DNA of 64,000 bases from the NCBI RefSeq assembly GCF_013378445.1, contig NZ_JABXYK010000010.1, positions 1 through 64,000 on the forward strand, in the 5' to 3' direction. A program made the translations under genes and the position numbers. This document shows positions 1-64,000 of this stretch, one piece after another. The notes under the pieces are model-generated. The model did no database searches. It saw nothing but the letters and a program-made list of their open reading frames with translations, and was not told where the DNA came from. Position 1 is the first letter of the stretch. Each line of letters begins with the position of its first letter. This DNA comes from Mycoplana rhizolycopersici. GTDB lineage: Bacteria > Pseudomonadota > Alphaproteobacteria > Rhizobiales > Rhizobiaceae.

Positions 1-727
1 AGATCTTCGCTTCCTTGAACTTTTCGGCGAACTCGGCGTCGAAGACCTCCTGGAAGATGTCCTTGAAGCGGCCGTCATAGACCTTGAGGATGGTGTTCTT
101 GGTCGAGAGATAGACCGGCACCTTGCGCTGCAGGCCGTAGTTGAACGAGGCGCGGGCGAATTCGGTGATCGAATCATCGAGGTTGTACATGCCCATGGCG
201 ACACCGGCAGACGGCGCGTCGAAGACGTCGTATTCGATTTCCTTGCCGTCCTCGCCAACGAACTTCATCGTAAGCTTGCCCTTGCCGGGGAACTTGAAGT
301 CGGTGGCGCGGTACTGGTCGCCGAAGGCGTGGCGGCCGACGATGATCGGCTTGGTCCAGCCGGGCACGAGGCGGGGCACGTTCTTGCAGATGATCGGCTC
401 GCGGAAGATGACGCCGCCGAGGATGTTGCGGATCGTGCCGTTCGGCGACTTCCACATCTTCTTCAGCTTGAACTCCTCGACGCGGCCCTCGTCGGCCGTG
501 ATTGTCGCGCACTTGACGCCGACGCCGTACTGCTTGATCGCATGCGCAGCGTCGACGGTTATCTGATCGTCCGTCGCATCCCGGTTCTCTATGCTGAGGT
601 CGTAATACTTCAGGTCGATGTCGAGGTAGGGGTGGATCAGCTTTTCCTTGATGAACTGCCAGATGATGCGGGTCATCTCGTCGCCGTCGAGCTCGACGAC
701 CGGATTTGCGACCTTGATTCTCTTCAT
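1..727 (-). CDS. icd: NADP-dependent isocitrate dehydrogenase, N-terminal 242 residues (runs off left edge)
   Basis: Oxidative decarboxylation of isocitrate to 2-oxoglutarate in the TCA cycle (cytosol). The reverse strand reads [20 protein letters not shown] from the start, followed by the substrate-loop region [20 protein letters not shown] around residues 98-117 and [20 protein letters not shown] around 125-144. This is the homodimeric, eukaryote-like NADP-IDH usual in rhizobia. The family is about 404 aa, so roughly 160 C-terminal residues lie outside the window. The ATG at 727 has a GAGGAG ribosome site 6 nt upstream. No relation to the catabolic genes that follow is apparent. Confidence 0.96.
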
Positions 728-768
728 TCCAAACTCCTCAATGAATGACCTGGTAGTTTTGACGACCG

Positions 769-1443
769 TCAGATTCGATTCCGCATATGGGTTTCTACGC
801 TGCGGAGATGCCGGCGCATGGCGTCGACGGCTCCCGCGCCGTCACGATCCGCGATCGCCTCCACGATGCGGGCATGTTCCTCGAAACTGTGGTGGTCGGC
901 CGGCGGACGCACCGGCGTGTCGCGCAGCCGGCCCCAATTGACCGCCCGGCGGACAGCATTCAGCGTGTCGAGCAGGCCGAGCAACAGCGAATTCTGCGAA
1001 GCCTCGCCGATCGTTCGGTGCAGCTTGTTGTCCCATTGCTCGTATTGTCGCCAGGTCGGAGCCTGCTGCGCCTTCAGGACGCAGCTTCGCATTTCGGCGA
1101 CCTGGCTGGCCGTCGCATGCAGTGCGGCATAGCGGGCGACCTCGGGTTCAAACGCGATGCGAGCGGCCATGACTTCAAGGGGATTGGTCCGCTGTACCAT
1201 TGCATTGATGTCGGCCACCGTATCGATCGGGCGCTCCCCCGTGAAAGTGCCCTTGCCGACATGACGCCAGACCGTCCCTTCGGCCTGCAGCGTCGCCAGC
1301 GCCTTGCGCAGGGCTGCCCTGCCCACATCCAGCGACTGCGCCAACTCGCGCTCCGGCGGAAGCCGGCCGCCATCGGCAAGCTCTGTCGTCGACAAGAAAT
1401 CGCGCAATCGCGTCAGAACCACTGCATCGCTAGCTTCGATCAT
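769..1443 (-). CDS. GntR-family transcriptional regulator, FadR/FCD type
   Basis: 224 aa. The N-terminal winged HTH (about residues 8-70) includes [20 protein letters not shown]. The C-terminal all-helical FCD ligand domain (about 85-215) shows the usual acidic and histidine pattern, with E113/R114-type metal or acid-ligand positions not resolvable by eye. It is divergent from the NitT-type importer operon starting at 1689 and is probably its repressor, sensing the imported compound or a product. An 8-bp-arm inverted repeat (1450-1470) begins 7 bp upstream of the ATG, suggesting autoregulation. No clear Shine-Dalgarno precedes the ATG at 1443. Confidence 0.9.
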
Positions 1444-1449
1444 TTTTCT

Positions 1450-1470
1450 AAACCAATGTCAGATTGGTTT
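1450..1470. promoter_or_regulatory. Inverted repeat, candidate GntR operator
   Basis: AAACCAAT-GTCAG-ATTGGTTT, with perfect 8-bp arms and a 5-bp spacer, 7 bp upstream of the GntR start. Part of it (CAATGTCAGATT) recurs with one mismatch as CAATGCCAGATT at 1621-1632, 57 bp before the first transporter gene. This is the placement expected for a repressor of both divergent units. The assignment to this regulator is inference. Confidence 0.55.
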
Positions 1471-1620
1471 TGCTTATATTGGACATTCCGACCGCTGTCA
1501 ACGCAATCGGCTACGTCGACGGTATGGAGGAAATAATCGTTAAATATCAATATTTTATTCTACGGGTGGCGATGGAAGTGTGTTGTCATGTTGCCGTGCA
1601 GCAACGGTTGTCGGTTGACA

Positions 1621-1632
1621 CAATGCCAGATT
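1621..1632. promoter_or_regulatory. Partial second copy of the GntR-linked repeat
   Basis: CAATGCCAGATT matches 11 of 12 bases of the core of the repeat at 1450-1470. It lies in the putative promoter of the NitT-type operon. The right arm is degenerate (AATG instead of GGTT). Confidence 0.35.
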
Positions 1633-1688
1633 AATGAAGAATTGGTTGCATATTGGGTTGAGGAGCCTGATTGTTGGGAGGAAAGAGA

Positions 1689-2678
1689 ATGAACATGCTT
1701 GCCAGACGAATGAGGGCATCGGCGGCCGCGGCCGTCTTCTGCCTTTCTGCCGCAATACCGGGGTGGGCACTCGCCGATCCCATGCGCGTCGCCTTCGGCG
1801 ACATCGCGACCGTGGAATCCCTGCATCTGCTGGCCGCCTTCGAGCGTGCCAAGGAGAAGGGCGTCGACGTTCAGGTGACCTTCCTGAAAAGCGAGGACAT
1901 CGCTGCTCAGGCCGTCGTCAGCGGCCAGGCCGACATCGGCGTCGGCGGGCCATACGCGCTTCTGCAGAAGGTCAAGGCGCCGATCCGCATCTTCCTGCAG
2001 CTCTCCAAGCTGCAGTTCTATCCGGTCGTCAATTCCGAGAGCTACAAGGAGTGGAAGGATCTGGACGGCCAGGAAATCGCGGTTCACTCCCGCGGCTCAG
2101 GGACCGAGGCCATTATGAAGCTGATGGCCGACAAGAACGGCATCACCTACTCCAACATCTCCTACGTGCCGGGTGCGGAAGTTCGCACCGGGGCACTGTT
2201 GCAGGGCAACGTCAAGGCGACGATCGTCGACTCGTCCGGCAAGCGCGTCCTTGAGAAGGAGGCCCCCGGCAAGTTCATCTTCCTGCCGCTGGGCGAGGTC
2301 AGCGCCACGGACGAGGCGCTCTTTGCCAACACCGAATACCTGGAGAAGAACCGCAAGGACGTCGAGATCCTGGTGGAGAGCATCATCAACACGTGGCGCG
2401 AGGTCGCGGCGGACCCGAAGGCGGCAATTGCGCTGCGTGACAAGTACAAGCTCTTGCCCGATGCGACGCCGGAAATGATTGCCGACATCGAGCCCTATTT
2501 CACGGAAGCCGCTGCGACGCTGCCGTTGAACGGCGGCGGCGAGGATGCCGCGCGCGATGACTTCGACTTCTACACCATCTCGGGCGCCCTGCAGGGCAAG
2601 GCGGAGGAACTGAAGGTCGAGGACTTCTGGGATCTCTCCGCGCTCGACGCGGTGCTTGCGAAAACCGGAACCAAGTAG
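1689..2678 (+). CDS. ABC transporter substrate-binding protein, NitT/TauT family
   Basis: Periplasmic receptor of an importer of the nitrate/sulfonate/taurine class, many members of which carry aromatic or heterocyclic acids. 329 aa, with a Sec signal peptide over about residues 1-30 (ARRMR, hydrophobic stretch, ALA-D cleavage). The mature protein has the NMT1/SsuA-like bilobed fold, with GQADIGVGGPYALLQK near residue 80 and an interlobe GSGTEAIMKL segment. The ATG at 1689 is chosen over 1671 because GGGAGGAAAGA lies directly upstream. First gene of a five-gene operon; the ligand is not identifiable. Confidence 0.9.
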   Translation: MNMLARRMRASAAAAVFCLSAAIPGWALADPMRVAFGDIATVESLHLLAAFERAKEKGVDVQVTFLKSEDIAAQAVVSGQADIGVGGPYALLQKVKAPIRIFLQLSKLQFYPVVNSESYKEWKDLDGQEIAVHSRGSGTEAIMKLMADKNGITYSNISYVPGAEVRTGALLQGNVKATIVDSSGKRVLEKEAPGKFIFLPLGEVSATDEALFANTEYLEKNRKDVEILVESIINTWREVAADPKAAIALRDKYKLLPDATPEMIADIEPYFTEAAATLPLNGGGEDAARDDFDFYTISGALQGKAEELKVEDFWDLSALDAVLAKTGTK

Positions 2679-3521
2679 ATGCACATGACCGCTTCGCCCC
2701 ACAAGGTGAGCGCGACGGGAGGGGCCGGCAGCGGCTCCTCCAGCATCGTCGAAACGCTTACCGAATTCGCCCGGCGCCGGAAATCCTTCTGGGTCGTGGT
2801 GTCGCTCGCCATATTGTTCACCGCATGGGAGATTGCAGGCCGCGTTCCGATCAGCTTCGCCTTTCCGACGTTCCTGGAAACGCTGTCGGCTCTGATCGAG
2901 ATGGCGCTCGACGGCACGCTGCTGCCTGCCTACCTCATCACCTTCCAGCCGCTGATCCTTGGGGTCGCCGTCTCCGCCGTACTCGGCATCGGCCTCGGCA
3001 TCGTCATGGGGCTTTCGGACAAGGCGGAATGGCTGCTGGCGCCGGTCTTCATCGTCCTGCAGGCTGCACCGATGGCAGCCCTCGTGCCGCTGGTGACATT
3101 CGTCTACGGCATCGGGCTCGTAGCCAAGACGCTGGCCGTGATCATGCTGGCGCTGCCGGTGATCGTGCTCAATTCCTACAAGGCCGTGCGTCACGTCAAT
3201 CCGTCGCTGGTCGACATGTGCCGCTCCTTCCAGGGAACGCGCCTGCAGCAGATATTCAAGATCATCATTCCCGATGCCACGCCTGTGCTGTTTGCCGGCC
3301 TTCGGCTCGGTATCGCAGCCGGCTTCATCGGCGTGATGCTCGCCGAACTTCTGATCACGCCCACGGGCATCGGCGATCTCATCACCTATCACCGCTCGGT
3401 CGCCAACTATGCCCACATGTACGCGGCCGTAGCTTCCATCATTGCCGTGTCGACGCTGACGCTCGCCGCTCTGCAATATGTCGAGCTGCGCTTCCTGCGT
3501 CCCGAAAAGAGGAGAAAGTGA
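2679..3521 (+). CDS. ABC transporter permease, SsuC/TauC-like (first permease)
   Basis: 280 aa inner-membrane subunit of the same importer, with about six membrane segments. A cytoplasmic N-terminal tail of about 35 residues precedes the first helix. The EAA loop that docks on the ATPase is visible around NPSLVDMCRSFQGTRLQQIF. Its ATG directly follows the stop of the binding-protein gene (a second ATG lies at 2685), and it ends 1 bp before the ATPase gene, so the genes are translationally coupled. Confidence 0.92.
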   Translation: MHMTASPHKVSATGGAGSGSSSIVETLTEFARRRKSFWVVVSLAILFTAWEIAGRVPISFAFPTFLETLSALIEMALDGTLLPAYLITFQPLILGVAVSAVLGIGLGIVMGLSDKAEWLLAPVFIVLQAAPMAALVPLVTFVYGIGLVAKTLAVIMLALPVIVLNSYKAVRHVNPSLVDMCRSFQGTRLQQIFKIIIPDATPVLFAGLRLGIAAGFIGVMLAELLITPTGIGDLITYHRSVANYAHMYAAVASIIAVSTLTLAALQYVELRFLRPEKRRK

Positions 3522-3522
3522 C

Positions 3523-4320
3523 ATGGCCAATCCCATCCCCCTGCGGACGGCCGACGACGCCACGTCGGATGCCATCGTCGAGGTACGCGAGATCTGCAAG
3601 CGCTACGGCGATATCGAGGCCCTCCGCGGCATCAATCTCGATTTCGAGCGCGGCAAGCTGACGACGCTGCTCGGCCCCTCGGGTTGTGGCAAGACCACGC
3701 TTCTCAAGATCATCGCCGGCCTCGTGCCCGCGACGTCGGGCCAGATCCGCATCAACGGCAGGGTCGTGACCGGCCCCGGTCCGGAGCGCGCCTTCGTGTT
3801 CCAGGATTTCGCCCTGATGCCCTGGGCCACCGTGTTGCGCAACGTCGCCTTCGGCCTCGAGCTAAAGGGCGTGTCGCAGGCCGAGCGGCATCGGATCGCC
3901 CGGCACTACATCAACGAGGTCGGCCTGTCCGGCTTCGAGGAGAAGTATCCGCATGAGCTTTCGGGCGGCATGCGCCAGCGCGTCGGCATCGCCCGCGCCT
4001 TCTCCGTGAATGCCGACGTGCTGCTTCTCGACGAACCGTTCTCTGCCGTCGACGAGCAGAACCGGCGCAAGTTCCAGGAAGACCTGCTGCGGCTCGTCGA
4101 CAAGGAGCGCAAGACCTTCCTGTTTGTGACGCACTCGATCGAGGAGGCCGTCTACGTCTCAGACCGGATCGTGCTCTTGTCACCGCGTCCCGGCCGCGTC
4201 TCCCAAATCATCGAACCCGCTATCGACCGCTCTGCCGCGCCGGATGTCATCCGCCGCGACAAGGGCTATCTGGATGTGGTCGAGGAGATCTGGCAGGGCC
4301 TCAGGCAATATGCGGAGTAA
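3523..4320 (+). CDS. ABC transporter ATP-binding protein, NitT/TauT (SsuB) family
   Basis: 265 aa cytoplasmic ATPase. Walker A GPSGCGKTT is near residue 50, the signature LSGGMRQRVGIARAF is near 145, Walker B VLLLDEPFSAVD follows, and the H-loop is VTHSIEEAV. The ATG at 3523 follows GAGGAGAAAGTGAC. An in-frame start at 3478 would overlap the permease by 44 bp and lacks a ribosome site. Between two permease genes it probably serves a heterodimeric channel. Confidence 0.93.
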   Translation: MANPIPLRTADDATSDAIVEVREICKRYGDIEALRGINLDFERGKLTTLLGPSGCGKTTLLKIIAGLVPATSGQIRINGRVVTGPGPERAFVFQDFALMPWATVLRNVAFGLELKGVSQAERHRIARHYINEVGLSGFEEKYPHELSGGMRQRVGIARAFSVNADVLLLDEPFSAVDEQNRRKFQEDLLRLVDKERKTFLFVTHSIEEAVYVSDRIVLLSPRPGRVSQIIEPAIDRSAAPDVIRRDKGYLDVVEEIWQGLRQYAE

Positions 4321-4326
4321 GGCGCC

Positions 4327-5079
4327 ATGACACTCTCCGGCATTAGAATTCCGATGATGACCTCGCTGATCTTCTGGATGCTGGTGTGGGAAATCGTCGG
4401 CAGGATGGACATCATCTTCCTGATCCCGCCGATGACGTCGGTGATCGCCGCCGGCGTGGGGCTGGTCCAGACGGGATCCTGGCAGGCAGCCACGCTGATC
4501 ACGCTCCGCTCCTTTGTTCTCGGAATGGCGCTGGCGATCGCAATCGGCGTCCCGCTCGGGGTAGCCATGGGGCGGATCAAGGTCGTCGACAACATCTTCG
4601 GCCTGTGGGTCAACATGTTCGTCAGCGCGCCGCTTTCGGCTTTGGTTCCGATCCTGATGATCCTCTTCGGCCTCGGCGAGACGACGGTGTTCGTTACGGT
4701 CTTCCTGTTTGCCGTCTGGATCATCGTGCTCGACGCCCGCGCCGGCGTCATGCAGGTGCCGCCTTCGCTGATCGAGATGGGCCGCAGCTATGGGGCGTCC
4801 CGTTTCACGATCTTCACCAAGATCATCCTTCTTTCGGCACTGCCGGAAATCCTTGCCGGCATCCGCATCGGCCTCATCCGCGGGGTGAAGGGCGTCGTCA
4901 TCGGCCAGATCCTCGTATCCGTCATCGGCTACGGCGAACTCTTCGAGCTCTATTCCCGCAGCTTCGACATGGAGCGGTTCTGGGCTCTGACAATCATCCT
5001 CTTCGCGGCAGCCATGCTTCTGTCCGCGGCCGTGGAGCACTTCGAAAAACGCATCGAATATTACGCAGGAGCGCGATAA
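4327..5079 (+). CDS. ABC transporter permease, SsuC/TauC-like (second permease)
   Basis: 250 aa, about six membrane segments, EAA loop near [19 protein letters not shown]. It is diverged from the first permease of the operon, which suggests a hetero-oligomeric channel rather than the homodimer common in this family. It ends in a TAATG overlap with the next gene, so that hydrolase is translated with the transporter. Confidence 0.92.
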
Positions 5080-5789
5080 TGAACGACATGACCTCCATCA
5101 ACGCCGCTTACGTCTTCAAGCCGGCGCCCGTTCCAACCCTGCCGGTTGCTGGCAGTCAGGCGCTCTTTCCGGTGCATCGCATCTACTGCGTCGGCCGGAA
5201 TTTCGCGGATCACGCCATCGAGATGGGGCACGACCCGAACAAGGAGCCCCCCTTCTTCTTCCAGAAGAATCCGGACACGCTGGTGCTGGCCGGCAGCGAC
5301 TTCCCCTACCCGTCCGAGACCAAGGACGTGCATCATGAGGTCGAACTGGTCGTGGCCTTGAAGAGCGGCGGCGACAACATCCCGCTCGATAAGGCGCTCG
5401 ACTGCGTCTACGGCTACGCCGTCGGCCTGGATATGACCCGGCGGGATCTGCAGGGCGAGGCCAAGAAGCTCGGTCGCCCGTGGGAGACCGGCAAGGCGTT
5501 CGAGGCTTCCGCTCCTTGCGGCCCGCTGCATCCGGTCGAGCAGGTCGGTCATCCGAGCAATGGAGCAATCTGGCTCAAGGTCAACGGCGAGATCCGCCAG
5601 AATGGCGACCTGAACCAGATGATCTGGAAGGTGCCGGAAATGATCGCCTACCTCTCCCGATTGTTCACGCTTAAGGCCGGCGATCTCATCTTTGCGGGAA
5701 CGCCCGCCGGTGTCGGCGCCATCGTCAAGGGGGACGAGATGGTCGCGCACGTCGATGGTGTCGATGAAGTCAGCTTCGTGGTCGCCTGA
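5079..5789 (+). CDS. Fumarylacetoacetate hydrolase (FAH) family protein
   Basis: 236 aa, one FAH domain starting at [17 protein letters not shown] (about residue 38). It has the acidic metal ligands [10 protein letters not shown] and [16 protein letters not shown], and closes with [18 protein letters not shown]. Members of this size include fumarylpyruvate hydrolase and acylpyruvases, which cleave C-C bonds of ring-fission products; the precise substrate is not readable. The ATG overlaps the permease stop (TAATG). This coupling suggests the importer carries a compound whose breakdown yields a 2,4-dioxo acid. Confidence 0.9.
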
Positions 5790-5795
5790 GGTCCC

Positions 5796-5821
5796 GGCCG
5801 GCGCGCGATTGCGCGCCGGCC
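5796..5821 (+). terminator. Strong hairpin after the NitT/FAH operon
   Basis: A perfect 11-bp GC-rich stem (GGCCGGCGCGC / GCGCGCCGGCC) with a GATT loop begins 6 bp after the FAH stop codon. No uninterrupted T run follows, so termination may be weak or Rho-assisted. Confidence 0.65.
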
Positions 5822-5960
5822 TCCCCTTCGGTCTTTCGATTTGTGATCGCGGTCTTCGCGATGAAGCACTCGGCTCGGCACGGTCGCTGGAATGCCGGAT
5901 GCGCTCTGCGTTGCGGGCGTTCCGCATTTCGCCCCGGTGAAACGAAAGTCATTTTTCATT

Positions 5961-6003
5961 CCCGATATATCTTGAATTCCGATATATCTTGATCTATATC
6001 GGG
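5961..6003. promoter_or_regulatory. Tandem plus inverted repeats, candidate PadR (YqjI-like) operator
   Basis: GATATATCTTGA occurs twice in direct orientation (5964-5975 and 5981-5992, 17 bp apart). The whole element is flanked by CCCGATATA and TATATCGGG in inverted orientation. It ends 3 bp before the PadR start, so a bound regulator would block its own transcription. Assignment to the adjacent gene is inference from position. Confidence 0.6.
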
Positions 6004-6006
6004 ATC

Positions 6007-6570
6007 ATGAAAAATCACTCTCACTTCTTTCACCGCTTCTTTTCACCGTCCGACGAACGATCGGGCAGCCACGAACATCATCGCCGCGGGCGCGGAGGCC
6101 GTCACGGCGGCCGTCTCTTCGACTACGGCGATCTTCGCCTGCTGATGCTCGCGATGATCGCGAAGACGCCAAGCCACGGCTACGAACTGATCAAATCGAT
6201 CGAGGAAAGGTTCGCCGGCGCCTATTCCCCCAGCCCTGGCGTGGTCTATCCGACGCTCGCCTGGCTGGATGACATGGGCTATGCCCGGATCGAGCAGGCC
6301 GATGGCGGGCGAAAGCGCTATAGCGTCACCCCGGAAGGCGAAGCATTCCTTGCAGCCAACCAGTCTCTTCTCGACGAACTCCTCTCCCGCGGAAAGGCGG
6401 AGGGTGAAGGCGGCAGGCGGGACATTCCGCTGCCGGTGCTGCGGGCCATGGAGAACCTCAAGCTTTCCCTGCGTCTGCGGCTGAAAAGCGGCCCGCTCGA
6501 CGACGCGGCGGCCGAGAAAATAGCCGCGGCGCTCGACCAGGCCGCACAGATCGTGGAGCGCAGCCGATGA
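6007..6570 (+). CDS. PadR-family regulator with His-rich N-terminal extension (YqjI-like)
   Basis: 187 aa from the ATG at 6007 (GGGA upstream). Residues 1-38 are rich in His, Arg and Gly (HSHFFHRFF, HEHHRRGRGGRHGG), followed by a PadR winged HTH (about 40-115: LRLLMLAMIAKTPSHGYELI ... GVVYPTLAWLDDMGYA) and a helical dimerisation tail. The layout matches E. coli YqjI, a nickel-responsive repressor of a ferric-siderophore reductase gene, whose metal site lies in a comparable extension. Metal sensing here is inference. It overlaps the DUF2218 gene by ATGA and faces a siderophore importer operon. Confidence 0.85.
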   Translation: MKNHSHFFHRFFSPSDERSGSHEHHRRGRGGRHGGRLFDYGDLRLLMLAMIAKTPSHGYELIKSIEERFAGAYSPSPGVVYPTLAWLDDMGYARIEQADGGRKRYSVTPEGEAFLAANQSLLDELLSRGKAEGEGGRRDIPLPVLRAMENLKLSLRLRLKSGPLDDAAAEKIAAALDQAAQIVERSR

Positions 6571-6896
6571 CGGACATGACTTCCGGCAACGACACTTTCG
6601 GTAATTCCGGCGTCAGCACCGTCACGGATATCGCCACAGAGCATGCCAGCCGGTACTTGCAGCAGCTATGCAAACATTTCGCGCACAAGCGCCCGGTCGA
6701 ATTCGACAGCCGATCGGGGCACATTTCCTTTGGCGTCGGTGATTGCCGCCTGAGTGCTGACGATACCGTGCTGCGGATTTCGCTCGCCTCGCCGGATCAG
6801 GAGCAGATGGCGCAGCTACAGGACGTGGTTGTCCGTCATCTCGTCCGTTTCGCCTTCCGTGAGGAGCTTGGCGTCACCTGGCGCGCCGGCGAGTGA
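6567..6896 (+). CDS. DUF2218 domain protein, siderophore-associated
   Basis: 109 aa with a single DUF2218 domain: residues 21-100 contain EHASRYLQQLCKHFAHKRPV and ISFGVGDCRLSADDTVLRIS. In other bacteria this domain is often fused to or encoded beside siderophore-interacting FAD reductases. Here it stands alone, translationally coupled (ATGA overlap) to the PadR gene and convergent with the siderophore importer 34 bp away. A role in intracellular ferric-siderophore handling is plausible but not shown. Confidence 0.8.
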   Translation: MTDMTSGNDTFGNSGVSTVTDIATEHASRYLQQLCKHFAHKRPVEFDSRSGHISFGVGDCRLSADDTVLRISLASPDQEQMAQLQDVVVRHLVRFAFREELGVTWRAGE

Positions 6897-6930
6897 TGGC
6901 GACGTCCCATTGGCGGCCGAAGATCGGCCG

Positions 6931-7689
6931 TCATTCAAAATAGGTGGCGATCCTCTTACCGCCGATCTCCTGCACGACGAAGGAGGTTCCGTAGATCGCC
7001 TCCAGAACGTCGGGCCTGACGATCTCCTGGGGCGTGCCCTGGCAAAGCACGCGGCCGTCCTGCATGGCCACGATCCGGTCCGAATGGCAGGAGGCGAAAT
7101 TGATGTCGTGCAGGACGACGACGACCGTCTTGCCGAGCTCGTCGGCGGCGCGACGCAATAGCCGCATCATCGTCACCGCGTGCTTGATGTCGAGATTGTT
7201 GAGCGGTTCGTCGAACATCATGTATTCGGTGTCCTGGCACAGGACCATGGCCACGAACGCGCGCTGGCGCAGTCCTCCCGAGAGTTCGTCCAGGAAGCGG
7301 TCGGCCAGCGGCTTCAGGTCGAGATAGGCAAGCGCCTCCTCGATCCGGCGCGCGTCGTCATCCGTCATCCGTCCTTTCGAATGAGGATAGCGACCAAAGG
7401 CAACGAGATCGCGGACGGTCAGTCGCGCGGTCAGGCTGTTGTCCTGGCGCAGAATGGACAGGCGCCGCGCCAGGACATCGCCGGGCGTCTTCGTTACATC
7501 CAGCCCACCCACCGAGATCGCTCCGCCGTCCATGCCGAGCAGGCGGGAGATCATGGCAAGCAGCGTGGATTTTCCTGCTCCGTTCGGGCCGACGATCGAA
7601 GTGACCCCGCCGGCCGGCAGCGTGAGAGTGACGCCGTCGACGACGCATGTCTGGCCGTAGCGCTTGATTGCCTGTTCGATGCGGATCAT
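6931..7689 (-). CDS. Ferric-siderophore ABC transporter ATP-binding protein
   Basis: 252 aa, FepC/YclP-like. Walker A GPNGAGKSTLL is near residue 36, the signature is DELSGGLRQRAFVAMV, Walker B is YMMFDEPLNNLD, and the switch His is VVVLHDINFA. Energises ferric-siderophore import. The start is the ATG at 7689, overlapping the stop of the permease gene by 4 bp. An in-frame reading extending to 8316 is an artefact of the permease coding region. Last gene of the receptor-binding protein-permease-permease-ATPase operon. Confidence 0.95.
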   Translation of the reverse strand: MIRIEQAIKRYGQTCVVDGVTLTLPAGGVTSIVGPNGAGKSTLLAMISRLLGMDGGAISVGGLDVTKTPGDVLARRLSILRQDNSLTARLTVRDLVAFGRYPHSKGRMTDDDARRIEEALAYLDLKPLADRFLDELSGGLRQRAFVAMVLCQDTEYMMFDEPLNNLDIKHAVTMMRLLRRAADELGKTVVVVLHDINFASCHSDRIVAMQDGRVLCQGTPQEIVRPDVLEAIYGTSFVVQEIGGKRIATYFE

Positions 7690-8657
7690 CGAAGAGCTCC
7701 CCTGACAACAAGAATGAGGAAGACGAGTCCGCCCGCAAACTCGATGATGATGCCGAGCGCCGTGTCGAAGGCGAAGATCCGTTCGAGCACGAGCTGGCCG
7801 CCGACGAGCGTCGCTGTGCCAATGAAGACGGCGACCGGAAGGATGAGGCGATGACGGCTCGTCGGCAGTATCTGGTAGGCGAGGCTTGCGACGAGCAGGC
7901 CGAAGAAGGTGACCGGCCCCACCAGTGCCGTGGAAACGGAAACGAGAACAGCGACGATGACGAGGATGACCGTCGTCGTGCGGCGATGGTCGATCCCGAG
8001 ACCAATGGCCGTATCGCGGCCCAGCACCATGACGTCGAACGTGTGGAAGATGCGCAGCGCAAAGAGGCTGGCTGCAGCGACGAGAACTGCCGAGATGCCG
8101 AGCAGGCTCGGGTCGATGCCGTTGAAGCTTGCGAACAGGCGATCCTGCAGAACGATGAATTCGTTGGGGTCGATCACGCGCTGCAGAAAACCTGAAACGC
8201 TGCGAAAGAGCACTCCGAATATCACGCCGACCAGCATGAGAAGGTGGAGGCTGCGCAGGCCGCCCGAAAACAGCCACCGATAGAGCAGGCATGAAAACAG
8301 GACCATGACCGCGCATTCGAACACGAACATGGTGCGGGGATCGAGGGCGGACACCGTGCCGGCGCCGAGCGCGAAGACGAGGCAGGTCTGGATCAGCACA
8401 TAGAGCGCATCGAAACCCATGATCGAGGGCGTCAGGATCCTGTTGTTGGTGATCGTCTGGAAAAGGACTGTCGATACCGCAATGGAATAGGCAACCAGCA
8501 GCATGGCCGCCAGCTTGGTAGCCCGGAAGGGAAGCACGAAGCTCCAGTTGCCTCTCGCTCCAAGCGTCATGAACAGGACGCAGGCAAGCGCTGCGAGGCC
8601 GCCGGTCAATACGAGCGTTCGCAGGGCCCTGGCATCTCTTCGCCCGTCATGCCGCAC
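7686..8657 (-). CDS. Ferric-siderophore ABC transporter permease (FecCD family, second)
   Basis: 323 aa with about nine membrane helices. The FecCD signature region is VSTALVGPVTFFGLLVASLA near residues 220-240. GTG at 8657 is chosen as the start: GGAGG lies 7 nt upstream and it overlaps the end of the preceding permease gene by 11 bp. An upstream ATG at 8831 would add 58 non-membrane residues lying within that gene. YclO/FatC-type partner of the next permease. Confidence 0.92.
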   Translation of the reverse strand: MRHDGRRDARALRTLVLTGGLAALACVLFMTLGARGNWSFVLPFRATKLAAMLLVAYSIAVSTVLFQTITNNRILTPSIMGFDALYVLIQTCLVFALGAGTVSALDPRTMFVFECAVMVLFSCLLYRWLFSGGLRSLHLLMLVGVIFGVLFRSVSGFLQRVIDPNEFIVLQDRLFASFNGIDPSLLGISAVLVAAASLFALRIFHTFDVMVLGRDTAIGLGIDHRRTTTVILVIVAVLVSVSTALVGPVTFFGLLVASLAYQILPTSRHRLILPVAVFIGTATLVGGQLVLERIFAFDTALGIIIEFAGGLVFLILVVRGALR

Positions 8658-9600
8658 GGCTGTTCCTCCGCAGCACGAGATAGAGGAAGAAAGCGCTGCC
8701 GATGGCGCCGAGCACCGTTCCGACCGGGATTTCGAAGGGCGCGATGACGCTTCGTCCGATGATGTCGCAAGCAAGGACGAGCCCTGCCCCGAACATGGCC
8801 ACCCAGGGAAGAGAGCGGCGGAGCCGGTCACCGAGCGCCATGCTGACGACGTTGGGGACGATCAGTCCGACGAAAGGCACCATGCCCACCGATACGACGA
8901 CACAGGCGGTCACCATCGCGACGATGACAAGGCCGAGCATGACCACGCGGCGATAGTTGATGCCGAGATTGCTGGAAAAGGCCTCGCCCATGCCCATGAC
9001 GGTGAACCGGTCGGCGGCGAAATAGGCGGCCACGGTCAGGCTCATGGACAGCCAGAGCAGTTCGTAGCGACCGCGAAGAACGGCAGAGAAGTCCCCTGTC
9101 GTCCATGCCCCCATCGACTGGAGGAGGTCAAAACGGTAGGCGAGAAACGTCGTGACGGCGCTGATGACCCCGCCGAGCATGATGCCGACCAAGGGTACCA
9201 TCAGCGCCGACCGCAAAGGGATCTGCCGCAGGATCGCAAGGAAGAGCGCGGTGCCGGCGATTGCGAAGAACGTCGCGACAAGCATGCGGGCATACACCGG
9301 AAGCCCTGGTGCCACAAGCATGACCAGCAGGATGCCGAGACCGGCCGACTCCACCGTGCCCGCCGTGGACGGTTCGACGAAGCGGTTCTGCGCCAGCATC
9401 TGCATGATGGTCCCGGACACCGCCATTCCCGCGCCGGCAAAGATCAGCGCGAGCGTCCTCGGAATACGGCTGTCGAGGAGGATGAGCCAAGTCTTGCCGT
9501 CCCCTGCCGAAAGCGACGCGAGCGTGACGTCGCTGACGCCGACAAACATGCTTGCGGCGGCAAGGGCGATCAGGATCAGGAACGCTGAGGCGAACTTCAA
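8647..9600 (-). CDS. Ferric-siderophore ABC transporter permease (FecCD family, first)
   Basis: 317 aa, about nine membrane helices. SRIPRTLALIFAGAGMAVSGTIMQ (near 48-71, read in two halves) and VPFVGLIVPNVVSMALGDRL (near 230-249) are typical of FepD/FatD/YclN proteins. The start is TTG at 9600 without a convincing ribosome site, so translation may depend on coupling or start slightly downstream. Separated by 80 bp, containing a hairpin, from the binding-protein gene upstream. Confidence 0.92.
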   Translation of the reverse strand: MKFASAFLILIALAAASMFVGVSDVTLASLSAGDGKTWLILLDSRIPRTLALIFAGAGMAVSGTIMQMLAQNRFVEPSTAGTVESAGLGILLVMLVAPGLPVYARMLVATFFAIAGTALFLAILRQIPLRSALMVPLVGIMLGGVISAVTTFLAYRFDLLQSMGAWTTGDFSAVLRGRYELLWLSMSLTVAAYFAADRFTVMGMGEAFSSNLGINYRRVVMLGLVIVAMVTACVVVSVGMVPFVGLIVPNVVSMALGDRLRRSLPWVAMFGAGLVLACDIIGRSVIAPFEIPVGTVLGAIGSAFFLYLVLRRNSRAA

Positions 9601-9636
9601 TGGAGGACCCGACTAGGATGAAAAATGCGTTCCGGC

Positions 9637-9654
9637 CGTCCGCTGGAGCGGACG
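9637..9654 (-). terminator. Intercistronic hairpin between binding-protein and permease genes
   Basis: CGTCCGCT-GG-AGCGGACG forms a perfect 8-bp stem with a tight 2-nt loop, 27 bp after the binding-protein stop. Such hairpins within importer operons often attenuate or stabilise the upstream message, allowing more binding protein than membrane subunits. That role is inference. Confidence 0.45.
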
Positions 9655-9680
9655 ACCGGGACTGCCAGATGCTCTGGTGA

Positions 9681-10607
9681 TCACTCGCCGGCGAAGGCCG
9701 TGGTCAACTGGTCGACCGTCCTCTGCATCGACTGGATGCCCCCGCCGACCACATACCATGATGCGGCATCGAGGTAGACCACATGCCCGTTCTTCCAGGC
9801 CTTGGTCTGCCGTACGATCTCGTTGTCGAGGAACGCCGCGGCGGCCGTTCCCTCCCGCCCGATCGCAGCATCGCGGTCGATGACGAACAGCCAGTCCGGA
9901 TCCGTCTCCAGAATGAACTCGAAGGAGATCGCCTGTCCGTGGTTGCTGCTCTTGCCAGGCTTCAGATCTGCGGCGGCCGGAACGACGCCGTAGTCGTCGT
10001 GCAGAACGCCGAAGCGGGAGCCGGGGCCATAGGCGCTCATCTTTCCGCCGGTGGTCAGGATGAGCAGGCCGTTGCCGGCTCCTTGCGCCTTCTCCTTGAG
10101 GGCGGAGGCCGAACTTTCGAGCTTGCCGATCAGGGTCTCCGCCTCAGGGCTTTTGCCGAACAGCGCGCCAAGCGTGCGGACATTTTCCTCCGCACTCCCC
10201 TTGAAAGCCTTCGCATCGACGGAGAGATCGATCGTCGGAGCAATGCGCGAGAGTTCGGCGTATTTGGCGGCCGACCGGCCTCCGATGACGATCAGATCGG
10301 GAGCTGCGGCGCTGACGGCCTCGTAGTCCGGCTCGAACAGTGTCCCCACCTTGGCATACTTCTCGCCTTCGTAGGCCTTGAGATACGCAGGCTTCCGGCC
10401 GGCCGGTACTCCGGCCACTTCGACCCCGAGGGCGTCCAGGGTGTCGAGGCTCGCCATGTCGAACACGATCACCTTGGCAGGGATCGCGGCCAGGGTCGTT
10501 TCGCCCTGCCGGTGCTTGACCACTATGGCGTCGGCGTTTGCCGGGATTGCCAGCGCCGCGACGGCGAATGCCGTGACAAGCAGGCTTGCAAGTTTGGTAC
10601 GGATCAT
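9681..10607 (-). CDS. Ferric-siderophore periplasmic binding protein, FatB/CeuE/YclQ-like
   Basis: 308 aa with a Sec signal peptide (residues 1-25, ANA-DA cleavage). The mature domain has the helical-backbone type III fold: AKVIVFDMASLDTLDALGVE near residue 43, DYEAVSAAAPDLIVIGGRSA near 93. Closest by eye to the FatB/CeuE/YclQ group, whose ligands are catecholate or mixed siderophores such as petrobactin and anguibactin; the actual ligand is unknown. The ATG has GAAGGGC upstream and lies 43 bp after the receptor gene. Confidence 0.93.
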   Translation of the reverse strand: MIRTKLASLLVTAFAVAALAIPANADAIVVKHRQGETTLAAIPAKVIVFDMASLDTLDALGVEVAGVPAGRKPAYLKAYEGEKYAKVGTLFEPDYEAVSAAAPDLIVIGGRSAAKYAELSRIAPTIDLSVDAKAFKGSAEENVRTLGALFGKSPEAETLIGKLESSASALKEKAQGAGNGLLILTTGGKMSAYGPGSRFGVLHDDYGVVPAAADLKPGKSSNHGQAISFEFILETDPDWLFVIDRDAAIGREGTAAAAFLDNEIVRQTKAWKNGHVVYLDAASWYVVGGGIQSMQRTVDQLTTAFAGE

Positions 10608-10650
10608 GTTTCAGCCCTTCGTTCTGCGGCTCTGAATTCGTGTCGAATGA

Positions 10651-12786
10651 TTAAAATTTGGTGGCCATGCTGACCCAGAAGCGACGCCCTTCTTCCACCG
10701 TGTTGAAGTCGGTCTGCTCGATGTCCTTGTCGAACACGTTGTATACGGCGCCGCTGACGGTAACGTTCTCGGTCAGCGCGTAGTTGACGCCGAAATCCAG
10801 GGTCGTGTAGGCGCCATATTTTCTGCCCTCGATACCGTTGATGGAGACAACCTCTCCGTTGCTGCCGATGCGCGCGCCGGCGGCAATCTCGGAGCCGTGG
10901 TAGTTTGCCGAAGCCCAGGCGCCGAGCCCTTCGACCGGCGTCGTCCAGTCCGCGCGCAGGAAGCCTGCATGTTCCGGCGTGCGCGCCAGCGGGAAGCCCA
11001 TGTAGTCGCCCGTCTTTTGCTCCGAATGAGTGTAGGTGTAGCTCGCCCGCAGGACGAGATCACTGGTGGCGTACCAGCTGGCCGTCAGTTCGACGCCCTG
11101 GATCACCGCGCTGTCGACGTTGTAGTTATACCAGAGGACGTAGTTGGGATCTTCGCTCCAGCGCACCGGATTGCCGCTCGCGTCCAGGACGCGGGCATTG
11201 GTGATCTTGTCGTCGAAGTCGGTGTAGAAATAGGTCGCGCCCAGTTCGATGTCGCCATTGTCCCAGAGGGCGCCGAGTTCATAGCTGGTACTGGTTTCGG
11301 CCTTCAGCGACGGATCGGCAATGATGACGCCGCATGGATTCGTACCCGGCGGCAATGTGCTCGGAGAGCCATAGTAGCAGCCTCCGCCGCCGGTCGTATA
11401 TGCGTATCCCGGTGCGATCTGCCGGATGTCGGGCGCTCGGAAGCCGGTGGAGATGCCGCCCTTGACCGTCAGTTCGCTGGTTGCGTCCCAGACGCCGTAA
11501 ATGCGCGGGCTAAGGTGATTGCCGTATTCTTCGTGATAATTCGACCGAAGTCCGGTGGTCAGGGCAAAATCGTCGATGATACGCCATTCGTCTTCTGCGA
11601 ACAGCGCCCATTGGGTTGCCGAGAAGGTGTGGTTCTGTCCGTCGCGCAGGCCCGGATTCTGGTCGGTGAGCCGCGCTTCGAAATATTGGCCGCCGGTGAC
11701 CAGCGTGTGCGTGCCGAAGAGCTCGAAAGGCGTCGTAAACTTGCCGTCGATGACGGTATTGCGTACCTCGGGCGAACGCGGGTTCATCGCAAATCGCCCT
11801 TCGGCCGGCGCATAGGTGTAGTTCTCCCGGCGCGCCCATTCCTGCTGGATCGAGAATTCCGACGTCGTCCAGCCCCATCGCCCGGTATGCGACAGCGACC
11901 AGTGATCGCGGGAGTTGTCGTTATAGGTTCCGTTCGCAAGCTCCTCGAGCGTGTATCCCGCCGACTGGTCGCGCCGTACCGTCGCGGTGCCGCCCTCGAG
12001 ATAGATGTCGTGGTCCTCGTTGGGCGTGATTGTCAGCCTGCCGGTGAGGTCGTGTTCGCGATTGCCGGCAATGCCGCCCAGGAAGTTGTCCTCGCCGCGC
12101 TTGAGCCCGCGCCCCCACAACTGCATGCCGATCGTGTCCTGCAGCAGTGGCCCGTTGAGATAGAATGACGCCTGGCCGGAATTGCCGTAGCGGGAATGCT
12201 GCTGGATCGTCGCGTCGGTGCTTACCGAACCCGACCAGCTGTCGCCGACCTTCCGGGTGATGATGTTGATGACGCCGCCCATAGCGTCGGATCCATAGAG
12301 CGAGGACATGGGCCCGCGTACTACCTCTATTCGCTCGATCGCCTGCACCGGCGGCACGAAACTCTGTTCGAAGCCTGAATTGCCGTTGGTGCGTGCGTCG
12401 CGGGTGCTCTGGCGCTTGCCGTCCACCAGGATCAGCGTGTAGTTGCCGGGCAGGCCACGAATGTAGATGTCCTTTTCGTTGGCGACTCCCGTCACCGTTA
12501 CGCCCTGGACATTCCGCAAGGCGTCGGCCAGATCGCGGAACTGTCCCTTTTCCAGTTGTTCCCGCGTGACCACGGTGATGCTTGCCGGAGCGTTCCTGAC
12601 GTTCTGCTCGAAGCCCGATGCCGTTACCACGACCTGCTCGAGTTCGGTGACCGCATTCTCGGCTGCGTCCTGGGCCCGTGCGACGATCGGCGTCGCCAGG
12701 AATGTCCCGGCCATCGCCGCACCGGCCACCCTTTTCAAGACTGCCGCATGGCCTCCGTTCGAAACCCCTGCCCTCTCAATGCTCAT
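10651..12786 (-). CDS. TonB-dependent ferric-siderophore outer-membrane receptor
   Basis: 711 aa. An N-terminal region of about 38 residues with a signal-like segment ends at ARAQDA. The TonB box/plug follows: LEQVVVTASGFEQNVRNAPA, the RGLPGNYTLILVDGKR plug motif, and ERIEVVRGPMSSLYGSDAMG. The 22-strand barrel ends in a C-terminal Phe (MATKF). FepA/CirA-like organisation. First gene of the operon; divergent from the LysR/TrpD2 fusion gene, with an ICE-like iron box in the 162-bp gap. Import through it would use TonB-ExbBD encoded elsewhere. Confidence 0.95.
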   Translation of the reverse strand: MSIERAGVSNGGHAAVLKRVAGAAMAGTFLATPIVARAQDAAENAVTELEQVVVTASGFEQNVRNAPASITVVTREQLEKGQFRDLADALRNVQGVTVTGVANEKDIYIRGLPGNYTLILVDGKRQSTRDARTNGNSGFEQSFVPPVQAIERIEVVRGPMSSLYGSDAMGGVINIITRKVGDSWSGSVSTDATIQQHSRYGNSGQASFYLNGPLLQDTIGMQLWGRGLKRGEDNFLGGIAGNREHDLTGRLTITPNEDHDIYLEGGTATVRRDQSAGYTLEELANGTYNDNSRDHWSLSHTGRWGWTTSEFSIQQEWARRENYTYAPAEGRFAMNPRSPEVRNTVIDGKFTTPFELFGTHTLVTGGQYFEARLTDQNPGLRDGQNHTFSATQWALFAEDEWRIIDDFALTTGLRSNYHEEYGNHLSPRIYGVWDATSELTVKGGISTGFRAPDIRQIAPGYAYTTGGGGCYYGSPSTLPPGTNPCGVIIADPSLKAETSTSYELGALWDNGDIELGATYFYTDFDDKITNARVLDASGNPVRWSEDPNYVLWYNYNVDSAVIQGVELTASWYATSDLVLRASYTYTHSEQKTGDYMGFPLARTPEHAGFLRADWTTPVEGLGAWASANYHGSEIAAGARIGSNGEVVSINGIEGRKYGAYTTLDFGVNYALTENVTVSGAVYNVFDKDIEQTDFNTVEEGRRFWVSMATKF

Positions 12787-12888
12787 TTCCCACCGTGCCC
12801 CGACTTCACATTCACGTCATTCGCGACGTTTAAACTGGAGATTTTTGATCCAGTTACTTAGTGGGAACCGAACGGGCAACGCGGTTGT

Positions 12889-12905
12889 TTTAGAACCATT
12901 ATAAA
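12889..12905. promoter_or_regulatory. ICE-like box, candidate Irr binding site
   Basis: TTTAGAA-CCA-TTATAAA matches 13 of the 14 fixed positions of the iron control element (TTTAGAA-N3-TTCTAAA, from memory) bound by Irr in rhizobia. It lies 103 bp upstream of the receptor gene and 44 bp upstream of the divergent fusion gene. Iron control of a siderophore operon is expected biologically; binding is untested. Confidence 0.5.
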
Positions 12906-12948
12906 TTCGAAAAATCGCAATTCGCATCGCACGAAGTCGGGGACCACG

Positions 12949-14454
12949 ATGAGCAAAGTCCGGGAAATGTCAGGGCCTAACCGGTCGGTCCGCCCCGCCG
13001 ACCTGCGGTTGCTTATGGTGTTCGATGCGCTCATGCGGGAGGGCAGCGTGGCAAGGGCCGCAGCCAGCATGGGCCTCCAGAGCCCGGCGGTCAGCCGCAT
13101 GCTGGGGCAATTGCGCGAAATCTACGGCGACCCTCTGTTCCTGCGGACGGGAAAGGGTCTGCGGCCGACGCCGCTCGCAGAAAGCGTGCGCTTGCGGCTT
13201 CGCGCGCTTGCGACCGAGGTCGACAGTCTTTTTGCCCCGGCGGCGGTCGTTTCGAAACCCGCGGGGAGTGATCCCTCCGTCGGCTGGGATCGACCGGCGC
13301 TGATCGAAGCGCCGCCGCTTGCGGTTCAACCCAACGACGTCCTTGAGGGCGCACCGACACCGATTTCGATTGCGACCAAACTGGCCGGAATTGGCCACAA
13401 CGCCAATCCGCAACGGCGCCTGGCAAAATACATCGCCACCACCTGCGCCGGACAGGGCCAAAGCCGGCCGCTGGCGATCGACGAAGCCGAGGATGCGCTG
13501 GGGATCATCCTGCGGGGCGAGGCCGACCTTCTCCAGATCGGGGCGCTGCTGTCGACGCTGCAGTTCAGGGGCGCAACGGCTATGGAACTGGCGGGCTTCA
13601 TTCGTGCGGCACGGCTGCAGATCGGTGCGCAAGAAGCCACCGCAAGCCGGGCGGACCTCGACTGGCCGGCCTACATTTCTCCCAAGGTCAGGACGGCGCC
13701 CTGGTTCATCCAGGCGGCGAGGCTCGTGGCTTCGGCCGGCTATCGCGTGCTCCTGCATGGCCATTTCGGGGCTGGTTCGGAGGCCGGCAAGCTTGAGCTC
13801 GCCGCCCAGTTGACCGGAATACCGGTGTGCTCATCGATGGGGGATGCAGAGCGCGCGCTGGACGCTGCGGGCATTGCCTACATGCCGTTGGCCGCCTTCG
13901 CCCCGCAACTACAGCGTCTTATCGGGCTTTATCCGCTGCTCGAGATGCGCTTGCCCATCAACGCGATGACGCATTTGCTGAACCCGCTTTCGGCGCCTGC
14001 CGTCGTGCTCGGGGTGTCGCGCGCGTCCAGCCAGGACATCCAGCGCGACACGGCCAAGCTGCTGGGCATTCCGAACCTGGCCATCGTCGGCAACACCCGC
14101 GACATTGCGCAGTTTGCACCCTTCCGCCCCACGGTCATCCATCGGCTGGTCGACGGAGAGGCAGTCGACACGTTCGTGCCGATGCGCCCGACCCCCGCCC
14201 GTCTCATGCCGACCGGGATGAATGCCAGAGAATACTGGCACGCAGTATGGCGCGGGGCGGCGCGCGACGAGGCGGCGGAGACGGTCATCGTGACGACAGC
14301 GGCCGTGGCGCTGATGGCGCTGAAAGATGGCGATGCCGCCGATTTCGATGCGGCGGTGACATACGCGACGGAACTCTGGAAGAGGCGCGCGGTCCGCTCC
14401 GTGGAGCGCGGATCGAGTTTCAACGTCACGCAAAAGGCCAAGCTGGCGGGATGA
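12949..14454 (+). CDS. LysR-type HTH fused to a TrpD2/YbiB-like glycosyl transferase family domain
   Basis: 501 aa with two modules. Residues about 16-75 are a LysR HTH (VFDALMREGSVARAAASMGL, SPAVSRMLGQLREIYGDPLF), without the LysR effector domain. Residues about 130-490 resemble anthranilate phosphoribosyltransferase-like TrpD2/YbiB proteins: AEDALGIILRGEADLLQIGA, the helix with ELAGFIRAARLQIGA, and VLLHGHFGAGSEAGK in the pyrophosphate-loop position. YbiB is a nucleic-acid-binding member without proven transferase activity, so this may be a pure regulator. The ATG has GGGGA upstream. Divergence from the siderophore receptor gene suggests a regulatory link. Confidence 0.8.
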   Translation: MSKVREMSGPNRSVRPADLRLLMVFDALMREGSVARAAASMGLQSPAVSRMLGQLREIYGDPLFLRTGKGLRPTPLAESVRLRLRALATEVDSLFAPAAVVSKPAGSDPSVGWDRPALIEAPPLAVQPNDVLEGAPTPISIATKLAGIGHNANPQRRLAKYIATTCAGQGQSRPLAIDEAEDALGIILRGEADLLQIGALLSTLQFRGATAMELAGFIRAARLQIGAQEATASRADLDWPAYISPKVRTAPWFIQAARLVASAGYRVLLHGHFGAGSEAGKLELAAQLTGIPVCSSMGDAERALDAAGIAYMPLAAFAPQLQRLIGLYPLLEMRLPINAMTHLLNPLSAPAVVLGVSRASSQDIQRDTAKLLGIPNLAIVGNTRDIAQFAPFRPTVIHRLVDGEAVDTFVPMRPTPARLMPTGMNAREYWHAVWRGAARDEAAETVIVTTAAVALMALKDGDAADFDAAVTYATELWKRRAVRSVERGSSFNVTQKAKLAG

Positions 14455-14641
14455 CGGTGAGCCTGCGCTTCCGCAGCACAGCTGCCAGACTAGACCCGTT
14501 GAGGCAGAGGGATGCCCAGGCGCTCTGCGTCGCGTCGCAACTTTTCCCACGCCGCCTCTCCCACCGGCCGCCCCTCTCCAGTGCCTGGCGACGATTGCGG
14601 GCCGCGCTGTCTCCCGGCATGCCCCCGGCTTTCCCGCCGCC

Positions 14642-14866
14642 GGCAGCACGGTCCAGCGCGTCCATGACGATCTGCGCAAACGCATCATCACCATCCAGCT
14701 GCCGCCGGACACAACGCTGTCACGGACGGAATTGACGGCGACCTACGAAGTCAACCAGGCTCCCATTCGCGAAGCTATGCAGTTGCTCAAGCAGGAAGGG
14801 CCTTTGAGCCGCACCATCGCCAAGGTCGAGGAACTGCGCAGCGATTTTCCCCACTGCTTCGCCTGA
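14642..14866 (+). pseudogene. GntR-family regulator, N-terminal remnant
   Basis: In the frame of position 14651 the sequence reads VQRVHDDLRKRIITIQLPP, then DTTLSRTELTATYEVNQAPI and REAMQLLKQEGPL. This is a recognisable GntR winged HTH. After the HTH it runs into unrelated residues and a stop at 14866, and no start codon or effector domain remains. It is therefore a truncated remnant. Confidence 0.7.
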
Positions 14867-14886
14867 CCCCGGCGACGCGCCGCTCG

Positions 14887-15835
14887 TCAGTTGACCGGCG
14901 TCAGCAGCGGCCTGCCGGCGAAAAACGCTTCCAGATTGTCGATGACGAGTTGCGCCATCCGATCCCGCGTTTCCTCCGTGCCGCTGGCGTGATGGGGATA
15001 GAGCACCACATTGTCGAGTGCGGCGAGAGCCGGATCGGGATTGGGCTCGTCCAGATAGACGTCGAGCCCGGCCGAAGCGATCCGCCCTTCCTGCAGGGCC
15101 CGGATCAACGCCGGTTCGTCCACGACGGTCCCGCGAGAGATATTGATGAAGCTGCCGGAAGGTCCGAGCGCGTCGAGCACGGCGGCGGAGATGAGTCCCT
15201 CCGTCTCCGGGCCGCCGGGCGTTGCCACGAGCAGGATGTCCGCCCATTCGGCCAGCTTCACGGGATCGTCGAAGTAGGAATAGTCGATCCCGGCCTTTTT
15301 TGACCGGCCGTAGTAGCCGACCGTCAAACCTACGGCTTCGCAGCGTTTGGCGATCGCAAGCCCGATCCGTCCGAGGCCGACGATGCCTGCCTTCTTGCCC
15401 GCCGTCGAGGTGGTGAGTGGCATCATGCCGAGGCGGCCCCAGTCGCCGGAGCGGACATAGCGGTCTCCTGCCACCAGCCGGCGTCGCGCGGCGAGCATCA
15501 GGAGCAATGCCATGTCGGCGACGTCGTCGAGAAGCACATCGGACGTATTGGTCAAGGTGATGCCGCGCCGCGTCATGGCGCCGACGTCCATCTGGTCGTA
15601 GCCGGCCGAAGAGCAGGCGGCGAGCTTCAGCGCCGGCAGCTTTGCCAGAAAGGCGTCGTCGATCGCTACGTGCCCGTTCACGACCATGGCGGTGCATTGG
15701 GGGCCGACTTCGGCCAGCAGGGCGTCCCTCGCGTCGCCGGTCAGAAGATCGAGGCGATGAACAGTATAGGCTGTCCTCCAGCATCGCCATCTGGCGGGGA
15801 TGGAGGGGATAGGCGACCAGTACGTCGGGCTTCAT
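14887..15835 (-). pseudogene. D-isomer-specific 2-hydroxyacid dehydrogenase, frameshifted near 15769
   Basis: From the ATG at 15835 the reading begins MKPDVLVAYPLHPRQMAMLE and then enters the wrong frame. One base removed near 15769 joins it to YTVHRLDLLTGDARDALLAE and then to the intact C-terminal 266 residues (open from 15687). These carry the Rossmann motif GIVGLGRIGLAIAKR, NISRGTVVDE, DVYLDEP and the catalytic PHHASGTEE. The intact product would be about 315 aa (glyoxylate/hydroxypyruvate reductase class). Either a real mutation or a sequencing error. Its start overlaps (ATGA) a decayed peptide-ABC ATPase gene, suggesting a former operon. Confidence 0.8.
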
Positions 15836-16308
15836 GCGGAAACGAATCCTTCTTCAAGGTTGCGTGCGGCGCGCCGGGCGGCCCGGATCTCGGGATCCGA
15901 ATCGAGGCTGGCCGCGAGGAGCGGACGGGCATAGGACTTTTCAAGAGCCTCGACGATCTGGCGCACGGTGCCCTCCTCCACAATCTCGCCTGCCTTCATG
16001 ACGATGACGCGATTGGCGAAGCCCCGTATTACCGGCAAATCGTGGGCGATGAAAAGATAGGACAGGCCGACTCGCGCCGCAGCCCGTCAACGAACTCGAT
16101 CACCTGCGCCTGTATCGAGGCGTCGAGGGTGGAGACTGCCTCGTCGCAGACGATCAGTTTCGGCCCCACGGCAAGCGCGCGGGCGATCGCGATGCGCTGC
16201 CTCTGGCCGCCGGAGAACCGACGCGGATAGCGGCCGGCCATTTCCGGCTTCCGTCCGTCGTTCACCAGGAGTTCGGCCACCCGCTCCTTCCATCTTGCTT
16301 TCAGCAGT
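15832..16308 (-). pseudogene. Oligopeptide/dipeptide ABC transporter ATP-binding protein (Dpp/Opp), truncated and frameshifted
   Basis: The C-terminal half only. YPRRFSGGQRQRIAIARALA is the ABC signature, KLIVCDEAVSTLDASIQAQV is Walker B. A one-base loss near 16068 is then needed to reach LSYLFIAHDLPVIRGFANRV and IVMKAGEIVEEGTV. The Walker A half is absent: upstream of about 16308 the sequence matches a different gene on the opposite strand. The last codons overlap the start of the frameshifted dehydrogenase gene. Confidence 0.8.
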
Positions 16309-16592
16309 ATGTCCGGGCCGATTGCCTCCCGTCTCGTCGGGAGCAACGGCTCGCTTCTCATTCCGTCGGCATTGATCGGCGCGACACTCGCGCGGGCCGG
16401 GGGGCGGCGCGCTATGCCGACTATCTCGTCGCAATGGCGGGTGGACGCCTGCACACCTGCCGAAAGCCCGAAGACATACTGAACGAACAAATGGTGCGCG
16501 ACGTGTTCGGCCTGGAAAGCCGCATCATCATAGATCCGACCTCGGGTCGGCCGATAATGCTGCCGATTGGCCGGCACCGGATGGCAGGTTGA
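16309..16592 (+). pseudogene. Remnants of a ferric-siderophore ABC transporter (permease tail fragment, ATPase C-terminus)
   Basis: In the frame of 16312 the plus strand reads SGPIASRLVGSNGSLLIPSA then LIGATLA, resembling the end of a FecCD permease. From 16410, in another frame, it reads RYADYLVAMAGGRLHTCRKP, EDILNEQMVRDVFGLESRII and ends DPTSGRPIMLPIGRH...stop 16592. That is the C-terminus of a FecE/FepC-type ATPase (the VRDVFGLESRIIxDPxSGxP motif is characteristic). The two fragments are joined by an internal deletion removing most of both genes. Separate from the intact siderophore operon at 6931-12786. Confidence 0.7.
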
Positions 16593-16651
16593 CGTCTTCC
16601 ACCGACGTCAGGTGCGGCACTCCCTTCTCCGACCAGGTCACGAAAGATGCC

Positions 16652-16685
16652 AAAAAAAAATGGGCCATCGGAAAACCGAGGCCCA
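16652..16685 (-). terminator. Rho-independent terminator on the minus strand
   Basis: On the minus strand a stem TGGGCC/TCGG paired with CCGA/GGCCCA (one bulged base, 4-nt loop; 16661-16685) is followed by nine consecutive T (16652-16660). This is the canonical form for leftward transcription, probably from the 17071-17757 gene or an ancestor of the remnant genes. Confidence 0.6.
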
Positions 16686-16753
16686 TAAAGTGTGAAGGTC
16701 AAAAACCTCCAGAGGGGAACAGCTGCTGCGGCGGCACTGGGAGGAAAACCGCC

Positions 16754-16921
16754 ATGTGCATCAGCTGCAGGCACTATGATTGTTTTTTGACCAGATGGAA
16801 AACATTTTTTGTGCAATGCAGCTATGCGGCCTCCGCGTTGCTCAAGATCGCTCGGCCGGGCCGGAACGAACGCGGCAGTGATGCCGCGGCCGATTTCAAC
16901 AAGGGCGTAACCGCTCGCTGA
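16754..16921 (+). CDS. Possible small Cys-rich peptide, 55 aa
   Basis: An ATG with an excellent ribosome site (GGGAGGAAAACCGCC immediately upstream) opens a 55-codon frame beginning MCISCRHYDCFLTRWKTFF, with cysteines at 2, 5 and 10 and another near 22. No family is recognised. It lies in decayed DNA, so it may be the start of a destroyed gene, a leader peptide or chance. The antisense strand carries an alpha/beta-hydrolase remnant near its 3' end. Confidence 0.3.
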   Translation: MCISCRHYDCFLTRWKTFFVQCSYAASALLKIARPGRNERGSDAAADFNKGVTAR

Positions 16922-17009
16922 AGGCGAGGATGTCGGCGCCATGAAGCACGAGCGTCGGTACGGCGATCGCCTTCAGGTCATTTTCCCTCCGGAAGAAATG
17001 CCAAACGCG
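16896..17009 (-). pseudogene. Alpha/beta-hydrolase remnant
   Basis: The minus strand reads RVWHFFRRENDLKAIAVPTL then VLHGADILAFSERLRPC and a stop at 16896. The segment LKAIAVPTLVLHGAD is the typical pre-catalytic-acid strand of an alpha/beta-hydrolase. Both the nucleophile-elbow region and the C-terminal histidine region are missing. Confidence 0.5.
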
Positions 17010-17042
17010 TACGACCGGCAGGATAGCATCCTGCCGGTCGTA
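17010..17042 (-). terminator. 15-bp perfect hairpin after the cysteine hydrolase gene
   Basis: TACGACCGGCAGGAT-AGC-ATCCTGCCGGTCGTA, a perfect 15-bp stem with a 3-nt loop, begins 29 bp after the stop codon of the 17071-17757 gene. No T run follows on the minus strand. Together with the T9 hairpin at 16652-16685 it probably ends leftward transcription. Confidence 0.6.
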
Positions 17043-17070
17043 GATGTCGTGACTATGATGGCTGTTGGGC

Positions 17071-17757
17071 TTACTTCGCGGGGTTCGGACCGACCCGCTT
17101 TCCGTGGCTGACGCGCTCGGCAGCCTTGTGGACCATGGTGTAGGCGTAGTCGATGCCCATGCCGTAGGCGCCCGAATGCTCCTTCACGAGCGAAGTGACC
17201 GCGTCGTAGGTTTCACGGCGGGCCCAGTCGCGCTGCCATTCGAGCAGGACCTGCTGCCAGGTGACCGGGATGACGCCGGCCTGAACCATGCGGTCCATGG
17301 CGTACTTGTGCGCGTCGACAGAGGTGCCGCCGGAGGCATCCGCCACCATGTAGATCTCGTAGTCGGTATCGTTCAGGCAGGAGAGCGCGAAGGTGGTGTT
17401 GCACACTTCGGTCCACAGACCGGACACGATCACCTTCTTGCGGCCGTTGGCGGCATTGCGGGCAAGGGCGTCGCGCACATTCTGGTCGTCCCAGGAGTTC
17501 ATCGAGGTGCGCTCGAGAATGTCGTTCTCCGGGAAGACGGCCAGCAGTTCCGGATAGGTATGGCCGGAGAAGGATTCGGTCTCGACCGTCGTGATGGTCG
17601 TGGGGATGTTGAAGATCTTCGCGGCCTTCCCAAGCCCGACGACATTGCTCTTCAGTGCCTGGCGGTCGATTGACTGTACGCCGAACGCCATTTGCGGCTG
17701 CTGGTCGATGAAGATGAGCTGGCTGTTTGCGGGGGTCAGGACTTCGAGCTTGGACAT
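17071..17757 (-). CDS. Isochorismatase-family cysteine hydrolase (YcaC-like)
   Basis: 228 aa. The family triad is partly visible: Asp18 in LIFIDQQPQM and Cys119 in VSGLWTEVCNTTFAL. The sequence over residues 1-200 follows the YcaC subgroup (FGVQSIDRQALKSNV, SMNSWDDQNVR, ASGGTSVDAHKYAMDRM), whose physiological substrate is unknown despite its octameric structure. Encoded on the same strand as, and 112 bp after, the ring-cleaving dioxygenase gene. A hairpin separates the two, so they may be separately controlled. Confidence 0.88.
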   Translation of the reverse strand: MSKLEVLTPANSQLIFIDQQPQMAFGVQSIDRQALKSNVVGLGKAAKIFNIPTTITTVETESFSGHTYPELLAVFPENDILERTSMNSWDDQNVRDALARNAANGRKKVIVSGLWTEVCNTTFALSCLNDTDYEIYMVADASGGTSVDAHKYAMDRMVQAGVIPVTWQQVLLEWQRDWARRETYDAVTSLVKEHSGAYGMGIDYAYTMVHKAAERVSHGKRVGPNPAK

Positions 17758-17817
17758 TTGGGTTCTCCTCTAGAGCAGCATGCCGCACATGCGGCGGATT
17801 TCAATGGGTGGGTATTG

Positions 17818-17846
17818 GATGGCTGCCGAAGTCTTCGGCAGCCATC
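17818..17846 (-). terminator. 13-bp hairpin between dioxygenase and cysteine hydrolase genes
   Basis: GATGGCTGCCGAA-GTC-TTCGGCAGCCATC is a perfect 13-bp stem with a 3-nt loop starting 23 bp after the dioxygenase stop. There is no T run. It could terminate the dioxygenase message or attenuate read-through. Confidence 0.55.
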
Positions 17847-17868
17847 GAGGGATCGCGGAAGAGCGCGA

Positions 17869-18801
17869 TCAGGCGGCCAGCGGTGCCAGACCGGCTTCGA
17901 TCCTCTCGCGGAAGGGCTCGTAGCGGCTCGGCAGCTTTAGCGCCTCGCCGAGGTGAGCCGTATCCTCGTCCCGGTTGAAGCCGGGCTCGTTGGTGGCGAT
18001 TTCGAACAGGACGCCGCCCGGCGTCCGGAAATAGATCGCCCAGAAATAGTCGCGGTCAATCACCGGCGTCACCTGGTAGCCCGTGTCCATCAGCGCCTTG
18101 CGGACCGCGAGCTGGGCTGCGCGATCGTCGACAGCAAAGGCGATGTGGTGCACCGAGCCTGCGCCCTGCCGTGCATAGGAGGTCTGCGACAGCGCCTCGA
18201 GGTCGACGGTATCGGCACCATTGCCGCCCGGGATGATGAAGCGCGTCACGTTGCCTTCGCTCTCAGCCTTCTGGTAACCCATGAAGCCCAGCAGTTCGGC
18301 GGTGGCGTCGGCCTCATGCAGCCGCAGCCTTGCACCGGAGAAGCCGCGGATCGCCGCTGCGTCCTCAATGCCCGCGCCGGTCCAGGGCTTGCGGAGGTCG
18401 CCGGCCGTTTCGATCAGGGCCAGGCCCTCGCCGTCCGGCCCGTCGAAGCGGAGCCTTGGAGCACCGAAGGTCGTGTCTTCCTGGAGGCCCTTTACGCCCT
18501 GGGCGACGAGCCGCTCCTTCCAGAAGGGCAGAGATCCCGAAGGGATGGAGAACTGGGTTTCGCCGACTTCTCCGACGCCTGCGCGACCGCGCATGATGTC
18601 CGGGAAGGGGAAGTAGGTCATGACGGTGCCGGCCGAACCGTTTTCATCGCCGTAGTAGAGGTGATAGACGCTCGGTTCGTCGAAGTTCACCGTCTTCTTC
18701 ACCCGGCGCAGGCCGAGCGTGTCGGTGAAGAAGGTGTTGTTTCTCGCTGCGTCCGCAGCCAGGGAGGTTACGTGATGGAGGCCCTTGATTTCGGTGATCA
18801 T
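17869..18801 (-). CDS. Ring-cleaving dioxygenase, glyoxalase fold (MhqO-like)
   Basis: 310 aa from the ATG at 18801 (an ATG at 18819 would add six residues). Two vicinal-oxygen-chelate halves. Candidate metal ligands are in IKGLHHVTSL (residues 7-16), GSVHHIAFAVDD (about 210) and GGVLFEIATNEPGF (about 255). The TLGLRRVKKTVNFDEPSVYH segment is characteristic of the MhqA/MhqO hydroquinone-linked dioxygenases, which act on quinone or hydroquinone stress compounds. The divergent LysR gene 119 bp away is the likely regulator. Confidence 0.88.
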   Translation of the reverse strand: MITEIKGLHHVTSLAADAARNNTFFTDTLGLRRVKKTVNFDEPSVYHLYYGDENGSAGTVMTYFPFPDIMRGRAGVGEVGETQFSIPSGSLPFWKERLVAQGVKGLQEDTTFGAPRLRFDGPDGEGLALIETAGDLRKPWTGAGIEDAAAIRGFSGARLRLHEADATAELLGFMGYQKAESEGNVTRFIIPGGNGADTVDLEALSQTSYARQGAGSVHHIAFAVDDRAAQLAVRKALMDTGYQVTPVIDRDYFWAIYFRTPGGVLFEIATNEPGFNRDEDTAHLGEALKLPSRYEPFRERIEAGLAPLAA

Positions 18802-18873
18802 GGTCTTGCCTTTCTGCATCGTTGTTCGCCGTCTTTCGATGGAGGCATATTCGTCCGATTTGACCTTGGCGTG

Positions 18874-18905
18874 AATTGCAATAATAATTGCGATTGAATT
18901 GCGAT
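18874..18905. promoter_or_regulatory. Three tandem AATTGCRAT repeats, candidate LysR site
   Basis: AATTGCAAT (18874), AATTGCGAT (18886) and AATTGCGAT (18897) are spaced 12 and 11 bp apart, close to one helical turn each. They end 15 bp before the LysR start and 68 bp upstream of the dioxygenase start. This is a typical position for an autoregulated LysR-controlled divergent promoter. Confidence 0.55.
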
Positions 18906-18920
18906 TTTTGGAATAATAAG

Positions 18921-19820
18921 ATGAACGACTACAAGGCGCTGCGAACCTTCCTGCTGGCGGCTGAAAAGCGAAATTTCGCCCAGGTGGCCCGGGAGCTCGA
19001 CATGACGCCGGCTGCGGTCACGCGGGCGATCGCAGCACTGGAGGACGATCTCGGCGTCCAGCTGTTCGTGCGCACGACCCGTCAGGTCTCGCTGACGACG
19101 GACGGTGCAGTCTTCGCCGCGCAGATCCAGCCGGCGCTGCAAGCCTTGGAAAACGCGCGCAAAGAGGTGGTGAACGCCAACAAGGCCGACCAGGGACGCT
19201 TGCGGATCAGCGCGCCGACATGGTTCGGCACCACCATCCTGCCGCCGATCCTCTCAGGCTTCCGGGAGCGCTACCCGAAGATCAACTTCGAGATCTCGCT
19301 GGCGGACGGTTTCGTCAACATCGTCGAGGACGACTACGATCTCGCCATTCGTATATCCTCGGCGCCTTCCGACAAATTCACGATCTGGAGAAAGATAAGC
19401 CCCGTCGTGCGCATCCTCGTCGCCGCGCCCGGAAGCCGCTTTGCCGCGCTTCAGCACCCGAACGAGTTGACGCCGGACGAATGCCTTGCCTATAGCGGCG
19501 AGAGCCGGCGCGAGACCTGGAACCTTTCGGACGGCAATGCCAGCGTGACGATTTCCGCCGGCCGCGCCTTCAGCGCCAACAGCGGCGACATCCTTGCCGA
19601 CATGGCGGCCGATGGTACAGGCGTGGCGCTGCTGCCGAAGTTTCACGTCGCCGAGCACCTGCGGACCGGACGGCTGGTGCATGTGCTGCCGTCATGGTCG
19701 CCGCCCGATCTGTGGCTGACGCTCTACTATCCGCCCTACCAGGCGCTGCCGCCGCGCATTGCCGCATTCTCGAAGTTTTTCGAGAGCCAGATTCCGGCCT
19801 TCATGGTTTCGCTGGAATAA
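18921..19820 (+). CDS. LysR-family transcriptional regulator
   Basis: 299 aa from the ATG at 18921 (an earlier in-frame start at 18888 lies in the repeat region). The HTH spans residues about 3-60 (LRTFLLAAEKRNFAQVAREL, TPAAVTRAIAALEDDLGVQL) and the substrate-binding-like effector domain about 90-295. Belongs by eye to the AaeR/DsdC-like group with a VQLFVRTTRQVSLT segment. Divergent from the ring-cleaving dioxygenase gene, which it probably controls in response to aromatic or quinone compounds. Confidence 0.9.
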   Translation: MNDYKALRTFLLAAEKRNFAQVARELDMTPAAVTRAIAALEDDLGVQLFVRTTRQVSLTTDGAVFAAQIQPALQALENARKEVVNANKADQGRLRISAPTWFGTTILPPILSGFRERYPKINFEISLADGFVNIVEDDYDLAIRISSAPSDKFTIWRKISPVVRILVAAPGSRFAALQHPNELTPDECLAYSGESRRETWNLSDGNASVTISAGRAFSANSGDILADMAADGTGVALLPKFHVAEHLRTGRLVHVLPSWSPPDLWLTLYYPPYQALPPRIAAFSKFFESQIPAFMVSLE

Positions 19821-19867
19821 GAGCCTCCCGCGGCGCCGGCTGCGCGAACGCTTCCCCCGCCTTGGGA

Positions 19868-20767
19868 TTAAAGTCGGGCTTGCACGTCTGCCATCAGGGG
19901 AATGGCCGGCTGGGCTCCAGATTTCGTGCATGCAAGAGAGCCAGCCACGACTGCGCGCCGCAATGCGGATGCGAAATCAAGGCCGGCGTCGAGAGCAGCC
20001 GCTAGATATCCGCAAAAAGTATCGCCGGCACCCACGGTATCAACGGGTGTGATCTGCAAGCCCTCGGCGCGGTATACTTCTCCCGCATGAATTGCCACCG
20101 CTCCGTCGGCGCCAAGCGTCACGACAAGCGAGCGGCCAGACTGGGAATGAAGCGTCTTCATTGCATCCAGCCTTTGTTCGTCCGACTGAACCGGTGTGCC
20201 GGCCAGCGCTTCGAACTCGGTCTCGTTTGCGACAACGATATCGGCTCCGGTGTAAAGACGAATGGCATCGGACGTCATCGGCGCGACATTGAAGATGGAG
20301 ACGACACCTTTTGCCCGCGCCGCCACGAGAGCGGCCTCGACAGCACACGGCGGAATTTCCATCTGCAGTACGAGCATGTCGCCTGCATTCATTCCCTCGA
20401 GCACTGACCGTGCGTCGTCCTCTTCGACCTGACCGTTGGCTCCAGGCACGACAACGATCGCATTCTCACCACCGGCGTCCACAACCACATGGGCGGTTCC
20501 GGTGGACTGCTTGACCGCTCGAACGAGTGACAGATCGACGGACGCGTCCTTCAGCAGGGCCAGAGCTTCGGCGCCGAACGGGTCATGGCCAATTGCTCCG
20601 GCCATGCGCACGCCCGCGCCGGCGCGACGAGCCGCCAGCGCCTGATTGGCGCCCTTGCCGCCGGGCGATGCGGAGGACTGCAGGCCGGCCACCGTTTCTC
20701 CTGGCCGCGGCATCTTGCTTGCGATGGCGACGAGATCCATGTTGATCGAGCCGAAAACCGTTATCAT
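19868..20767 (-). CDS. rbsK: Ribokinase
   Basis: 299 aa PfkB-family sugar kinase phosphorylating ribose to ribose 5-phosphate. Motifs in order: VFGSINMDLVA (residues 4-14), the sugar-binding SPGGKGANQALAARRAG near 34, ANETEFEAL near 185, and DTVGAGDTFCGY, carrying the catalytic Asp, near 245. It follows the MarR gene by 24 bp on the same strand, at the end of the nicotinate block. A ribokinase here would make sense if ribosylated pyridines are among the substrates, but that is inference. Confidence 0.92.
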   Translation of the reverse strand: MITVFGSINMDLVAIASKMPRPGETVAGLQSSASPGGKGANQALAARRAGAGVRMAGAIGHDPFGAEALALLKDASVDLSLVRAVKQSTGTAHVVVDAGGENAIVVVPGANGQVEEDDARSVLEGMNAGDMLVLQMEIPPCAVEAALVAARAKGVVSIFNVAPMTSDAIRLYTGADIVVANETEFEALAGTPVQSDEQRLDAMKTLHSQSGRSLVVTLGADGAVAIHAGEVYRAEGLQITPVDTVGAGDTFCGYLAAALDAGLDFASALRRAVVAGSLACTKSGAQPAIPLMADVQARL

Positions 20768-20791
20768 TTCTGCCTGCCTGCCTTCTTCAAA

Positions 20792-21271
20792 TCACGGGGC
20801 GTTGCTGTTGTCTTCACGCTCGGCTGCCGCATCGTCCTCGCCGATCCTTCGCAGGAGGTACAGCAATGCCACCTGTTCGGCGACGTTCAGCCTGCACATG
20901 GTCTTTTCAGTGATCGTCTTTGCGCGCGGATACATCTCCTCAAGGACGCTCTCGCCTGCCGGCAGCAGCGACATGATGACTTTCCGGCCATCATTTGCAT
21001 CGCGCGAAATGTCGATCAGACCGCGCGCCTTGAGCCGGTCGACGATGCCGCGGATGGTCGCCTGATCGACTGCCGTCGCCTTGACGAGTTCGGCCTGGGA
21101 AACCGGCCCCAGGTCGTGCAGGGCGCAAAGCGTCACGAACTGTACCGATGTCAGGCTGGGATCGGTCGCATTTTCCTGGAAGATGGCGAGATGCCGCTGG
21201 TAGGCCTTCCGCAACAGGTGGCCCACCTGTTCGGTTACGCGATAGCGATCCTGCCCGTCATGTTCGTCCAT
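20792..21271 (-). CDS. MarR-family regulator of the nicotinate block (NicR-like by context)
   Basis: 159 aa from the ATG at 21271 (a TTG at 21307 is in frame). Winged HTH about residues 45-110: TSVQFVTLCALHDLGPVSQA, ELVKATAVDQATIRGIVDRL and the wing DANDGRKVIMSL. In Pseudomonas putida a MarR protein, NicR, represses the nic genes in response to 6-hydroxynicotinate; position makes this the candidate equivalent. It clearly resembles the MarR protein at 41663-42145 along its whole length. Confidence 0.85.
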   Translation of the reverse strand: MDEHDGQDRYRVTEQVGHLLRKAYQRHLAIFQENATDPSLTSVQFVTLCALHDLGPVSQAELVKATAVDQATIRGIVDRLKARGLIDISRDANDGRKVIMSLLPAGESVLEEMYPRAKTITEKTMCRLNVAEQVALLYLLRRIGEDDAAAEREDNSNAP

Positions 21272-21490
21272 GTCTCTACCTAACGCCTTCGTCTGCCGAT
21301 CCGGCAATGTCGCAATCGTTTCTTCTAGACGCCGAAACGCCGCAATAAAATCGGCCCGAGGCTGGCGAGCTTCAAAAAAACGCGCAGCGGACCGTACAAC
21401 GGATGGCGACGCGGCTCCTCAGCCAGGGTAGCCGCGATGGCGCTTGGGCACCACCGCGGCTGAACCAGCGGACGCGACTGAATCAACGGA

Positions 21491-22804
21491 TCATTCGAGT
21501 GCCTGGCTCTTCGTCTCAACATCGATCAACCAAACGCTCAGCGCTCCCAGCAGCAAAAGTCCCGAGATGATGGCCAGCGCCAGCCCGAAGCTATTGCTCA
21601 TGATCGGTGCGACGATCGAGGGCGCTAGCAGTCCGCCGAAGCGTGCAACCGAGCCTGCGGTGCCCATGCCGCTGGCGCGCAGCCCCGTCGGATAAACCTC
21701 TGGTGTGAAGGCATAAATCGCACCCCAGGTTCCAAGCAGCGCAAAACTCATGAGGAGCGACGCGCTCACCACCACTTCCACGGTTTGGCCCAGCCCGTAT
21801 GCCAATGTGCCGATGGCGCTCAGCAGAAGGAAGCCGATCAGTGTCGGCTTGCGGCCCCACCGTTCGACGCCATAGGCAGCCAGCGCGTAGCCGGGCAACT
21901 GGGCGATTGCCAGGATCACGAGAAAGAGCTGGCCACGAAGGAAGCCGAACCCGTCACTCGCGAGCTTGACCGGCAGGTAGACGAACACGCCGTAGTAGGA
22001 GACCGAAATCAGCAACCAGGCCAGCATCAAGAAGACGCTACGGCGACGGAGTTCAGGCGATAGAAGGGCGGCGAGTGATTTGCTTTCGGGCTTCTGCGGC
22101 ATCAGGGGTGGAATTTCCGTGGCATTGCCGTTGGCATTCGCGACCCGCTGGAGGACCTGACGGGCCTCCGCCGATTTTCCTTTTCGGCTGAGGTAAAGCG
22201 GCGATTCCGGGACATAGAACCGCAGCACCACACCGACGAGGGCCGGAAGCCCGGTGACAAAGAAGATCGTTCTCCATGCTTCACCGCCTTGGCTGCCTGC
22301 AGCGAGGGCCAACATAGCAAGTGCTACCGTGCCGACGGCCCAGAAGCCTTCGAGCAGCACGAGCCAGCGTCCGCGACGGTCGGAGGGCAGGAATTCGGCC
22401 ATCATGGCGTAGTCGACCGGCAGTGTGCCGCCGACGCCAACGCCTGTCAGAAAGCGCGCGACATAGAGCCACTGCAGGTCGGGTGCGAAGGCCGAGGCGA
22501 CGCCAAACACGGCATCCAGGATAATGGCGGCAAAAAGAACCGGCCGGCGACCGATACGATCGGCCAGGCGCCCGAATACGAAGGCGCCGATGAGCATTCC
22601 GAGAAAGAACATCGTGCCGGTCTGCAAAGCTTGCGGAACGGTAATGCCGAAACTTGCAGCAATCGATGGCGCAGTGAAGCCGATTGCCAGGACCTGCATC
22701 GCGTCCGCGGCCCAGACGAGGCCGAAAATGACAAACAGGCGACGCTGGAACCTGCCGACACCGGCCGTTCGGATTGCTTGTTCAACTGAAACTGGTGATT
22801 GCAT
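21491..22804 (-). CDS. MFS transporter, aromatic/heterocyclic acid uptake type
   Basis: 437 aa, 12 membrane helices in two halves. The MFS motif GRLADRIGRRPVL is between helices 2 and 3 (near residue 78), and its counterpart YGVERWGRKPTLIGFLL is in the second half. VPESPLYLSRKGKSAEAR at the end of helix 6 is typical of the AAHS/SV2-like subgroup that imports aromatic acids. GAGGGG lies before the ATG. Located between nicX and the MarR gene, it is the candidate nicotinate or hydroxynicotinate importer, comparable in role to NicT. Confidence 0.88.
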   Translation of the reverse strand: MQSPVSVEQAIRTAGVGRFQRRLFVIFGLVWAADAMQVLAIGFTAPSIAASFGITVPQALQTGTMFFLGMLIGAFVFGRLADRIGRRPVLFAAIILDAVFGVASAFAPDLQWLYVARFLTGVGVGGTLPVDYAMMAEFLPSDRRGRWLVLLEGFWAVGTVALAMLALAAGSQGGEAWRTIFFVTGLPALVGVVLRFYVPESPLYLSRKGKSAEARQVLQRVANANGNATEIPPLMPQKPESKSLAALLSPELRRRSVFLMLAWLLISVSYYGVFVYLPVKLASDGFGFLRGQLFLVILAIAQLPGYALAAYGVERWGRKPTLIGFLLLSAIGTLAYGLGQTVEVVVSASLLMSFALLGTWGAIYAFTPEVYPTGLRASGMGTAGSVARFGGLLAPSIVAPIMSNSFGLALAIISGLLLLGALSVWLIDVETKSQALE

Positions 22805-22882
22805 GGAGACCCCTCATATCGATTGATACCAGATTTCTTGTCGCGCCTCGCTGTGCGCGTGCCGTGATCTATCGTCACGTTG

Positions 22883-22906
22883 CTGGCCGCCGTTATCGGC
22901 GGCCAG
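22883..22906 (-). terminator. Hairpin downstream of nicX
   Basis: CTGGCCGCCG-TTAT-CGGCGGCCAG, a perfect 10-bp stem beginning 24 bp after the nicX stop and about 80 bp before the MFS gene. Without a T run it may give partial termination between enzyme genes and the transporter/regulator genes. Confidence 0.5.
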
Positions 22907-22929
22907 GAAGTTGTTCGGCTGAACTCGGG

Positions 22930-23958
22930 TCAGCCGAAGTTGTGCTGCATTTCCTTCACGGCGATGTCGCCGTCGAGCACCATCGGCTCGTCGTCGAGGA
23001 AAAGGCTGCAACCGCGCATCGGAATGTCCAGATGGCATGCGGTGTCGTTCGGGCCGCCCAGCTCGTTGTTCGGGCCGGTGGAGAACATGACGTTTCCGTA
23101 GAAGGAGCGCAGTTCCATGCCCATGCCGCCGCCGAAATCGCAAAGCCCGTGCCAGTTGGCGCGGTGGTCCAGCCCCCAGCCGACGTGTGACATCCCCAGG
23201 CCACGCGGATCGTTGAAGGTCTTCATGTAGGACTTGATCAGGTCGGCCTCGAGGCCGCCGCGGATATCCTGGATGAAGCCCTTCTCGATCGTGTAGATTA
23301 CCGGCTCGCGGACATAGATGTTGAGGGGCAGAAGGACGTCGCCCGGTGCCAGCACGATCTGGCCGTCGACGCCGTCGTCGGCAGCGCCCGAGAACACGAA
23401 TGCCGCCGGCCAATGGTCCCAGCGGCCCGCCTCGTCGGTGCAGCCGTATTCGCCCACCGTCGGGTACACGCCCATCTTGTAGAGAACGTCGGTCCCCGCC
23501 TTGCTGGTGATCCGAAGGGTCTTGGCCTTCTTCATGTATTCCACGCCGACTTCGACGCGTTCGCGAAGCTGCTTCGTCGGCATGAGCCGGCCGAGCAGCG
23601 GCGCCGGTTCGACCGCCGTCAGGACACGCGCACCGGCGGCCTGGATAGCCATCTGTTCAGGGCTGAACAGCAGGAAGATCAGGTCGACCACCATGTCCGC
23701 CTTCTTCAGGGCCTCGACAGCTTCGGGGTTTCCGGCAAGCCCGGTCTGGCCGACGGCCCAGCTTCCGTCGCCGGGAAGCGGAGCAGGCAGCCGCAGATGA
23801 TACATCCGCGCGCCCAGACGCTGGCCGGCTGCCAAAAACGCATCGGCGTAGTCGAGCCGCTCGTCTCCCTGCGAGAGCACGACGACCTTTTCACCCTCAT
23901 GAACGCCGCTCTGCTTCAATTGCTCAAGGCACAGTTCCGTGAATACACTTCTGTCCAT
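22930..23958 (-). CDS. nicX: 2,5-dihydroxypyridine 5,6-dioxygenase
   Basis: 342 aa. Opens the ring of 2,5-dihydroxypyridine to N-formylmaleamate using Fe(II) and O2. NicX belongs to the aminopeptidase-T-like fold rather than the classical extradiol families. Recognisable segments: LPAPLPGDGSWAVGQTGLAG, KADMVVDLIFLLFSPEQ, and the C-terminal histidine-rich part with GMSHVGWGLDHRANW and NDTACHLDIPMRG, which should hold the iron ligands. Length equals the Pseudomonas enzyme (about 350). Sits 57 bp after nicF in the nicCDEFX run. Confidence 0.93.
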   Translation of the reverse strand: MDRSVFTELCLEQLKQSGVHEGEKVVVLSQGDERLDYADAFLAAGQRLGARMYHLRLPAPLPGDGSWAVGQTGLAGNPEAVEALKKADMVVDLIFLLFSPEQMAIQAAGARVLTAVEPAPLLGRLMPTKQLRERVEVGVEYMKKAKTLRITSKAGTDVLYKMGVYPTVGEYGCTDEAGRWDHWPAAFVFSGAADDGVDGQIVLAPGDVLLPLNIYVREPVIYTIEKGFIQDIRGGLEADLIKSYMKTFNDPRGLGMSHVGWGLDHRANWHGLCDFGGGMGMELRSFYGNVMFSTGPNNELGGPNDTACHLDIPMRGCSLFLDDEPMVLDGDIAVKEMQHNFG

Positions 23959-24015
23959 CTTTGTCGGTCCTCTGGTTGGCTGTTCTTGTTTTCGTTCGTA
24001 ACGCTGTGTCGAAGG

Positions 24016-24651
24016 CTACGGACAGCTCGCGCCGCCGAAGGCTGTGATCGCATCCTCGCGGGAGACGACGTCGCCGTATTTGCTGTCGATGTCGAAGAGA
24101 TTGGCGTTGTGCGGATCGGGATGACGGTCGCCGACGCAGTCGCCGACGACGATCGTGCGGAAACCATGCTGGACGGCGTCCACTGCGCTGGCCCGGATGC
24201 AGCCGCTCGTGGAGCAACCGGCGAGCACGACCGTATCGATGCCCTGGGCGTGAAGATGCGGGGCGAGGCTGGTGCCGAAGAACGCGCTGGCGTACTGCTT
24301 GACGATCACCAGTTCGCCGGCGGCCGGCACCACCTCGTCGCAGAATTCGGCGAGTTCATTGCCCTCGACCATGGCCTTCATCACCGGCGCCTTCTGCACC
24401 CAGATGCCGCCGTCGGCGCAATTTTCCGCCAGGTAGAGTATCCGCGTATGAATCACCGGCACGCCGGCGCGGCGGGCCGCCTCGATCAGGTGAGGCGTGC
24501 GGGCGACTGCGTCGACCACGCCGGGCGCATAGAGGGGGGAATCCTCGATCGTGTAGCCCTTGAGAAAATCGATGACGAGAAGTGCCGGACGCTGGCCGAA
24601 GCCGATGCGGTTTCCCCAGACACCCTTGTAGTTGGCTTCGGCGCTCTGCAT
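24016..24651 (-). CDS. nicF: Maleamate amidohydrolase
   Basis: 211 aa isochorismatase-family amidase converting maleamate to maleate and ammonia. The catalytic triad is visible: Asp28 (LLVIDFLKGYT), Lys118 (VIVKQYASAFFGT) and Cys151 (AGCSTSGCIRAS). The ATG at 24651 is taken because GAGGAG lies 7 nt upstream. It follows nicE by 10 bp. Function is assigned from the family plus its place between nicE and nicX. Confidence 0.92.
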   Translation of the reverse strand: MQSAEANYKGVWGNRIGFGQRPALLVIDFLKGYTIEDSPLYAPGVVDAVARTPHLIEAARRAGVPVIHTRILYLAENCADGGIWVQKAPVMKAMVEGNELAEFCDEVVPAAGELVIVKQYASAFFGTSLAPHLHAQGIDTVVLAGCSTSGCIRASAVDAVQHGFRTIVVGDCVGDRHPDPHNANLFDIDSKYGDVVSREDAITAFGGASCP

Positions 24652-24661
24652 GGCGGGCTCC

Positions 24662-25414
24662 TCAGTATGCGCCGGAGAGCAACGCGCCGGCACCTGGCGC
24701 GACCGCCTCGAGGCCAAGCGACTTCAGCATGCAGTATGTCGTCGCGACTGCTGCGGTCACGACCGGCTTGCCCGTCATCGCCTCGACCTTGGCGATCACC
24801 GGCAGCGAAGGCATCTGCACGCACGCCGACAGCACGATGACGTCCACCTCGGAGAGGTCGAGCGTCTGGACGATTGCCGGAAGGTTCTCCGGGTCATGGC
24901 GGGCGACGTCGAGATTGTCCGGGATTTCCAGGGCTCGCCAATCCATGACCTCGAAGCCCTCTTCGCGAATGTAGTTCACGACGAGTTCGGTCAGCGGCTT
25001 CATGTAGGGGGCGACGACGGCGATCTTTTTGGCGTTCATGACCTTCAGGCCTTCGACCAGAGCGCCGGCACTGGTAACGACCGGAATGTTCGTGTCGTTT
25101 TCCTGCGTGCGCCCCCTCAGCCGCGCCTCGGATTGGCGATGGTAGCCGAGCCCCATCGCCATGATGGCGACCAGGCAGGCATAGCCCAGCACGTCGACGC
25201 GGGCATCGGAGAGTTCGACGGCGCAACGGTCGGATTCGGCGTCCATGGCCGCCAGCTCTTCCTTCACGACCTTCTTCATGCGCATGCGGCTCGAATGAAA
25301 GGTGAAGCGCTCCGGGCGGATGGACTGACGCGCCGTCAGCATCGCCGGGATTTCGGTTTCCATGGTGGTGTTGGAACTGGGAACGATCTGGCCGATTCTG
25401 TAGATTTTCTGCAC
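24662..25414 (-). CDS. nicE: Maleate cis-trans isomerase
   Basis: 250 aa of the Asp/Glu racemase superfamily, converting maleate to fumarate. It starts at GTG 25414 (AGAGGA 7 nt upstream), giving the typical beginning VQKIYRIGQIVPSSNTTMET. The two cysteines expected for acid-base chemistry are in GYACLVAIMAMG (about residue 78) and LSACVQMPSLP (about 197). An upstream ATG at 25486 would overlap nicD and lacks support. Confidence 0.93.
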   Translation of the reverse strand: MQKIYRIGQIVPSSNTTMETEIPAMLTARQSIRPERFTFHSSRMRMKKVVKEELAAMDAESDRCAVELSDARVDVLGYACLVAIMAMGLGYHRQSEARLRGRTQENDTNIPVVTSAGALVEGLKVMNAKKIAVVAPYMKPLTELVVNYIREEGFEVMDWRALEIPDNLDVARHDPENLPAIVQTLDLSEVDVIVLSACVQMPSLPVIAKVEAMTGKPVVTAAVATTYCMLKSLGLEAVAPGAGALLSGAY

Positions 25415-25485
25415 GGAATTTGTCCTCTGGTATCGGGCTCGCATACGAACGAAGCGGCGTTCAAAATACGCCGCAGCCGTCATCA

Positions 25486-27467
<1,982 letters not shown>

Positions 27468-27484
27468 CTATTGCAGCGACAATA

Positions 27485-27496
27485 AGCGTGTACACT
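27485..27496. promoter_or_regulatory. AGCGTRTACRCT site 1, candidate operator
   Basis: AGCGTGTACACT, a near-palindrome 66 bp upstream of nicC. It matches the second copy at 27614-27625 at 10 of 12 bases, with both differences purine/pyrimidine-conserving. Placement suits a repressor of the nicC operon. Confidence 0.5.
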
Positions 27497-27613
27497 GTAA
27501 ATGACAAGAGCAAAATAGAGGAGTAGGCGGAGGATCGGGCATATGATTCAACTCGATACGCTGTTTTCTGTTGTTTTATCACCATTATTCGCCATTGCCT
27601 TTCGTCAATATAT

Positions 27614-27625
27614 AGCGTATACGCT
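27614..27625. promoter_or_regulatory. AGCGTRTACRCT site 2, candidate operator
   Basis: AGCGTATACGCT is a perfect 12-bp palindrome flanked by AT-rich sequence (ATATAT on the left, TTATAAAT to the right). It lies 206 bp upstream of nicA. Confidence 0.5.
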
Positions 27626-27830
27626 CGTTATAAATATAAGGGGCAGCACCCGGGGAATGCGTGGCGAACGATCGCGCGTCGCATCGGAGTGCAAATCGAA
27701 ATCTGACGTCGGCGGCCGTTGCCCGTCGCGGGAATGGGAGTGATCATGGCCGCTATCGCCATCTTGCGCCGGGCAGCGCCTGCGCAGTCGGGCAACCGGA
27801 CGCCCTCCTGCTGCGATCGGGGATGATCCG

Positions 27831-28346
27831 GTGGTCGCAATCCCCATGCAAATCAACGTCAACGGCGAGGCCCGCAGCATCGAGGCCGATCCAAAGACGC
27901 CCCTTCTCTATATCCTGCGGAACGATCTGGCCCTGAACGGGCCGAAATACGGATGCGGGCTCGGTGAGTGCGGGGCCTGTGCGATCCTGGTCGATGGCCG
28001 CGCAGTGCGTTCCTGCACCATACCGCTCTCCGCGATCGGAGATCGCCAGGTCGTGACGCTGGAAGGGTTGGCGTCAGGCGAGGAACTCCATCCCGTGCAG
28101 CGTGCCTTCATTGAGGAAGCGGCCGCGCAATGCGGCTATTGCCTGAACGGAATGATCATTGCGACTGCGGCCCTTGTCGCGGCGAAGGTGAACGCCGGCG
28201 AGGCCGATATTCGCGAAGCTCTGCGGCACCACCTCTGCCGCTGCGGAACACATATGGAAATATTGGCGGCGGCACGGCGGGCAGTGCGCTATGCGCAGTC
28301 CGAGCGTCAAGCCATAGCGACGCCAGAAGCGGAGAAGCAGGCATGA
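27831..28346 (+). CDS. nicA: Nicotinate dehydrogenase small subunit, 2x[2Fe-2S]
   Basis: 171 aa. Passes electrons from the molybdenum subunit in the hydroxylation of nicotinate to 6-hydroxynicotinate. The plant-type cluster motif CGLGECGAC...C is near residues 42-62, and the second cluster motif CGYC...CRCG near 101-139. Start GTG 27831 with GGGGAT upstream; the alternative ATG 27846 has no ribosome site. The stop overlaps the nicB start (ATGA), the usual tight coupling. Confidence 0.94.
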   Translation: MVAIPMQINVNGEARSIEADPKTPLLYILRNDLALNGPKYGCGLGECGACAILVDGRAVRSCTIPLSAIGDRQVVTLEGLASGEELHPVQRAFIEEAAAQCGYCLNGMIIATAALVAAKVNAGEADIREALRHHLCRCGTHMEILAAARRAVRYAQSERQAIATPEAEKQA

Positions 28347-31300
28347 TCCGGGATGAAGAACAGCACGGATCCGCTACGCCGGAGGCAGCCGGGCTGCTCT
28401 GCGTGTACTCTGCCGGGGCCGACGGCCGCATCTATCTTTCGATTGACCAGGCGGGTGTCGTCCGTGCCTTCAACGGCCACGTCGACCTGGGTACCGGAAT
28501 ACGCACTTCGCTCGCGCAGATCGTGGCCGAAGAGCTGGACGTTCCGTTCAGCCATGTCGAGATGATCCTCGGCGATACCCGGACTGGCCCGGACCAGGGT
28601 GCCACGATCGCGAGCGAAACCATCCAGGTCGCCGCGATCCCGCTGCGGCAGGCGAGCGCGACGGCCAGGGCCTATCTCATCGACAAGGCGGCTGCGCACC
28701 TCGACGCGCCAAGGGACAGGATCATTCTCGACGAGGGGGTGATCCGGGGGAGCGAGGGCGAGAACTGGAACATTCCGATCGGCGATCTGGTCGCCGGCGA
28801 GAACATACGGCTGGAGATCGACCCGGAGGCTTCCGTCAAGCCGGTTTCGTCCTATCGACTGGTCGGCTCATCGCGCCCGCGTGTCGATATTCCCGCCAAG
28901 GCGACCGGCAAATGGACCTACGTGCACGACGTTCGCATACCGGGCATGCTGCATGGCCGCGTTGTCCGCCCGCCTTACGCAGGTTTCGATCACGGCGACC
29001 ACGTCGGAAACAGCCTGATTGCGGTAGACGAGGCATCTGTCGCGCATATCGACGGCCTCGTCGCAGTGGTGGCGATCGGGGATTTCGTCGGTGTCGTGGC
29101 CACGCGCGAGGAGAATGCGGCCGAAGCCGCGAGGAGCCTGAAGGTTGACTGGCGCCCTGCTCCCCATCAGCCGGACCTGAATTCGCCAGAGAACGCCCTT
29201 CGCGCCAATCCGGCGACGCCACGCAAGCTTGCCGACAGGGGCAATGTCGATCTGGCACTGGCAGCCAGCCCGCAGCCAATGGACCGCACCTATGTGTGGC
29301 CCTACCAGATGCATGCCTCGATCGGCCCGTCCTGCGCCGTGGCGGACTATCGCGACGGCCAGCTCACGGTGTGGTCCGGTACGCAGAACCCGTTTCCCAT
29401 GCGCCGCGATCTGGCTCTCCTGCTCGATATCCCCGAAGACCTCATTGTGGTGGAACGGCTGGAGGCGGCCGGTTGCTATGGACGCAACTGCGCCGACGAC
29501 GTGACCGCCGATGCGGCCCTTCTTTCACGCGCCGTCGGCGCGCCGGTGCGCGTCCAGTTGACCCGCGAGCAGGAGCATGCCTGGGAGCCGAAAGGTGCGG
29601 CTCAGGTGATGGACGTTCGCGGAGGTCTGGATCTGGAAGGCGGCCCCGCGGCCTACGATTTCCAGACGCGCTATCCGTCTAACCTCGCGCCCACGCTGCC
29701 GCTCATTCTGACAGGCAAGGTGCCGCCTGTGGCCGAGGTCTTGCAGATGGGCGACCGAACGGCAATTCCGCCCTACGCCTATGGCAATCTGAGGGTGACC
29801 GTCCACGACATGCCGCCGATCGCGCGCGCCTCGTGGTTTCGCGGCGTCTCTGCGATGCCGAATACGTTCGCGCACGAATGCTACGTCGATGAGCTTGCAG
29901 CCGCGGCCGGCGTCGATCCCATCGAGTACCGGCTGCGCTATCTGCACGATCCGCGCGCGGTCGATCTCGTGCGTGCGGTCGCCGAGCGGTCGAAGTGGGT
30001 TCCGCATACGACGCACGGCACTCTGGGCGGTGAAGGCGACCTGCTTTACGGGCGCGGTTTCGCCTATGCCGTCTACGTGCACGGCAAGTTTCCGGGCACC
30101 GCGGCGGCCTGGGCGGCCTGGGTGGCCGACGTCGCGGTCAACAAGAAAACCGGCGAAGTCGCGGTGACCAAAGTCATCTGCGGCCAGGATTCCGGCCTGA
30201 TGATCAACCCCGACGGTGTCCGACACCAGATCCACGGCAACATCATCCAGTCGACAAGCCGCGTGCTGAAGGAAAAGGTCGATTTCTCCTCGACCGCCGT
30301 GACCTCGAAGGAATGGGGCGGCTATTCGCTGATCACCTTCCCGGAGGTGCCGGATATCGACGTGCTGATGATCCCGCGGCAGGACGAGCCACCGCTCGGC
30401 GTGGGCGAATCCGCCTCGGTCCCCAGCGCGGCCGCTATCGCCAACGCCGTGTACGACGCGACAGGCATCCGCTTTCGGGAGCTTCCCTTTACGCCGGAGA
30501 AAATTCTCGCGGGGCTGAACGGCGACGAGCCGATCCGCACGCAAACGGCTTCCCGGAAACGGTGGTGGCGCAACCTCGGCCTTTCGGTGGCAGGCAGCGT
30601 CGCGGCTTTGTCCGGGCTGGCGACGATGGCATCGCCCTGGCGCCCGGCCATTCCGAGCATCGAGCGTCCGGGCAGCGACGTCTACAGTGCGGCGACGATC
30701 GAGCGCGGCCGCCTTGCATCCGCAGCCGGCGCCTGCAACGTCTGTCATGTCGGAAACGACGGGACGCCATTTGCCGGGGGGCGCCGTTTCGACACGCCCT
30801 TCGGCGCCGTGTATGCCACCAACATCACCCCCGATGTGGAGAATGGAATTGGCGGCTGGTCCTACACAGCCTTCGAACGCGCCATGCGTGAAGGTGTCAG
30901 CCGCGACGGACACCACCTCTACCCCGCCCATCCCTATACGTCCTTCGCCGGCGCAGACGACGCCGACCTGCAGGCGCTCTATGCGTATCTGACAACCCAG
31001 CAGCCGGTCGCCCAACGCGCGCCGGAAACCAGGTTGAAGTTCCCCTACAGTTTCCGGCCGATGATGGCCGGATGGAACGCCATGTTCCACAAGGCCGAAC
31101 CGTTCAAATACGATGCGAGCCGCGACAGCCAATGGAACCGCGGCGCCTATCTGGTGGAAACGCTGGGCCATTGCTCGGCCTGCCACACCGACCGTAATGC
31201 TCTCGGTGCGGAAAAAAGAGGCGCAGCGCATCTTTCCGGCGGCTTCGCTGATGGCTGGGAAGCACCGGCGCTGAATGCCGTCGCCAAGGGGCCTGTCGGC

Positions 31301-31879
31301 TGGACCGAGGACGCCTTCTTCGACTACCTGCGAAAGGGTCACTCGAACCAGCACGGCAGCGCCGCAGGGCCGATGGCCGACGTCGTCAAGGCCATGCAGC
31401 CGCTTCCCGACAGCGACATACGCGCAATTGCCAACTACCTTGCCAGCCTGAACGCAGACGCCGCCCCGGACAAGGCCGAGGCGCAGCGCGAGGCGGCCCT
31501 TGCAGCCAGCAATGCCGCCAAGACCGAGGCGGCGCGGATCTCGCCGCGGGGCGAGCGCATCTTCAACGGGGCCTGCGCTTCCTGCCACGGCGACGACAAG
31601 ATCCTGTCGTCGCTGGCGCTCAATTCCAATCTCCATGCAAACACGCCGGACAACCTTCTGCAGGCCCTGCTGACCGGCGTCGAGGCTCCTGCCATCCTGG
31701 CACAGACGACGGGTCGCGAGGCCCCGGAAGTCATGTCGATGCCGTCCTTCCGGCAAACATTTGACCAACGGCAACTGGAAGACCTGGCCGCCTATGTCCG
31801 TGCACGTTTTGCCCCGGACAAGCCGGCGTGGGACGACTTTGCAGCAGCCATGCAGCGTGTTAACGCCGCACCGCATTGA
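28343..31879 (+). CDS. nicB: Nicotinate dehydrogenase large subunit: molybdopterin domain fused to triheme cytochrome c domain
   Basis: 1178 aa. Residues 1 to about 735 form a xanthine-dehydrogenase-like molybdenum-binding domain (GHVDLGTGIRTSLAQIVAEE at the start, PPLGVGESASVPSAAAIANA at the end). A hydrophobic stretch near 755-775 (LGLSVAGSVAALSGLATMAS) may anchor it. Three CxxCH heme sites follow: C798 (CNVCH), C944 (CSACH), C1078 (CASCH). This matches P. putida NicB, which hydroxylates nicotinate and delivers electrons to the respiratory chain instead of NAD or O2. An 11-bp gap separates it from the next gene. Confidence 0.95.
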   Translation: MIRDEEQHGSATPEAAGLLCVYSAGADGRIYLSIDQAGVVRAFNGHVDLGTGIRTSLAQIVAEELDVPFSHVEMILGDTRTGPDQGATIASETIQVAAIPLRQASATARAYLIDKAAAHLDAPRDRIILDEGVIRGSEGENWNIPIGDLVAGENIRLEIDPEASVKPVSSYRLVGSSRPRVDIPAKATGKWTYVHDVRIPGMLHGRVVRPPYAGFDHGDHVGNSLIAVDEASVAHIDGLVAVVAIGDFVGVVATREENAAEAARSLKVDWRPAPHQPDLNSPENALRANPATPRKLADRGNVDLALAASPQPMDRTYVWPYQMHASIGPSCAVADYRDGQLTVWSGTQNPFPMRRDLALLLDIPEDLIVVERLEAAGCYGRNCADDVTADAALLSRAVGAPVRVQLTREQEHAWEPKGAAQVMDVRGGLDLEGGPAAYDFQTRYPSNLAPTLPLILTGKVPPVAEVLQMGDRTAIPPYAYGNLRVTVHDMPPIARASWFRGVSAMPNTFAHECYVDELAAAAGVDPIEYRLRYLHDPRAVDLVRAVAERSKWVPHTTHGTLGGEGDLLYGRGFAYAVYVHGKFPGTAAAWAAWVADVAVNKKTGEVAVTKVICGQDSGLMINPDGVRHQIHGNIIQSTSRVLKEKVDFSSTAVTSKEWGGYSLITFPEVPDIDVLMIPRQDEPPLGVGESASVPSAAAIANAVYDATGIRFRELPFTPEKILAGLNGDEPIRTQTASRKRWWRNLGLSVAGSVAALSGLATMASPWRPAIPSIERPGSDVYSAATIERGRLASAAGACNVCHVGNDGTPFAGGRRFDTPFGAVYATNITPDVENGIGGWSYTAFERAMREGVSRDGHHLYPAHPYTSFAGADDADLQALYAYLTTQQPVAQRAPETRLKFPYSFRPMMAGWNAMFHKAEPFKYDASRDSQWNRGAYLVETLGHCSACHTDRNALGAEKRGAAHLSGGFADGWEAPALNAVAKGPVGWTEDAFFDYLRKGHSNQHGSAAGPMADVVKAMQPLPDSDIRAIANYLASLNADAAPDKAEAQREAALAASNAAKTEAARISPRGERIFNGACASCHGDDKILSSLALNSNLHANTPDNLLQALLTGVEAPAILAQTTGREAPEVMSMPSFRQTFDQRQLEDLAAYVRARFAPDKPAWDDFAAAMQRVNAAPH

Positions 31880-31890
31880 AGAGGTTTGTC

Positions 31891-34581
31891 GTGCAGCAAC
31901 AATCGCAGGTAGAGCGGCCGGGGGAGGACATTTTCCGCAAGCCCCCCCACGCGTTCATGCCATCGGCCTACTGGTTCTGGCATTCGGTGCCGGACGAGGC
32001 GACCTGCAGGGCGCAACTTGCAGACTTCAAGGCGCAGGGTTTTGGTACCGTCCTTATCCAGGCACGATTGGCGATGCCGGTTTCGGACTACCTGTCTCCT
32101 GCCTTCATCGCTGCCTACCAGTGCGCGATTGCAATCGCTGCAGAGCTCGATCTCAAGGCCGGCATCTACGACGACTACAACTGGATCAGCGGCCATGCGG
32201 GCGGAAGAACCGTCGCGGAGCACGATCATCTGCGGGAACGCCACCTGTTCTGGTCCGCCGGCAGCGATCGTGAGAGTGCGATCAGCGGCATACGCCCGCC
32301 GTTCGTTGACGGCATGGGCCCCGACATTCTTGCCTGGCAGTATGAGGAGGGTCGGGTCGAATGGTGCGAGTGGAAGATCGAGGCGGCGATACTGAGCGCT
32401 AAGGCCGTCCCGCATAACCTTGATCAAATCGTCGACGTGACGCGGCAGACGCATATCGTCAGCAGCGATGCTGCCGGCTGCCGCTTTGCCTTTGAGGGCG
32501 TGGTTCCGGACGGCCAAGCGCTCACTGTCTTCGTCAGCGCCCGCTCCGCGACCTCCCGGCTGATCAACTATCTCCTTCCCGAGGCCGCCAGGCGGTTTAT
32601 CGAAGTCGGCCTCGACCCATTGATACAGCCATTGCGGGCATTCGTGCCGGATACGCTGGGCTTCGTCTTCTACGACCAGCCTGCCGCCGGCTTCTATCGG
32701 TGGGACCAGATCTCGGGACATGTCGGAAACAGCCTGCTCTTCTCAAAGGAACTGCCGTCAGCCGTGGAAGCGGAGACCGGGCTTTCCTTTGCGAAAGCCC
32801 TTGCGGCGCTGGTGCATGGCATCGGGGCGGACACGGCGAGAGTGCGCGCGCAATTCTTCTCTGCCTATTCCAGCAGATTGAACGAGGCATTCTTCGGTAC
32901 GCTGCGCGATTGGTGCGAGCGGACCGGGATCGCTCTTACGGGGCATGAGATCCTGCCGCACGTCAGCTCCTGGTCGCTCAATGGCGGCTTCACCAGCATT
33001 GATCCGCGCGTCGCACCCGCCGTCGATTTCTTCGGTATCGATGCATTCCGCGACGAGACCGCCGTCGACGCCAACAATTTCATTCCGCAGCTTGCTCCGA
33101 AGCTCGGCGATTCCGTTGCCCGCGCCAACGGCCGAAGCCGGTGCGCAGTCGAAACCTATGCCAGCGCGTTGCGCACCCCGGTGCGAGCGGCCGGACAATG
33201 GGAACTGACGCTCGAGACCTTGCGCGCCCACGTCATCCGCCTTCATTGCCTCGGCATGCGCCAGCATGTCTGGCACGGCGTCTACCAGACAGACGGCCGC
33301 GACGATGATCCCACACCGTTCACCAATCCGCGCTTCGATTTTGCGCCAGGCATCAACTTCGAGCCCTGGTGGCCCTATCATGGACTGTTCGCAGAAGAGT
33401 CGGCGCGGCTCTCGGCCTTCATGGAGCCGGCAAAGCCGCTTGCGCCCGTCGCCATTTTCTATCCGCTGCACACGGCGTGGGCAGAGGGGCCGCGCCACAG
33501 CCATGCCAGCCACGTCGGCGCGTGGTGCGAAGGGTTACTGGAGCTCGGTTGCGATTTCATGTTCGTCAGCGAAAGCGATCTTGCGGCGGGCAAGGTGAGC
33601 AACGGGCGAATCCAGGCTGCGGGCCTCGCATTCGATGCGGTCGTCCTGCCTTCGGTAACGGTCCTGCAATCCAACGCCGTGCTGCAAAATCTCGACCGCT
33701 TCCGCAGGGATGGCGGGCGTGTTTGGTCCTCGGGCGATCGGCCGCGCACATGTTGCGAAGCGACGGACGGTTCCAGCACCGTTTTGCCAACGACACATTC
33801 TGTGGACGCTCCGACCCTTCAGGAGCTCGCACAACTCGTCTCCGACCTGCCGAATCGCGGCCTGAAAATCATCATGACCATGCCGCGCAAGCCGTGGACA
33901 TGGATCGGGGCCGAACCAGACGGCGGTTGGCGGGTGGTGCTGTTCAACGACGGCGACGACCCCGGCGGTTGCGACATTGTGCTCGGTACAGCGATGCGGT
34001 GCGAGATGTGGTCGCCGGCGGACGGGAGTATTGCCGCGCTTGCGGATTGCGACAAGCTCTCGGTCCCGCTGGAGGCGCGCGAACTGCGATGCCTTCGCTT
34101 TCTGCCCGGCGCAGCCGGAGGCAAGAGCGCCGCTTCGGCAATATCGTCCCCGCCATCGGCTGACGGCATCTCGACGGTTCTGGACGGAGTCTGGAACTTC
34201 GCCGTCGAGGAAGGCGCTGCATCCGTTTCGCTTTCCGTCGATGCCGGGTGGGAGGAGCAGGGCTTTGCTTCCTTCTCGGGAACCGGCATTTATTTCCGGG
34301 AGATTGCGATCGAGACGGACGGCGAGTGGCTGCTCGAAGTGCCGGAAGCACATACGGCGGTTTCGGTGCGGATTGACGGGCGCCTGTGCGGGCGCCGTGG
34401 CTGGCGACCCTACCGTTTCGCGCTGGGGCGGCTCGCCAAGGGTATCCACCGCCTGGAAATTGCCGTGTCCAATACGGCGGCCAACCGCTATTACCGCAAC
34501 ACACCCTATCAGGGCGATATGCAGGACCGGAGTGGGCTGACCGCTCCTCCCCGCCTCGTTCTAATTGACCAGGAAAGCTGA
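31891..34581 (+). CDS. Large glycoside-hydrolase-like protein (GH106/beta-sandwich type)
   Basis: 896 aa from GTG 31891 (AAGAGG 6 nt upstream; a TTG at 31876 overlapping the nicB stop is also possible). The N-terminal part reads AYWFWHSVPDEATCRAQLAD, FKAQGFGTVLIQARLAMPVS and GIYDDYNWISGHAGGRTV, recalling the barrel of GH106 rhamnosidase-like proteins. The C-terminal 150 residues look like a galactose-binding beta-sandwich (GTGIYFREIAIETDGEWLLE). No signal peptide, so cytoplasmic: it would act on an imported glycoside. I cannot name catalytic residues with confidence. It is 11 bp from nicB and 6 bp from the next hydrolase gene. Confidence 0.65.
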   Translation: MQQQSQVERPGEDIFRKPPHAFMPSAYWFWHSVPDEATCRAQLADFKAQGFGTVLIQARLAMPVSDYLSPAFIAAYQCAIAIAAELDLKAGIYDDYNWISGHAGGRTVAEHDHLRERHLFWSAGSDRESAISGIRPPFVDGMGPDILAWQYEEGRVEWCEWKIEAAILSAKAVPHNLDQIVDVTRQTHIVSSDAAGCRFAFEGVVPDGQALTVFVSARSATSRLINYLLPEAARRFIEVGLDPLIQPLRAFVPDTLGFVFYDQPAAGFYRWDQISGHVGNSLLFSKELPSAVEAETGLSFAKALAALVHGIGADTARVRAQFFSAYSSRLNEAFFGTLRDWCERTGIALTGHEILPHVSSWSLNGGFTSIDPRVAPAVDFFGIDAFRDETAVDANNFIPQLAPKLGDSVARANGRSRCAVETYASALRTPVRAAGQWELTLETLRAHVIRLHCLGMRQHVWHGVYQTDGRDDDPTPFTNPRFDFAPGINFEPWWPYHGLFAEESARLSAFMEPAKPLAPVAIFYPLHTAWAEGPRHSHASHVGAWCEGLLELGCDFMFVSESDLAAGKVSNGRIQAAGLAFDAVVLPSVTVLQSNAVLQNLDRFRRDGGRVWSSGDRPRTCCEATDGSSTVLPTTHSVDAPTLQELAQLVSDLPNRGLKIIMTMPRKPWTWIGAEPDGGWRVVLFNDGDDPGGCDIVLGTAMRCEMWSPADGSIAALADCDKLSVPLEARELRCLRFLPGAAGGKSAASAISSPPSADGISTVLDGVWNFAVEEGAASVSLSVDAGWEEQGFASFSGTGIYFREIAIETDGEWLLEVPEAHTAVSVRIDGRLCGRRGWRPYRFALGRLAKGIHRLEIAVSNTAANRYYRNTPYQGDMQDRSGLTAPPRLVLIDQES

Positions 34582-34587
34582 GCGACC

Positions 34588-36831
34588 ATGCTGAAACATG
34601 CGACAATCCCGATCGAGCGCGCCTGGAACACCTGGTCCGACCGGCCCGCCGAGATGGTGTTCCTGCCGCTTGGCGTACGGCTGACGCCCATCCTCTATTC
34701 GACGCGGACGCGAACGACCTCGGCGATCGAACCGCGCCGTGACGCCGTGAGGTTGGGTCGACACGCCATCGACGGTTCGCTCATAGAGTTGGAAACCGAT
34801 CACGCGGGAACCACGCTTGCGTTTTCCTGGGACAAGACCGATCCCTTCGCCATAAGAGGCGAGTGGCATGGCAAGGCCAGCGGCGAATGGGGGCTCCGGT
34901 TCTGGATCGCTCTGGCGATTTCGTCCGAAGGCGGCGAAAGCGTGCAGTATCGTGTCGAAGATGGCGTGGCCCTGGTCAAGGTTGGGACGCGCTACGTCGC
35001 GGTGGTGAGCGCCGACGCTCCCGTCCAGGTGACGGGGCATGACGATCTCGATGCCCTGCGGACCGATTTCGAAACGAATGGGTATTTCTATCTCGGCAGC
35101 CGAAGCAACGACGCTCCCGTCCTCGCCCTTCGCTTCAACCTGGAAATGATGCGCCACGGTGCATATGCGGCGGCCGTCGCGGACAGTGCCGAACTGGCCA
35201 TCGAAAAAGCACGGGCCGAACTGGCGCGAAAGACCGCCGTCGGCCGCGCGGATGATCATGCCGGCCTCTATGCCGGATCGCTTGACGCCATTCGCGATGT
35301 CGTTGCCTGGAACACGATCTGGGATGCGACCAACGCCCGCCCCTACACGGCGGTCACACGGATCTGGAACCTCGGCAAGTTCGCCGTCTGGTACAACGAT
35401 CAGATTTTTGCGGCGCAACTGGCAGGAACGTTCGACGCCGATCTGGCGCGCGAGAACCTGGCTGCGGCGCTGGCGGGAGCGACGCCGCAGGGTAACATTG
35501 CCTGCATCGTGACGTCGAACGATGCCTGGGTCGACCGCAGCCAGCCGCCGCACGGTGGGCTTGCCGTCTGGCAGCTCTATCAGCGCACCGGCGAGCGTTC
35601 CCTTCTGGAGGCCAACTATGTTGCCCTCGCCCGCAATCAGCGCTGGTGGCGGAAGAGCCGCGACCCCGAAAGGCGTGGGCTTCTCTCCTGCGGTACATCC
35701 GACGTCGGCGAGGCGCTCTACAAGGGCACTGCCTTCGGTGCCCGCAACGAAACGGGCATGGACAATTCGCCGACGCACGACGAGGCGATTTACGATCCGG
35801 CGACACGTACGCTTTCAACCTTCGATCTCGGCCTGAACTGCGCGGCCGCGCTTGACGCGGAAATACTGGCGCGGATGGCGGAAATTCTCGGTCATGCCGA
35901 GGACGCGATCGAGTTTGCCGCGATTGCGGAAAACAGCCGTCGGCTGATCCGCGAGGAATTGTGGGACGACAGCCGCAAGATCTTTGCCAATCGCCAGCGC
36001 AGCGGTGGCTTTGTCCGCTCGTTTTCGCCGACGACCTTCTATCCGCTGTTCTGCGGCGCGGCCAGCGACGAGCAGGCCGCCTTCCTCCTTCAGCACCTTG
36101 CGGACGAACGCACGTTTGCGGGGACATTCGGCCTGCCGAACGTCACGCGCGACGATCCTGCCTTCGCCGACAACGTCTACTGGCGCGGGCGCATCTGGCC
36201 GAACGTCAACTACATGGTCTGGCTGGGCCTGCGGCGCTACGGTTTCCACGCCGAAGCGACGAAGCTTGCTGAGATGAGCCACGCGCTCTTCATGAAATCC
36301 TGGCGTCAGGACCGGATCGCCGCCGAGAACTACAACGCCACGACCGGCGAGGCGATGGACCAGGGCGATACGGATCCCTTCTACATTTGGTCGGCCCTGC
36401 TGCCGCTGATGGCGGTCGGCGAGGTGGTCGATTTCGATCCCTGGAACGGATGGGAGATCCGCAATCCCGGTCGCGACACAAGCATCGGACCGATGCTGTC
36501 CCCAATGGGAAAGCTCGACATTCGGGTCGAGAACTCGCTTCTCACCTTGGAACTTGACGGCAAGCCTAAGCTCGCGACGGACCTCCAGGCTCGGTTGTCA
36601 AACATCGCGTTCTGGCCGAGGGGCTTCAGTTGCGTCATCGATGCGACTGATGCGGCGGGCAGCATCCGCATCGTCGATGTCGAAGCTATGTCTGTCGTGG
36701 CTGTCCGCATGGACGGAGCGGAGGCGCGCTGGAGCCTCGTGGGCTGCGATCTGCAGATCGAGGTTGGGCCTGCAGGTGCTGCTCGGACGCTTGAAGTTCA
36801 TTTTTCGACCGCCCACGCCGCGCCTTCCTGA
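34588..36831 (+). CDS. GH63-like (alpha/alpha)6-barrel glycoside hydrolase
   Basis: 747 aa, no signal peptide. The trehalase/GH63-like barrel occupies about residues 230-650. NETGMDNSP with Asp392 corresponds to the general acid region of GH63 (ExGxDNSPR type), VYWRGRIWPNVNYMVWLGLR is the most conserved family stretch, and ENYNATTGE (about 580-588) carries the likely base. The N-terminal 200 residues are beta-rich and the C-terminal 100 form another sandwich. GH63-like bacterial enzymes act on alpha-glucosides or glycerate glycosides; the substrate is not readable. Fourth gene of the nicAB transcript by spacing. Confidence 0.75.
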   Translation: MLKHATIPIERAWNTWSDRPAEMVFLPLGVRLTPILYSTRTRTTSAIEPRRDAVRLGRHAIDGSLIELETDHAGTTLAFSWDKTDPFAIRGEWHGKASGEWGLRFWIALAISSEGGESVQYRVEDGVALVKVGTRYVAVVSADAPVQVTGHDDLDALRTDFETNGYFYLGSRSNDAPVLALRFNLEMMRHGAYAAAVADSAELAIEKARAELARKTAVGRADDHAGLYAGSLDAIRDVVAWNTIWDATNARPYTAVTRIWNLGKFAVWYNDQIFAAQLAGTFDADLARENLAAALAGATPQGNIACIVTSNDAWVDRSQPPHGGLAVWQLYQRTGERSLLEANYVALARNQRWWRKSRDPERRGLLSCGTSDVGEALYKGTAFGARNETGMDNSPTHDEAIYDPATRTLSTFDLGLNCAAALDAEILARMAEILGHAEDAIEFAAIAENSRRLIREELWDDSRKIFANRQRSGGFVRSFSPTTFYPLFCGAASDEQAAFLLQHLADERTFAGTFGLPNVTRDDPAFADNVYWRGRIWPNVNYMVWLGLRRYGFHAEATKLAEMSHALFMKSWRQDRIAAENYNATTGEAMDQGDTDPFYIWSALLPLMAVGEVVDFDPWNGWEIRNPGRDTSIGPMLSPMGKLDIRVENSLLTLELDGKPKLATDLQARLSNIAFWPRGFSCVIDATDAAGSIRIVDVEAMSVVAVRMDGAEARWSLVGCDLQIEVGPAGAARTLEVHFSTAHAAPS

Positions 36832-36863
36832 GGAAGAACTTGACAGAAGGAAATTCTGTCTTA

Positions 36864-36882
36864 TTAATTTGTACACAAATAA
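36864..36882. promoter_or_regulatory. Palindrome 1, TTAATTTGTACACAAATAA
   Basis: Arms AATTTGT and ACAAATA flank a central AC. It matches the palindrome at 37066-37089 over the consensus TTAATTTGTAYRCAAATWAA. Lies about 30 bp after the GH63-like stop and 320 bp before the importer operon. Confidence 0.5.
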
Positions 36883-37065
36883 AAATAACAAACGTACAGC
36901 CGACGTTCAGAGGGTTTGAGCAAGAGTTTTCGCCGAGAGCAGATGGTGCCTCGGTGTAACAAGTGGGATAATGCGCGCCATCGGTGAATTGGGCTTCTGC
37001 CTATGCAGGGGCACTGGATTGCTGTGCGCTCTCTCGCCTTCCGGCTCTTCCGGTGCTCCCTGAAC

Positions 37066-37089
37066 ATTTAATTTGTATGCAAATTAAAT
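37066..37089. promoter_or_regulatory. Palindrome 2, 24 bp with 11 of 12 arm bases matching
   Basis: Left arm ATTTAATTTGTA, right arm TGCAAATTAAAT. It sits 114 bp upstream of the binding-protein gene. Length and symmetry suit a MarR or GntR dimer. The MarR gene inside the operon (41663) is the obvious candidate. Confidence 0.55.
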
Positions 37090-37202
37090 TCGGCAACTCT
37101 TTTCACGCTGTCCGCCAACTTCGGATGGTGTGGTGAACAACCGCAGTCGGTGGCTGTCGCCGCGATTGTTAACAACAGCAGGTCCACCAGAGGGGTGCAG
37201 CA

Positions 37203-38279
37203 ATGACTGAATTTTCCAGACGCAACACGCTGAAGCTCATGACGGCCACACTGGCCGCCGGCGCAAGCTTCTCACTCCTGCCGCGCAAGGTTTTTGCTGC
37301 GGGCCAGATCACGGTGCTTAACTGGCAGGGTTACGGCACCGACGAAGCCTGGTCGCTGAAGCAGTTCACCGAAAAGACCGGCATCAGCGTGGTGCATGAC
37401 TACTACAGCTCCGAATCCGAGATGCTCACCAAGCTGCGCACCAATCCCGGCGCCTACGATCTGGTCGTGCTCAACGCCGCACGCTGCGCCCAGGCCGTTG
37501 CCGAAGACCTGCTGCAGCCGATCGACTTCTCGAAGGTTCCGAACGCGGCGACCGTCGATGAGACCCTGCGCGGCAACCCGAACTTCTCCAAGGATGGCGT
37601 AGGTTTTGCGGTTCCGTGGGTCTGGGGCATGACCTCGCTCGCGATCCGGGAGGGCAAGCCGAAGCCCGAGAGCTATAAGGCGCTTGCCGATGCGACCTAC
37701 AAGGGCCGCGTGGCAATGGACGACGACGCCATCATCAATGTCGGCATCGGCGCGCTGATGACCGGCCAGGACATGAACGATCCGCAGGACCTGGCTGCGG
37801 TCACCGAGGCCCTCAAGTCGATCAAGCCGAACGTCAAGCTTCTATGGTCGACAGAGGACCAGTGGAACAAGTCGTTCGCAGCCAACGAGTTCGACCTGTC
37901 GGTCTTCTGGTCGGGCGGCTCGGTCCGGTCGAAGCGCAATTCGAAACTGCCTGTCGAATTCGTCGTTCCGAAAGAGGGCGCGGTGGGTTGGGTCGACGGT
38001 CTCGGCATCCCCGCTACCGCACCGAACCCGGAGGGGGCGCTTGCCTTCGCCAACTGGCTGATCGACCCGGCCTTCTATGTCGAATGGGCAACCAAGGTCG
38101 GCGCCCCGGCATCCTCGAACTCCGCTGCGCTCAACAGCTTGCCGGCCGACGACCTGAGCCGCCAGGTGCACAACCCGGAATACCTGAAGACGATGAGCAT
38201 CATGTCGGCACTGCCCGACGATCGCCGCGAAGCCTTCAACAATGTCTGGCAGGAAGTGAAAGCCTTCTATGCAGAATGA
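37203..38279 (+). CDS. ABC transporter substrate-binding protein, PotD/PotF-like, Tat-exported
   Basis: 358 aa. The signal carries a twin-arginine motif (SRRNTLKLMTATLAAGAS), so it is probably exported folded. The mature part is a type II periplasmic receptor of the spermidine/putrescine class: NWQGYGTDEAWSLKQFTEKT near residue 40, FAVPWVWGMTSLAIREGK near 136. Members of this class also bind opines, thiamine precursors and amino-acid-like cations, so polyamines are not assured. AGAGGGG precedes the ATG. It heads a six-gene operon. Confidence 0.9.
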   Translation: MTEFSRRNTLKLMTATLAAGASFSLLPRKVFAAGQITVLNWQGYGTDEAWSLKQFTEKTGISVVHDYYSSESEMLTKLRTNPGAYDLVVLNAARCAQAVAEDLLQPIDFSKVPNAATVDETLRGNPNFSKDGVGFAVPWVWGMTSLAIREGKPKPESYKALADATYKGRVAMDDDAIINVGIGALMTGQDMNDPQDLAAVTEALKSIKPNVKLLWSTEDQWNKSFAANEFDLSVFWSGGSVRSKRNSKLPVEFVVPKEGAVGWVDGLGIPATAPNPEGALAFANWLIDPAFYVEWATKVGAPASSNSAALNSLPADDLSRQVHNPEYLKTMSIMSALPDDRREAFNNVWQEVKAFYAE

Positions 38280-39183
38280 CCAGCTCGCGCTGGCGCAGAC
38301 GCGCGGATCAGTCGATCCGCGCGTCAAGCGCCCCCTCCCCGCCTGGGTCTCGACGACGGCGCTGTTGCTGCCGACATACGGTTGGCTCACGATCGCCATA
38401 TTTCTTCCGCTGCTTACCATGCTGGCCTTCAGTTTCATGTCGGCCACCCCGATGGGCAAGACGCCGGTCGAATTCACGCTGAAGCAGTACCGGGCCTTCA
38501 TCGATCAGCCGTATCTTCTGCGGATCGGTTTCAACTCGCTGATGATGGGTTTCTGGACGACGCTGTTCTGCGCCATTCTGGGCTTTCTCGCAGCCGTGGC
38601 CCTGGTGCGCGCAACGGTCGGCAAGACGCGCGAGACGCTTCTGGTGCTGATCCTGCTGCCGTTCTGGACCAACGGCCTGGTCCGCGTCTTCTCCTGGACG
38701 ATGGTGCTTCGGGAAAACGGCTTTCTCGACAATATCCTGCACATGGTCGTCCCCGATGCCGGATCGATCAGCATCCTCTACACGCGCTACGCCGTCGTGC
38801 TCGGGCTGGTCCACGGCTATCTGCCCTACATGATCCTCACCTGTTACATCGCGCTCGTAACGATTGATGACGCGATCATCGAAGCTGCCGCCAGCCTCGG
38901 CGCGCGCTGGTGGACGATCCTCTACAAGATCCTCATTCCGATGGCCGCGCCCGGCCTGATTTCCGGCGCCGTGCTGATCTTCATCCCGGTTATTGGCTCC
39001 TTCATGGAGCCACGCATTCTCGGGGGACGCGTCGGCGTCACGATGGGAACAGTCATCGAGGACCAGTTCACGCAAGCCTTCAACTGGCCGCTCGGCGCTT
39101 CGCTGTCGTTCACGCTGCTTGCCGTCGTTCTTGCAATCTTCGCTACATTCTCCGGCGTGCTGCGCGGCAGGACGGCAGGTTGA
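38269..39183 (+). CDS. ABC transporter permease, PotB-like
   Basis: 304 aa, six membrane helices after a cytoplasmic tail of about 35 residues. The EAA loop is EAAASLGARWWTILYKILIP near residues 205-224. It starts 11 bp inside the end of the binding-protein gene, which indicates translational coupling. PotB/PotH-type half of the channel. Confidence 0.93.
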   Translation: MQNDQLALAQTRGSVDPRVKRPLPAWVSTTALLLPTYGWLTIAIFLPLLTMLAFSFMSATPMGKTPVEFTLKQYRAFIDQPYLLRIGFNSLMMGFWTTLFCAILGFLAAVALVRATVGKTRETLLVLILLPFWTNGLVRVFSWTMVLRENGFLDNILHMVVPDAGSISILYTRYAVVLGLVHGYLPYMILTCYIALVTIDDAIIEAAASLGARWWTILYKILIPMAAPGLISGAVLIFIPVIGSFMEPRILGGRVGVTMGTVIEDQFTQAFNWPLGASLSFTLLAVVLAIFATFSGVLRGRTAG

Positions 39184-39193
39184 GGAACGCACC

Positions 39194-39973
39194 ATGAGAC
39201 AACTCGGACGCTTTTACCTGATCGCGATACTCCTGTTCCTGTACACGCCGATCGCCGTGATGATGGCGATGGGGTTCAACGAGTCGCCGCTTTACGAACT
39301 GCCCTTCACCTTCTCCACGCGCTGGTACGAAGCGTTGCTTTCGAACCAACCCCTGCTGAAGGCCGGAGCGAACAGCATCATCATCGCGCTGATCACAGCG
39401 GTGATCGCCACCACGCTTGGCACGATGGCCTCCGTCGCGCTGTCGCGCCGGACTTTCCGCGGAAAAAGCCTTCTGCAACTCCTGCTTCTGCCGCCGATCG
39501 CCATTCCGTGGCTCATCACGGGCACGGCGATGCTGATCTTCTTCTATTGGAGCGGCATCGGGCGCGGCATGCACGCCCTACTGATCGGCCACGTCGCGCT
39601 TGCCATTCCGTATGTGGTTCTCGTGGTGGGTACGGGTTTCAAGACGGTGCGTGCCGACCTTGAGGAAGCGGCCATGAGCCTGGGTTCCACGCCTGTGCAC
39701 GCCTTCTTCTCGGTCACGCTGCCGCTGCTCTACCCGAGCATCCTTGGCGCCGCGCTCTTCGCCTTCGCGGTCTCCCTGGACCAGTTCGTCATTTCCTACT
39801 TTCTCGCAACGCCCGGCTACACAACCCTGCCGGTGCAGATCTATTCGGCAATCCGCAAGGGCTTCACGCCTGAAATCAACGCGATCTCGACCTTGCTGCT
39901 GCTCGGTTCGATGGCCGTCATCCTGATCTTTGCGCGCTTCGCCAAACCCGGAGACACCCGTGACAAACGTTAA
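39194..39973 (+). CDS. ABC transporter permease, PotC-like
   Basis: 259 aa, six membrane helices. It begins MRQLGRFYLIAILLFLYTPI; the EAA loop is EEAAMSLGSTPVHAFFSVTL near residue 155. The ATG at 39194 follows GAGGAACGCACC. A longer in-frame reading to 38993 lies inside the PotB-like gene and is rejected. The end overlaps the ATPase start by 14 bp. Confidence 0.93.
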   Translation: MRQLGRFYLIAILLFLYTPIAVMMAMGFNESPLYELPFTFSTRWYEALLSNQPLLKAGANSIIIALITAVIATTLGTMASVALSRRTFRGKSLLQLLLLPPIAIPWLITGTAMLIFFYWSGIGRGMHALLIGHVALAIPYVVLVVGTGFKTVRADLEEAAMSLGSTPVHAFFSVTLPLLYPSILGAALFAFAVSLDQFVISYFLATPGYTTLPVQIYSAIRKGFTPEINAISTLLLLGSMAVILIFARFAKPGDTRDKR

Positions 39974-41009
39974 AGTCAAGTCAGTCGCCAAGACCTACGG
40001 CCCGATCCCGGTCCTCACAGACATTAGCACCGAATTTCAGGAAGGGTCTTTCACCAGCCTTCTCGGCCCCTCCGGCTCGGGCAAGACGACGCTCCTTCGC
40101 ATCATCGCCGGCTTCATCAAGCCCGACGAGGGTGTCGTCATGATCGGCAATAGCGATGTGACGAACGTGCCGGTCTGGGGCCGTAACATCGGCATGATGT
40201 TCCAGTCCTACGCCTTGTTCCCGCACATGACGATCGCGCAGAACGTCGCCTTCGGCCTGGAGCGCCGCGGCATCAAGGGAGAGGCGGCCCGCAAGGAGGT
40301 GGATCGTGCCCTGGAAATGGTGCGCCTTTCGGGCTTCGGCGATCGCCTGCCCAAGCAACTCTCCGGCGGCCAGCAGCAGCGTGTTGCCCTGGCGCGGGCG
40401 ATCGTGATCAAGCCGAGCGTGCTGCTTCTCGACGAGCCGCTTTCCGCACTCGATCGCCGGCTTCGACAGGAGATGCAGGTGGAGTTGCTGCGGATCCAGC
40501 GCGAAAGCGGCCTGACGACCATCTTCGTCACCCATGACCAGGAAGAAGCACTGACGCTTTCCGACAAGGTCGCAATCCTCGATCGTGGCCGGATCGTGCA
40601 GATCGGCGATCCGGAGACTGTCTACGAAAAGCCGTTGACGCGATTTGCAGCCGAGTTTCTCGGCGATTCCAACTTTCTTTCCGGAAAGGTCGAGAACGGC
40701 GCGGTCCGGCTCTCCAACGGCACGGTCGTGCGCAGCGACAGCGCACTGCCGGGCAACGGTGCGGACGTCACGCTGGCGATCCGCCCCGAAAAGATGTCGC
40801 TGGTTACGGCAGACACGCAGCCGAACAAGCTCTCGGCGCGCATTACGACGGTCATCTATGCCGGCCCCGTTCTCTCCTACATCCTGGAGACCCCGGATGG
40901 GCTGCCGTTGAAGCTGTTTGCGCAAAATCGCGATGGCCGTGTCCTTCGGGAAGGCGAAACCGTCAGCCTGAGTTGGTCGCCGGAGCACACGATCGCAGTG
41001 GCGAACTGA
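39960..41009 (+). CDS. ABC transporter ATP-binding protein, PotA-like
   Basis: 349 aa. Walker A LLGPSGSGKTTLLR near residue 36, signature QLSGGQQQRVALARAI near 135, Walker B SVLLLDEPLSALD, H-loop FVTHDQEEALTLSD. The C-terminal 110 residues form a TOBE domain (GADVTLAIRPEKMSL). The start is GTG 39960 with GGAG 6 nt upstream, overlapping the permease gene by 14 bp. Confidence 0.94.
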   Translation: MTNVKVKSVAKTYGPIPVLTDISTEFQEGSFTSLLGPSGSGKTTLLRIIAGFIKPDEGVVMIGNSDVTNVPVWGRNIGMMFQSYALFPHMTIAQNVAFGLERRGIKGEAARKEVDRALEMVRLSGFGDRLPKQLSGGQQQRVALARAIVIKPSVLLLDEPLSALDRRLRQEMQVELLRIQRESGLTTIFVTHDQEEALTLSDKVAILDRGRIVQIGDPETVYEKPLTRFAAEFLGDSNFLSGKVENGAVRLSNGTVVRSDSALPGNGADVTLAIRPEKMSLVTADTQPNKLSARITTVIYAGPVLSYILETPDGLPLKLFAQNRDGRVLREGETVSLSWSPEHTIAVAN

Positions 41010-41013
41010 CAAG

Positions 41014-41610
41014 ATGCCTGGGCCGGGGGTTTGGGACAATGCGTTGCATGTCACGATCGACATGCAGCGGCTCTTTGCGGAGGACACGCCTTGGCACACG
41101 CCCTCGCTTGGCTCCATTCTGCCGAACGTCGTCCGTCTTTGCGAGGCGCGACCTGACAGGACCGTCTATGCGCGGTTCGTCGTGCCTCCCAATGCGCAGC
41201 AGGCTTCCGGTAGCTGGAAGACCTACTACGACCGCTGGCAGATGATGACGGGAGACATGCTCGATCCGGCGATGCTCGATCTGGTCGAGCCGCTTTCGGC
41301 AGTCGCTGCCAGGGGTTGGATCGTGGAGAAGTCGACCTACTCGGTTTTCGCAGTCCCCGGCTTCGCAGAGAGGCTTGCTGCCGAACAGGTGGACACGGTT
41401 ATTATGTCAGGTGTCGAGACGGATGTTTGCGTCTACGCAAGCATGCTGGCAGCAGTCGATCTCGGATATCGGGTCGTGCTCGCAACGGATGCGCTTGGAA
41501 GTGCCGACCCCAAGGCCCATGACGCCGTGTTGCAACATCTGGCGCCACGACTGCCTGAGCAAATCGAACTCATGACCACCGCCGCCGTCCTTGAGCGGTG
41601 GAAACGGTAG
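41014..41610 (+). CDS. Isochorismatase-family cysteine hydrolase
   Basis: 198 aa with the full triad: Asp16 in HVTIDMQRLFAEDTPW, a Lys in GWIVEKSTYSVF (about residue 109) and Cys in MSGVETDVCVYASML (about 137). This family includes nicotinamidase, maleamate amidase and carbamoylases. It starts 4 bp after the ATPase stop, so it is part of the importer operon and probably hydrolyses an amide bond of the imported compound. Distinct in sequence from NicF and from the YcaC-like protein at 17071. Confidence 0.88.
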   Translation: MPGPGVWDNALHVTIDMQRLFAEDTPWHTPSLGSILPNVVRLCEARPDRTVYARFVVPPNAQQASGSWKTYYDRWQMMTGDMLDPAMLDLVEPLSAVAARGWIVEKSTYSVFAVPGFAERLAAEQVDTVIMSGVETDVCVYASMLAAVDLGYRVVLATDALGSADPKAHDAVLQHLAPRLPEQIELMTTAAVLERWKR

Positions 41611-41662
41611 CTAAGCGTTGGCCGCGGCAAAGAAGACCGCCCAACCATTGAGGAGCCTTTGG

Positions 41663-42145
41663 ATGGACATAAGCTCGAACGAGCAGCACTTGTCCGGCAA
41701 GCCAACCAAGAACGGCACCGGACCGGCGGGAGCCGACCAGTATGCGCTCGGCGAACAGATAGGCTTTTTCCTTCGCCAGGCCAACCAGCGGCACGTCTCG
41801 ATCTTCGCCGGACACATGGCGGAGAAACTGACGACCACGCAATGGGCGGCTCTGGTCAAGCTCAAGGAAATGCAGCCCTGTTCCCAGGGGAGCCTCGGAC
41901 GGGAAACGGCCATGGACATGGCGACGATCAAAGGTGTGGTGGACAGGCTGGTAAAGCGCAATCTCATCAATACCGCCCCCGACCCGAGCGACGCGCGACG
42001 GCTGGTGCTCACGCTGACGCAGGAAGGCGTCGCCATCGTTCAACGCAACCTTTCTGTTGCGCTGGAGATATCGCGGGAAACGCTCGGGCCCCTGAGCACG
42101 GCCGAGCAGATGATGTTGATGGAATTGCTCCGAAAGATCAGCTGA
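41663..42145 (+). CDS. MarR-family regulator, paralogue of the nic-linked MarR
   Basis: 160 aa from the ATG at 41663, chosen because GAGGAG lies 7 nt upstream (a TTG at 41618 is in frame). HTH/wing: TTTQWAALVKLKEMQPCSQG, TAMDMATIKGVVDRLVKR, DPSDARRLVLTL. Aligns along its length with the MarR at 20792-21271 (shared EQxGxxLRxAxQRHxxIF, ATIxGxVDRLxxRxLI, LSTAEQ-type tail). Shared ancestry suggests related ligands, possibly pyridine acids. Likely binds the palindromes at 36864 and 37066. Confidence 0.88.
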   Translation: MDISSNEQHLSGKPTKNGTGPAGADQYALGEQIGFFLRQANQRHVSIFAGHMAEKLTTTQWAALVKLKEMQPCSQGSLGRETAMDMATIKGVVDRLVKRNLINTAPDPSDARRLVLTLTQEGVAIVQRNLSVALEISRETLGPLSTAEQMMLMELLRKIS

Positions 42146-42186
42146 ACGCCGCGCCGACAGACAGACAGAAATTGCAGGAAATCGTG

Positions 42187-44538
42187 ATGTTCCAGGATGC
42201 CAACGTCGCTGTCGCGGATGTCATTGCGGCCATGACCGACGAGGAGAAGGTCGATCTTCTCAGTGGACGGGGGCTTTGGAAGACTGCCGCTATCGCGCGC
42301 CTGAACATTCCGTCGATAATCATGACCGATGGAACCTATGGCGTGCGCTATTCCACCACGCAGATAGACGCAGGTGACGACGACGAAGACGGCTTGCAGC
42401 AGTTTCTCGCGGTCGTGAACCAGGATGCCGACGACGACACGGGAATGTTCGGCACCACCCTTCCGGCGACCTGCTTTCCAAACGGCAACCTGATCGGCTG
42501 CTCTTGGGATTACGATCTGACCTACCGGATGGGACAGGCCCTGGCCGCGGAGTGCCATCAGATGGGTGTCCAGCTTCTCCTCGGTCCGGGGATCAACACC
42601 CGGCGGACGCCGCTGGCCGGTCGCGCCTACGAATACTACTCCGAGGATCCGGTCATCAATGGCGATCTCGCCGCGGCCCTGATCAGCGGTCTGCAGGACA
42701 ATGGTATCGGCGCTTCGCTGAAGCATTTCGCCTGTAACAATTCCGAAATCGACCGCACCAACACCAGTTCGGACGTCAGCGAGCGGGCGCTGCGCGAAAT
42801 CTATCTCGCCGGGTTCGAGCGGGCGATCGCGAAGAGCGCGCCGTGGACCGTGATGAGCGCCTACAATCCCGTCAACGGCGTGCAAGCGGCGGAAAATCAT
42901 TGGCTTCTGACGCACGTGTTGCGTCAGAATTGGGGGTATGACGGGCTTGTCGTTTCCGACTGGCATGCTGTCAAGGACCGGCCGGCGTCACTGGCAGCGG
43001 GAACCGAGCTGGACATGCCGGAAAGCAAACCCCGCAAGGCGCAATTGCTGGCCGCCCTGAAAACCGGTGAGATCGACCGGCAGGCTGTCGACGCCGCCTG
43101 CGGGCGGATGCTCGATTTCGTGCGCAAATGCCTCGCCGCAAAGCCCACCGTGCCCGGTGCGGATCTGGACCGGCATCATGCGCTTGCGCGTGACATTGCA
43201 GCGGAGTCGATGGTTCTTCTGAAGAACGAGAACGCGGTGCTGCCGCTTGACCCGGCTACGATAGGGCGCCTCCTCGTCGTCGGTGACGGCGCACTGAAGC
43301 CCCAGATCCAGGGATCGGGATCGGCAACCACCAATCCCTATCTGGTCGATATTCCACTGTCGCAGATCGACGCGCGGGCGGCCGGGCGGTTTGTCCTCGA
43401 ACACCTGCCCACGCCCCACGGCACAGCAACGGAAATCGAGGCGCATATTGCCGGGATTTGCGAACGCGCGGGGGAGGCTGACGCAGTCGTCGTCTTTGCC
43501 GAAAACGAAAAGGGGCGCAACGGCGAGGGTAACGACCGCGATACGTTGGATATCGTCCCCGCGCAGAACGCCGTGATAGCAGCGCTGGCGGGTGTCGCAG
43601 ACAAGCTCGTCGTCGTGCTCACCATGCCCGATGCCGTCGAGATGCCGTGGCTGGAGACGGTGCCTGCCGCACTCGCCTGCTTCTACCCCGGCCAGGGTGG
43701 CGGCGAAGCCATTGCGCGCATTCTATTCGGGGAACAGAATCCCTGCGGCAAGCTTTCGGCGACGATGCCAGCCAGGATCGAAGATATCCCCGGCTGGCAC
43801 AGCTATCCGGGCGAGCACGGCCGTCACCTCTATAGCGAGGGGATGTTCGTCGGCTATCGCTACTACGATCTCAAGAGCATCGCGCCGGCTTTCCCTTTCG
43901 GCCATGGCCTGAGCTTTACCACTTTCGGCTACGAGGATCTGGCGATCGACGCCAGCGAGATCTCGCCCGGCAGCAGCTGCAACGTCACGCTGACCATCCG
44001 CAATACCGGCACGGTGCCTGGAAAGGAGATCGTGCAGATCTATGTGCGGCCCGTTGCACCCGGCCTGAAACGGCCCATACGAGAACTCAAGGCGTTTGCG
44101 AAGATCGCTCTTCAGCCCGGGGAAGCCAGATCGGTGACCTTTTCCCTCGGGCCCCGCGATTTCCAATATTTCGACACGTCGCGCGGAAGCTGGGTACTGC
44201 AGGCGGAAGCGTTTGTCATTGAGGCGGCGGCGTCATCGCGCGACATTCGGCTGTCTCATGTCGTCCCTTGCCGAAGCGAGCCGCTCCGCCTGCCCGCCTT
44301 TACCGAGCATTCTCCAACCTCGGCGATCTTGGCCGATGCGGCCGCGGCCGAGACCGTGCGAGCATTTATCGCGGAGAAGCTTGCCGTTTCCGATGATGAA
44401 GCGAGGATCATAACGGAAAAGGTCCGCGGCTCCTTCCTCGGTTTCCACGAGACCCTCAGCTGGTTCATCGGCGACAGCATCTCCAGGGACGATGTCGTAA
44501 AGTTGCTTTCCGACCTCAACAACGGGAATTACGGCTGA
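42187..44538 (+). CDS. Glycoside hydrolase family 3, beta-glucosidase-like
   Basis: 783 aa, no signal peptide, hence intracellular. The GH3 N-terminal barrel holds GASLKHFACNNSEIDRTNTS (about residues 177-196) and the nucleophile Asp258 in GLVVSDWHAV. The alpha/beta sandwich follows (AAESMVLLKNENAVLPLDP), then a fibronectin-III-like domain (GTVPGKEIVQIYVRPVAPGL). An extra C-terminal helical segment of about 75 residues ends ISRDDVVKLLSDLNNG. AGGAA precedes the ATG at 42187; the 41-bp gap to the MarR gene suggests one operon. Would release glucose or another beta-linked sugar from an imported glycoside. Confidence 0.92.
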   Translation: MFQDANVAVADVIAAMTDEEKVDLLSGRGLWKTAAIARLNIPSIIMTDGTYGVRYSTTQIDAGDDDEDGLQQFLAVVNQDADDDTGMFGTTLPATCFPNGNLIGCSWDYDLTYRMGQALAAECHQMGVQLLLGPGINTRRTPLAGRAYEYYSEDPVINGDLAAALISGLQDNGIGASLKHFACNNSEIDRTNTSSDVSERALREIYLAGFERAIAKSAPWTVMSAYNPVNGVQAAENHWLLTHVLRQNWGYDGLVVSDWHAVKDRPASLAAGTELDMPESKPRKAQLLAALKTGEIDRQAVDAACGRMLDFVRKCLAAKPTVPGADLDRHHALARDIAAESMVLLKNENAVLPLDPATIGRLLVVGDGALKPQIQGSGSATTNPYLVDIPLSQIDARAAGRFVLEHLPTPHGTATEIEAHIAGICERAGEADAVVVFAENEKGRNGEGNDRDTLDIVPAQNAVIAALAGVADKLVVVLTMPDAVEMPWLETVPAALACFYPGQGGGEAIARILFGEQNPCGKLSATMPARIEDIPGWHSYPGEHGRHLYSEGMFVGYRYYDLKSIAPAFPFGHGLSFTTFGYEDLAIDASEISPGSSCNVTLTIRNTGTVPGKEIVQIYVRPVAPGLKRPIRELKAFAKIALQPGEARSVTFSLGPRDFQYFDTSRGSWVLQAEAFVIEAAASSRDIRLSHVVPCRSEPLRLPAFTEHSPTSAILADAAAAETVRAFIAEKLAVSDDEARIITEKVRGSFLGFHETLSWFIGDSISRDDVVKLLSDLNNGNYG

Positions 44539-44738
44539 CCGGATGGCGCGGCCAGACTGACGCGCCGGGCTGCAGCATGGCCCGGATGTCGCTTGCAGCA
44601 ATGCCGACGTCTGAAATGCGCCAGCAGCGTTCACCGGAAGGGAGCGGGCTTCCACAGGTGCGGCAAGATTGTCGCATTGAGCTGGCGCCGCCGGGAGGAT
44701 ATGGTGCGCGCCGTGTCGGACGTGGCACCGGGGAATCG

Positions 44739-45140
44739 ATGATCAAGCAACGGGACTTTGCCGGACAATGCATGGTGCGCATTATCTGCGCGCTCGCTTT
44801 GCTGTTCGTCGCTTTTGCCCACAAGCCGCCGGTCGTTGGCGGGCCTTCGATCCCGCTGAACGAGCTCGCCCAGTACACGCTCCCGGACGGCTCCCTGCAG
44901 GTCCTCTGCCTCCCCTCCGAGGATGGGAAGGTGAAGCACGATAATCATGACGCGGGATCTGGCTGCGAAGCGTGCCGCCTGAGCGCGTCGGTCCTGCTGC
45001 CTGCACCTGCGGATGTTTCCGGGCAACTGATCCGGCAGCAGATCGATCGCGTCACGCCGACGCGTCGGGAAGCCTTCTACCGCCAGCTGTTTCCTCCGAA
45101 TACCTCGCCACGTGGACCTCCATCCGGCCTGATCGCCTGA
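44739..45140 (+). CDS. DUF2946-like small protein with signal/anchor and CxxC motif
   Basis: 133 aa. A hydrophobic segment (IICALALLFVAFA, about residues 15-27) is followed by a periplasmic region with HDNHDAGSGCEACRLSASVL, giving Cys76 and Cys79. Short proteins of this pattern (DUF2946-like) are found beside copper-handling and TonB genes; a metal-binding role is inference. ATG 44739 is preceded by GGGGA. A longer frame from 44577 lacks a ribosome site. Followed by 328 bp before the PepSY gene. Confidence 0.6.
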   Translation: MIKQRDFAGQCMVRIICALALLFVAFAHKPPVVGGPSIPLNELAQYTLPDGSLQVLCLPSEDGKVKHDNHDAGSGCEACRLSASVLLPAPADVSGQLIRQQIDRVTPTRREAFYRQLFPPNTSPRGPPSGLIA

Positions 45141-45468
45141 ACCGCCGCTGTCCTCAGCGGAATTTTCAGCCTGCGCCGGTTATTCCGCTTGGAGCGGATC
45201 GTCCCGGCGCGTTGCCGGACGACATTCCATGCTCAGAAAAATCGCGCCGGTGCGCGCATGTCTCTCTCCTATCCGCAAGGTGGGAAGCGCCGTTGCGGCG
45301 CTGTCAAAGTCGGTAGTTCTTCAACCGGCCCGCCCGACCGGCGGAAACCGCTCGCTCTATCGAATTCCATGACCGCATGAGATCGGCAGCCTTCGGTGCT
45401 TCCGGCCGCGCTTGCATGCGCGCTCGTTGCGAACTCAAAACCCTCTTCAGTTGTCAAAGGGGACAACC
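45141..45468. other. Intergenic, no gene recognised
   Basis: 328 bp between the DUF2946-like gene and the PepSY gene. A 47-codon frame at 45231 (MLRKIAPVRACLSPIRK...) has no ribosome site or known relatives. In related clusters a TonB-dependent receptor gene often stands here; no trace of one is visible. Confidence 0.6.
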
Positions 45469-46893
45469 ATGACATTGACCGCCGACACTTCATCACCGAC
45501 CCGCGATAAATCCCTCGCAAGGGCATTCTATGCGACGGCCTGGCGCTGGCATTTCTATGCCGGACTGTACGTCGCGCCCTTCCTGGTCATGCTGGCCGTG
45601 ACCGGATTGATCATGCTCTGGTCTTCTGTGCTCGTCGGCCGCGATGGTGAGAAACTCTATTCGGTATCCCCGACCACGCAGACCGTTGCGGTATCCGCAC
45701 AGGCCAACGCTGCGGCCGCAGCCGTTCCCGGCAGCGCGCTGGTCCAGTACATCGTTCCCCGGACGGACGAACAGCCCGCCGTCTTCCGCGTCAACAAGGA
45801 TGGCCAATCGACCATGGTCGCCGTTGATCCGTATCGTGGCACGGTGCTTGGGACATGGGAGCGTCGCGATGCACTCTACGATCTGGCGAACGTCATCCAC
45901 GGCACGCTGCTGATCGGCACCATCGGGGATCGTCTGATCGAGATCGCGGCAGGCTTCGGCATCGTCCTCATCGTCACGGGCGTCTATCTATGGTGGCCTC
46001 GCGATGGTCGTCCTCTCAAGAGTTCCTTGCGGCCGCAGCTGTCGGGGCGGGGCCGGCAAGTCTGGAAATCGCTCCACCAGACCGTCGGTATCTATGCTGC
46101 AGCCCTTCTCCTGGTGTTTCTGATCTCCGGCCTTTCTTGGTCCGGCATCTGGGGCGAGAAGCTTACCCAGGCCTGGAGCACCTTCCCGGCGGAGAAGTGG
46201 GACAACGTCCCGATGTCCGACGTTACCCATGCCAGCATGAACCATGGCGGCGTGAAGGATGTGCCGTGGGCTCTGGAGCAGACGCCGATGCCGGCCTCCG
46301 ATCCCCACGCGGCGCACAATGGGCACGCGGCGATGTCTGAAAACCAGCCGGGCGATCTCGACGCCATCGTCGCGCAAGCCCGCTCGCTTGGCTTCGACGG
46401 ACGCTTTCAGCTCTCCTTCCCCAATGGGGAGACGGGCGTCTGGACGATTGCCCGGGACACGATGAGCAACGACAGTGCCGATCCGCTGTCCGACCGAACC
46501 GTGCATATCGATCGATATAGCGGCAAGGTCCTCGCCGACATCAAGTTCGCAGACTATGGCGCCGCCGGCAAGGCCATGGCTATCGGCGTCGCCTTCCACG
46601 AAGGCGATCTCGGCGGCGGCTGGAACGTCGCGCTCAATACCGTGTTCTGCCTTTCCGTCATCTTTCTATCCGTCAGCGGCATCGTCATGTGGTGGAAGCG
46701 CCGGCCGTCCGGCGCGGGCCGACTTGTCGCTCCCGTGGTGCCGGAAAAGATGTCGATCTGGAAAGGCGGCGCGATCGTCATGGTCGCCGTCTCGCTGCTC
46801 TTCCCGCTCACCGGAATTGTCCTCGTCACCGTGCTTGCGCTCGACATGCTGCTCTTCCGGCATGTGAAGCCGCTAAAGCGTACCCTGAGCTAA
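45469..46893 (+). CDS. PepSY-domain transmembrane protein (PiuB-like)
   Basis: 474 aa inner-membrane protein with four or five helices: FYAGLYVAPFLVMLAVTGLI (near 28), a second around LIEIAAGFGIVLIVTGVYLW (near 160), a third near 212, and two at the C-terminus. PepSY regions lie in the loops, and a His-rich stretch HAAHNGHAAM near residue 283 suggests metal contact. Relatives are linked to iron or copper reduction and uptake. AAAGGGG precedes the ATG at 45469. It leads a short operon with PCuAC and SCO genes. Confidence 0.88.
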   Translation: MTLTADTSSPTRDKSLARAFYATAWRWHFYAGLYVAPFLVMLAVTGLIMLWSSVLVGRDGEKLYSVSPTTQTVAVSAQANAAAAAVPGSALVQYIVPRTDEQPAVFRVNKDGQSTMVAVDPYRGTVLGTWERRDALYDLANVIHGTLLIGTIGDRLIEIAAGFGIVLIVTGVYLWWPRDGRPLKSSLRPQLSGRGRQVWKSLHQTVGIYAAALLLVFLISGLSWSGIWGEKLTQAWSTFPAEKWDNVPMSDVTHASMNHGGVKDVPWALEQTPMPASDPHAAHNGHAAMSENQPGDLDAIVAQARSLGFDGRFQLSFPNGETGVWTIARDTMSNDSADPLSDRTVHIDRYSGKVLADIKFADYGAAGKAMAIGVAFHEGDLGGGWNVALNTVFCLSVIFLSVSGIVMWWKRRPSGAGRLVAPVVPEKMSIWKGGAIVMVAVSLLFPLTGIVLVTVLALDMLLFRHVKPLKRTLS

Positions 46894-46922
46894 TCTTCGC
46901 AACGAACTGACTTGGAACGATC

Positions 46923-47429
46923 ATGATACAGAACCTGTTCAGACTGCTTGCAATCCTCTTCACCGTCCTTCTTGCCGGGGCTGCACATGCGCACGGCTTC
47001 GAAGTCGGCAACCTCAAGATCGGCCATCCCTATGCGCGCGCCATGCTGCCGGGCGCAAAGGTTGGAGGCGGCTATCTCAAGATCACCAGCAACGGATCGG
47101 CCGACCGCCTTCTGAATGCGAAGGCGGACCGGGCCGCCAGCGTTCAGCTCCACGAAATGAAGATGGATGGCGGCATCATGGTGATGCGCGAACTGAAGGA
47201 CGGCATTGCCGTGCCTGCGAACGCGACCGTCGAACTGAAGCCGGGCGGCTACCACCTCATGTTCATGAATGTCTCCCAGCCCTTCGAGGAAGGCGAGATG
47301 ATCAAGGCCACCCTCACCTTCGAGAAGGCAGGCACGGTCGAGGTCGAATTCGTCGTCGGCCCGGCTGCAGGAGGGGCGCCGGACATGAAGCACGACGATC
47401 ACGCAGCGCATGCGGAAGACGGTAAATGA
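46923..47429 (+). CDS. Periplasmic copper chaperone PCuAC
   Basis: 168 aa. Signal peptide residues 1-23 (AAHAHG cleavage), then a cupredoxin-like fold with the copper ligands His77 and Met79 (QLHEMKM), Met88 (GGIMVMRE), His111 and Met113 (YHLMFM), matching the family's HxM...M...HxM pattern. A His-rich tail (MKHDDHAAHAED) may add metal sites. Delivers Cu(I) to the CuA site of cytochrome oxidase together with SCO. Its stop overlaps the SCO start (ATGATGA region). Confidence 0.94.
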   Translation: MIQNLFRLLAILFTVLLAGAAHAHGFEVGNLKIGHPYARAMLPGAKVGGGYLKITSNGSADRLLNAKADRAASVQLHEMKMDGGIMVMRELKDGIAVPANATVELKPGGYHLMFMNVSQPFEEGEMIKATLTFEKAGTVEVEFVVGPAAGGAPDMKHDDHAAHAEDGK

Positions 47430-48013
47430 TGACGCGCAATCCGGCCGCCATCGCATTCGCTGGCATATCGGCACTCTTCGTCGCGATCCTCATCGGCGTG
47501 ATGGCGTGGGTGGGCATCGACAGCCCGCGCACCGGGCGCTTCGATGCGTCCTTCTCGCTCGTCGACGACCGGGGCAACCCGGTCGATCAGTCGCTGTTCA
47601 AGGGCAGCCCGTCGCTCGTGTATTTCGGCTACACGCATTGCCCCGAGGTCTGCCCGACGACGCTCTTCGAAGTCGCCGGCTATCTGAAGGAGCTTGGCGA
47701 AGAGGGGATGCCGCTGAAGACCTACTTCTTCTCCGTCGATCCCGAACGCGACACGCCTGAGGTGATGCACGGATACGTGACTGCTTTCACTGACCGGATC
47801 ACGGGCGTGACCGGCACGCCGGCAGAGATGCGGAAGGTTATCGACGGCTGGAGGGTGCACGCAGCGAAGCTGCCGGGCGCGAACGGTGACTACCACATGA
47901 GCCACACCATGTCGCTCCTGCTGATCGGCGCCGACGGGCGACTGAAGGGGCTTCTTCCCTACGGTGCGGATCAGGATCAGGCGCTGGAGAAAATCCGCGA
48001 TACGCTGCTTTGA
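47426..48013 (+). CDS. SCO1/SenC family copper-insertion protein
   Basis: 195 aa, anchored by an N-terminal helix (AIAFAGISALFVAILIGVMA). Thioredoxin fold with the copper-binding CPEVCP (Cys72, Cys76) and a distal His in NGDYHMSHTMSLLL (about residue 160). Thiol-disulfide or copper donor for the CuA centre of cytochrome c oxidase. Overlaps PCuAC by 4 bp, consistent with a joint role. Confidence 0.94.
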   Translation: MMTRNPAAIAFAGISALFVAILIGVMAWVGIDSPRTGRFDASFSLVDDRGNPVDQSLFKGSPSLVYFGYTHCPEVCPTTLFEVAGYLKELGEEGMPLKTYFFSVDPERDTPEVMHGYVTAFTDRITGVTGTPAEMRKVIDGWRVHAAKLPGANGDYHMSHTMSLLLIGADGRLKGLLPYGADQDQALEKIRDTLL

Positions 48014-48092
48014 GATGCACCTTTCCGGTGTTGAGCCAAGTGGCAAGTTCGCGTCATATGCGCGCTGAAGGTCGGGGCTATTTCCCGACGGC

Positions 48093-49031
48093 ATGGGCAA
48101 GATTGCGATGATCGATCTGAGGGATGCGACCTATTTCGTGGCTATTGCCGATGCCGGCAACCTTGCCTTGGCCGCTGAGAAACTGGGCCGCACCCAGCCT
48201 GCGCTGACGAAGTGCATAAGGCGGCTGGAGGACGATCTACGCACCGAACTGTTCCGTCACGAAGGCAGACGGCTGGTCCTCACCGAAGCGGGGATCGTCT
48301 TTCTCGCCAGGATGCGCAGCCTGATCGGCCATGCGGCGGAGATCCGGCGTGAAATCGCCGATCTTGGCGTCGGCATCGCCGGCCACATCCGGATCGGGAG
48401 CGCAGCGACGGCGGCGGAATACATGCTGCCCCTACTGACTGCCGAACTGATCCGGCAGGCTCCTGCCGTGACGCTCGACCTCACGGTCGGCATGAACGAC
48501 GTTCTGGTGCAGGCACTCATCGAGAAGAATCTCGACCTCGTGTTCGGCCCGCTGACCGAGGCGACAGGTGATACGGATCGGTTCGAATCGTTTTCGCTCG
48601 CGACGGATGCCGCAGTGGCAGTTGCAAGCCGCGACCATCCGATCTTCGACAGCCCCATTACGATGGAAAGCCTTGCGGCACACAAATGGGTTCTGTCCAG
48701 ACCGGCCGTCGCGACACGCCAGTGGTTGCAGGAGAGGTTCCGGTCGCTCGGCTTCGACGGGCCGCAGGTCCAGATGGAGACCAGTTCGATTTCGCTTCTT
48801 CCCCGGCTGATCGCGGAAACGAAGCTTCTGAGCTTCATTTCACGCCGCAATCTAGGAGCGGGTGCCGCGGGCGCTCAATTGAAGGAGATCCCACTGGAAG
48901 AGACCACCATGCTTCGTGAATTCGGCATTATCAGGCTACGCTCGGCCTATTTCACGCCCGCCGCAAGACTGCTGGTCGAGATCGCGGAGGCGAGGAAGGC
49001 GGACTTTGCCGGCGCGGGGGAAGCGCGTTGA
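48093..49031 (+). CDS. LysR-family transcriptional regulator
   Basis: 312 aa (an ATG at 48108 is equally possible). HTH residues about 8-65: DATYFVAIADAGNLALAAEK, RTQPALTKCIRRLEDDLR. Effector domain from about 95, with DLTVGMNDVLVQALIEKNLD. Strikingly similar to the LysR protein at 61317-62207 (shared GNLxLAxxxLxxTQPALTKCIxRxE, LTVGMxDxL and LPxLIAxTxLLSFxSRxNL), so the pair are paralogues. Convergent with the CitMHS transporter operon, which may be its target. Confidence 0.9.
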   Translation: MGKIAMIDLRDATYFVAIADAGNLALAAEKLGRTQPALTKCIRRLEDDLRTELFRHEGRRLVLTEAGIVFLARMRSLIGHAAEIRREIADLGVGIAGHIRIGSAATAAEYMLPLLTAELIRQAPAVTLDLTVGMNDVLVQALIEKNLDLVFGPLTEATGDTDRFESFSLATDAAVAVASRDHPIFDSPITMESLAAHKWVLSRPAVATRQWLQERFRSLGFDGPQVQMETSSISLLPRLIAETKLLSFISRRNLGAGAAGAQLKEIPLEETTMLREFGIIRLRSAYFTPAARLLVEIAEARKADFAGAGEAR

Positions 49032-49044
49032 TCGGCGGGTCGCT

Positions 49045-49091
49045 GATGAAAGGTTCGTTGCCCGACGGCGGCTAAAGCCTCCGCCGGGCAG
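49045..49091. terminator. Hairpin between convergent lysR and CitMHS genes
   Basis: GCCC and GGCGG pair with CCGCC and GGGC across a CTAAAGCCT loop, with a 3-nt bulge on one side (49060-49089). It is placed to act for both converging transcripts. Confidence 0.4.
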
Positions 49092-49106
49092 CGATTGTCG
49101 CATCTG

Positions 49107-50384
49107 CTAGCGGTAAAGCGGGATGATACCAATAAGAAGGGCGACGGCGAGCATGACGAATGAGGCGCCCACCGACCAGCGGATGGTGAATTTCTGCGTT
49201 TCGCCGTAGTTGAGGTCAAGCCGGCTGACGAGAAGGTAGGTGGATGCGACAAGCGGGCTGAGGATGTGCACGGGCTGTCCCACCAGCGAGGCACGTGCCA
49301 TTTCCGCCCCGGTGATTCCGTAATGTCCGGCCGCCTCCGCCAGGATCGGCAGCATGCCGAAATAGAAGACGTCGTTGGATACGAGCCAGGTCACGGGAAT
49401 GCTGAGCAGTGCCGTGATCACCGCCATGTAGGGACCGACCTGATCGGGAATGACGTCGACGATCGACTGCGCCAATGCGCTCGCCATGCCCGTTTCATTG
49501 AGGATGCCGATGAAGACGCTGGCGGAGAACAGCATGGTCGCGACCGAGAGAATTGCCGGTGCATGCTTGGCGAGCACATCCTGCTGGATCTTGTACTGCG
49601 GGAAGTTGACGAGCATGGCGATCGCCGCGCCGATCATGAAGAGATAGGATAGCGGCAGGATCTCGAGGACCAACGAAGCCATCAGGAGGGTCGTCAGCGC
49701 CCAGTTGAAATAGAGCTTCCAGCCCGCATCGGCGCGGGGCTCGATCAATTGGGTGGTATCGATCGTGACGACGCCTATTCTTTTGCGTTCGCGCATGCCG
49801 AAGATCCAGGCCATGAAGAAAGCCCAGGCGACACAGGCAAGAAGAGGCAGGATGAGAGGCGTGAACACTTCGCTCATCTCCACCTTCATGGCCGCGGCAG
49901 CTCGGGCGGTCGGGCCGCCCCAAGGAAGGAGATTGCCGATGCCCGTGCACTGCAGGAGAAGACAGGCCACCATCGGAAGCGACAGTCCGAGCCTGCGGTA
50001 GAGCGGCATGAATGCCGACAGCGTGATCATGTAGACCGTCGCGCCGTCGCCGTCGAGCGCGACGATATAGCCGAGCGCGACCGTTCCGATGAAGATCTTG
50101 ACCGGATCCCCGCCGACCGCGCCGACGATACGCTTGACGATCGGATCGAACATGCCGGCATCGGTCATCACCATGAAATACATCATCGCGAAGATCAGAA
50201 GGACACCGGTTGGTGCGATGGTCTTTATGCCCTTCACGACCATGTCGCCCATGTCGGGAGCGAAACCGCCGATCAGCGCGAACACTGTGGGCACGAGGAT
50301 CAGCACCGTCGTGGCCGACATGCGACCGCTGATCAACAGATAGATGAAGCACGCGAACATCGCGAAGCTGAGAGCGACAAGCAC
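49107..50384 (-). CDS. CitMHS-family transporter (citrate/hydroxy-acid:cation symporter type)
   Basis: 425 aa, about 12 membrane helices. GDPVKIFIGTVALGYIVALD and GDGATVYMITLSAFMPLYRR (residues near 92-130) are the conserved central loop of CitM/CitH, and GNLLPWGGPTARAAAAMKVE follows. The start GTG 50384 is used because GAGGAGGAAT lies upstream; TTG/ATG further out at 50420 is possible. It lies downstream of the RraA-like and dehydrogenase genes on the same strand, and would import the acid they act on. Confidence 0.9.
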   Translation of the reverse strand: MLVALSFAMFACFIYLLISGRMSATTVLILVPTVFALIGGFAPDMGDMVVKGIKTIAPTGVLLIFAMMYFMVMTDAGMFDPIVKRIVGAVGGDPVKIFIGTVALGYIVALDGDGATVYMITLSAFMPLYRRLGLSLPMVACLLLQCTGIGNLLPWGGPTARAAAAMKVEMSEVFTPLILPLLACVAWAFFMAWIFGMRERKRIGVVTIDTTQLIEPRADAGWKLYFNWALTTLLMASLVLEILPLSYLFMIGAAIAMLVNFPQYKIQQDVLAKHAPAILSVATMLFSASVFIGILNETGMASALAQSIVDVIPDQVGPYMAVITALLSIPVTWLVSNDVFYFGMLPILAEAAGHYGITGAEMARASLVGQPVHILSPLVASTYLLVSRLDLNYGETQKFTIRWSVGASFVMLAVALLIGIIPLYR

Positions 50385-50550
50385 TACAATATTCCTCCTC
50401 CCATAGGTTGTGACACCCACGAGGAATAACGTTTCGAATCTGGTTTGATGCTGGCGACTTTGCAGGTGGCGAGACCGACGGCATTCGGGGAAGCGCGATC
50501 GCCGATGCGCTCCCTGCCGGCCGGCTTACCGGATCGACGGTTGACCTGAG

Positions 50551-51258
50551 TCAGACCGGAAGTCCCTTGGCCCTCAGGATCGCATCGAAGCGCTCCGGAT
50601 CAGCGGTGCCCTTGAGGTTGGTTTCCCGGATCTTCGCCTCCCGCTCGAGGTGAGCGAGCGTTTTTGGCAGAAGGGCAGCGGCATCCGGTGCACGAATGGC
50701 GATGACGCCGTCGAGATCGCCGAGGATCAGATCGCCGGGATGCACGACAAGGCCGCCCACGGCCACCGCCACGTTGATTTCCCCGGGGCCTTCCTTGCTG
50801 GGACCGCGATGGGTGTGCCCACGGGCGAAGACCGGCATGTCACCCTCCGCCCATTCGGCGAGGTCGCGGATCGCCCCGTCGATGACGAAGCCACCGAGTT
50901 TCTTGGTTTGCGCCGTCGTGCGAATGAGGCCACCGATCACCGCCTGGGTCAGATCGCCACCGCCGTCGATAACGATCACATCCCCGGCCTGCGCCATCAT
51001 CAGGGCCTTGTGGACCATGAGGTTGTCCCCCGGCCGCACGCGGACGGTGACGGCCTGCCCGCACATGATCTTGTTGCCGTGATAGGACTTGAGGCCCATG
51101 GTGCCGATCGAACGGCCCATGCAGTCGCCGGCGACCGCGACCGGGATTTTGCCGAAGGCTTCGAGAAGATCCGCCGGCAGGTCGTCATGGCGCGGATTGA
51201 TCCGATACCCTGCCGGCCAGACGACTTCATTCTGCTTTTCACCACTCACTGGTTTCAC
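50551..51258 (-). CDS. RraA-like / 4-hydroxy-4-methyl-2-oxoglutarate aldolase family protein
   Basis: 235 aa. The conserved core GDVIVIDGGGDLTQAVIGGL (about residues 92-111), GGFVIDGAIRDLAEW and VVHPGDLILGDLDGVIAI matches metal-dependent HMG/CHA aldolases and the RraA fold. Enzymatic members cleave 4-hydroxy-2-oxo dicarboxylates to pyruvate and an oxo acid. Context (dehydrogenase before, CitMHS importer after) favours an aldolase over the RNase E inhibitor role. The ATG overlaps the dehydrogenase stop (ATGA). Confidence 0.85.
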   Translation of the reverse strand: MKPVSGEKQNEVVWPAGYRINPRHDDLPADLLEAFGKIPVAVAGDCMGRSIGTMGLKSYHGNKIMCGQAVTVRVRPGDNLMVHKALMMAQAGDVIVIDGGGDLTQAVIGGLIRTTAQTKKLGGFVIDGAIRDLAEWAEGDMPVFARGHTHRGPSKEGPGEINVAVAVGGLVVHPGDLILGDLDGVIAIRAPDAAALLPKTLAHLEREAKIRETNLKGTADPERFDAILRAKGLPV

Positions 51259-52238
51259 TCTTTGATGGATTGCATGGTTTCCGGGTTCACACAGGCCGAC
51301 TGTGGCGGCCGCGCGCCCGAAAGAAACCCGAGCACGTTGTCCGCAGCCCCCCGCGCCATCGCGGCCAGCGCCGCCGGCGTCGACCCGCCGACATGCGGTG
51401 TCAGGACCACGTTCGAAAACGCCAGCAGCGGATTGCCGGGCGAAATGGGCTCCTCTGCGGTCGTATCGAGGCCGGCCGCATAGAGCTTTCCCTCCCGCAG
51501 GGCATCGATGAGTGCAGCCTCGTCAACGACCTCGCCCCGGGCCGTATTGATGAGGATCGCATCGTCGGGAAGTTTGGCAAATGCGTCGCGGCCGATCAGG
51601 CCGCGGGTCTGCGCGGTCAAGGGTATGTGCAGGCTCAGCACGTCACTCAGCGGAAGCAGTTCGTCGAGCGACGACATCATCGGTACGCCGTCGATCGGCG
51701 AATTCGGGCCGAAGCCCGGATCGTAGGCGACAACTTTCATCCCGAGCGCCAGGCAAGCCCGCGCCAGGCGTTGCCCGATCTGACCGAAGCCGACGAGGCC
51801 GAGCGTGCGCCACTGAAGCTCCACGCCGTCCTGCGCGCGCGACCAACGGCCCGATTTGATCTCCTGATCCATCCAGGCGATCCGGCGTGCGCTGGCCAGA
51901 AGCAGGCCAAGCGCCATTTCTGCGACAGACTGGGCGTTCGCGCCCGGCGTGACGAAGACGGGAATATTCCGGGCGGTCGCGGCTGCAACGTCGATATTGC
52001 TGACCCCGACGCCGTGCTTGGACACGACCTTCAGCGTCTGGCAATTGGCGATCGCCTTGCCGGAAAGGTTGACGGTGCGCGAAATTACCGCGTCGACCGG
52101 GTTCTCGCCCATGATGCGATCGACGGCGGCCTCATCGCCTCCCTTTTCAAGATAAATCAGGCGGCAGCCGGCATCTTCCAGAATTGCGACGCCATCGGGA
52201 TGCAGGGACGGCGCGGTGATGAAGATCGTATATGACAA
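51255..52238 (-). CDS. D-isomer-specific 2-hydroxyacid dehydrogenase
   Basis: 327 aa, SerA/GhrB-like without a C-terminal ACT domain. Rossmann motif GLVGFGQIGQRLARACLALG (about residues 145-164), Arg in NTARGEVVDEAAL, Glu in TTAEEPISP and catalytic His in LTPHVGGSTP. Oxidises or reduces a 2-hydroxy/2-oxo acid with NAD(P). First gene of the dehydrogenase-aldolase-transporter operon. A palindrome lies about 163 bp upstream (52401-52416). Confidence 0.92.
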   Translation of the reverse strand: MSYTIFITAPSLHPDGVAILEDAGCRLIYLEKGGDEAAVDRIMGENPVDAVISRTVNLSGKAIANCQTLKVVSKHGVGVSNIDVAAATARNIPVFVTPGANAQSVAEMALGLLLASARRIAWMDQEIKSGRWSRAQDGVELQWRTLGLVGFGQIGQRLARACLALGMKVVAYDPGFGPNSPIDGVPMMSSLDELLPLSDVLSLHIPLTAQTRGLIGRDAFAKLPDDAILINTARGEVVDEAALIDALREGKLYAAGLDTTAEEPISPGNPLLAFSNVVLTPHVGGSTPAALAAMARGAADNVLGFLSGARPPQSACVNPETMQSIKE

Positions 52239-52400
52239 GAGGCGTGCTCCAGATCGCCGACGACGGCATCGGAGTGGAATACCGCTCCTAAACGTCCTCG
52301 ATCATTTCAGGGCATGGAGCATCCGGCTCTGTCTCGACAGGCTCTGACGGAAATTGACCGGGTCCTCCACGCGGCTTTCCTGTTTGTAGATCTGATTTAC

Positions 52401-52416
52401 ATGAAATCAATTTCAT
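52401..52416. promoter_or_regulatory. Palindrome ATGAAATCAATTTCAT upstream of the dehydrogenase operon
   Basis: 7-bp perfect arms (ATGAAAT / ATTTCAT) around CA, in an AT-rich segment (52395-52455) of the 277-bp gap between the dehydrogenase and bphP. Both flanking genes are on the minus strand, so it belongs to the promoter of the dehydrogenase operon. Binding protein unknown. Confidence 0.4.
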
Positions 52417-52515
52417 ACTTTTCATCATAATATATCCGATGGGAATATATTGATCCGAGCCACGGCGAGAACGCGGACACCGGATCAATGGATCGCCAGC
52501 GTCCGCATCCCCTGC

Positions 52516-55077
52516 CTAGTCACCTGAACGCTGTCCGTTCAAGACGGCGGTGAGCGCCGCAACGATCGCACCACGGGTATAGGGTTTGCGGACGATCGGA
52601 ACTCCGGCATGGGTGACAGGCAAATCCGCACCCTCGCCGTAGCCCGTTGCGAACACGTAGGGCGTTCCCCTTTTGTGAAGTTCGTCGGCGACTGCGAAGG
52701 AATTGGTCGTGCCGAGATTGATGTCGAGAATGGCGAGATCTGGCGGAGCCGCTTCGATCTGTGCCAGGGCCTGCCGTACGGAACTGGTTGTCGCAACCTT
52801 GGAAAGACCTTCGTCCGACAGCATGGTTTCCAGGTCCAGCGCGATAAGCATCTGATCCTCGACGATCAGGACCGCCGGATCGGCAATCCTGAGCACACCC
52901 TGCGTCGCCGTTGCCGGCTCCGAAGTCTGCTTGGAATTCTTCGCTTTTGTCATCGCTGCCTTCACGTGCGGCGGCGGAATGCGGAACGTTGCCTCGACGC
53001 CGGACGGCACGAACCGGATCGCGCTCTCGCCGCTGAGATCGTAGGGTACGCTGCGCTCGATAAGCGCGCTGCCGAAACCGCTGCGCGACGGGACCGTGAC
53101 CAGCGGACCGTTTCGCTCGCGCCATTGGATCTCGCAGCCGCTGCTTTCGTCCATGGTCCAGGAGATCTCCAGTTGTCCCCCCGGCAGCGAAAGCGCGCCG
53201 TACTTGGCGGCATTGGTTGCCAGTTCGTGAAAAACCAGGGCGAGCACGGAGAAGGCGCGGCTGTCGAGCCAAATCGACGGGCCGTCGAGAGTGACCGTCG
53301 AAGGGGTCGTCCGGTAGGGCTGAAGCTCGGCCTCCAGAAGATCGGCGAGTATGCCGCCCCCGTCGCCGCGCGCGACCTGATCGTGGGCGATGGACAGCGC
53401 CTCGATGCGCCCCTGAAGTGTCGCCACATAGTCTTCCAGCGAGTTTTTTTCCGTTTGTGGACTGGTCACCAGCGACTTGATGACGGCCAGGATGTTCTTC
53501 ACCCGATGGTTCAGCTCCTGGTTCAGCATGCGCTGGCGAACCTCGGACTTGCGGCGCTCGCCGGCCATCAACTCGTTGTGCCGCAGAACGACTTCTACGA
53601 TCGCGATGCGTGCGATTTCGGCGATCTCGCGATCCGCCTCACTCCAGCATTGCGACTGGGCCTTGACCGTTTCCTTCCAGATCGCAAAGCTCTTGCGCGG
53701 CGTCAGACGATCGCCAAGCGGGCCTGTCTCGTAGGTCTTTTCCGGATTGCCGGCCCACTCCAGCGTCTGCATCAGTTCCTTGCGGAAGAACAGCAGGCAA
53801 TCCGAGCCCGTCTGGGAGAGCGGAATGGCAAGCAGCCCCGAAACACGGTCGCTGTAGGCTGCTGCCTCCGGCACCTTCTGCGACAGGGCGTGGGTTGCCC
53901 AGATGCGCCCCTCGCTGACGCTGCGAATGAAGTCGAGAAGAACGGGTATCCCTTCCTGCGGCGGTGTCGTGCCCACGGCCGTCCATTTCCCGTCGAACAT
54001 AATGCCGATACCGTCGTTCGGCAGCAGTCGTGAGAACTCGCGCAGGCTCTGGCGAAGGAGCTCGCCGACATCCTCGTGATGGGATGAGAGGATCAGAAAC
54101 CGGTCGAGCGCCTCGCGGGTGCCGGCGACGGCCGCCACGCGGCGTCGCTCCTTCAGCGACTTCAGATGAAGGGAAAAGAATTCGCCAAACACTTCCATCG
54201 CCACGCGTTGCGCCATTGGAAGGGCGCGCGGCGAGTAGTGATGGCAGGCAATCAGACCCCAGAGGCGCCCGTCGAGAATGACGGAGATCGACATGGAGGC
54301 GGCAACGCCCATGTTCCGCAGGTATTCGCAGTGGATCGGCGAGACGCTGCGCAGGTGGGCGAAACTGAGGTCCAGCGGCTCCCCCGAAGCATCGAGCACC
54401 GGCTCGACCGGAACCCGCGCCCCGCCGGCATCGGAAATCACCCGGATGGTGTTCTTGAGATAGAGCGTGCGCGCTTGCTGGGGTATGTCGCTGGCCGGAA
54501 AATACTGGCCGAGAAAGCTCTCGAGATCGGATCGTTTCGTTTCGCTGACAACCTTGCCAGAGCCATCCTGCTCGAAGCGGTAGATCATCACCCGGTCATA
54601 GCCGGTGGCGCCGGCGACGATCCGGCAGGCCCGCTTCACCAGTTGATCGACGTCGGTGATATCGCTGATACGACCGATCATCTCGCGCGCGATATGCAGC
54701 GGCTGCCCAACAGCAGGAGCCGGCTCGAACTCGACGATCACGGACGACTTGTACTGGTGAATGGCGATATCGAACACGCCCTTCCCCACCGATACGTCCA
54801 TGAGGAGTGCCGGTCGCGTGGCCGCGTTAGCCGATGCAAGCGCGTTTCGCAGGTCATGCACAAGCGTGCGCCCCAGAACATCGCTGATCTTGCGGCCCAG
54901 TAACTCTCCCTGGTGACCCAGCACCTCGCAGGCGTTCGCCGACGTGCGCCCGATCGTCGTCAGTTGGATATCGCAGGCAAGGAGGCAACCGTGCGGCTGG
55001 ATGCTCCCCGGAATATGAATCGGCTCGCGATCGCAGGTGTCGAGGTTGACGGTTTCAGTGTTCGACAAGAAGCTCAC
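52516..55077 (-). CDS. bphP: Bacteriophytochrome histidine kinase (HWE type) with C-terminal receiver domain
   Basis: About 853 aa from GTG 55077 (start uncertain; ATG 55155 would lie inside bphO). Order: PAS with biliverdin-attaching Cys15 (LDTCDREPIHIPGSIQPHG), GAF with PASDIPQQARTLYLK and the chromophore His in SPIHCEYLRNMGV, PHY with tongue motif LTPRKSF, HWE kinase (NQELNHRVKNILAVIKSL, HELATNAAKYGALS, QWRERNGP) and a receiver domain with phospho-acceptor Asp in LAILDINLG. This is the architecture of Agrobacterium Agp2. Red/far-red sensor; partners unknown. Overlaps bphO by 23 bp. Confidence 0.94.
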   Translation of the reverse strand: MSFLSNTETVNLDTCDREPIHIPGSIQPHGCLLACDIQLTTIGRTSANACEVLGHQGELLGRKISDVLGRTLVHDLRNALASANAATRPALLMDVSVGKGVFDIAIHQYKSSVIVEFEPAPAVGQPLHIAREMIGRISDITDVDQLVKRACRIVAGATGYDRVMIYRFEQDGSGKVVSETKRSDLESFLGQYFPASDIPQQARTLYLKNTIRVISDAGGARVPVEPVLDASGEPLDLSFAHLRSVSPIHCEYLRNMGVAASMSISVILDGRLWGLIACHHYSPRALPMAQRVAMEVFGEFFSLHLKSLKERRRVAAVAGTREALDRFLILSSHHEDVGELLRQSLREFSRLLPNDGIGIMFDGKWTAVGTTPPQEGIPVLLDFIRSVSEGRIWATHALSQKVPEAAAYSDRVSGLLAIPLSQTGSDCLLFFRKELMQTLEWAGNPEKTYETGPLGDRLTPRKSFAIWKETVKAQSQCWSEADREIAEIARIAIVEVVLRHNELMAGERRKSEVRQRMLNQELNHRVKNILAVIKSLVTSPQTEKNSLEDYVATLQGRIEALSIAHDQVARGDGGGILADLLEAELQPYRTTPSTVTLDGPSIWLDSRAFSVLALVFHELATNAAKYGALSLPGGQLEISWTMDESSGCEIQWRERNGPLVTVPSRSGFGSALIERSVPYDLSGESAIRFVPSGVEATFRIPPPHVKAAMTKAKNSKQTSEPATATQGVLRIADPAVLIVEDQMLIALDLETMLSDEGLSKVATTSSVRQALAQIEAAPPDLAILDINLGTTNSFAVADELHKRGTPYVFATGYGEGADLPVTHAGVPIVRKPYTRGAIVAALTAVLNGQRSGD

Positions 55078-55612
55078 TTTCAAAGCATCGTAGCGCAAGG
55101 GCGAAGACGTCGTTGGCGGACGCGGCGGCACGTTCGATGTCAAAATCGCGGGCACCGTCCAAGAGTAGGAGAAAAGACCGCCACTGCGCTATGTCATTCG
55201 ACATATGGTCCAGATGACGGGCGCCGAAGTCTCCATCCAATCCGAGCGCGGCCGCCCGTTGGCGCAGCACCTGCGCACCAAGTGTGGAGCCTTCGAGGAC
55301 GTAGAGAGCGCCGAGCAAGGCGCTGAGATTGGTCAGCTCGACATCCGCCTTTCGATCGCGTGTCGCAGGCAGGCCCAGATCCTTCGCATCCTGCGCGAGT
55401 TGGTCTACGATCCGTGTCGGCCGCCAGTTCCACCCTTCCGGCCAGGCGATATCCTGCAAAGCTCTGTCCATGGCTGCCCGGAATGCGCCGAGACACGCGA
55501 CATAGCGGCGATAGTCGGCAAGGGTGGCAAGTACGCCGACAGCCGCATCCAGGCGCTCGTGCCCCTGGCGCGTGCGGCTTCTCAGATCAAAGCGTCTTCC
55601 GCTGTGCGCCAT
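55055..55612 (-). CDS. bphO: Biliverdin-producing heme oxygenase
   Basis: 185 aa from ATG 55612 (GAGGGAGG upstream). It opens heme to biliverdin IXalpha, the chromophore of the next gene's product. The proximal heme ligand is His18 in RTRQGHERLDAAVG. LLGALYVLEGSTLGAQVLRQ (about residues 99-118) is the distal-helix region typical of BphO proteins. The 23-bp overlap with bphP couples chromophore supply and apoprotein synthesis. Confidence 0.92.
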   Translation of the reverse strand: MAHSGRRFDLRSRTRQGHERLDAAVGVLATLADYRRYVACLGAFRAAMDRALQDIAWPEGWNWRPTRIVDQLAQDAKDLGLPATRDRKADVELTNLSALLGALYVLEGSTLGAQVLRQRAAALGLDGDFGARHLDHMSNDIAQWRSFLLLLDGARDFDIERAAASANDVFALALRCFESELLVEH

Positions 55613-55971
55613 GCAGCCTCCCTCTTCAATTGCCGCGGCCGGTCGCGACCGTTCCCATCCCGCCACATCCCAAAATAGCGCGAAAAGGGGCAAGTCCGTG
55701 CGAGCGAACAGAATCTGAAGAAGAGGTACGGCGTTGCCCTCAACCGGACAAGGGCGCGTTCGGGAAATTTAGGCGGCGCCCGAAGGATCGCCTCGGCGTC
55801 AACGACGCGAAGCGGGAGGCGCTCGAACGGGCGCCTTCCCGCGGGGTGAGAGGGAACGGCGTTCAGCAGGCGACAGATGGGCCACGTTCGATGCAGGAGT
55901 GTTCTTGGCCAGATCGACCTGACCACTCCCGTTGCAACGGCGCGCGGCTCATCGTGTTTGCAGCCGCAAGG
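55613..55971. other. Intergenic, no gene recognised
   Basis: 359 bp between the end of the 2-hydroxyacid dehydrogenase operon (55972) and bphO, both on the minus strand. It should hold the bphO promoter. Open frames crossing it on either strand show no ribosome site or recognisable family. I see no strong repeat. Confidence 0.6.
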
Positions 55972-56949
55972 TCAGCTTGCCTTTCGAAGCAGTGAATAAA
56001 GGGGCTGCTGCCCGTTGAGAATGCGAATGACATCCTCGGCGGCCGTGGTCGCCATGCGTATGCGGGTCTCCATGACGCTCGTACCGAGATGGGGAGAAAA
56101 GGCGGTATTCTCCAGCTTCAGCAATTGGTTGTCGGGAGACACCGGCTCTTCCTCGAAGACGTCCAGTCCCGCTGCACCCAGCTTCCCCGTCGACAGGGCT
56201 TCGTAGAGCGCCTCTTCGTCCACGATGCCACCGCGGGCGGAAAGGACGATCACCGCCGTATCCTTCATCTTGGCGATCGCCTCGCGTCCGATCATGCGGC
56301 GCGTCTGATCCGTCAGCGCGCAGTTGATCGAGATGAAATCGGCGCGCGCGTAGAGTTCATCGAGCGTCACGAAGGTGGCGCCCAGTTCCTTCTCCGCGTC
56401 TGGCTGGCGCATGACGTCGTTGTAGAGCACTTCCATGTCGAAGCCGCGGGCACGCTTGGCCATGTGCTTGCCGATCTTGCCGAAGCCGATGATGCCGATC
56501 GTCTTGTAGGAGACGTCAAAGCCCATGAAGCGCTGCGCGACCCATGTGCCAGCTTCCGTCCACTGTCCGGAGCGGACGAACGCATCGGCATGGTGAAGCT
56601 TGCGCGCAGCGTTGATCATCAGACCGAAGGTGAGGTCGGCGATCGTGTGCGTGTGAACCGGGGTCACGGTGACCTCGACACCGCGCCGCTCCGCCTCGGC
56701 GATATCGATATTGTCGTAGCCGACACCACGCCGGGCGGCAATCTTCAGCTTCGGCGCGTGGTCGAACGCTTCCTTGTCCAGAATTTCTGTATGCCAGACG
56801 AAGATGACGCCGTCCGCGTCGCTGATCCCGTCCAGGAACTCCTTGCGTGTCAACGGCCGGCTGACGCCGCTGCAGGCGACCTCGATGCCAGCGTTCTCCA
56901 GGAGCGCGACGGCCTCTTTCTCCAGGGGTTGCGTAATGAAAACCTTCAT
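55972..56949 (-). CDS. D-isomer-specific 2-hydroxyacid dehydrogenase
   Basis: 325 aa. Rossmann motif GIIGFGKIGKHMAKRARGFD (about residues 152-171), VLSARGGIVDEEAL with the catalytic Arg, DVFEEEPVSP with Glu, and FSPHLGTSVMETR with His. Glyoxylate/phosphoglycerate-dehydrogenase class. Last gene of the six-gene operon led by the importer at 61134, 10 bp after the PCC-domain gene. GAGGAGG precedes the ATG. Confidence 0.92.
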   Translation of the reverse strand: MKVFITQPLEKEAVALLENAGIEVACSGVSRPLTRKEFLDGISDADGVIFVWHTEILDKEAFDHAPKLKIAARRGVGYDNIDIAEAERRGVEVTVTPVHTHTIADLTFGLMINAARKLHHADAFVRSGQWTEAGTWVAQRFMGFDVSYKTIGIIGFGKIGKHMAKRARGFDMEVLYNDVMRQPDAEKELGATFVTLDELYARADFISINCALTDQTRRMIGREAIAKMKDTAVIVLSARGGIVDEEALYEALSTGKLGAAGLDVFEEEPVSPDNQLLKLENTAFSPHLGTSVMETRIRMATTAAEDVIRILNGQQPLYSLLRKAS

Positions 56950-56959
56950 GGATGCCTCC

Positions 56960-57442
56960 TCAAGCAGCCGCCTGTATGGTGGTGACGATGACGCCCGTCT
57001 CCGGATCGCGACCGCGAACGATGTCGACGCCGTGAACCTCCGTCACGAACAGGTCGAGCGTGGTGAGCGTGATCGTGCCAGGCTCGATATGGCCGCCATA
57101 GATGACGTCGCCTTCACCGCTGATGACGGCATGATAGTGGATGTTGAGGCGCCCCGGAGCCTCGCCGGGGGATACCAGCCCTTGCCCCGTCAGCAGGCTG
57201 AACGGCCCCTCCATGATGAGTTGCGTGGTATAGCCGAGCTTCGGGTCAGGCTCGACGCGGCTGACATAGTGCAGCGCGACGCGCTTCAGGCTGCCGATGG
57301 TCGTGGTGATCTGTCCGCAGCTTATGCCATGCGCGATGCAGACTTCCTCGATCGACTGCAGGACGTCGCGGTTGGGATGGATCCGTGCGGCGACGACGCG
57401 CCCGCCCTGGCCGGCGGCGGAAGAAAAATGTGCCGATGTCAT
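56960..57442 (-). CDS. PCC (DUF296) domain protein
   Basis: 160 aa consisting of one PCC/DUF296 domain: HGISCGQITTTIGSLKRVAL (about residues 38-57), HYHAVISGEGDVIYGGHIEP (about 101-120) with conserved histidines that bind metal in solved bacterial members, then GTITLTTLDLFVTEV. In bacteria these stand-alone trimeric proteins have no settled function; in plants the domain joins AT-hook proteins. Here it is inside a catabolic operon, arguing for an enzyme or ligand-binding role. AAGGGAACG precedes the ATG. Confidence 0.85.
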   Translation of the reverse strand: MTSAHFSSAAGQGGRVVAARIHPNRDVLQSIEEVCIAHGISCGQITTTIGSLKRVALHYVSRVEPDPKLGYTTQLIMEGPFSLLTGQGLVSPGEAPGRLNIHYHAVISGEGDVIYGGHIEPGTITLTTLDLFVTEVHGVDIVRGRDPETGVIVTTIQAAA

Positions 57443-57462
57443 GTATCGTTCCCTTCGGGTGA

Positions 57463-58347
57463 TCAGATTGCCGCGACGATCGCTTCGACTTCCTGCAGGG
57501 AGAGCAGCCTGTAGGGATCGCGCTTCAGCAGCAGCGGCAGTTCGTGCATGGTGCGCGCGTCGTAGGTCGGGTTTTCGGTGGTCAACCAGTACCGCGTGCT
57601 CGGGATGAGCGTGACGGCGGGGTTGAAGGCCCAGGCGATGTCGAAGATCTTTTCGGGCGAGCGGCCGAGGAATACGATCTTCCCGTGCATCTGTCCGCGC
57701 ATCTGGAACGCCACCGGAACCGCCTCCTCGATATCCCAGCCGCGCTTGGCCATGGCCTTCAGGGCCGCTGCCCTGATCAGGTCCGGATGGGCCGAAGTCT
57801 CGACGTTGGCATGGATATGGACGACATCGGGATGCTCGTTGAGCTCGCAGTACTTCTGGAAGGCGGCGCTCTCGAAGTAGGCGTCGAGTTCCGCGCTCTC
57901 ATCCGCGTTCAGTTCGCTCTTGAACGGATACTTCGTGTAGAACTGGTCCATGTATTTCTGGCCCCAGTATTCCACATTGTGTTCGCGGCGGGCCGGTGCG
58001 AGAAGCGCGTCCCGCGAATATTTCCAGAGCAGGTCGAAGTGCGGCATGCCCTTGGGTTCGATGCCATGGATCGAACCCGAATCGGCGACCTGGCCCGAGG
58101 TGAATATTTCGATCTTGCGGTGGACGGGCCGGCCGATCTTGGCGAAATAGCCCTTCACGATCTCTTCCAGGCTGAGCGGGTGGATCTGCGTTTCGACATA
58201 GACATGTGCATGGTAGATCGGCTCGTCCGCAATGCTGAGGACGGCGAGCGCCTGCTGCCAATGCTCGGAGCGAAAGTAGCCTGCGATCGTTTCGACGAGA
58301 TCTCCGCCTTCCACGGTGATGTCCTTTGGTGCGACGTTGGTGTTCAT
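57463..58347 (-). CDS. Unrecognised protein with duplicated HxHx3ETx2HP motif
   Basis: 294 aa, not recognised. Two copies of a histidine motif stand out: YHAHVYVETQIHP (residues 45-57) and VHIHANVETSAHP (176-188), identical at His, His, Glu, Thr, His and Pro, 131 residues apart. The two halves therefore look like an ancient tandem duplication with one metal site each. The first copy vaguely recalls the HAHxY metal motif of DOPA 4,5-dioxygenases. No signal peptide. The ATG has a perfect AGGAGG 7 nt upstream. Lies between the importer permease and the PCC gene (20-bp gap), so it is probably an enzyme acting on the imported compound. Confidence 0.85.
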   Translation of the reverse strand: MNTNVAPKDITVEGGDLVETIAGYFRSEHWQQALAVLSIADEPIYHAHVYVETQIHPLSLEEIVKGYFAKIGRPVHRKIEIFTSGQVADSGSIHGIEPKGMPHFDLLWKYSRDALLAPARREHNVEYWGQKYMDQFYTKYPFKSELNADESAELDAYFESAAFQKYCELNEHPDVVHIHANVETSAHPDLIRAAALKAMAKRGWDIEEAVPVAFQMRGQMHGKIVFLGRSPEKIFDIAWAFNPAVTLIPSTRYWLTTENPTYDARTMHELPLLLKRDPYRLLSLQEVEAIVAAI

Positions 58348-58388
58348 TTCAATTCCTCCTGGAAACGGGATCCTGCCGCCGGCAGGGA

Positions 58389-59273
58389 CTAGGATTGCAT
58401 GGCCCATCGACGGACAGTGCGGTCTTCGAGCAACTTGAAGAGCACGCCCTCGACGAACAGGCCGATGAGGATGACGCTGAGGAGCCCGGCGAATACCGCC
58501 GGAATGTCGAGCATGTTCTTGCTCTGGAAGATGAACCAGCCTAGGCCGCCCTGCCCCGAGCTGACGCCGAAGACCATTTCGGCGGCGATCAGCGTGCGCC
58601 ACGCAAACGCCCAGCCGATCTTGAGACCGGTGACGATGCTCGGAAGTGCTGCCGGGATGAGGATGCGGCTGACGAACCGCCAGCCCTTCAGGCCGTAGTT
58701 CCGCCCGACCATGCGCAGCGTGCGCGACGTCGACTGGAAGCCGGAAAAAGTGTTCAGCGCCACGGCCCAGAGCACGGAATGGACGAGGACGAAAACCAGG
58801 CTGGACGCACCGAGACCGAACCAGATGAGGGCCAGCGGCAGAAGCGCGATCGCCGGCAGCGGGCTGAACATCGCGGTCAGCGTCACCATGACATCCTCGC
58901 CGAGCCTCGTGCTGATCGCCACCACCGTCAGCGCTGCGGCTGCGGCGATGCCGATGGCATAACCGATGAGCAGCACTTGCAGCGAAGCCCACACCCGCAT
59001 CAGGAGATCACCGCTCGCAAGGCCGGAAACGAGTGCGGACGCCGTTTCTCCGAACGTCGGAAACAGCAACGGATTTCCCACGCTGCGGCCGTATACTTCC
59101 CAGATTGCGGCCAGCACCAGAAGGATGAAGGCCTTGCGCACCGGGCCTGAGCCGTAGAGCTGCTCCCAGACTGTCAGCCTGCGCTCGACGATCCCGAAAG
59201 CTTCGGCGCTTGCCGGTTCGCGGCGAATCTCGGGGCGAAAATTATGAAGGTGCGTTGCGGTCGCGTCAGCCAT
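58389..59273 (-). CDS. ABC transporter permease, SsuC/TauC-like
   Basis: 294 aa, six membrane helices after a tail of about 45 residues. EAA-type loop near RTLRMVGRNYGLKGWRFVSR. The ATG at 59273 overlaps the ATPase stop by 8 bp. A longer reading to 59360 lies within the ATPase gene and is rejected. Single permease, so probably a homodimeric channel, unlike the two-permease system at 2679-5079. Confidence 0.92.
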   Translation of the reverse strand: MADATATHLHNFRPEIRREPASAEAFGIVERRLTVWEQLYGSGPVRKAFILLVLAAIWEVYGRSVGNPLLFPTFGETASALVSGLASGDLLMRVWASLQVLLIGYAIGIAAAAALTVVAISTRLGEDVMVTLTAMFSPLPAIALLPLALIWFGLGASSLVFVLVHSVLWAVALNTFSGFQSTSRTLRMVGRNYGLKGWRFVSRILIPAALPSIVTGLKIGWAFAWRTLIAAEMVFGVSSGQGGLGWFIFQSKNMLDIPAVFAGLLSVILIGLFVEGVLFKLLEDRTVRRWAMQS

Positions 59274-60099
59274 GGTGGCGGATCTCCTCGCTGGCCTTGT
59301 CGGCAAAAAGCATGTCGTGGATGTCGCGCTCGAGCGCCTTGCCCTTGGGGCCGGCGGCATCCGCCCGGCAGAGCCCGTTGAGTTCGGCCTTCACCTGGCC
59401 CGGATGCGGCGAAAGGAGGAGGATGCGATTACCAATCTTGATCGCCTCGGCGATAGAATGGGTGACGAACAGCACGGTGAAATGCGTGTCGTCCCACAAT
59501 TCCAGGAGTTCGTCCTGCATCTTGACGCGAGTCAGCGCATCGAGAGCGGCGAAGGGCTCGTCCATCAAGAGGATGTCCGGCTCCATCGCCATGCCGCGGG
59601 CGATTGCCACGCGCTGCTTCATGCCACCGGACAGCATGTGCGGATAATTGTCCGCAAACTTGGTCAGGTTGACCTTTTCGAGATAGTGGCGCGCCCGTTC
59701 CTCGGCTTCCTTCCGCGTCCTCACCTTGCCGGACTCCATGAGCGGAAACGTCACGTTCTGAACGACCGTCTTCCAGGGAAGGAGTTGATCGAATTCCTGG
59801 AACACCATCATGCGGTCAGGGCCGGGCTCGGTCACCTTGCGGCCGCGGAGCCTGATCTCGCCTTCGCTCGGCTTGTGGAATCCGCCGATCGACTTCAGCA
59901 GGCTCGACTTGCCGCAGCCGGAGGGTCCCAGCAAGACGAAGCGGTCGGCCTCGAAAACCTGGGCGCTGACCTTGTAGGTCGCCAGAATGGACAGGTGCCC
60001 GGCGGTATACTGAAGCGTGACGTCGCGAATATCGAGTATGGGCTCGGATGCGGCGACATCATCGACAAGCGTTTTCGGTGACGACATCATGACGTTCAT
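59266..60099 (-). CDS. ABC transporter ATP-binding protein, NitT/TauT family
   Basis: 277 aa. Walker A LLGPSGCGKSSLLKS near residue 57, signature MLSGGMKQRVAIARGM near 155, Walker B ILLMDEPFAALD, H-loop FVTHSIAEAIKIG. AGGAGG lies before the ATG. Second gene of the operon, 30 bp after the binding-protein gene. Confidence 0.93.
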   Translation of the reverse strand: MNVMMSSPKTLVDDVAASEPILDIRDVTLQYTAGHLSILATYKVSAQVFEADRFVLLGPSGCGKSSLLKSIGGFHKPSEGEIRLRGRKVTEPGPDRMMVFQEFDQLLPWKTVVQNVTFPLMESGKVRTRKEAEERARHYLEKVNLTKFADNYPHMLSGGMKQRVAIARGMAMEPDILLMDEPFAALDALTRVKMQDELLELWDDTHFTVLFVTHSIAEAIKIGNRILLLSPHPGQVKAELNGLCRADAAGPKGKALERDIHDMLFADKASEEIRHHG

Positions 60100-60129
60100 G
60101 GGAACCTCCTCATAGGGCGGCCGCAGCCA

Positions 60130-61134
60130 TCAGTTTGCTGCCGCGGCGCCGTCGAGCGACTGCAGGTCGGCAAAGAAAAAGTCGCGCCAGCTTTCCGGCT
60201 TCGTCTTGATGAGGCCGATCTTTGCCATGAAGGCGGCGGTCTGGTGGACGCCAAGCGGCATCGACTGGAAGACGTTGCCTTCCTCCTTGAATATCGCCGC
60301 CAGTTCCTCGGGCGTGAATTTCTCGCCGGTCGATGCCAGATAGAGTTCCGCCGCCTTCTCCGGATCGGAATTGATCAGGGCCTGCGCCTCGCCAAGCGCC
60401 GCGAGGAACACCTTGATCGCTTCCGGATTGGCGTCGTGATAGGCCGTCGTGGTGAAGGCGAGCAGGTTTGTCGTCGGACCTGCAACGTCGAGCGTCGTCA
60501 GCACCGCGTGCATGTTCGGATGTTTCAGGAGTTGCTGGTAGTATGGCGGGCCGGCGAACATCGCATCGGTCGGACCCTGCGGGTTCATCATCGACTGCAC
60601 GCCGTCGGCGAACCCCAGCTGCACCATCATGGGGTCGAACTTCGTCGGATCGCCGAACTCCTTGTCGAGCGCCATCTGCAGGTAGATCGCCTGGTTGGAC
60701 ACCTTGAGCGAGGTGACGGAGATACGGCTGGTATCCTTGAAATCCTGGAGAGCCTTGACGTCCGGATCCTTGCTGATCAGGACGCTCTTGGTGCCGCTGA
60801 CTGCAGCAACCGCCTTCACGTCACCGTTCGTACGTGACCACAGAAGCAGCGCGTTCGATACTCCGGCTGCGACAATGTCGACATTGCCGGAAAGGAGTGC
60901 GTCGGTGACCGCGCTGCCGCTCGGAAAGCTGACCATATCCAGCGTCAGCTCCTGCCCCGCCGCCTTTGCGTGCTTCTCCAGCAACTGGGCCTGCTTCATC
61001 ACGTGAATGGGTGCAAAGAGCACGCCGACGCCGCCTGCAATGCGCAACTGGGCCGCCTCGACCATGCCGGCCATGGCTGCGGACAGAGAGACAGCGAGAG
61101 CGGTCGATGCGAAAAACTTCTTCAGGGCGTTCAT
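60130..61134 (-). CDS. ABC transporter substrate-binding protein, NitT/TauT family
   Basis: 334 aa. Signal peptide residues 1-28 (KKFFASTALAVSLSAAMAGM, cleavage at VEA-A). The mature part is an NMT1/SsuA-like receptor with GSAVTDALLSGNVDIVAAGV near residue 72 and the hinge AGPPYYQQLL. ATG 61134 (GGGAGG upstream) is preferred to 61302. Leads the six-gene operon and is divergent from the LysR gene; the ligand is unknown. Confidence 0.91.
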   Translation of the reverse strand: MNALKKFFASTALAVSLSAAMAGMVEAAQLRIAGGVGVLFAPIHVMKQAQLLEKHAKAAGQELTLDMVSFPSGSAVTDALLSGNVDIVAAGVSNALLLWSRTNGDVKAVAAVSGTKSVLISKDPDVKALQDFKDTSRISVTSLKVSNQAIYLQMALDKEFGDPTKFDPMMVQLGFADGVQSMMNPQGPTDAMFAGPPYYQQLLKHPNMHAVLTTLDVAGPTTNLLAFTTTAYHDANPEAIKVFLAALGEAQALINSDPEKAAELYLASTGEKFTPEELAAIFKEEGNVFQSMPLGVHQTAAFMAKIGLIKTKPESWRDFFFADLQSLDGAAAAN

Positions 61135-61316
61135 GCGGTCCTCCCAACCAGCCATCAAACGGGGGAGACTGCGTGGCTGCCGAACTCCTCTTCGGCATGG
61201 TCCAGCACGGACGTCCGCCCCTGCTTGCAATCTCATGATGGAAGGAGTATCGCGGACACATCGATGACGTCCAATGGATAATTTTCCAAATTCGATAACC
61301 AACAGGAATTGGTTCT

Positions 61317-62207
61317 TTGAATGAACGCGACCTCAGATATCTTGTCGCCATCAGCGAATGCGGCAACCTGCGCCTCGCCTCGGCCCGCCTGAACATCACC
61401 CAGCCGGCGCTGACGAAGTGCATCATGCGCATGGAGGAGGAGACCGGAACGAAGCTCTTTCAGCGCAAGGGGCGCCTCATCGTTCCGACGTCCGTCGGCA
61501 ACGTCCTCATCCGCAGGGCGCGCACCATCATCCAGTCGATCGACGAGACACAAAGGGAGATTCATGACTACGTGAACGGTTCGCGCGGACACGCGCGCCT
61601 CGGCGTGGTGGCGACGATCACCGAATTCCTGATGCCCGACATCCTCAACGATCTCACGCGTTCCAATCCGAACGTCACCTTGAAGCTGACGGTGGGCATG
61701 ACCGATTTCCTGTTGGACAATCTCAGGCGTGACGAACTCGATGTCGTCATCAGCCCGGTTTATGAAAGCGATGAGTTCGATTGTCTGCCGATCATGAAGG
61801 ATCAGGTGGTGATTGTCGCGAGCCGCGATCACCCGCTTGCCGGCCGGCCGGCTTCGCTGGAGGAATTGAAGGAATACAAATGGATACTGCCGCAGTCGAG
61901 CGTTGGGCTGCGCGTCTGGCTGGAGCGGGCATTCGAACGTCTGTCGCTGCCGCCGCCGCAGGTGCAGGTCGAAATCAACTCCCTTCCACTGATGCCGAAG
62001 CTGATCGCACGCACGGACCTGCTAAGCTTCACCTCACGCCAGAACCTGACGCGCACCAATGGTGGGGAAAACTTGGTCGAGCTGGCGTATCCCGACATCA
62101 CATGGGAGCGGCACTTCGGCATCTTCACGCGCAAGGGCGGCTACATTCCCACTGCGAGCCAGGTTCTCGTCGACCGCATCATCCAGGCGACGGCAAACGT
62201 TGACTGA
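61317..62207 (+). CDS. LysR-family transcriptional regulator
   Basis: 296 aa, TTG start at 61317 (an in-frame stop lies 20 bp upstream and no ATG is available; AGGAA precedes). HTH residues about 4-60: RDLRYLVAISECGNLRLASA, ITQPALTKCIMRMEEETG. Effector domain from 92. Paralogue of the LysR at 48093. Divergent from the importer operon 182 bp away, which it probably controls. Confidence 0.9.
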   Translation: MNERDLRYLVAISECGNLRLASARLNITQPALTKCIMRMEEETGTKLFQRKGRLIVPTSVGNVLIRRARTIIQSIDETQREIHDYVNGSRGHARLGVVATITEFLMPDILNDLTRSNPNVTLKLTVGMTDFLLDNLRRDELDVVISPVYESDEFDCLPIMKDQVVIVASRDHPLAGRPASLEELKEYKWILPQSSVGLRVWLERAFERLSLPPPQVQVEINSLPLMPKLIARTDLLSFTSRQNLTRTNGGENLVELAYPDITWERHFGIFTRKGGYIPTASQVLVDRIIQATANVD

Positions 62208-62276
62208 CGGGCGGGCCTGTGCCGGGTTGCATCGAGAGCCGCCTCGCCCGACGACGAGAGCGGCCGCCTTCCTGGT

Positions 62277-62304
62277 GGCGCCCTCTGGCCTCTTGAGAGG
62301 CGCC
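62277..62304. terminator. Hairpin between convergent lysR and flavin reductase genes
   Basis: GCGCCCTCT pairs with AGAGGCGC apart from a one-base bulge, loop of about 8 nt. It lies in the 158-bp gap between two converging genes and may serve both. Confidence 0.4.
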
Positions 62305-62365
62305 GGCAATCCGACCCGGTTAAGCCCCGCGCTGGCAGCCTGCAATTGAAGGCTCCCGGGCGGGG

Positions 62366-62890
62366 TTAGCGGTGCAAGACCTGGCTATTGTTCCAGGCAA
62401 CATACCGGCGGGAGCAATAGAGCAAGGCGGCTTCCTGATCGCTCCTGCGGACGCTGATGACGCGGCCGAACAGAACGCGATGCGTACCTTCATCGAAGGC
62501 GCGCGTAAGCTCGCATTCGAAGCTCACCAGCGCATCCTCGAGCACCGGCGCATCGGTCTTGCCTTCCATCCATCGTCCGGCCGAGAAGCGCTCGGCCATG
62601 GAAGTCTTGCCGCCGAACAGGTTGGACAGGCTCTCATGGGAGGGCGAAAGCGTATTGACGCAAAAGAAGCGAGCGCGCTCGAAGGCGGGGAAACAGGAAC
62701 TCGTCCGGTTGATGCAGGCGAGCAAGGTCGCGGGTGCGTCGCTCACGCTGCACACGGCCGACGCCGTGAAGCCGAAGGGTCCGTCAGCCGCACGGGTCGT
62801 GACGATGTTTACCGCGGCCCCGAGGCGGGACATGCCGTTGCGAAAATCCGTGCTTTCCACGGTCTGGAAGTCATGCATCATCATACCCAC
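62366..62890 (-). CDS. FMN/FAD reductase of the HpaC-like flavin reductase family
   Basis: 174 aa (GTG at 62890 after GAGGGG; ATG codons follow at 62884, 62881 and 62878). MSRLGAAVNIVTTRAADGPF (about residues 20-39) and GFTASAVCSVSDAPATLLAC are the flavin-binding strand motifs of the family. Supplies reduced flavin to the flavin-dependent monooxygenase encoded 12 bp upstream on the same strand, forming a two-component oxygenase. Confidence 0.92.
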   Translation of the reverse strand: MGMMMHDFQTVESTDFRNGMSRLGAAVNIVTTRAADGPFGFTASAVCSVSDAPATLLACINRTSSCFPAFERARFFCVNTLSPSHESLSNLFGGKTSMAERFSAGRWMEGKTDAPVLEDALVSFECELTRAFDEGTHRVLFGRVISVRRSDQEAALLYCSRRYVAWNNSQVLHR

Positions 62891-62902
62891 CTGCGCATCC
62901 CC

Positions 62903-64000
62903 TCAAGCCCGTGCCGGGCGTTCCAGGCCCATGCGGTCGCGTAGCGTCTTGCCTTCGTATTCGGTCCGGTAGAGGCCGCGCTCCTGCAGGATTGGCACGA
63001 CGAGATCGACGAAATCCGTCAGGCCCGAGGGGAAATGGGACGGCATGATGTTGAAGCCGTCGGCGGCACCCGTCGCAAACCAGGTTTCCAGCGTGCCTGC
63101 CACGTATTCCGGCGTGCCACACAGCACCCAGTGGCCGCGCGCGGCCGCCATGAGATTGTAGACGTCGCGCAGTCTCATGTTTTCGCGCTTCGCCTTGTCG
63201 AGCATGACTTTCGCAAAGGCATGGTAGTTGTCGGAGGGCACGAGATCAGCGGGGACCGGGCCGTCGAGGTCATAGGCGCTCATGTCTACCCCGAACCGGT
63301 CACTGAGCAGCGACAGTGCATTCGTTTCGCTGATGAAACCCTGGAGTTCCGCGAGCTTGTCGTGCGCTTCGCGTTCCGTCCGTCCGACGATCGGCATCAC
63401 GCCGGGCAGCACGACCATGGAGTCCTCGCTGCGCCCGTATTTTGCAAGCCTGTCCTTGACCGACCGGTAAAAGGCGCGTGCTTCGTCCAGATCCTGGGTG
63501 ACGGAGAAGACGACGTCGGCCGATTTCGCCGCCAGTTCCTGGCCAGGGCCAGATCCGCCAGCCTGGAGGACGACCGGCTGACCCTGCGGCGACCGGCCGA
63601 TGTTAAGCGGGCCCTTGACCTTGAAATGCTTACCCTCGTGGTCGAGCGGGCGCACCTTCGCGGGATCGATGTAAATGCCGGTCTCCCGGTCGGCCACGAT
63701 CGCGTCGTCGGCCCAGCAATCCCACAGGCCGCGCACGACGGTCAGGAACTCTTCGGCGATCTCGTAGCGCTTGGAATGGTCTGGGTGAAGAGTGCCGAAG
63801 TTGGCCGCGGCTGCCGGGTTGGCCGTCGTCACCGCATTCCAGGCCGCACGGCCGCCACTGATGTGATCGAGCGAGGCGAAGAGCCGTGCGACGGTGAAGG
63901 GATCCGAATAGGTGGTCGACACCGTGGCCCCGAGCCCGATGTGCTTTGTCGCACCGGCGACGGCCGAAAGCAGCGTGAGCGGTTCCAGCCGGGCGGTGTA
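62903..64000 (-). CDS. LLM-class flavin-dependent monooxygenase, NtaA/SnaA/DszA type (cut by right edge)
   Basis: At least 365 residues; the frame remains open to the window end, where it reads YTARLEPLTLLSAVAGATKH and IGLGATVSTTYSDPFTVARL. DHISGGRAAWNAVTTANPAA and HYEIAEEF-type (SKRYEIAEEFLTVVRGLWDC) segments are diagnostic of the NtaA/SnaA/DszA group, which oxidises EDTA/NTA, dibenzothiophene sulfone, alkanesulfonates or pristinamycin using FMNH2. About 80-100 N-terminal residues lie outside. Substrate not determinable from this part. Confidence 0.93.
   Translation of the reverse strand, partial: YTARLEPLTLLSAVAGATKHIGLGATVSTTYSDPFTVARLFASLDHISGGRAAWNAVTTANPAAAANFGTLHPDHSKRYEIAEEFLTVVRGLWDCWADDAIVADRETGIYIDPAKVRPLDHEGKHFKVKGPLNIGRSPQGQPVVLQAGGSGPGQELAAKSADVVFSVTQDLDEARAFYRSVKDRLAKYGRSEDSMVVLPGVMPIVGRTEREAHDKLAELQGFISETNALSLLSDRFGVDMSAYDLDGPVPADLVPSDNYHAFAKVMLDKAKRENMRLRDVYNLMAAARGHWVLCGTPEYVAGTLETWFATGAADGFNIMPSHFPSGLTDFVDLVVPILQERGLYRTEYEGKTLRDRMGLERPARA

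Follow-up and report, generated by a model that had tools for sequence, protein, structure and literature searches.

Here we present a gene block in the window, a 64,000-nucleotide stretch of Mycoplana rhizolycopersici DNA, in which a complete nic set (nicA, B, C, D, E, F and X) is followed by glycoside hydrolase-like genes, an ABC importer, a cysteine hydrolase and a second MarR regulator. The features are listed below; the nic names are presumed, that of nicX resting on position and size without a family match.

20792..21307, minus strand: nic-linked MarR regulator (NicR-like; Pfam MarR 3.2e-12; homologues adjoin nicAB or nicX in relatives)
21491..22804, minus strand: MFS transporter (NicT-like; Pfam MFS_1 1.1e-50)
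22930..23958, minus strand: nicX, presumed 2,5-dihydroxypyridine dioxygenase
24016..24717, minus strand: nicF, maleamate amidohydrolase (Pfam isochorismatase 9.8e-40; true start probably ~24654)
24662..25486, minus strand: nicE, maleate isomerase (Pfam Amdase 6.4e-21)
25486..26286, minus strand: nicD, N-formylmaleamate deformylase (alpha/beta hydrolase 5.2e-19)
26283..27419, minus strand: nicC, 6-hydroxynicotinate monooxygenase (FAD_binding_3 3.1e-24)
27613..27626, no strand: operator A (AGCGTATACGCT), common nicC/nicA promoter region
27831/27846..28346, plus strand: nicA, 2Fe-2S subunit (Fer2_2 1.7e-24)
28343..31879, plus strand: nicB, Mo subunit with cytochrome c (MoCoBD_2 8.3e-32, Cytochrom_C 3e-19)
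31891..34581, plus strand: GH106-like glycoside hydrolase without signal peptide (896 aa, GTG start; profile and structure matches)
34588..36831, plus strand: GH63/MGH1-like glycoside hydrolase without signal peptide (747 aa; PF22422 2.9e-53; YgjK profile match 7e-27)
36866..36881, no strand: operator B site 1 (pattern match)
37070..37085, no strand: operator B site 2 (pattern match)
37203..38279, plus strand: PotD-like binding protein with RR signal (SBP_bac_8 8.4e-35; aligned with E. coli PotD)
38269..39183, plus strand: PotB-like permease (domain/family matches)
39194..39973, plus strand: PotC-like permease (BPD_transp_1 3.8e-12 on ORF 38993-39973)
39960..41009, plus strand: PotA-like ATPase (domain/family matches on ORF 39930-41009)
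41014..41610, plus strand: isochorismatase-fold cysteine hydrolase (isochorismatase 2e-30; D16/K106/C139 kept)
41663..42145, plus strand: second MarR regulator, to which operator B probably belongs (3.3e-11)
~42187..44538, plus strand: GH3 enzyme without signal peptide (GH3 domains 1.1e-38 and 5.9e-49)

Domain families agree across the nic set, and the nicX product drew zero Pfam matches. By its Pfam domains NicAB is a two-subunit Mo hydroxylase carrying cytochrome c at its C-terminal end, and the two genes are joined by an ATGA overlap. Two further isochorismatase-type genes were considered for the NicF role and rejected: that at 41014, as the only NicF of the pathway, because 24016-24717 sits inside the nic block and fits better, and that at 17071 because it is YcaC-like. 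From nicB the gene row runs on across an 11-bp gap into the GH106-like gene and a 6-bp gap into the GH63-like gene. The layout proposed in an earlier, sequence-only reading, from nicA-nicB to the importer, cysteine hydrolase, MarR and GH3 genes, is borne out. That the GH106-like, GH63-like and GH3 proteins have no signal peptide, as also claimed there, was judged by eye and agreed.

The GH106 identity of the first hydrolase, likewise proposed earlier, was upheld by profile and fold but hardly by Pfam. The Pfam GH106 model (PF17132) scores the window protein at only E=0.041 (12.8 bits, under the cut-off of 29) and matches 19 of 26 relatives at E<=1, whereas the profile of its family reaches the alpha-L-rhamnosidase RHA-P (6Q2F) at 1.3e-28, and a Foldseek search with the AlphaFold model returned GH106 structures as best matches (2.6e-39 to 6q2f, 2.0e-34 to 5mqm; TMq 0.64, rmsd ~10). 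RHA-P and a second GH106 alpha-L-rhamnosidase, BT_0986 (5MQM), are thus the best solved fold matches, with profile similarity in the N- and C-terminal parts; in contrast to both, the window protein is shorter, has no signal peptide, falls under the Pfam cut-off and matches structurally at 12-15% identity. The assignment is remote, and the predicted fold is that of GH106. E593 is the catalytic base and E461 the acid of BT_0986 (PMC6828813). The family profile alignment begins just past E593, and E421 is invariant in the GH106-like family, by sequence alignment only. The GH63-like protein clears its models well (PF22422 182.1 bits against a cut-off of 27; PF03200 45.7 against 22.4); its E580, invariant in 22/22, aligns by counting in the profile alignment with YgjK E727, which we take to be the catalytic residue, and D392 is invariant in the family alignment.

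The importer shares family and gene set with the PotABCD polyamine importer. Its PotD-like protein has an RR motif at the N-terminus and 30% identity to E. coli PotD, whose W34, Y37, D168, W229, W255 and D257 are conserved in 11/11 aligned relatives; T35, E36 and E171 are changed, so that the full set of what we take to be polyamine contacts is not present. It differs from PotABCD in having no equivalent of E171 and in standing among glycosidases. In the cysteine hydrolase D16, K106 and C139, presumably the Asp-Lys-Cys triad of isochorismatase-like cysteine hydrolases, are invariant in 14 aligned sequences. The GH3 enzyme has both GH3 domains and an SDW motif, which we assume to be the nucleophile motif, and its best NCBIfam model is an arabinopyranosidase, scored at 604.6 bits where the cut-off is 1300. 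Because it was found in 27 of 35 GH106 loci and, in the rearranged loci L063, L066 and L068-L079, was absent from the flanks fetched, we place it outside the module core.

Linkage of the hydrolase genes to nicAB in other genomes was a check set beforehand, and it was confirmed in several gene orders: nicAB lies inside the fetched flank of 32 of the 35 loci encoding a GH106-like protein, GH63 was found in 33, and PotBCA and the isochorismatase in 30. We do not count as support the figure for the second MarR (30/35), in which cross-matches to its nic-linked paralogue may be included, or the PotD matches in L057 and L058, which are partial. Among 394 family genomes, GH106 occurs in 21 (22 matched, a 20-bit match in G381 being dropped), and close NicX homologues (>570 bits) in 24; 12 genomes carry the two together (Fisher p=2.5e-11, without correction for phylogeny), leaving 12 of the 24 NicX genomes without GH106. 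In 15 of the 21, GH106 has nicB or nicX no more than 20 kb away. Across the class, one of 385 sampled genomes matched at E<=1e-60, and it was the organism's own, in a sample that misses some carriers (Oceanicella). The arrangement varies from GH106-GH63-Pot-hydrolase-nicAB (L063) through nicAB-GH63-GH106 (L069) to GH106-GH63-nicBA with Pot-hydrolase facing (L079); the Pot genes are divided around PotD in L071, L075 and L077, and module and nicAB do not adjoin in L070, L072-L074, L076 and L078.

In split genomes without close NicX, nicAB adjoins an enamidase homologue (380 bits to 2VUN, the next match 34) or caprolactamase-like HyuAB, which makes nicotinate the probable substrate of NicAB there too. 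An enamidase homologue lies near nicAB, with a MarR, in L093-L095, as in the enamidase route of nicotinate breakdown of Eubacterium barkeri, although this set is in Rhizobiaceae and has a cytochrome-type NicAB. Weaker NicX-family matches (G106 154 bits, G178 282, G236 145) make a NicX-like step possible in those genomes. Naming a pathway for the 515-aa L096 gene was dropped, since family and PDB searches with it gave no useful match. GH106 is present without NicB at E<=1e-60 in G178 and likewise in G386, a genome 65% complete. In Oceanicella (L066) GH63-GH106 occur along with the importer and hydrolase, and full-length NicB was not found (best 38%); the module may serve other aglycones there. 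A Rut-type pyrimidine route at L066 was rejected, since the luciferase-like gene is of the NtaA/DmoA type and matches RutA at only 41 bits.

Two operators were recognized. A GCGTATAC dyad stands 5' of nicA in 9 of 15 core loci among those listed, the window counted. Operator B, a palindrome of the TTTGTATACAAA type, has two matches in the whole 5.6 Mb genome, both 5' of potD, and a site lies upstream of potD in 28 of the 29 core loci having that gene, the 732 kb examined containing 2 sites elsewhere. A matrix built from the core sites was applied to 24 other loci at a threshold of 10 bits. In ten chosen loci with split-up genes it found 18 sites, all before regulon genes (potD 6, GH106 4, nicA 3, MarR 2, hyuA 2, a reductase gene 1), where 50 simulations gave a mean of 1.1 and a maximum of 4; genome G236 (L074, L097) has operator B at all six targets. 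No site of at least 10 bits was found in L069, L072, L079 and L098, nor in L057-L059, whose PotBCA fall beyond the fetched flank. The short pattern also matches off-module (2 of 3 matches in G178, 1 of 2 in G236), and its reversed control gave one match in each of these genomes. The MarR genes of L093-L097 are closer to the 41663-42145 MarR than to NicR, and on these sequence comparisons that MarR is the probable owner of operator B.

From the linkage, the shared operator and the placement of nicAB beside enamidase or caprolactamase-like genes in split genomes, we conclude that the module belongs to nicotinate catabolism, and we lean toward reading the block as a regulon for nicotinate glycosides. 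With gene content, conserved linkage, shared operator and fold established computationally, we infer a substrate, an order of steps and a regulator-operator pairing as follows. A small pyridine carrying sugar would enter through the PotDBCA-like transporter. Once it is in the cytoplasm, different sugars would be stripped off by the GH106-like and GH63-like enzymes, joined in this lineage by GH3, and an amide-bearing form may be cleaved by the cysteine hydrolase. NicAB would hydroxylate the freed nicotinate, which here NicC, X, D, F and E would degrade onward to fumarate, while in relatives without close NicX the same module probably supplies a different ring-opening route. The MarR repressor (41663-42145), acting on operator B, would govern the importer, and the GH106-like/GH63-like pair would lie within the nicAB operon, behind operator A. 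The earlier proposal of sugar-linked pyridine import, intracellular deglycosylation and feeding to nicAB thus gains from the linkage, the shared operators and the rearranged genomes, and loses its ribokinase: next to nic, no such gene is annotated on the two R. leguminosarum plasmids (L091, L092; gene table incomplete) that are the extent of this check, the fetched flanks of the nearest relatives ending before its place.

Arabidopsis roots contain nicotinate glucoside and, identified tentatively, a nicotinate pentoside and rhamnoside, and release nicotinate conjugates (PMC6776627). Matched from family names, the best substrate candidates would be these root N-glycosides, the N-glucoside, N-pentoside and N-rhamnoside. 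The plant nicotinate N-glucoside is beta and the known GH63 and GH106 linkages are alpha, which counts against this reading; trigonelline, being sugar-free, would not explain the hydrolases. A stronger version, to which we give slightly less than an even chance, is a bacterial regulon reserved for the nicotinate N-glycosides that plants secrete, in which each sugar has its own hydrolase (GH106-like for rhamnose, GH63-like for glucose, GH3 for pentose or glucose), with new pyridinium-N-glycosidases and one MarR linking it to at least two different ring-opening routes.

The importer, hydrolases and amidase might instead act serially on one larger molecule, another nicotinate or nicotinamide conjugate such as a nicotinoyl sugar ester, a nicotinate-bearing oligosaccharide, or the riboside or what its degradation yields. 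Three hydrolase families and an amidase-type enzyme could suit a multi-sugar compound, and a nucleoside-phosphorylase-family gene lies directly 3' of GH106 in L071 and L075; we nevertheless consider this unlikely, as the phosphorylase occurs in just 2 of 19 loci compared, both from one genus, the nearest solved relatives of the L071 copy examined act on methylthioadenosine, and ribosidase families are absent from the core. Quite unlikely, in our view, is the import of an unrelated cationic or amino glycoside, with NicAB co-regulated via the same plant exudates or hydroxylating another heterocycle as aglycone. The Oceanicella module without full-length NicB would fit, as would the polyamine-binding relatives of PotD and its six kept residues, but the rearrangements have not taken nicAB out of the regulon, and when close NicX is absent its neighbours include genes of nicotinate routes, such as enamidase. 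That the genes sit together by chance, with a generic locus for plant sugars lying by nic on a catabolic island, is highly improbable: the GH106-like gene is on 68 plasmid records (56 Rhizobium), where catabolic islands are common, but the linkage persists in several gene orders and the operators are common to separate genome places.

The preferred reading, a regulon for nicotinate glycosides, has partial counterparts. The Pseudomonas putida-type nic cluster shares nicAB, nicC, nicX, nicD, nicF, nicE, a MarR regulator and an MFS transporter; the window adds the ABC importer, the GH106-like, GH63-like and GH3 genes, one more cysteine hydrolase and another MarR, which probably has an operator of its own. 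The plant nicotine glucoside hydrolase NicGH is a glucosidase cleaving a pyridine N-glucoside but does not accept nicotinate N-glucoside (PMC13184244). No bacterial nicotinate-glycoside system was recognized from titles and abstract starts in the one open library searched, and the accessible part of a study of rhamnose regulons (PMC3870299) does not mention GH106.

The genes most likely serve feeding on sugar-tagged nicotinate from plant roots. Because the GH106-like gene is carried by many Rhizobium plasmids, the idea is testable in genetically tractable strains. If true, two hydrolase families would gain an unexpected substrate class, and the rhizobial importer and glycosidases would make vitamin B3 conjugates a nutrient channel of the rhizosphere.

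A nicotinate-linked glycoside module is well supported in Mycoplana rhizolycopersici and its relatives. The sequence-only reading had described it as a system for sugar-linked pyridines; that linkage stands, but the identity of the substrate is unproven and such a compound is a candidate only. Ribokinase, which had been counted as part of the system, should be dropped, as it is not annotated beside nic in L091 and L092 (Rhizobium leguminosarum plasmid loci with an incomplete gene table). In the window, part of a 5.6 Mb genome, the genes are laid out as follows:

12949-14454 (+), fusion of a LysR-type HTH domain with a glycosyltransferase-family-3-like one
17071-18819 (-), YcaC-like hydrolase and glyoxalase-fold protein, left of ribokinase
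leftward from 27419, nicC, D, E, F, X, then an MFS gene, then a MarR gene (NicR)
rightward from 27831, nicA, nicB, GH106-like, GH63-like, PotDBCA, cysteine hydrolase, second MarR, GH3
41014-41610 (+), isochorismatase-fold cysteine hydrolase
41663-42145 (+), second MarR

The nic names follow the known pathway; NicX was named from position and size because no Pfam match was found for it. The nearest named relatives at the locus, by GH106-like protein identity, are Sinorhizobium shofinae (90%) and Rhizobium subbaraonis (89%). The gaps noted in the sequence-only reading, 11 bp after nicB and 6 bp after the GH106-like gene, were confirmed, and their shortness suggests that the nicAB transcript would most likely include both hydrolase genes.

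The GH106-like protein is a remote GH106 relative. It matches Pfam GH106 only at E 0.041, but the 26-member family profile matches RHA-P at 1.3e-28 and BT_0986 at 2.6e-21. The same two proteins are the top solved structures for its AlphaFold model (pLDDT 88.4, pTM 0.91), with a TMq of 0.64 and an rmsd near 10; a GH42 arabinopyranosidase ranks next. In the GH63-like family, the glutamate aligned with the catalytic residue YgjK E727 is kept in 22 of 22 sequences. The best NCBIfam model for GH3 is an arabinopyranosidase, at a score far under the model cut-off. Inspection by eye revealed no signal peptide in any of the three hydrolases. The PotD-like protein retains six residues of the E. coli PotD ligand pocket, including three tryptophans and two aspartates, and has lost the position of E171, likewise assigned to the pocket; this pattern would be compatible with a compact cationic ligand, for instance a pyridinium glycoside.

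Candidate substrates are found in plants. PMC6776627 reports nicotinate N-glucoside, O-glucoside and riboside in Arabidopsis roots, tentatively identified N-pentoside and N-rhamnoside, and all nicotinate conjugates except methyl nicotinate in the liquid medium. These sugars would fit, in outline, the hydrolase families of the module. A plant glucosidase described in PMC13184244 cleaves nicotine N-glucoside but leaves nicotinate N-glucoside uncleaved.

The predicted synteny of the GH-like genes with nicAB was borne out among 35 loci encoding a GH106-like protein, with GH63 in 33, nicAB in 32, nicXFEDC in 31, PotBCA and the cysteine hydrolase in 30 each, and GH3 in 27. Two Bacillota loci have GH106 alone of the counted genes, the Oceanicella locus lacks nic and GH3, and Neorhizobium alkalisoli L063, whose stretch is cut by a contig end, lacks nicXFEDC and GH3. 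PotBCA, cysteine hydrolase and GH3 are missing from the flanks of L057-L059, and GH3 from L047. Gene order varies between loci, so inheritance of a single frozen operon is insufficient to explain the linkage. Across 394 family genomes, which overlap the named loci and are not independent of them, GH106 occurs in 21 and NicX in 24; for NicX, matches >570 bits were counted, leaving out 41 further genomes that have only NicX-family matches <=313 bits (G106, G178 and G236 among them). The two coincide in 12 genomes versus 1.3 expected (p=2.5e-11, uncorrected for kinship), and GH106 lies within 20 kb of nicB or nicX in 15 of the 21. Nine GH106 genomes have no NicX above 570 bits; when these and four others were searched, NicB was present in 11 of 13 and not found in G178 and G386.

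Several other features were also recorded:

L091:13884-14909 (+) and L092:27599-28623 (+), XdhC-type genes for Mo-cofactor maturation, which separate nicB from GH106 or follow GH3
L066:701-12763, Oceanicella, NtaA-type monooxygenase and PucR-type regulator accompanying GH63-GH106, the importer and the cysteine hydrolase; Oceanicella has no full-length NicB
L071:11395-12294 (+) and L075:7736-8641 (-), nucleoside-phosphorylase family gene immediately after GH106
G347:C61:12834-13853, additional NicX gene (72% identity), making two copies in this genome of the same genus

Two conspicuous palindromes occur in the window. The nicC-nicA interval contains operator A, AGCGTATACGCT, and a GCGTATAC dyad is found upstream of nicA in 9 of 15 core loci inspected. 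Operator B, AATTTGTAYRCAAATT, is present twice before potD, and a whole-genome scan with its degenerate pattern returned these two sites only. In three relatives the same pattern gave two matches in G106 (one site read on both strands, at potD), three in G178 and two in G236, one in each of the latter being at the module (GH106); a reversed-pattern control gave one match in G178 and one in G236. Among 32 core loci, operator B is upstream of potD in 28 of the 29 that have potD, with just two sites of equal quality elsewhere in 732 kb. With a matrix built from 57 core sites, 24 other loci were scanned, and for ten of these, picked by the analyst, a null was simulated. The ten hold 18 sites of at least 10 bits, whereas the 50 null runs averaged 1.1 such sites and never exceeded 4. 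Targets, judged by position in the ten, were:

potD, L063, L070, L073, L074, L076, L078
GH106, L063, L070, L073, L074
nicA, L063, L096, L097
MarR gene and hyuA, L096, L097
ferredoxin-reductase-like gene, L074

Of the ten, L072 and L079 have none at this threshold. The other 14 loci have such sites upstream of potD or in the potD-potB interval in L066, L068, L071, L075, L077 and L099 (which overlaps L075), before nicA in L068, and before MarR and importer genes in L093-L095; none was found in L057-L059, L069 or L098. In L093-L097 the MarR genes are closer to the second MarR of the window than to its NicR.

These last five loci have no close NicX and carry other genes beside nicAB:

L093:1725-2927 (-), enamidase homologue near the MarR gene and nicAB, on the opposite strand; also in L094 and L095 (97% and 86% identical)
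L096:441-8082 (-), beside nicAB, genes for caprolactamase-like HyuA and HyuB (492 and 334 bits; cut-offs 1000), for two AA_synth proteins and for one of PRK04334 type
L097:632-6378 (-), HyuA, 515-aa and PRK04334-type genes likewise

The MarR gene is upstream of nicAB in L093-L095, with a branched-chain-type importer between them as read in L093, whose enamidase homologue matches 2VUN at 380 bits (next match 34). Enamidase is part of the 6-hydroxynicotinate route in Eubacterium barkeri, and the L093-L095 locus is probably a second nicotinate route in Rhizobiaceae without a close NicX. The gene set of L096 and L097, with HyuB seen in L096 and a 515-aa protein of no recognised family in both, may be a reductive 6-hydroxynicotinate route. 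Since enamidase belongs to the 6-hydroxynicotinate route, NicAB most likely produces 6-hydroxynicotinate where a close NicX is lacking as well. Module and enamidase locus coexist in G336 (L076), G368 (L078) and G166 (L072), far apart or on separate contigs. The glycosidase-importer module is most likely tied to nicotinate, whichever ring-opening route comes after.
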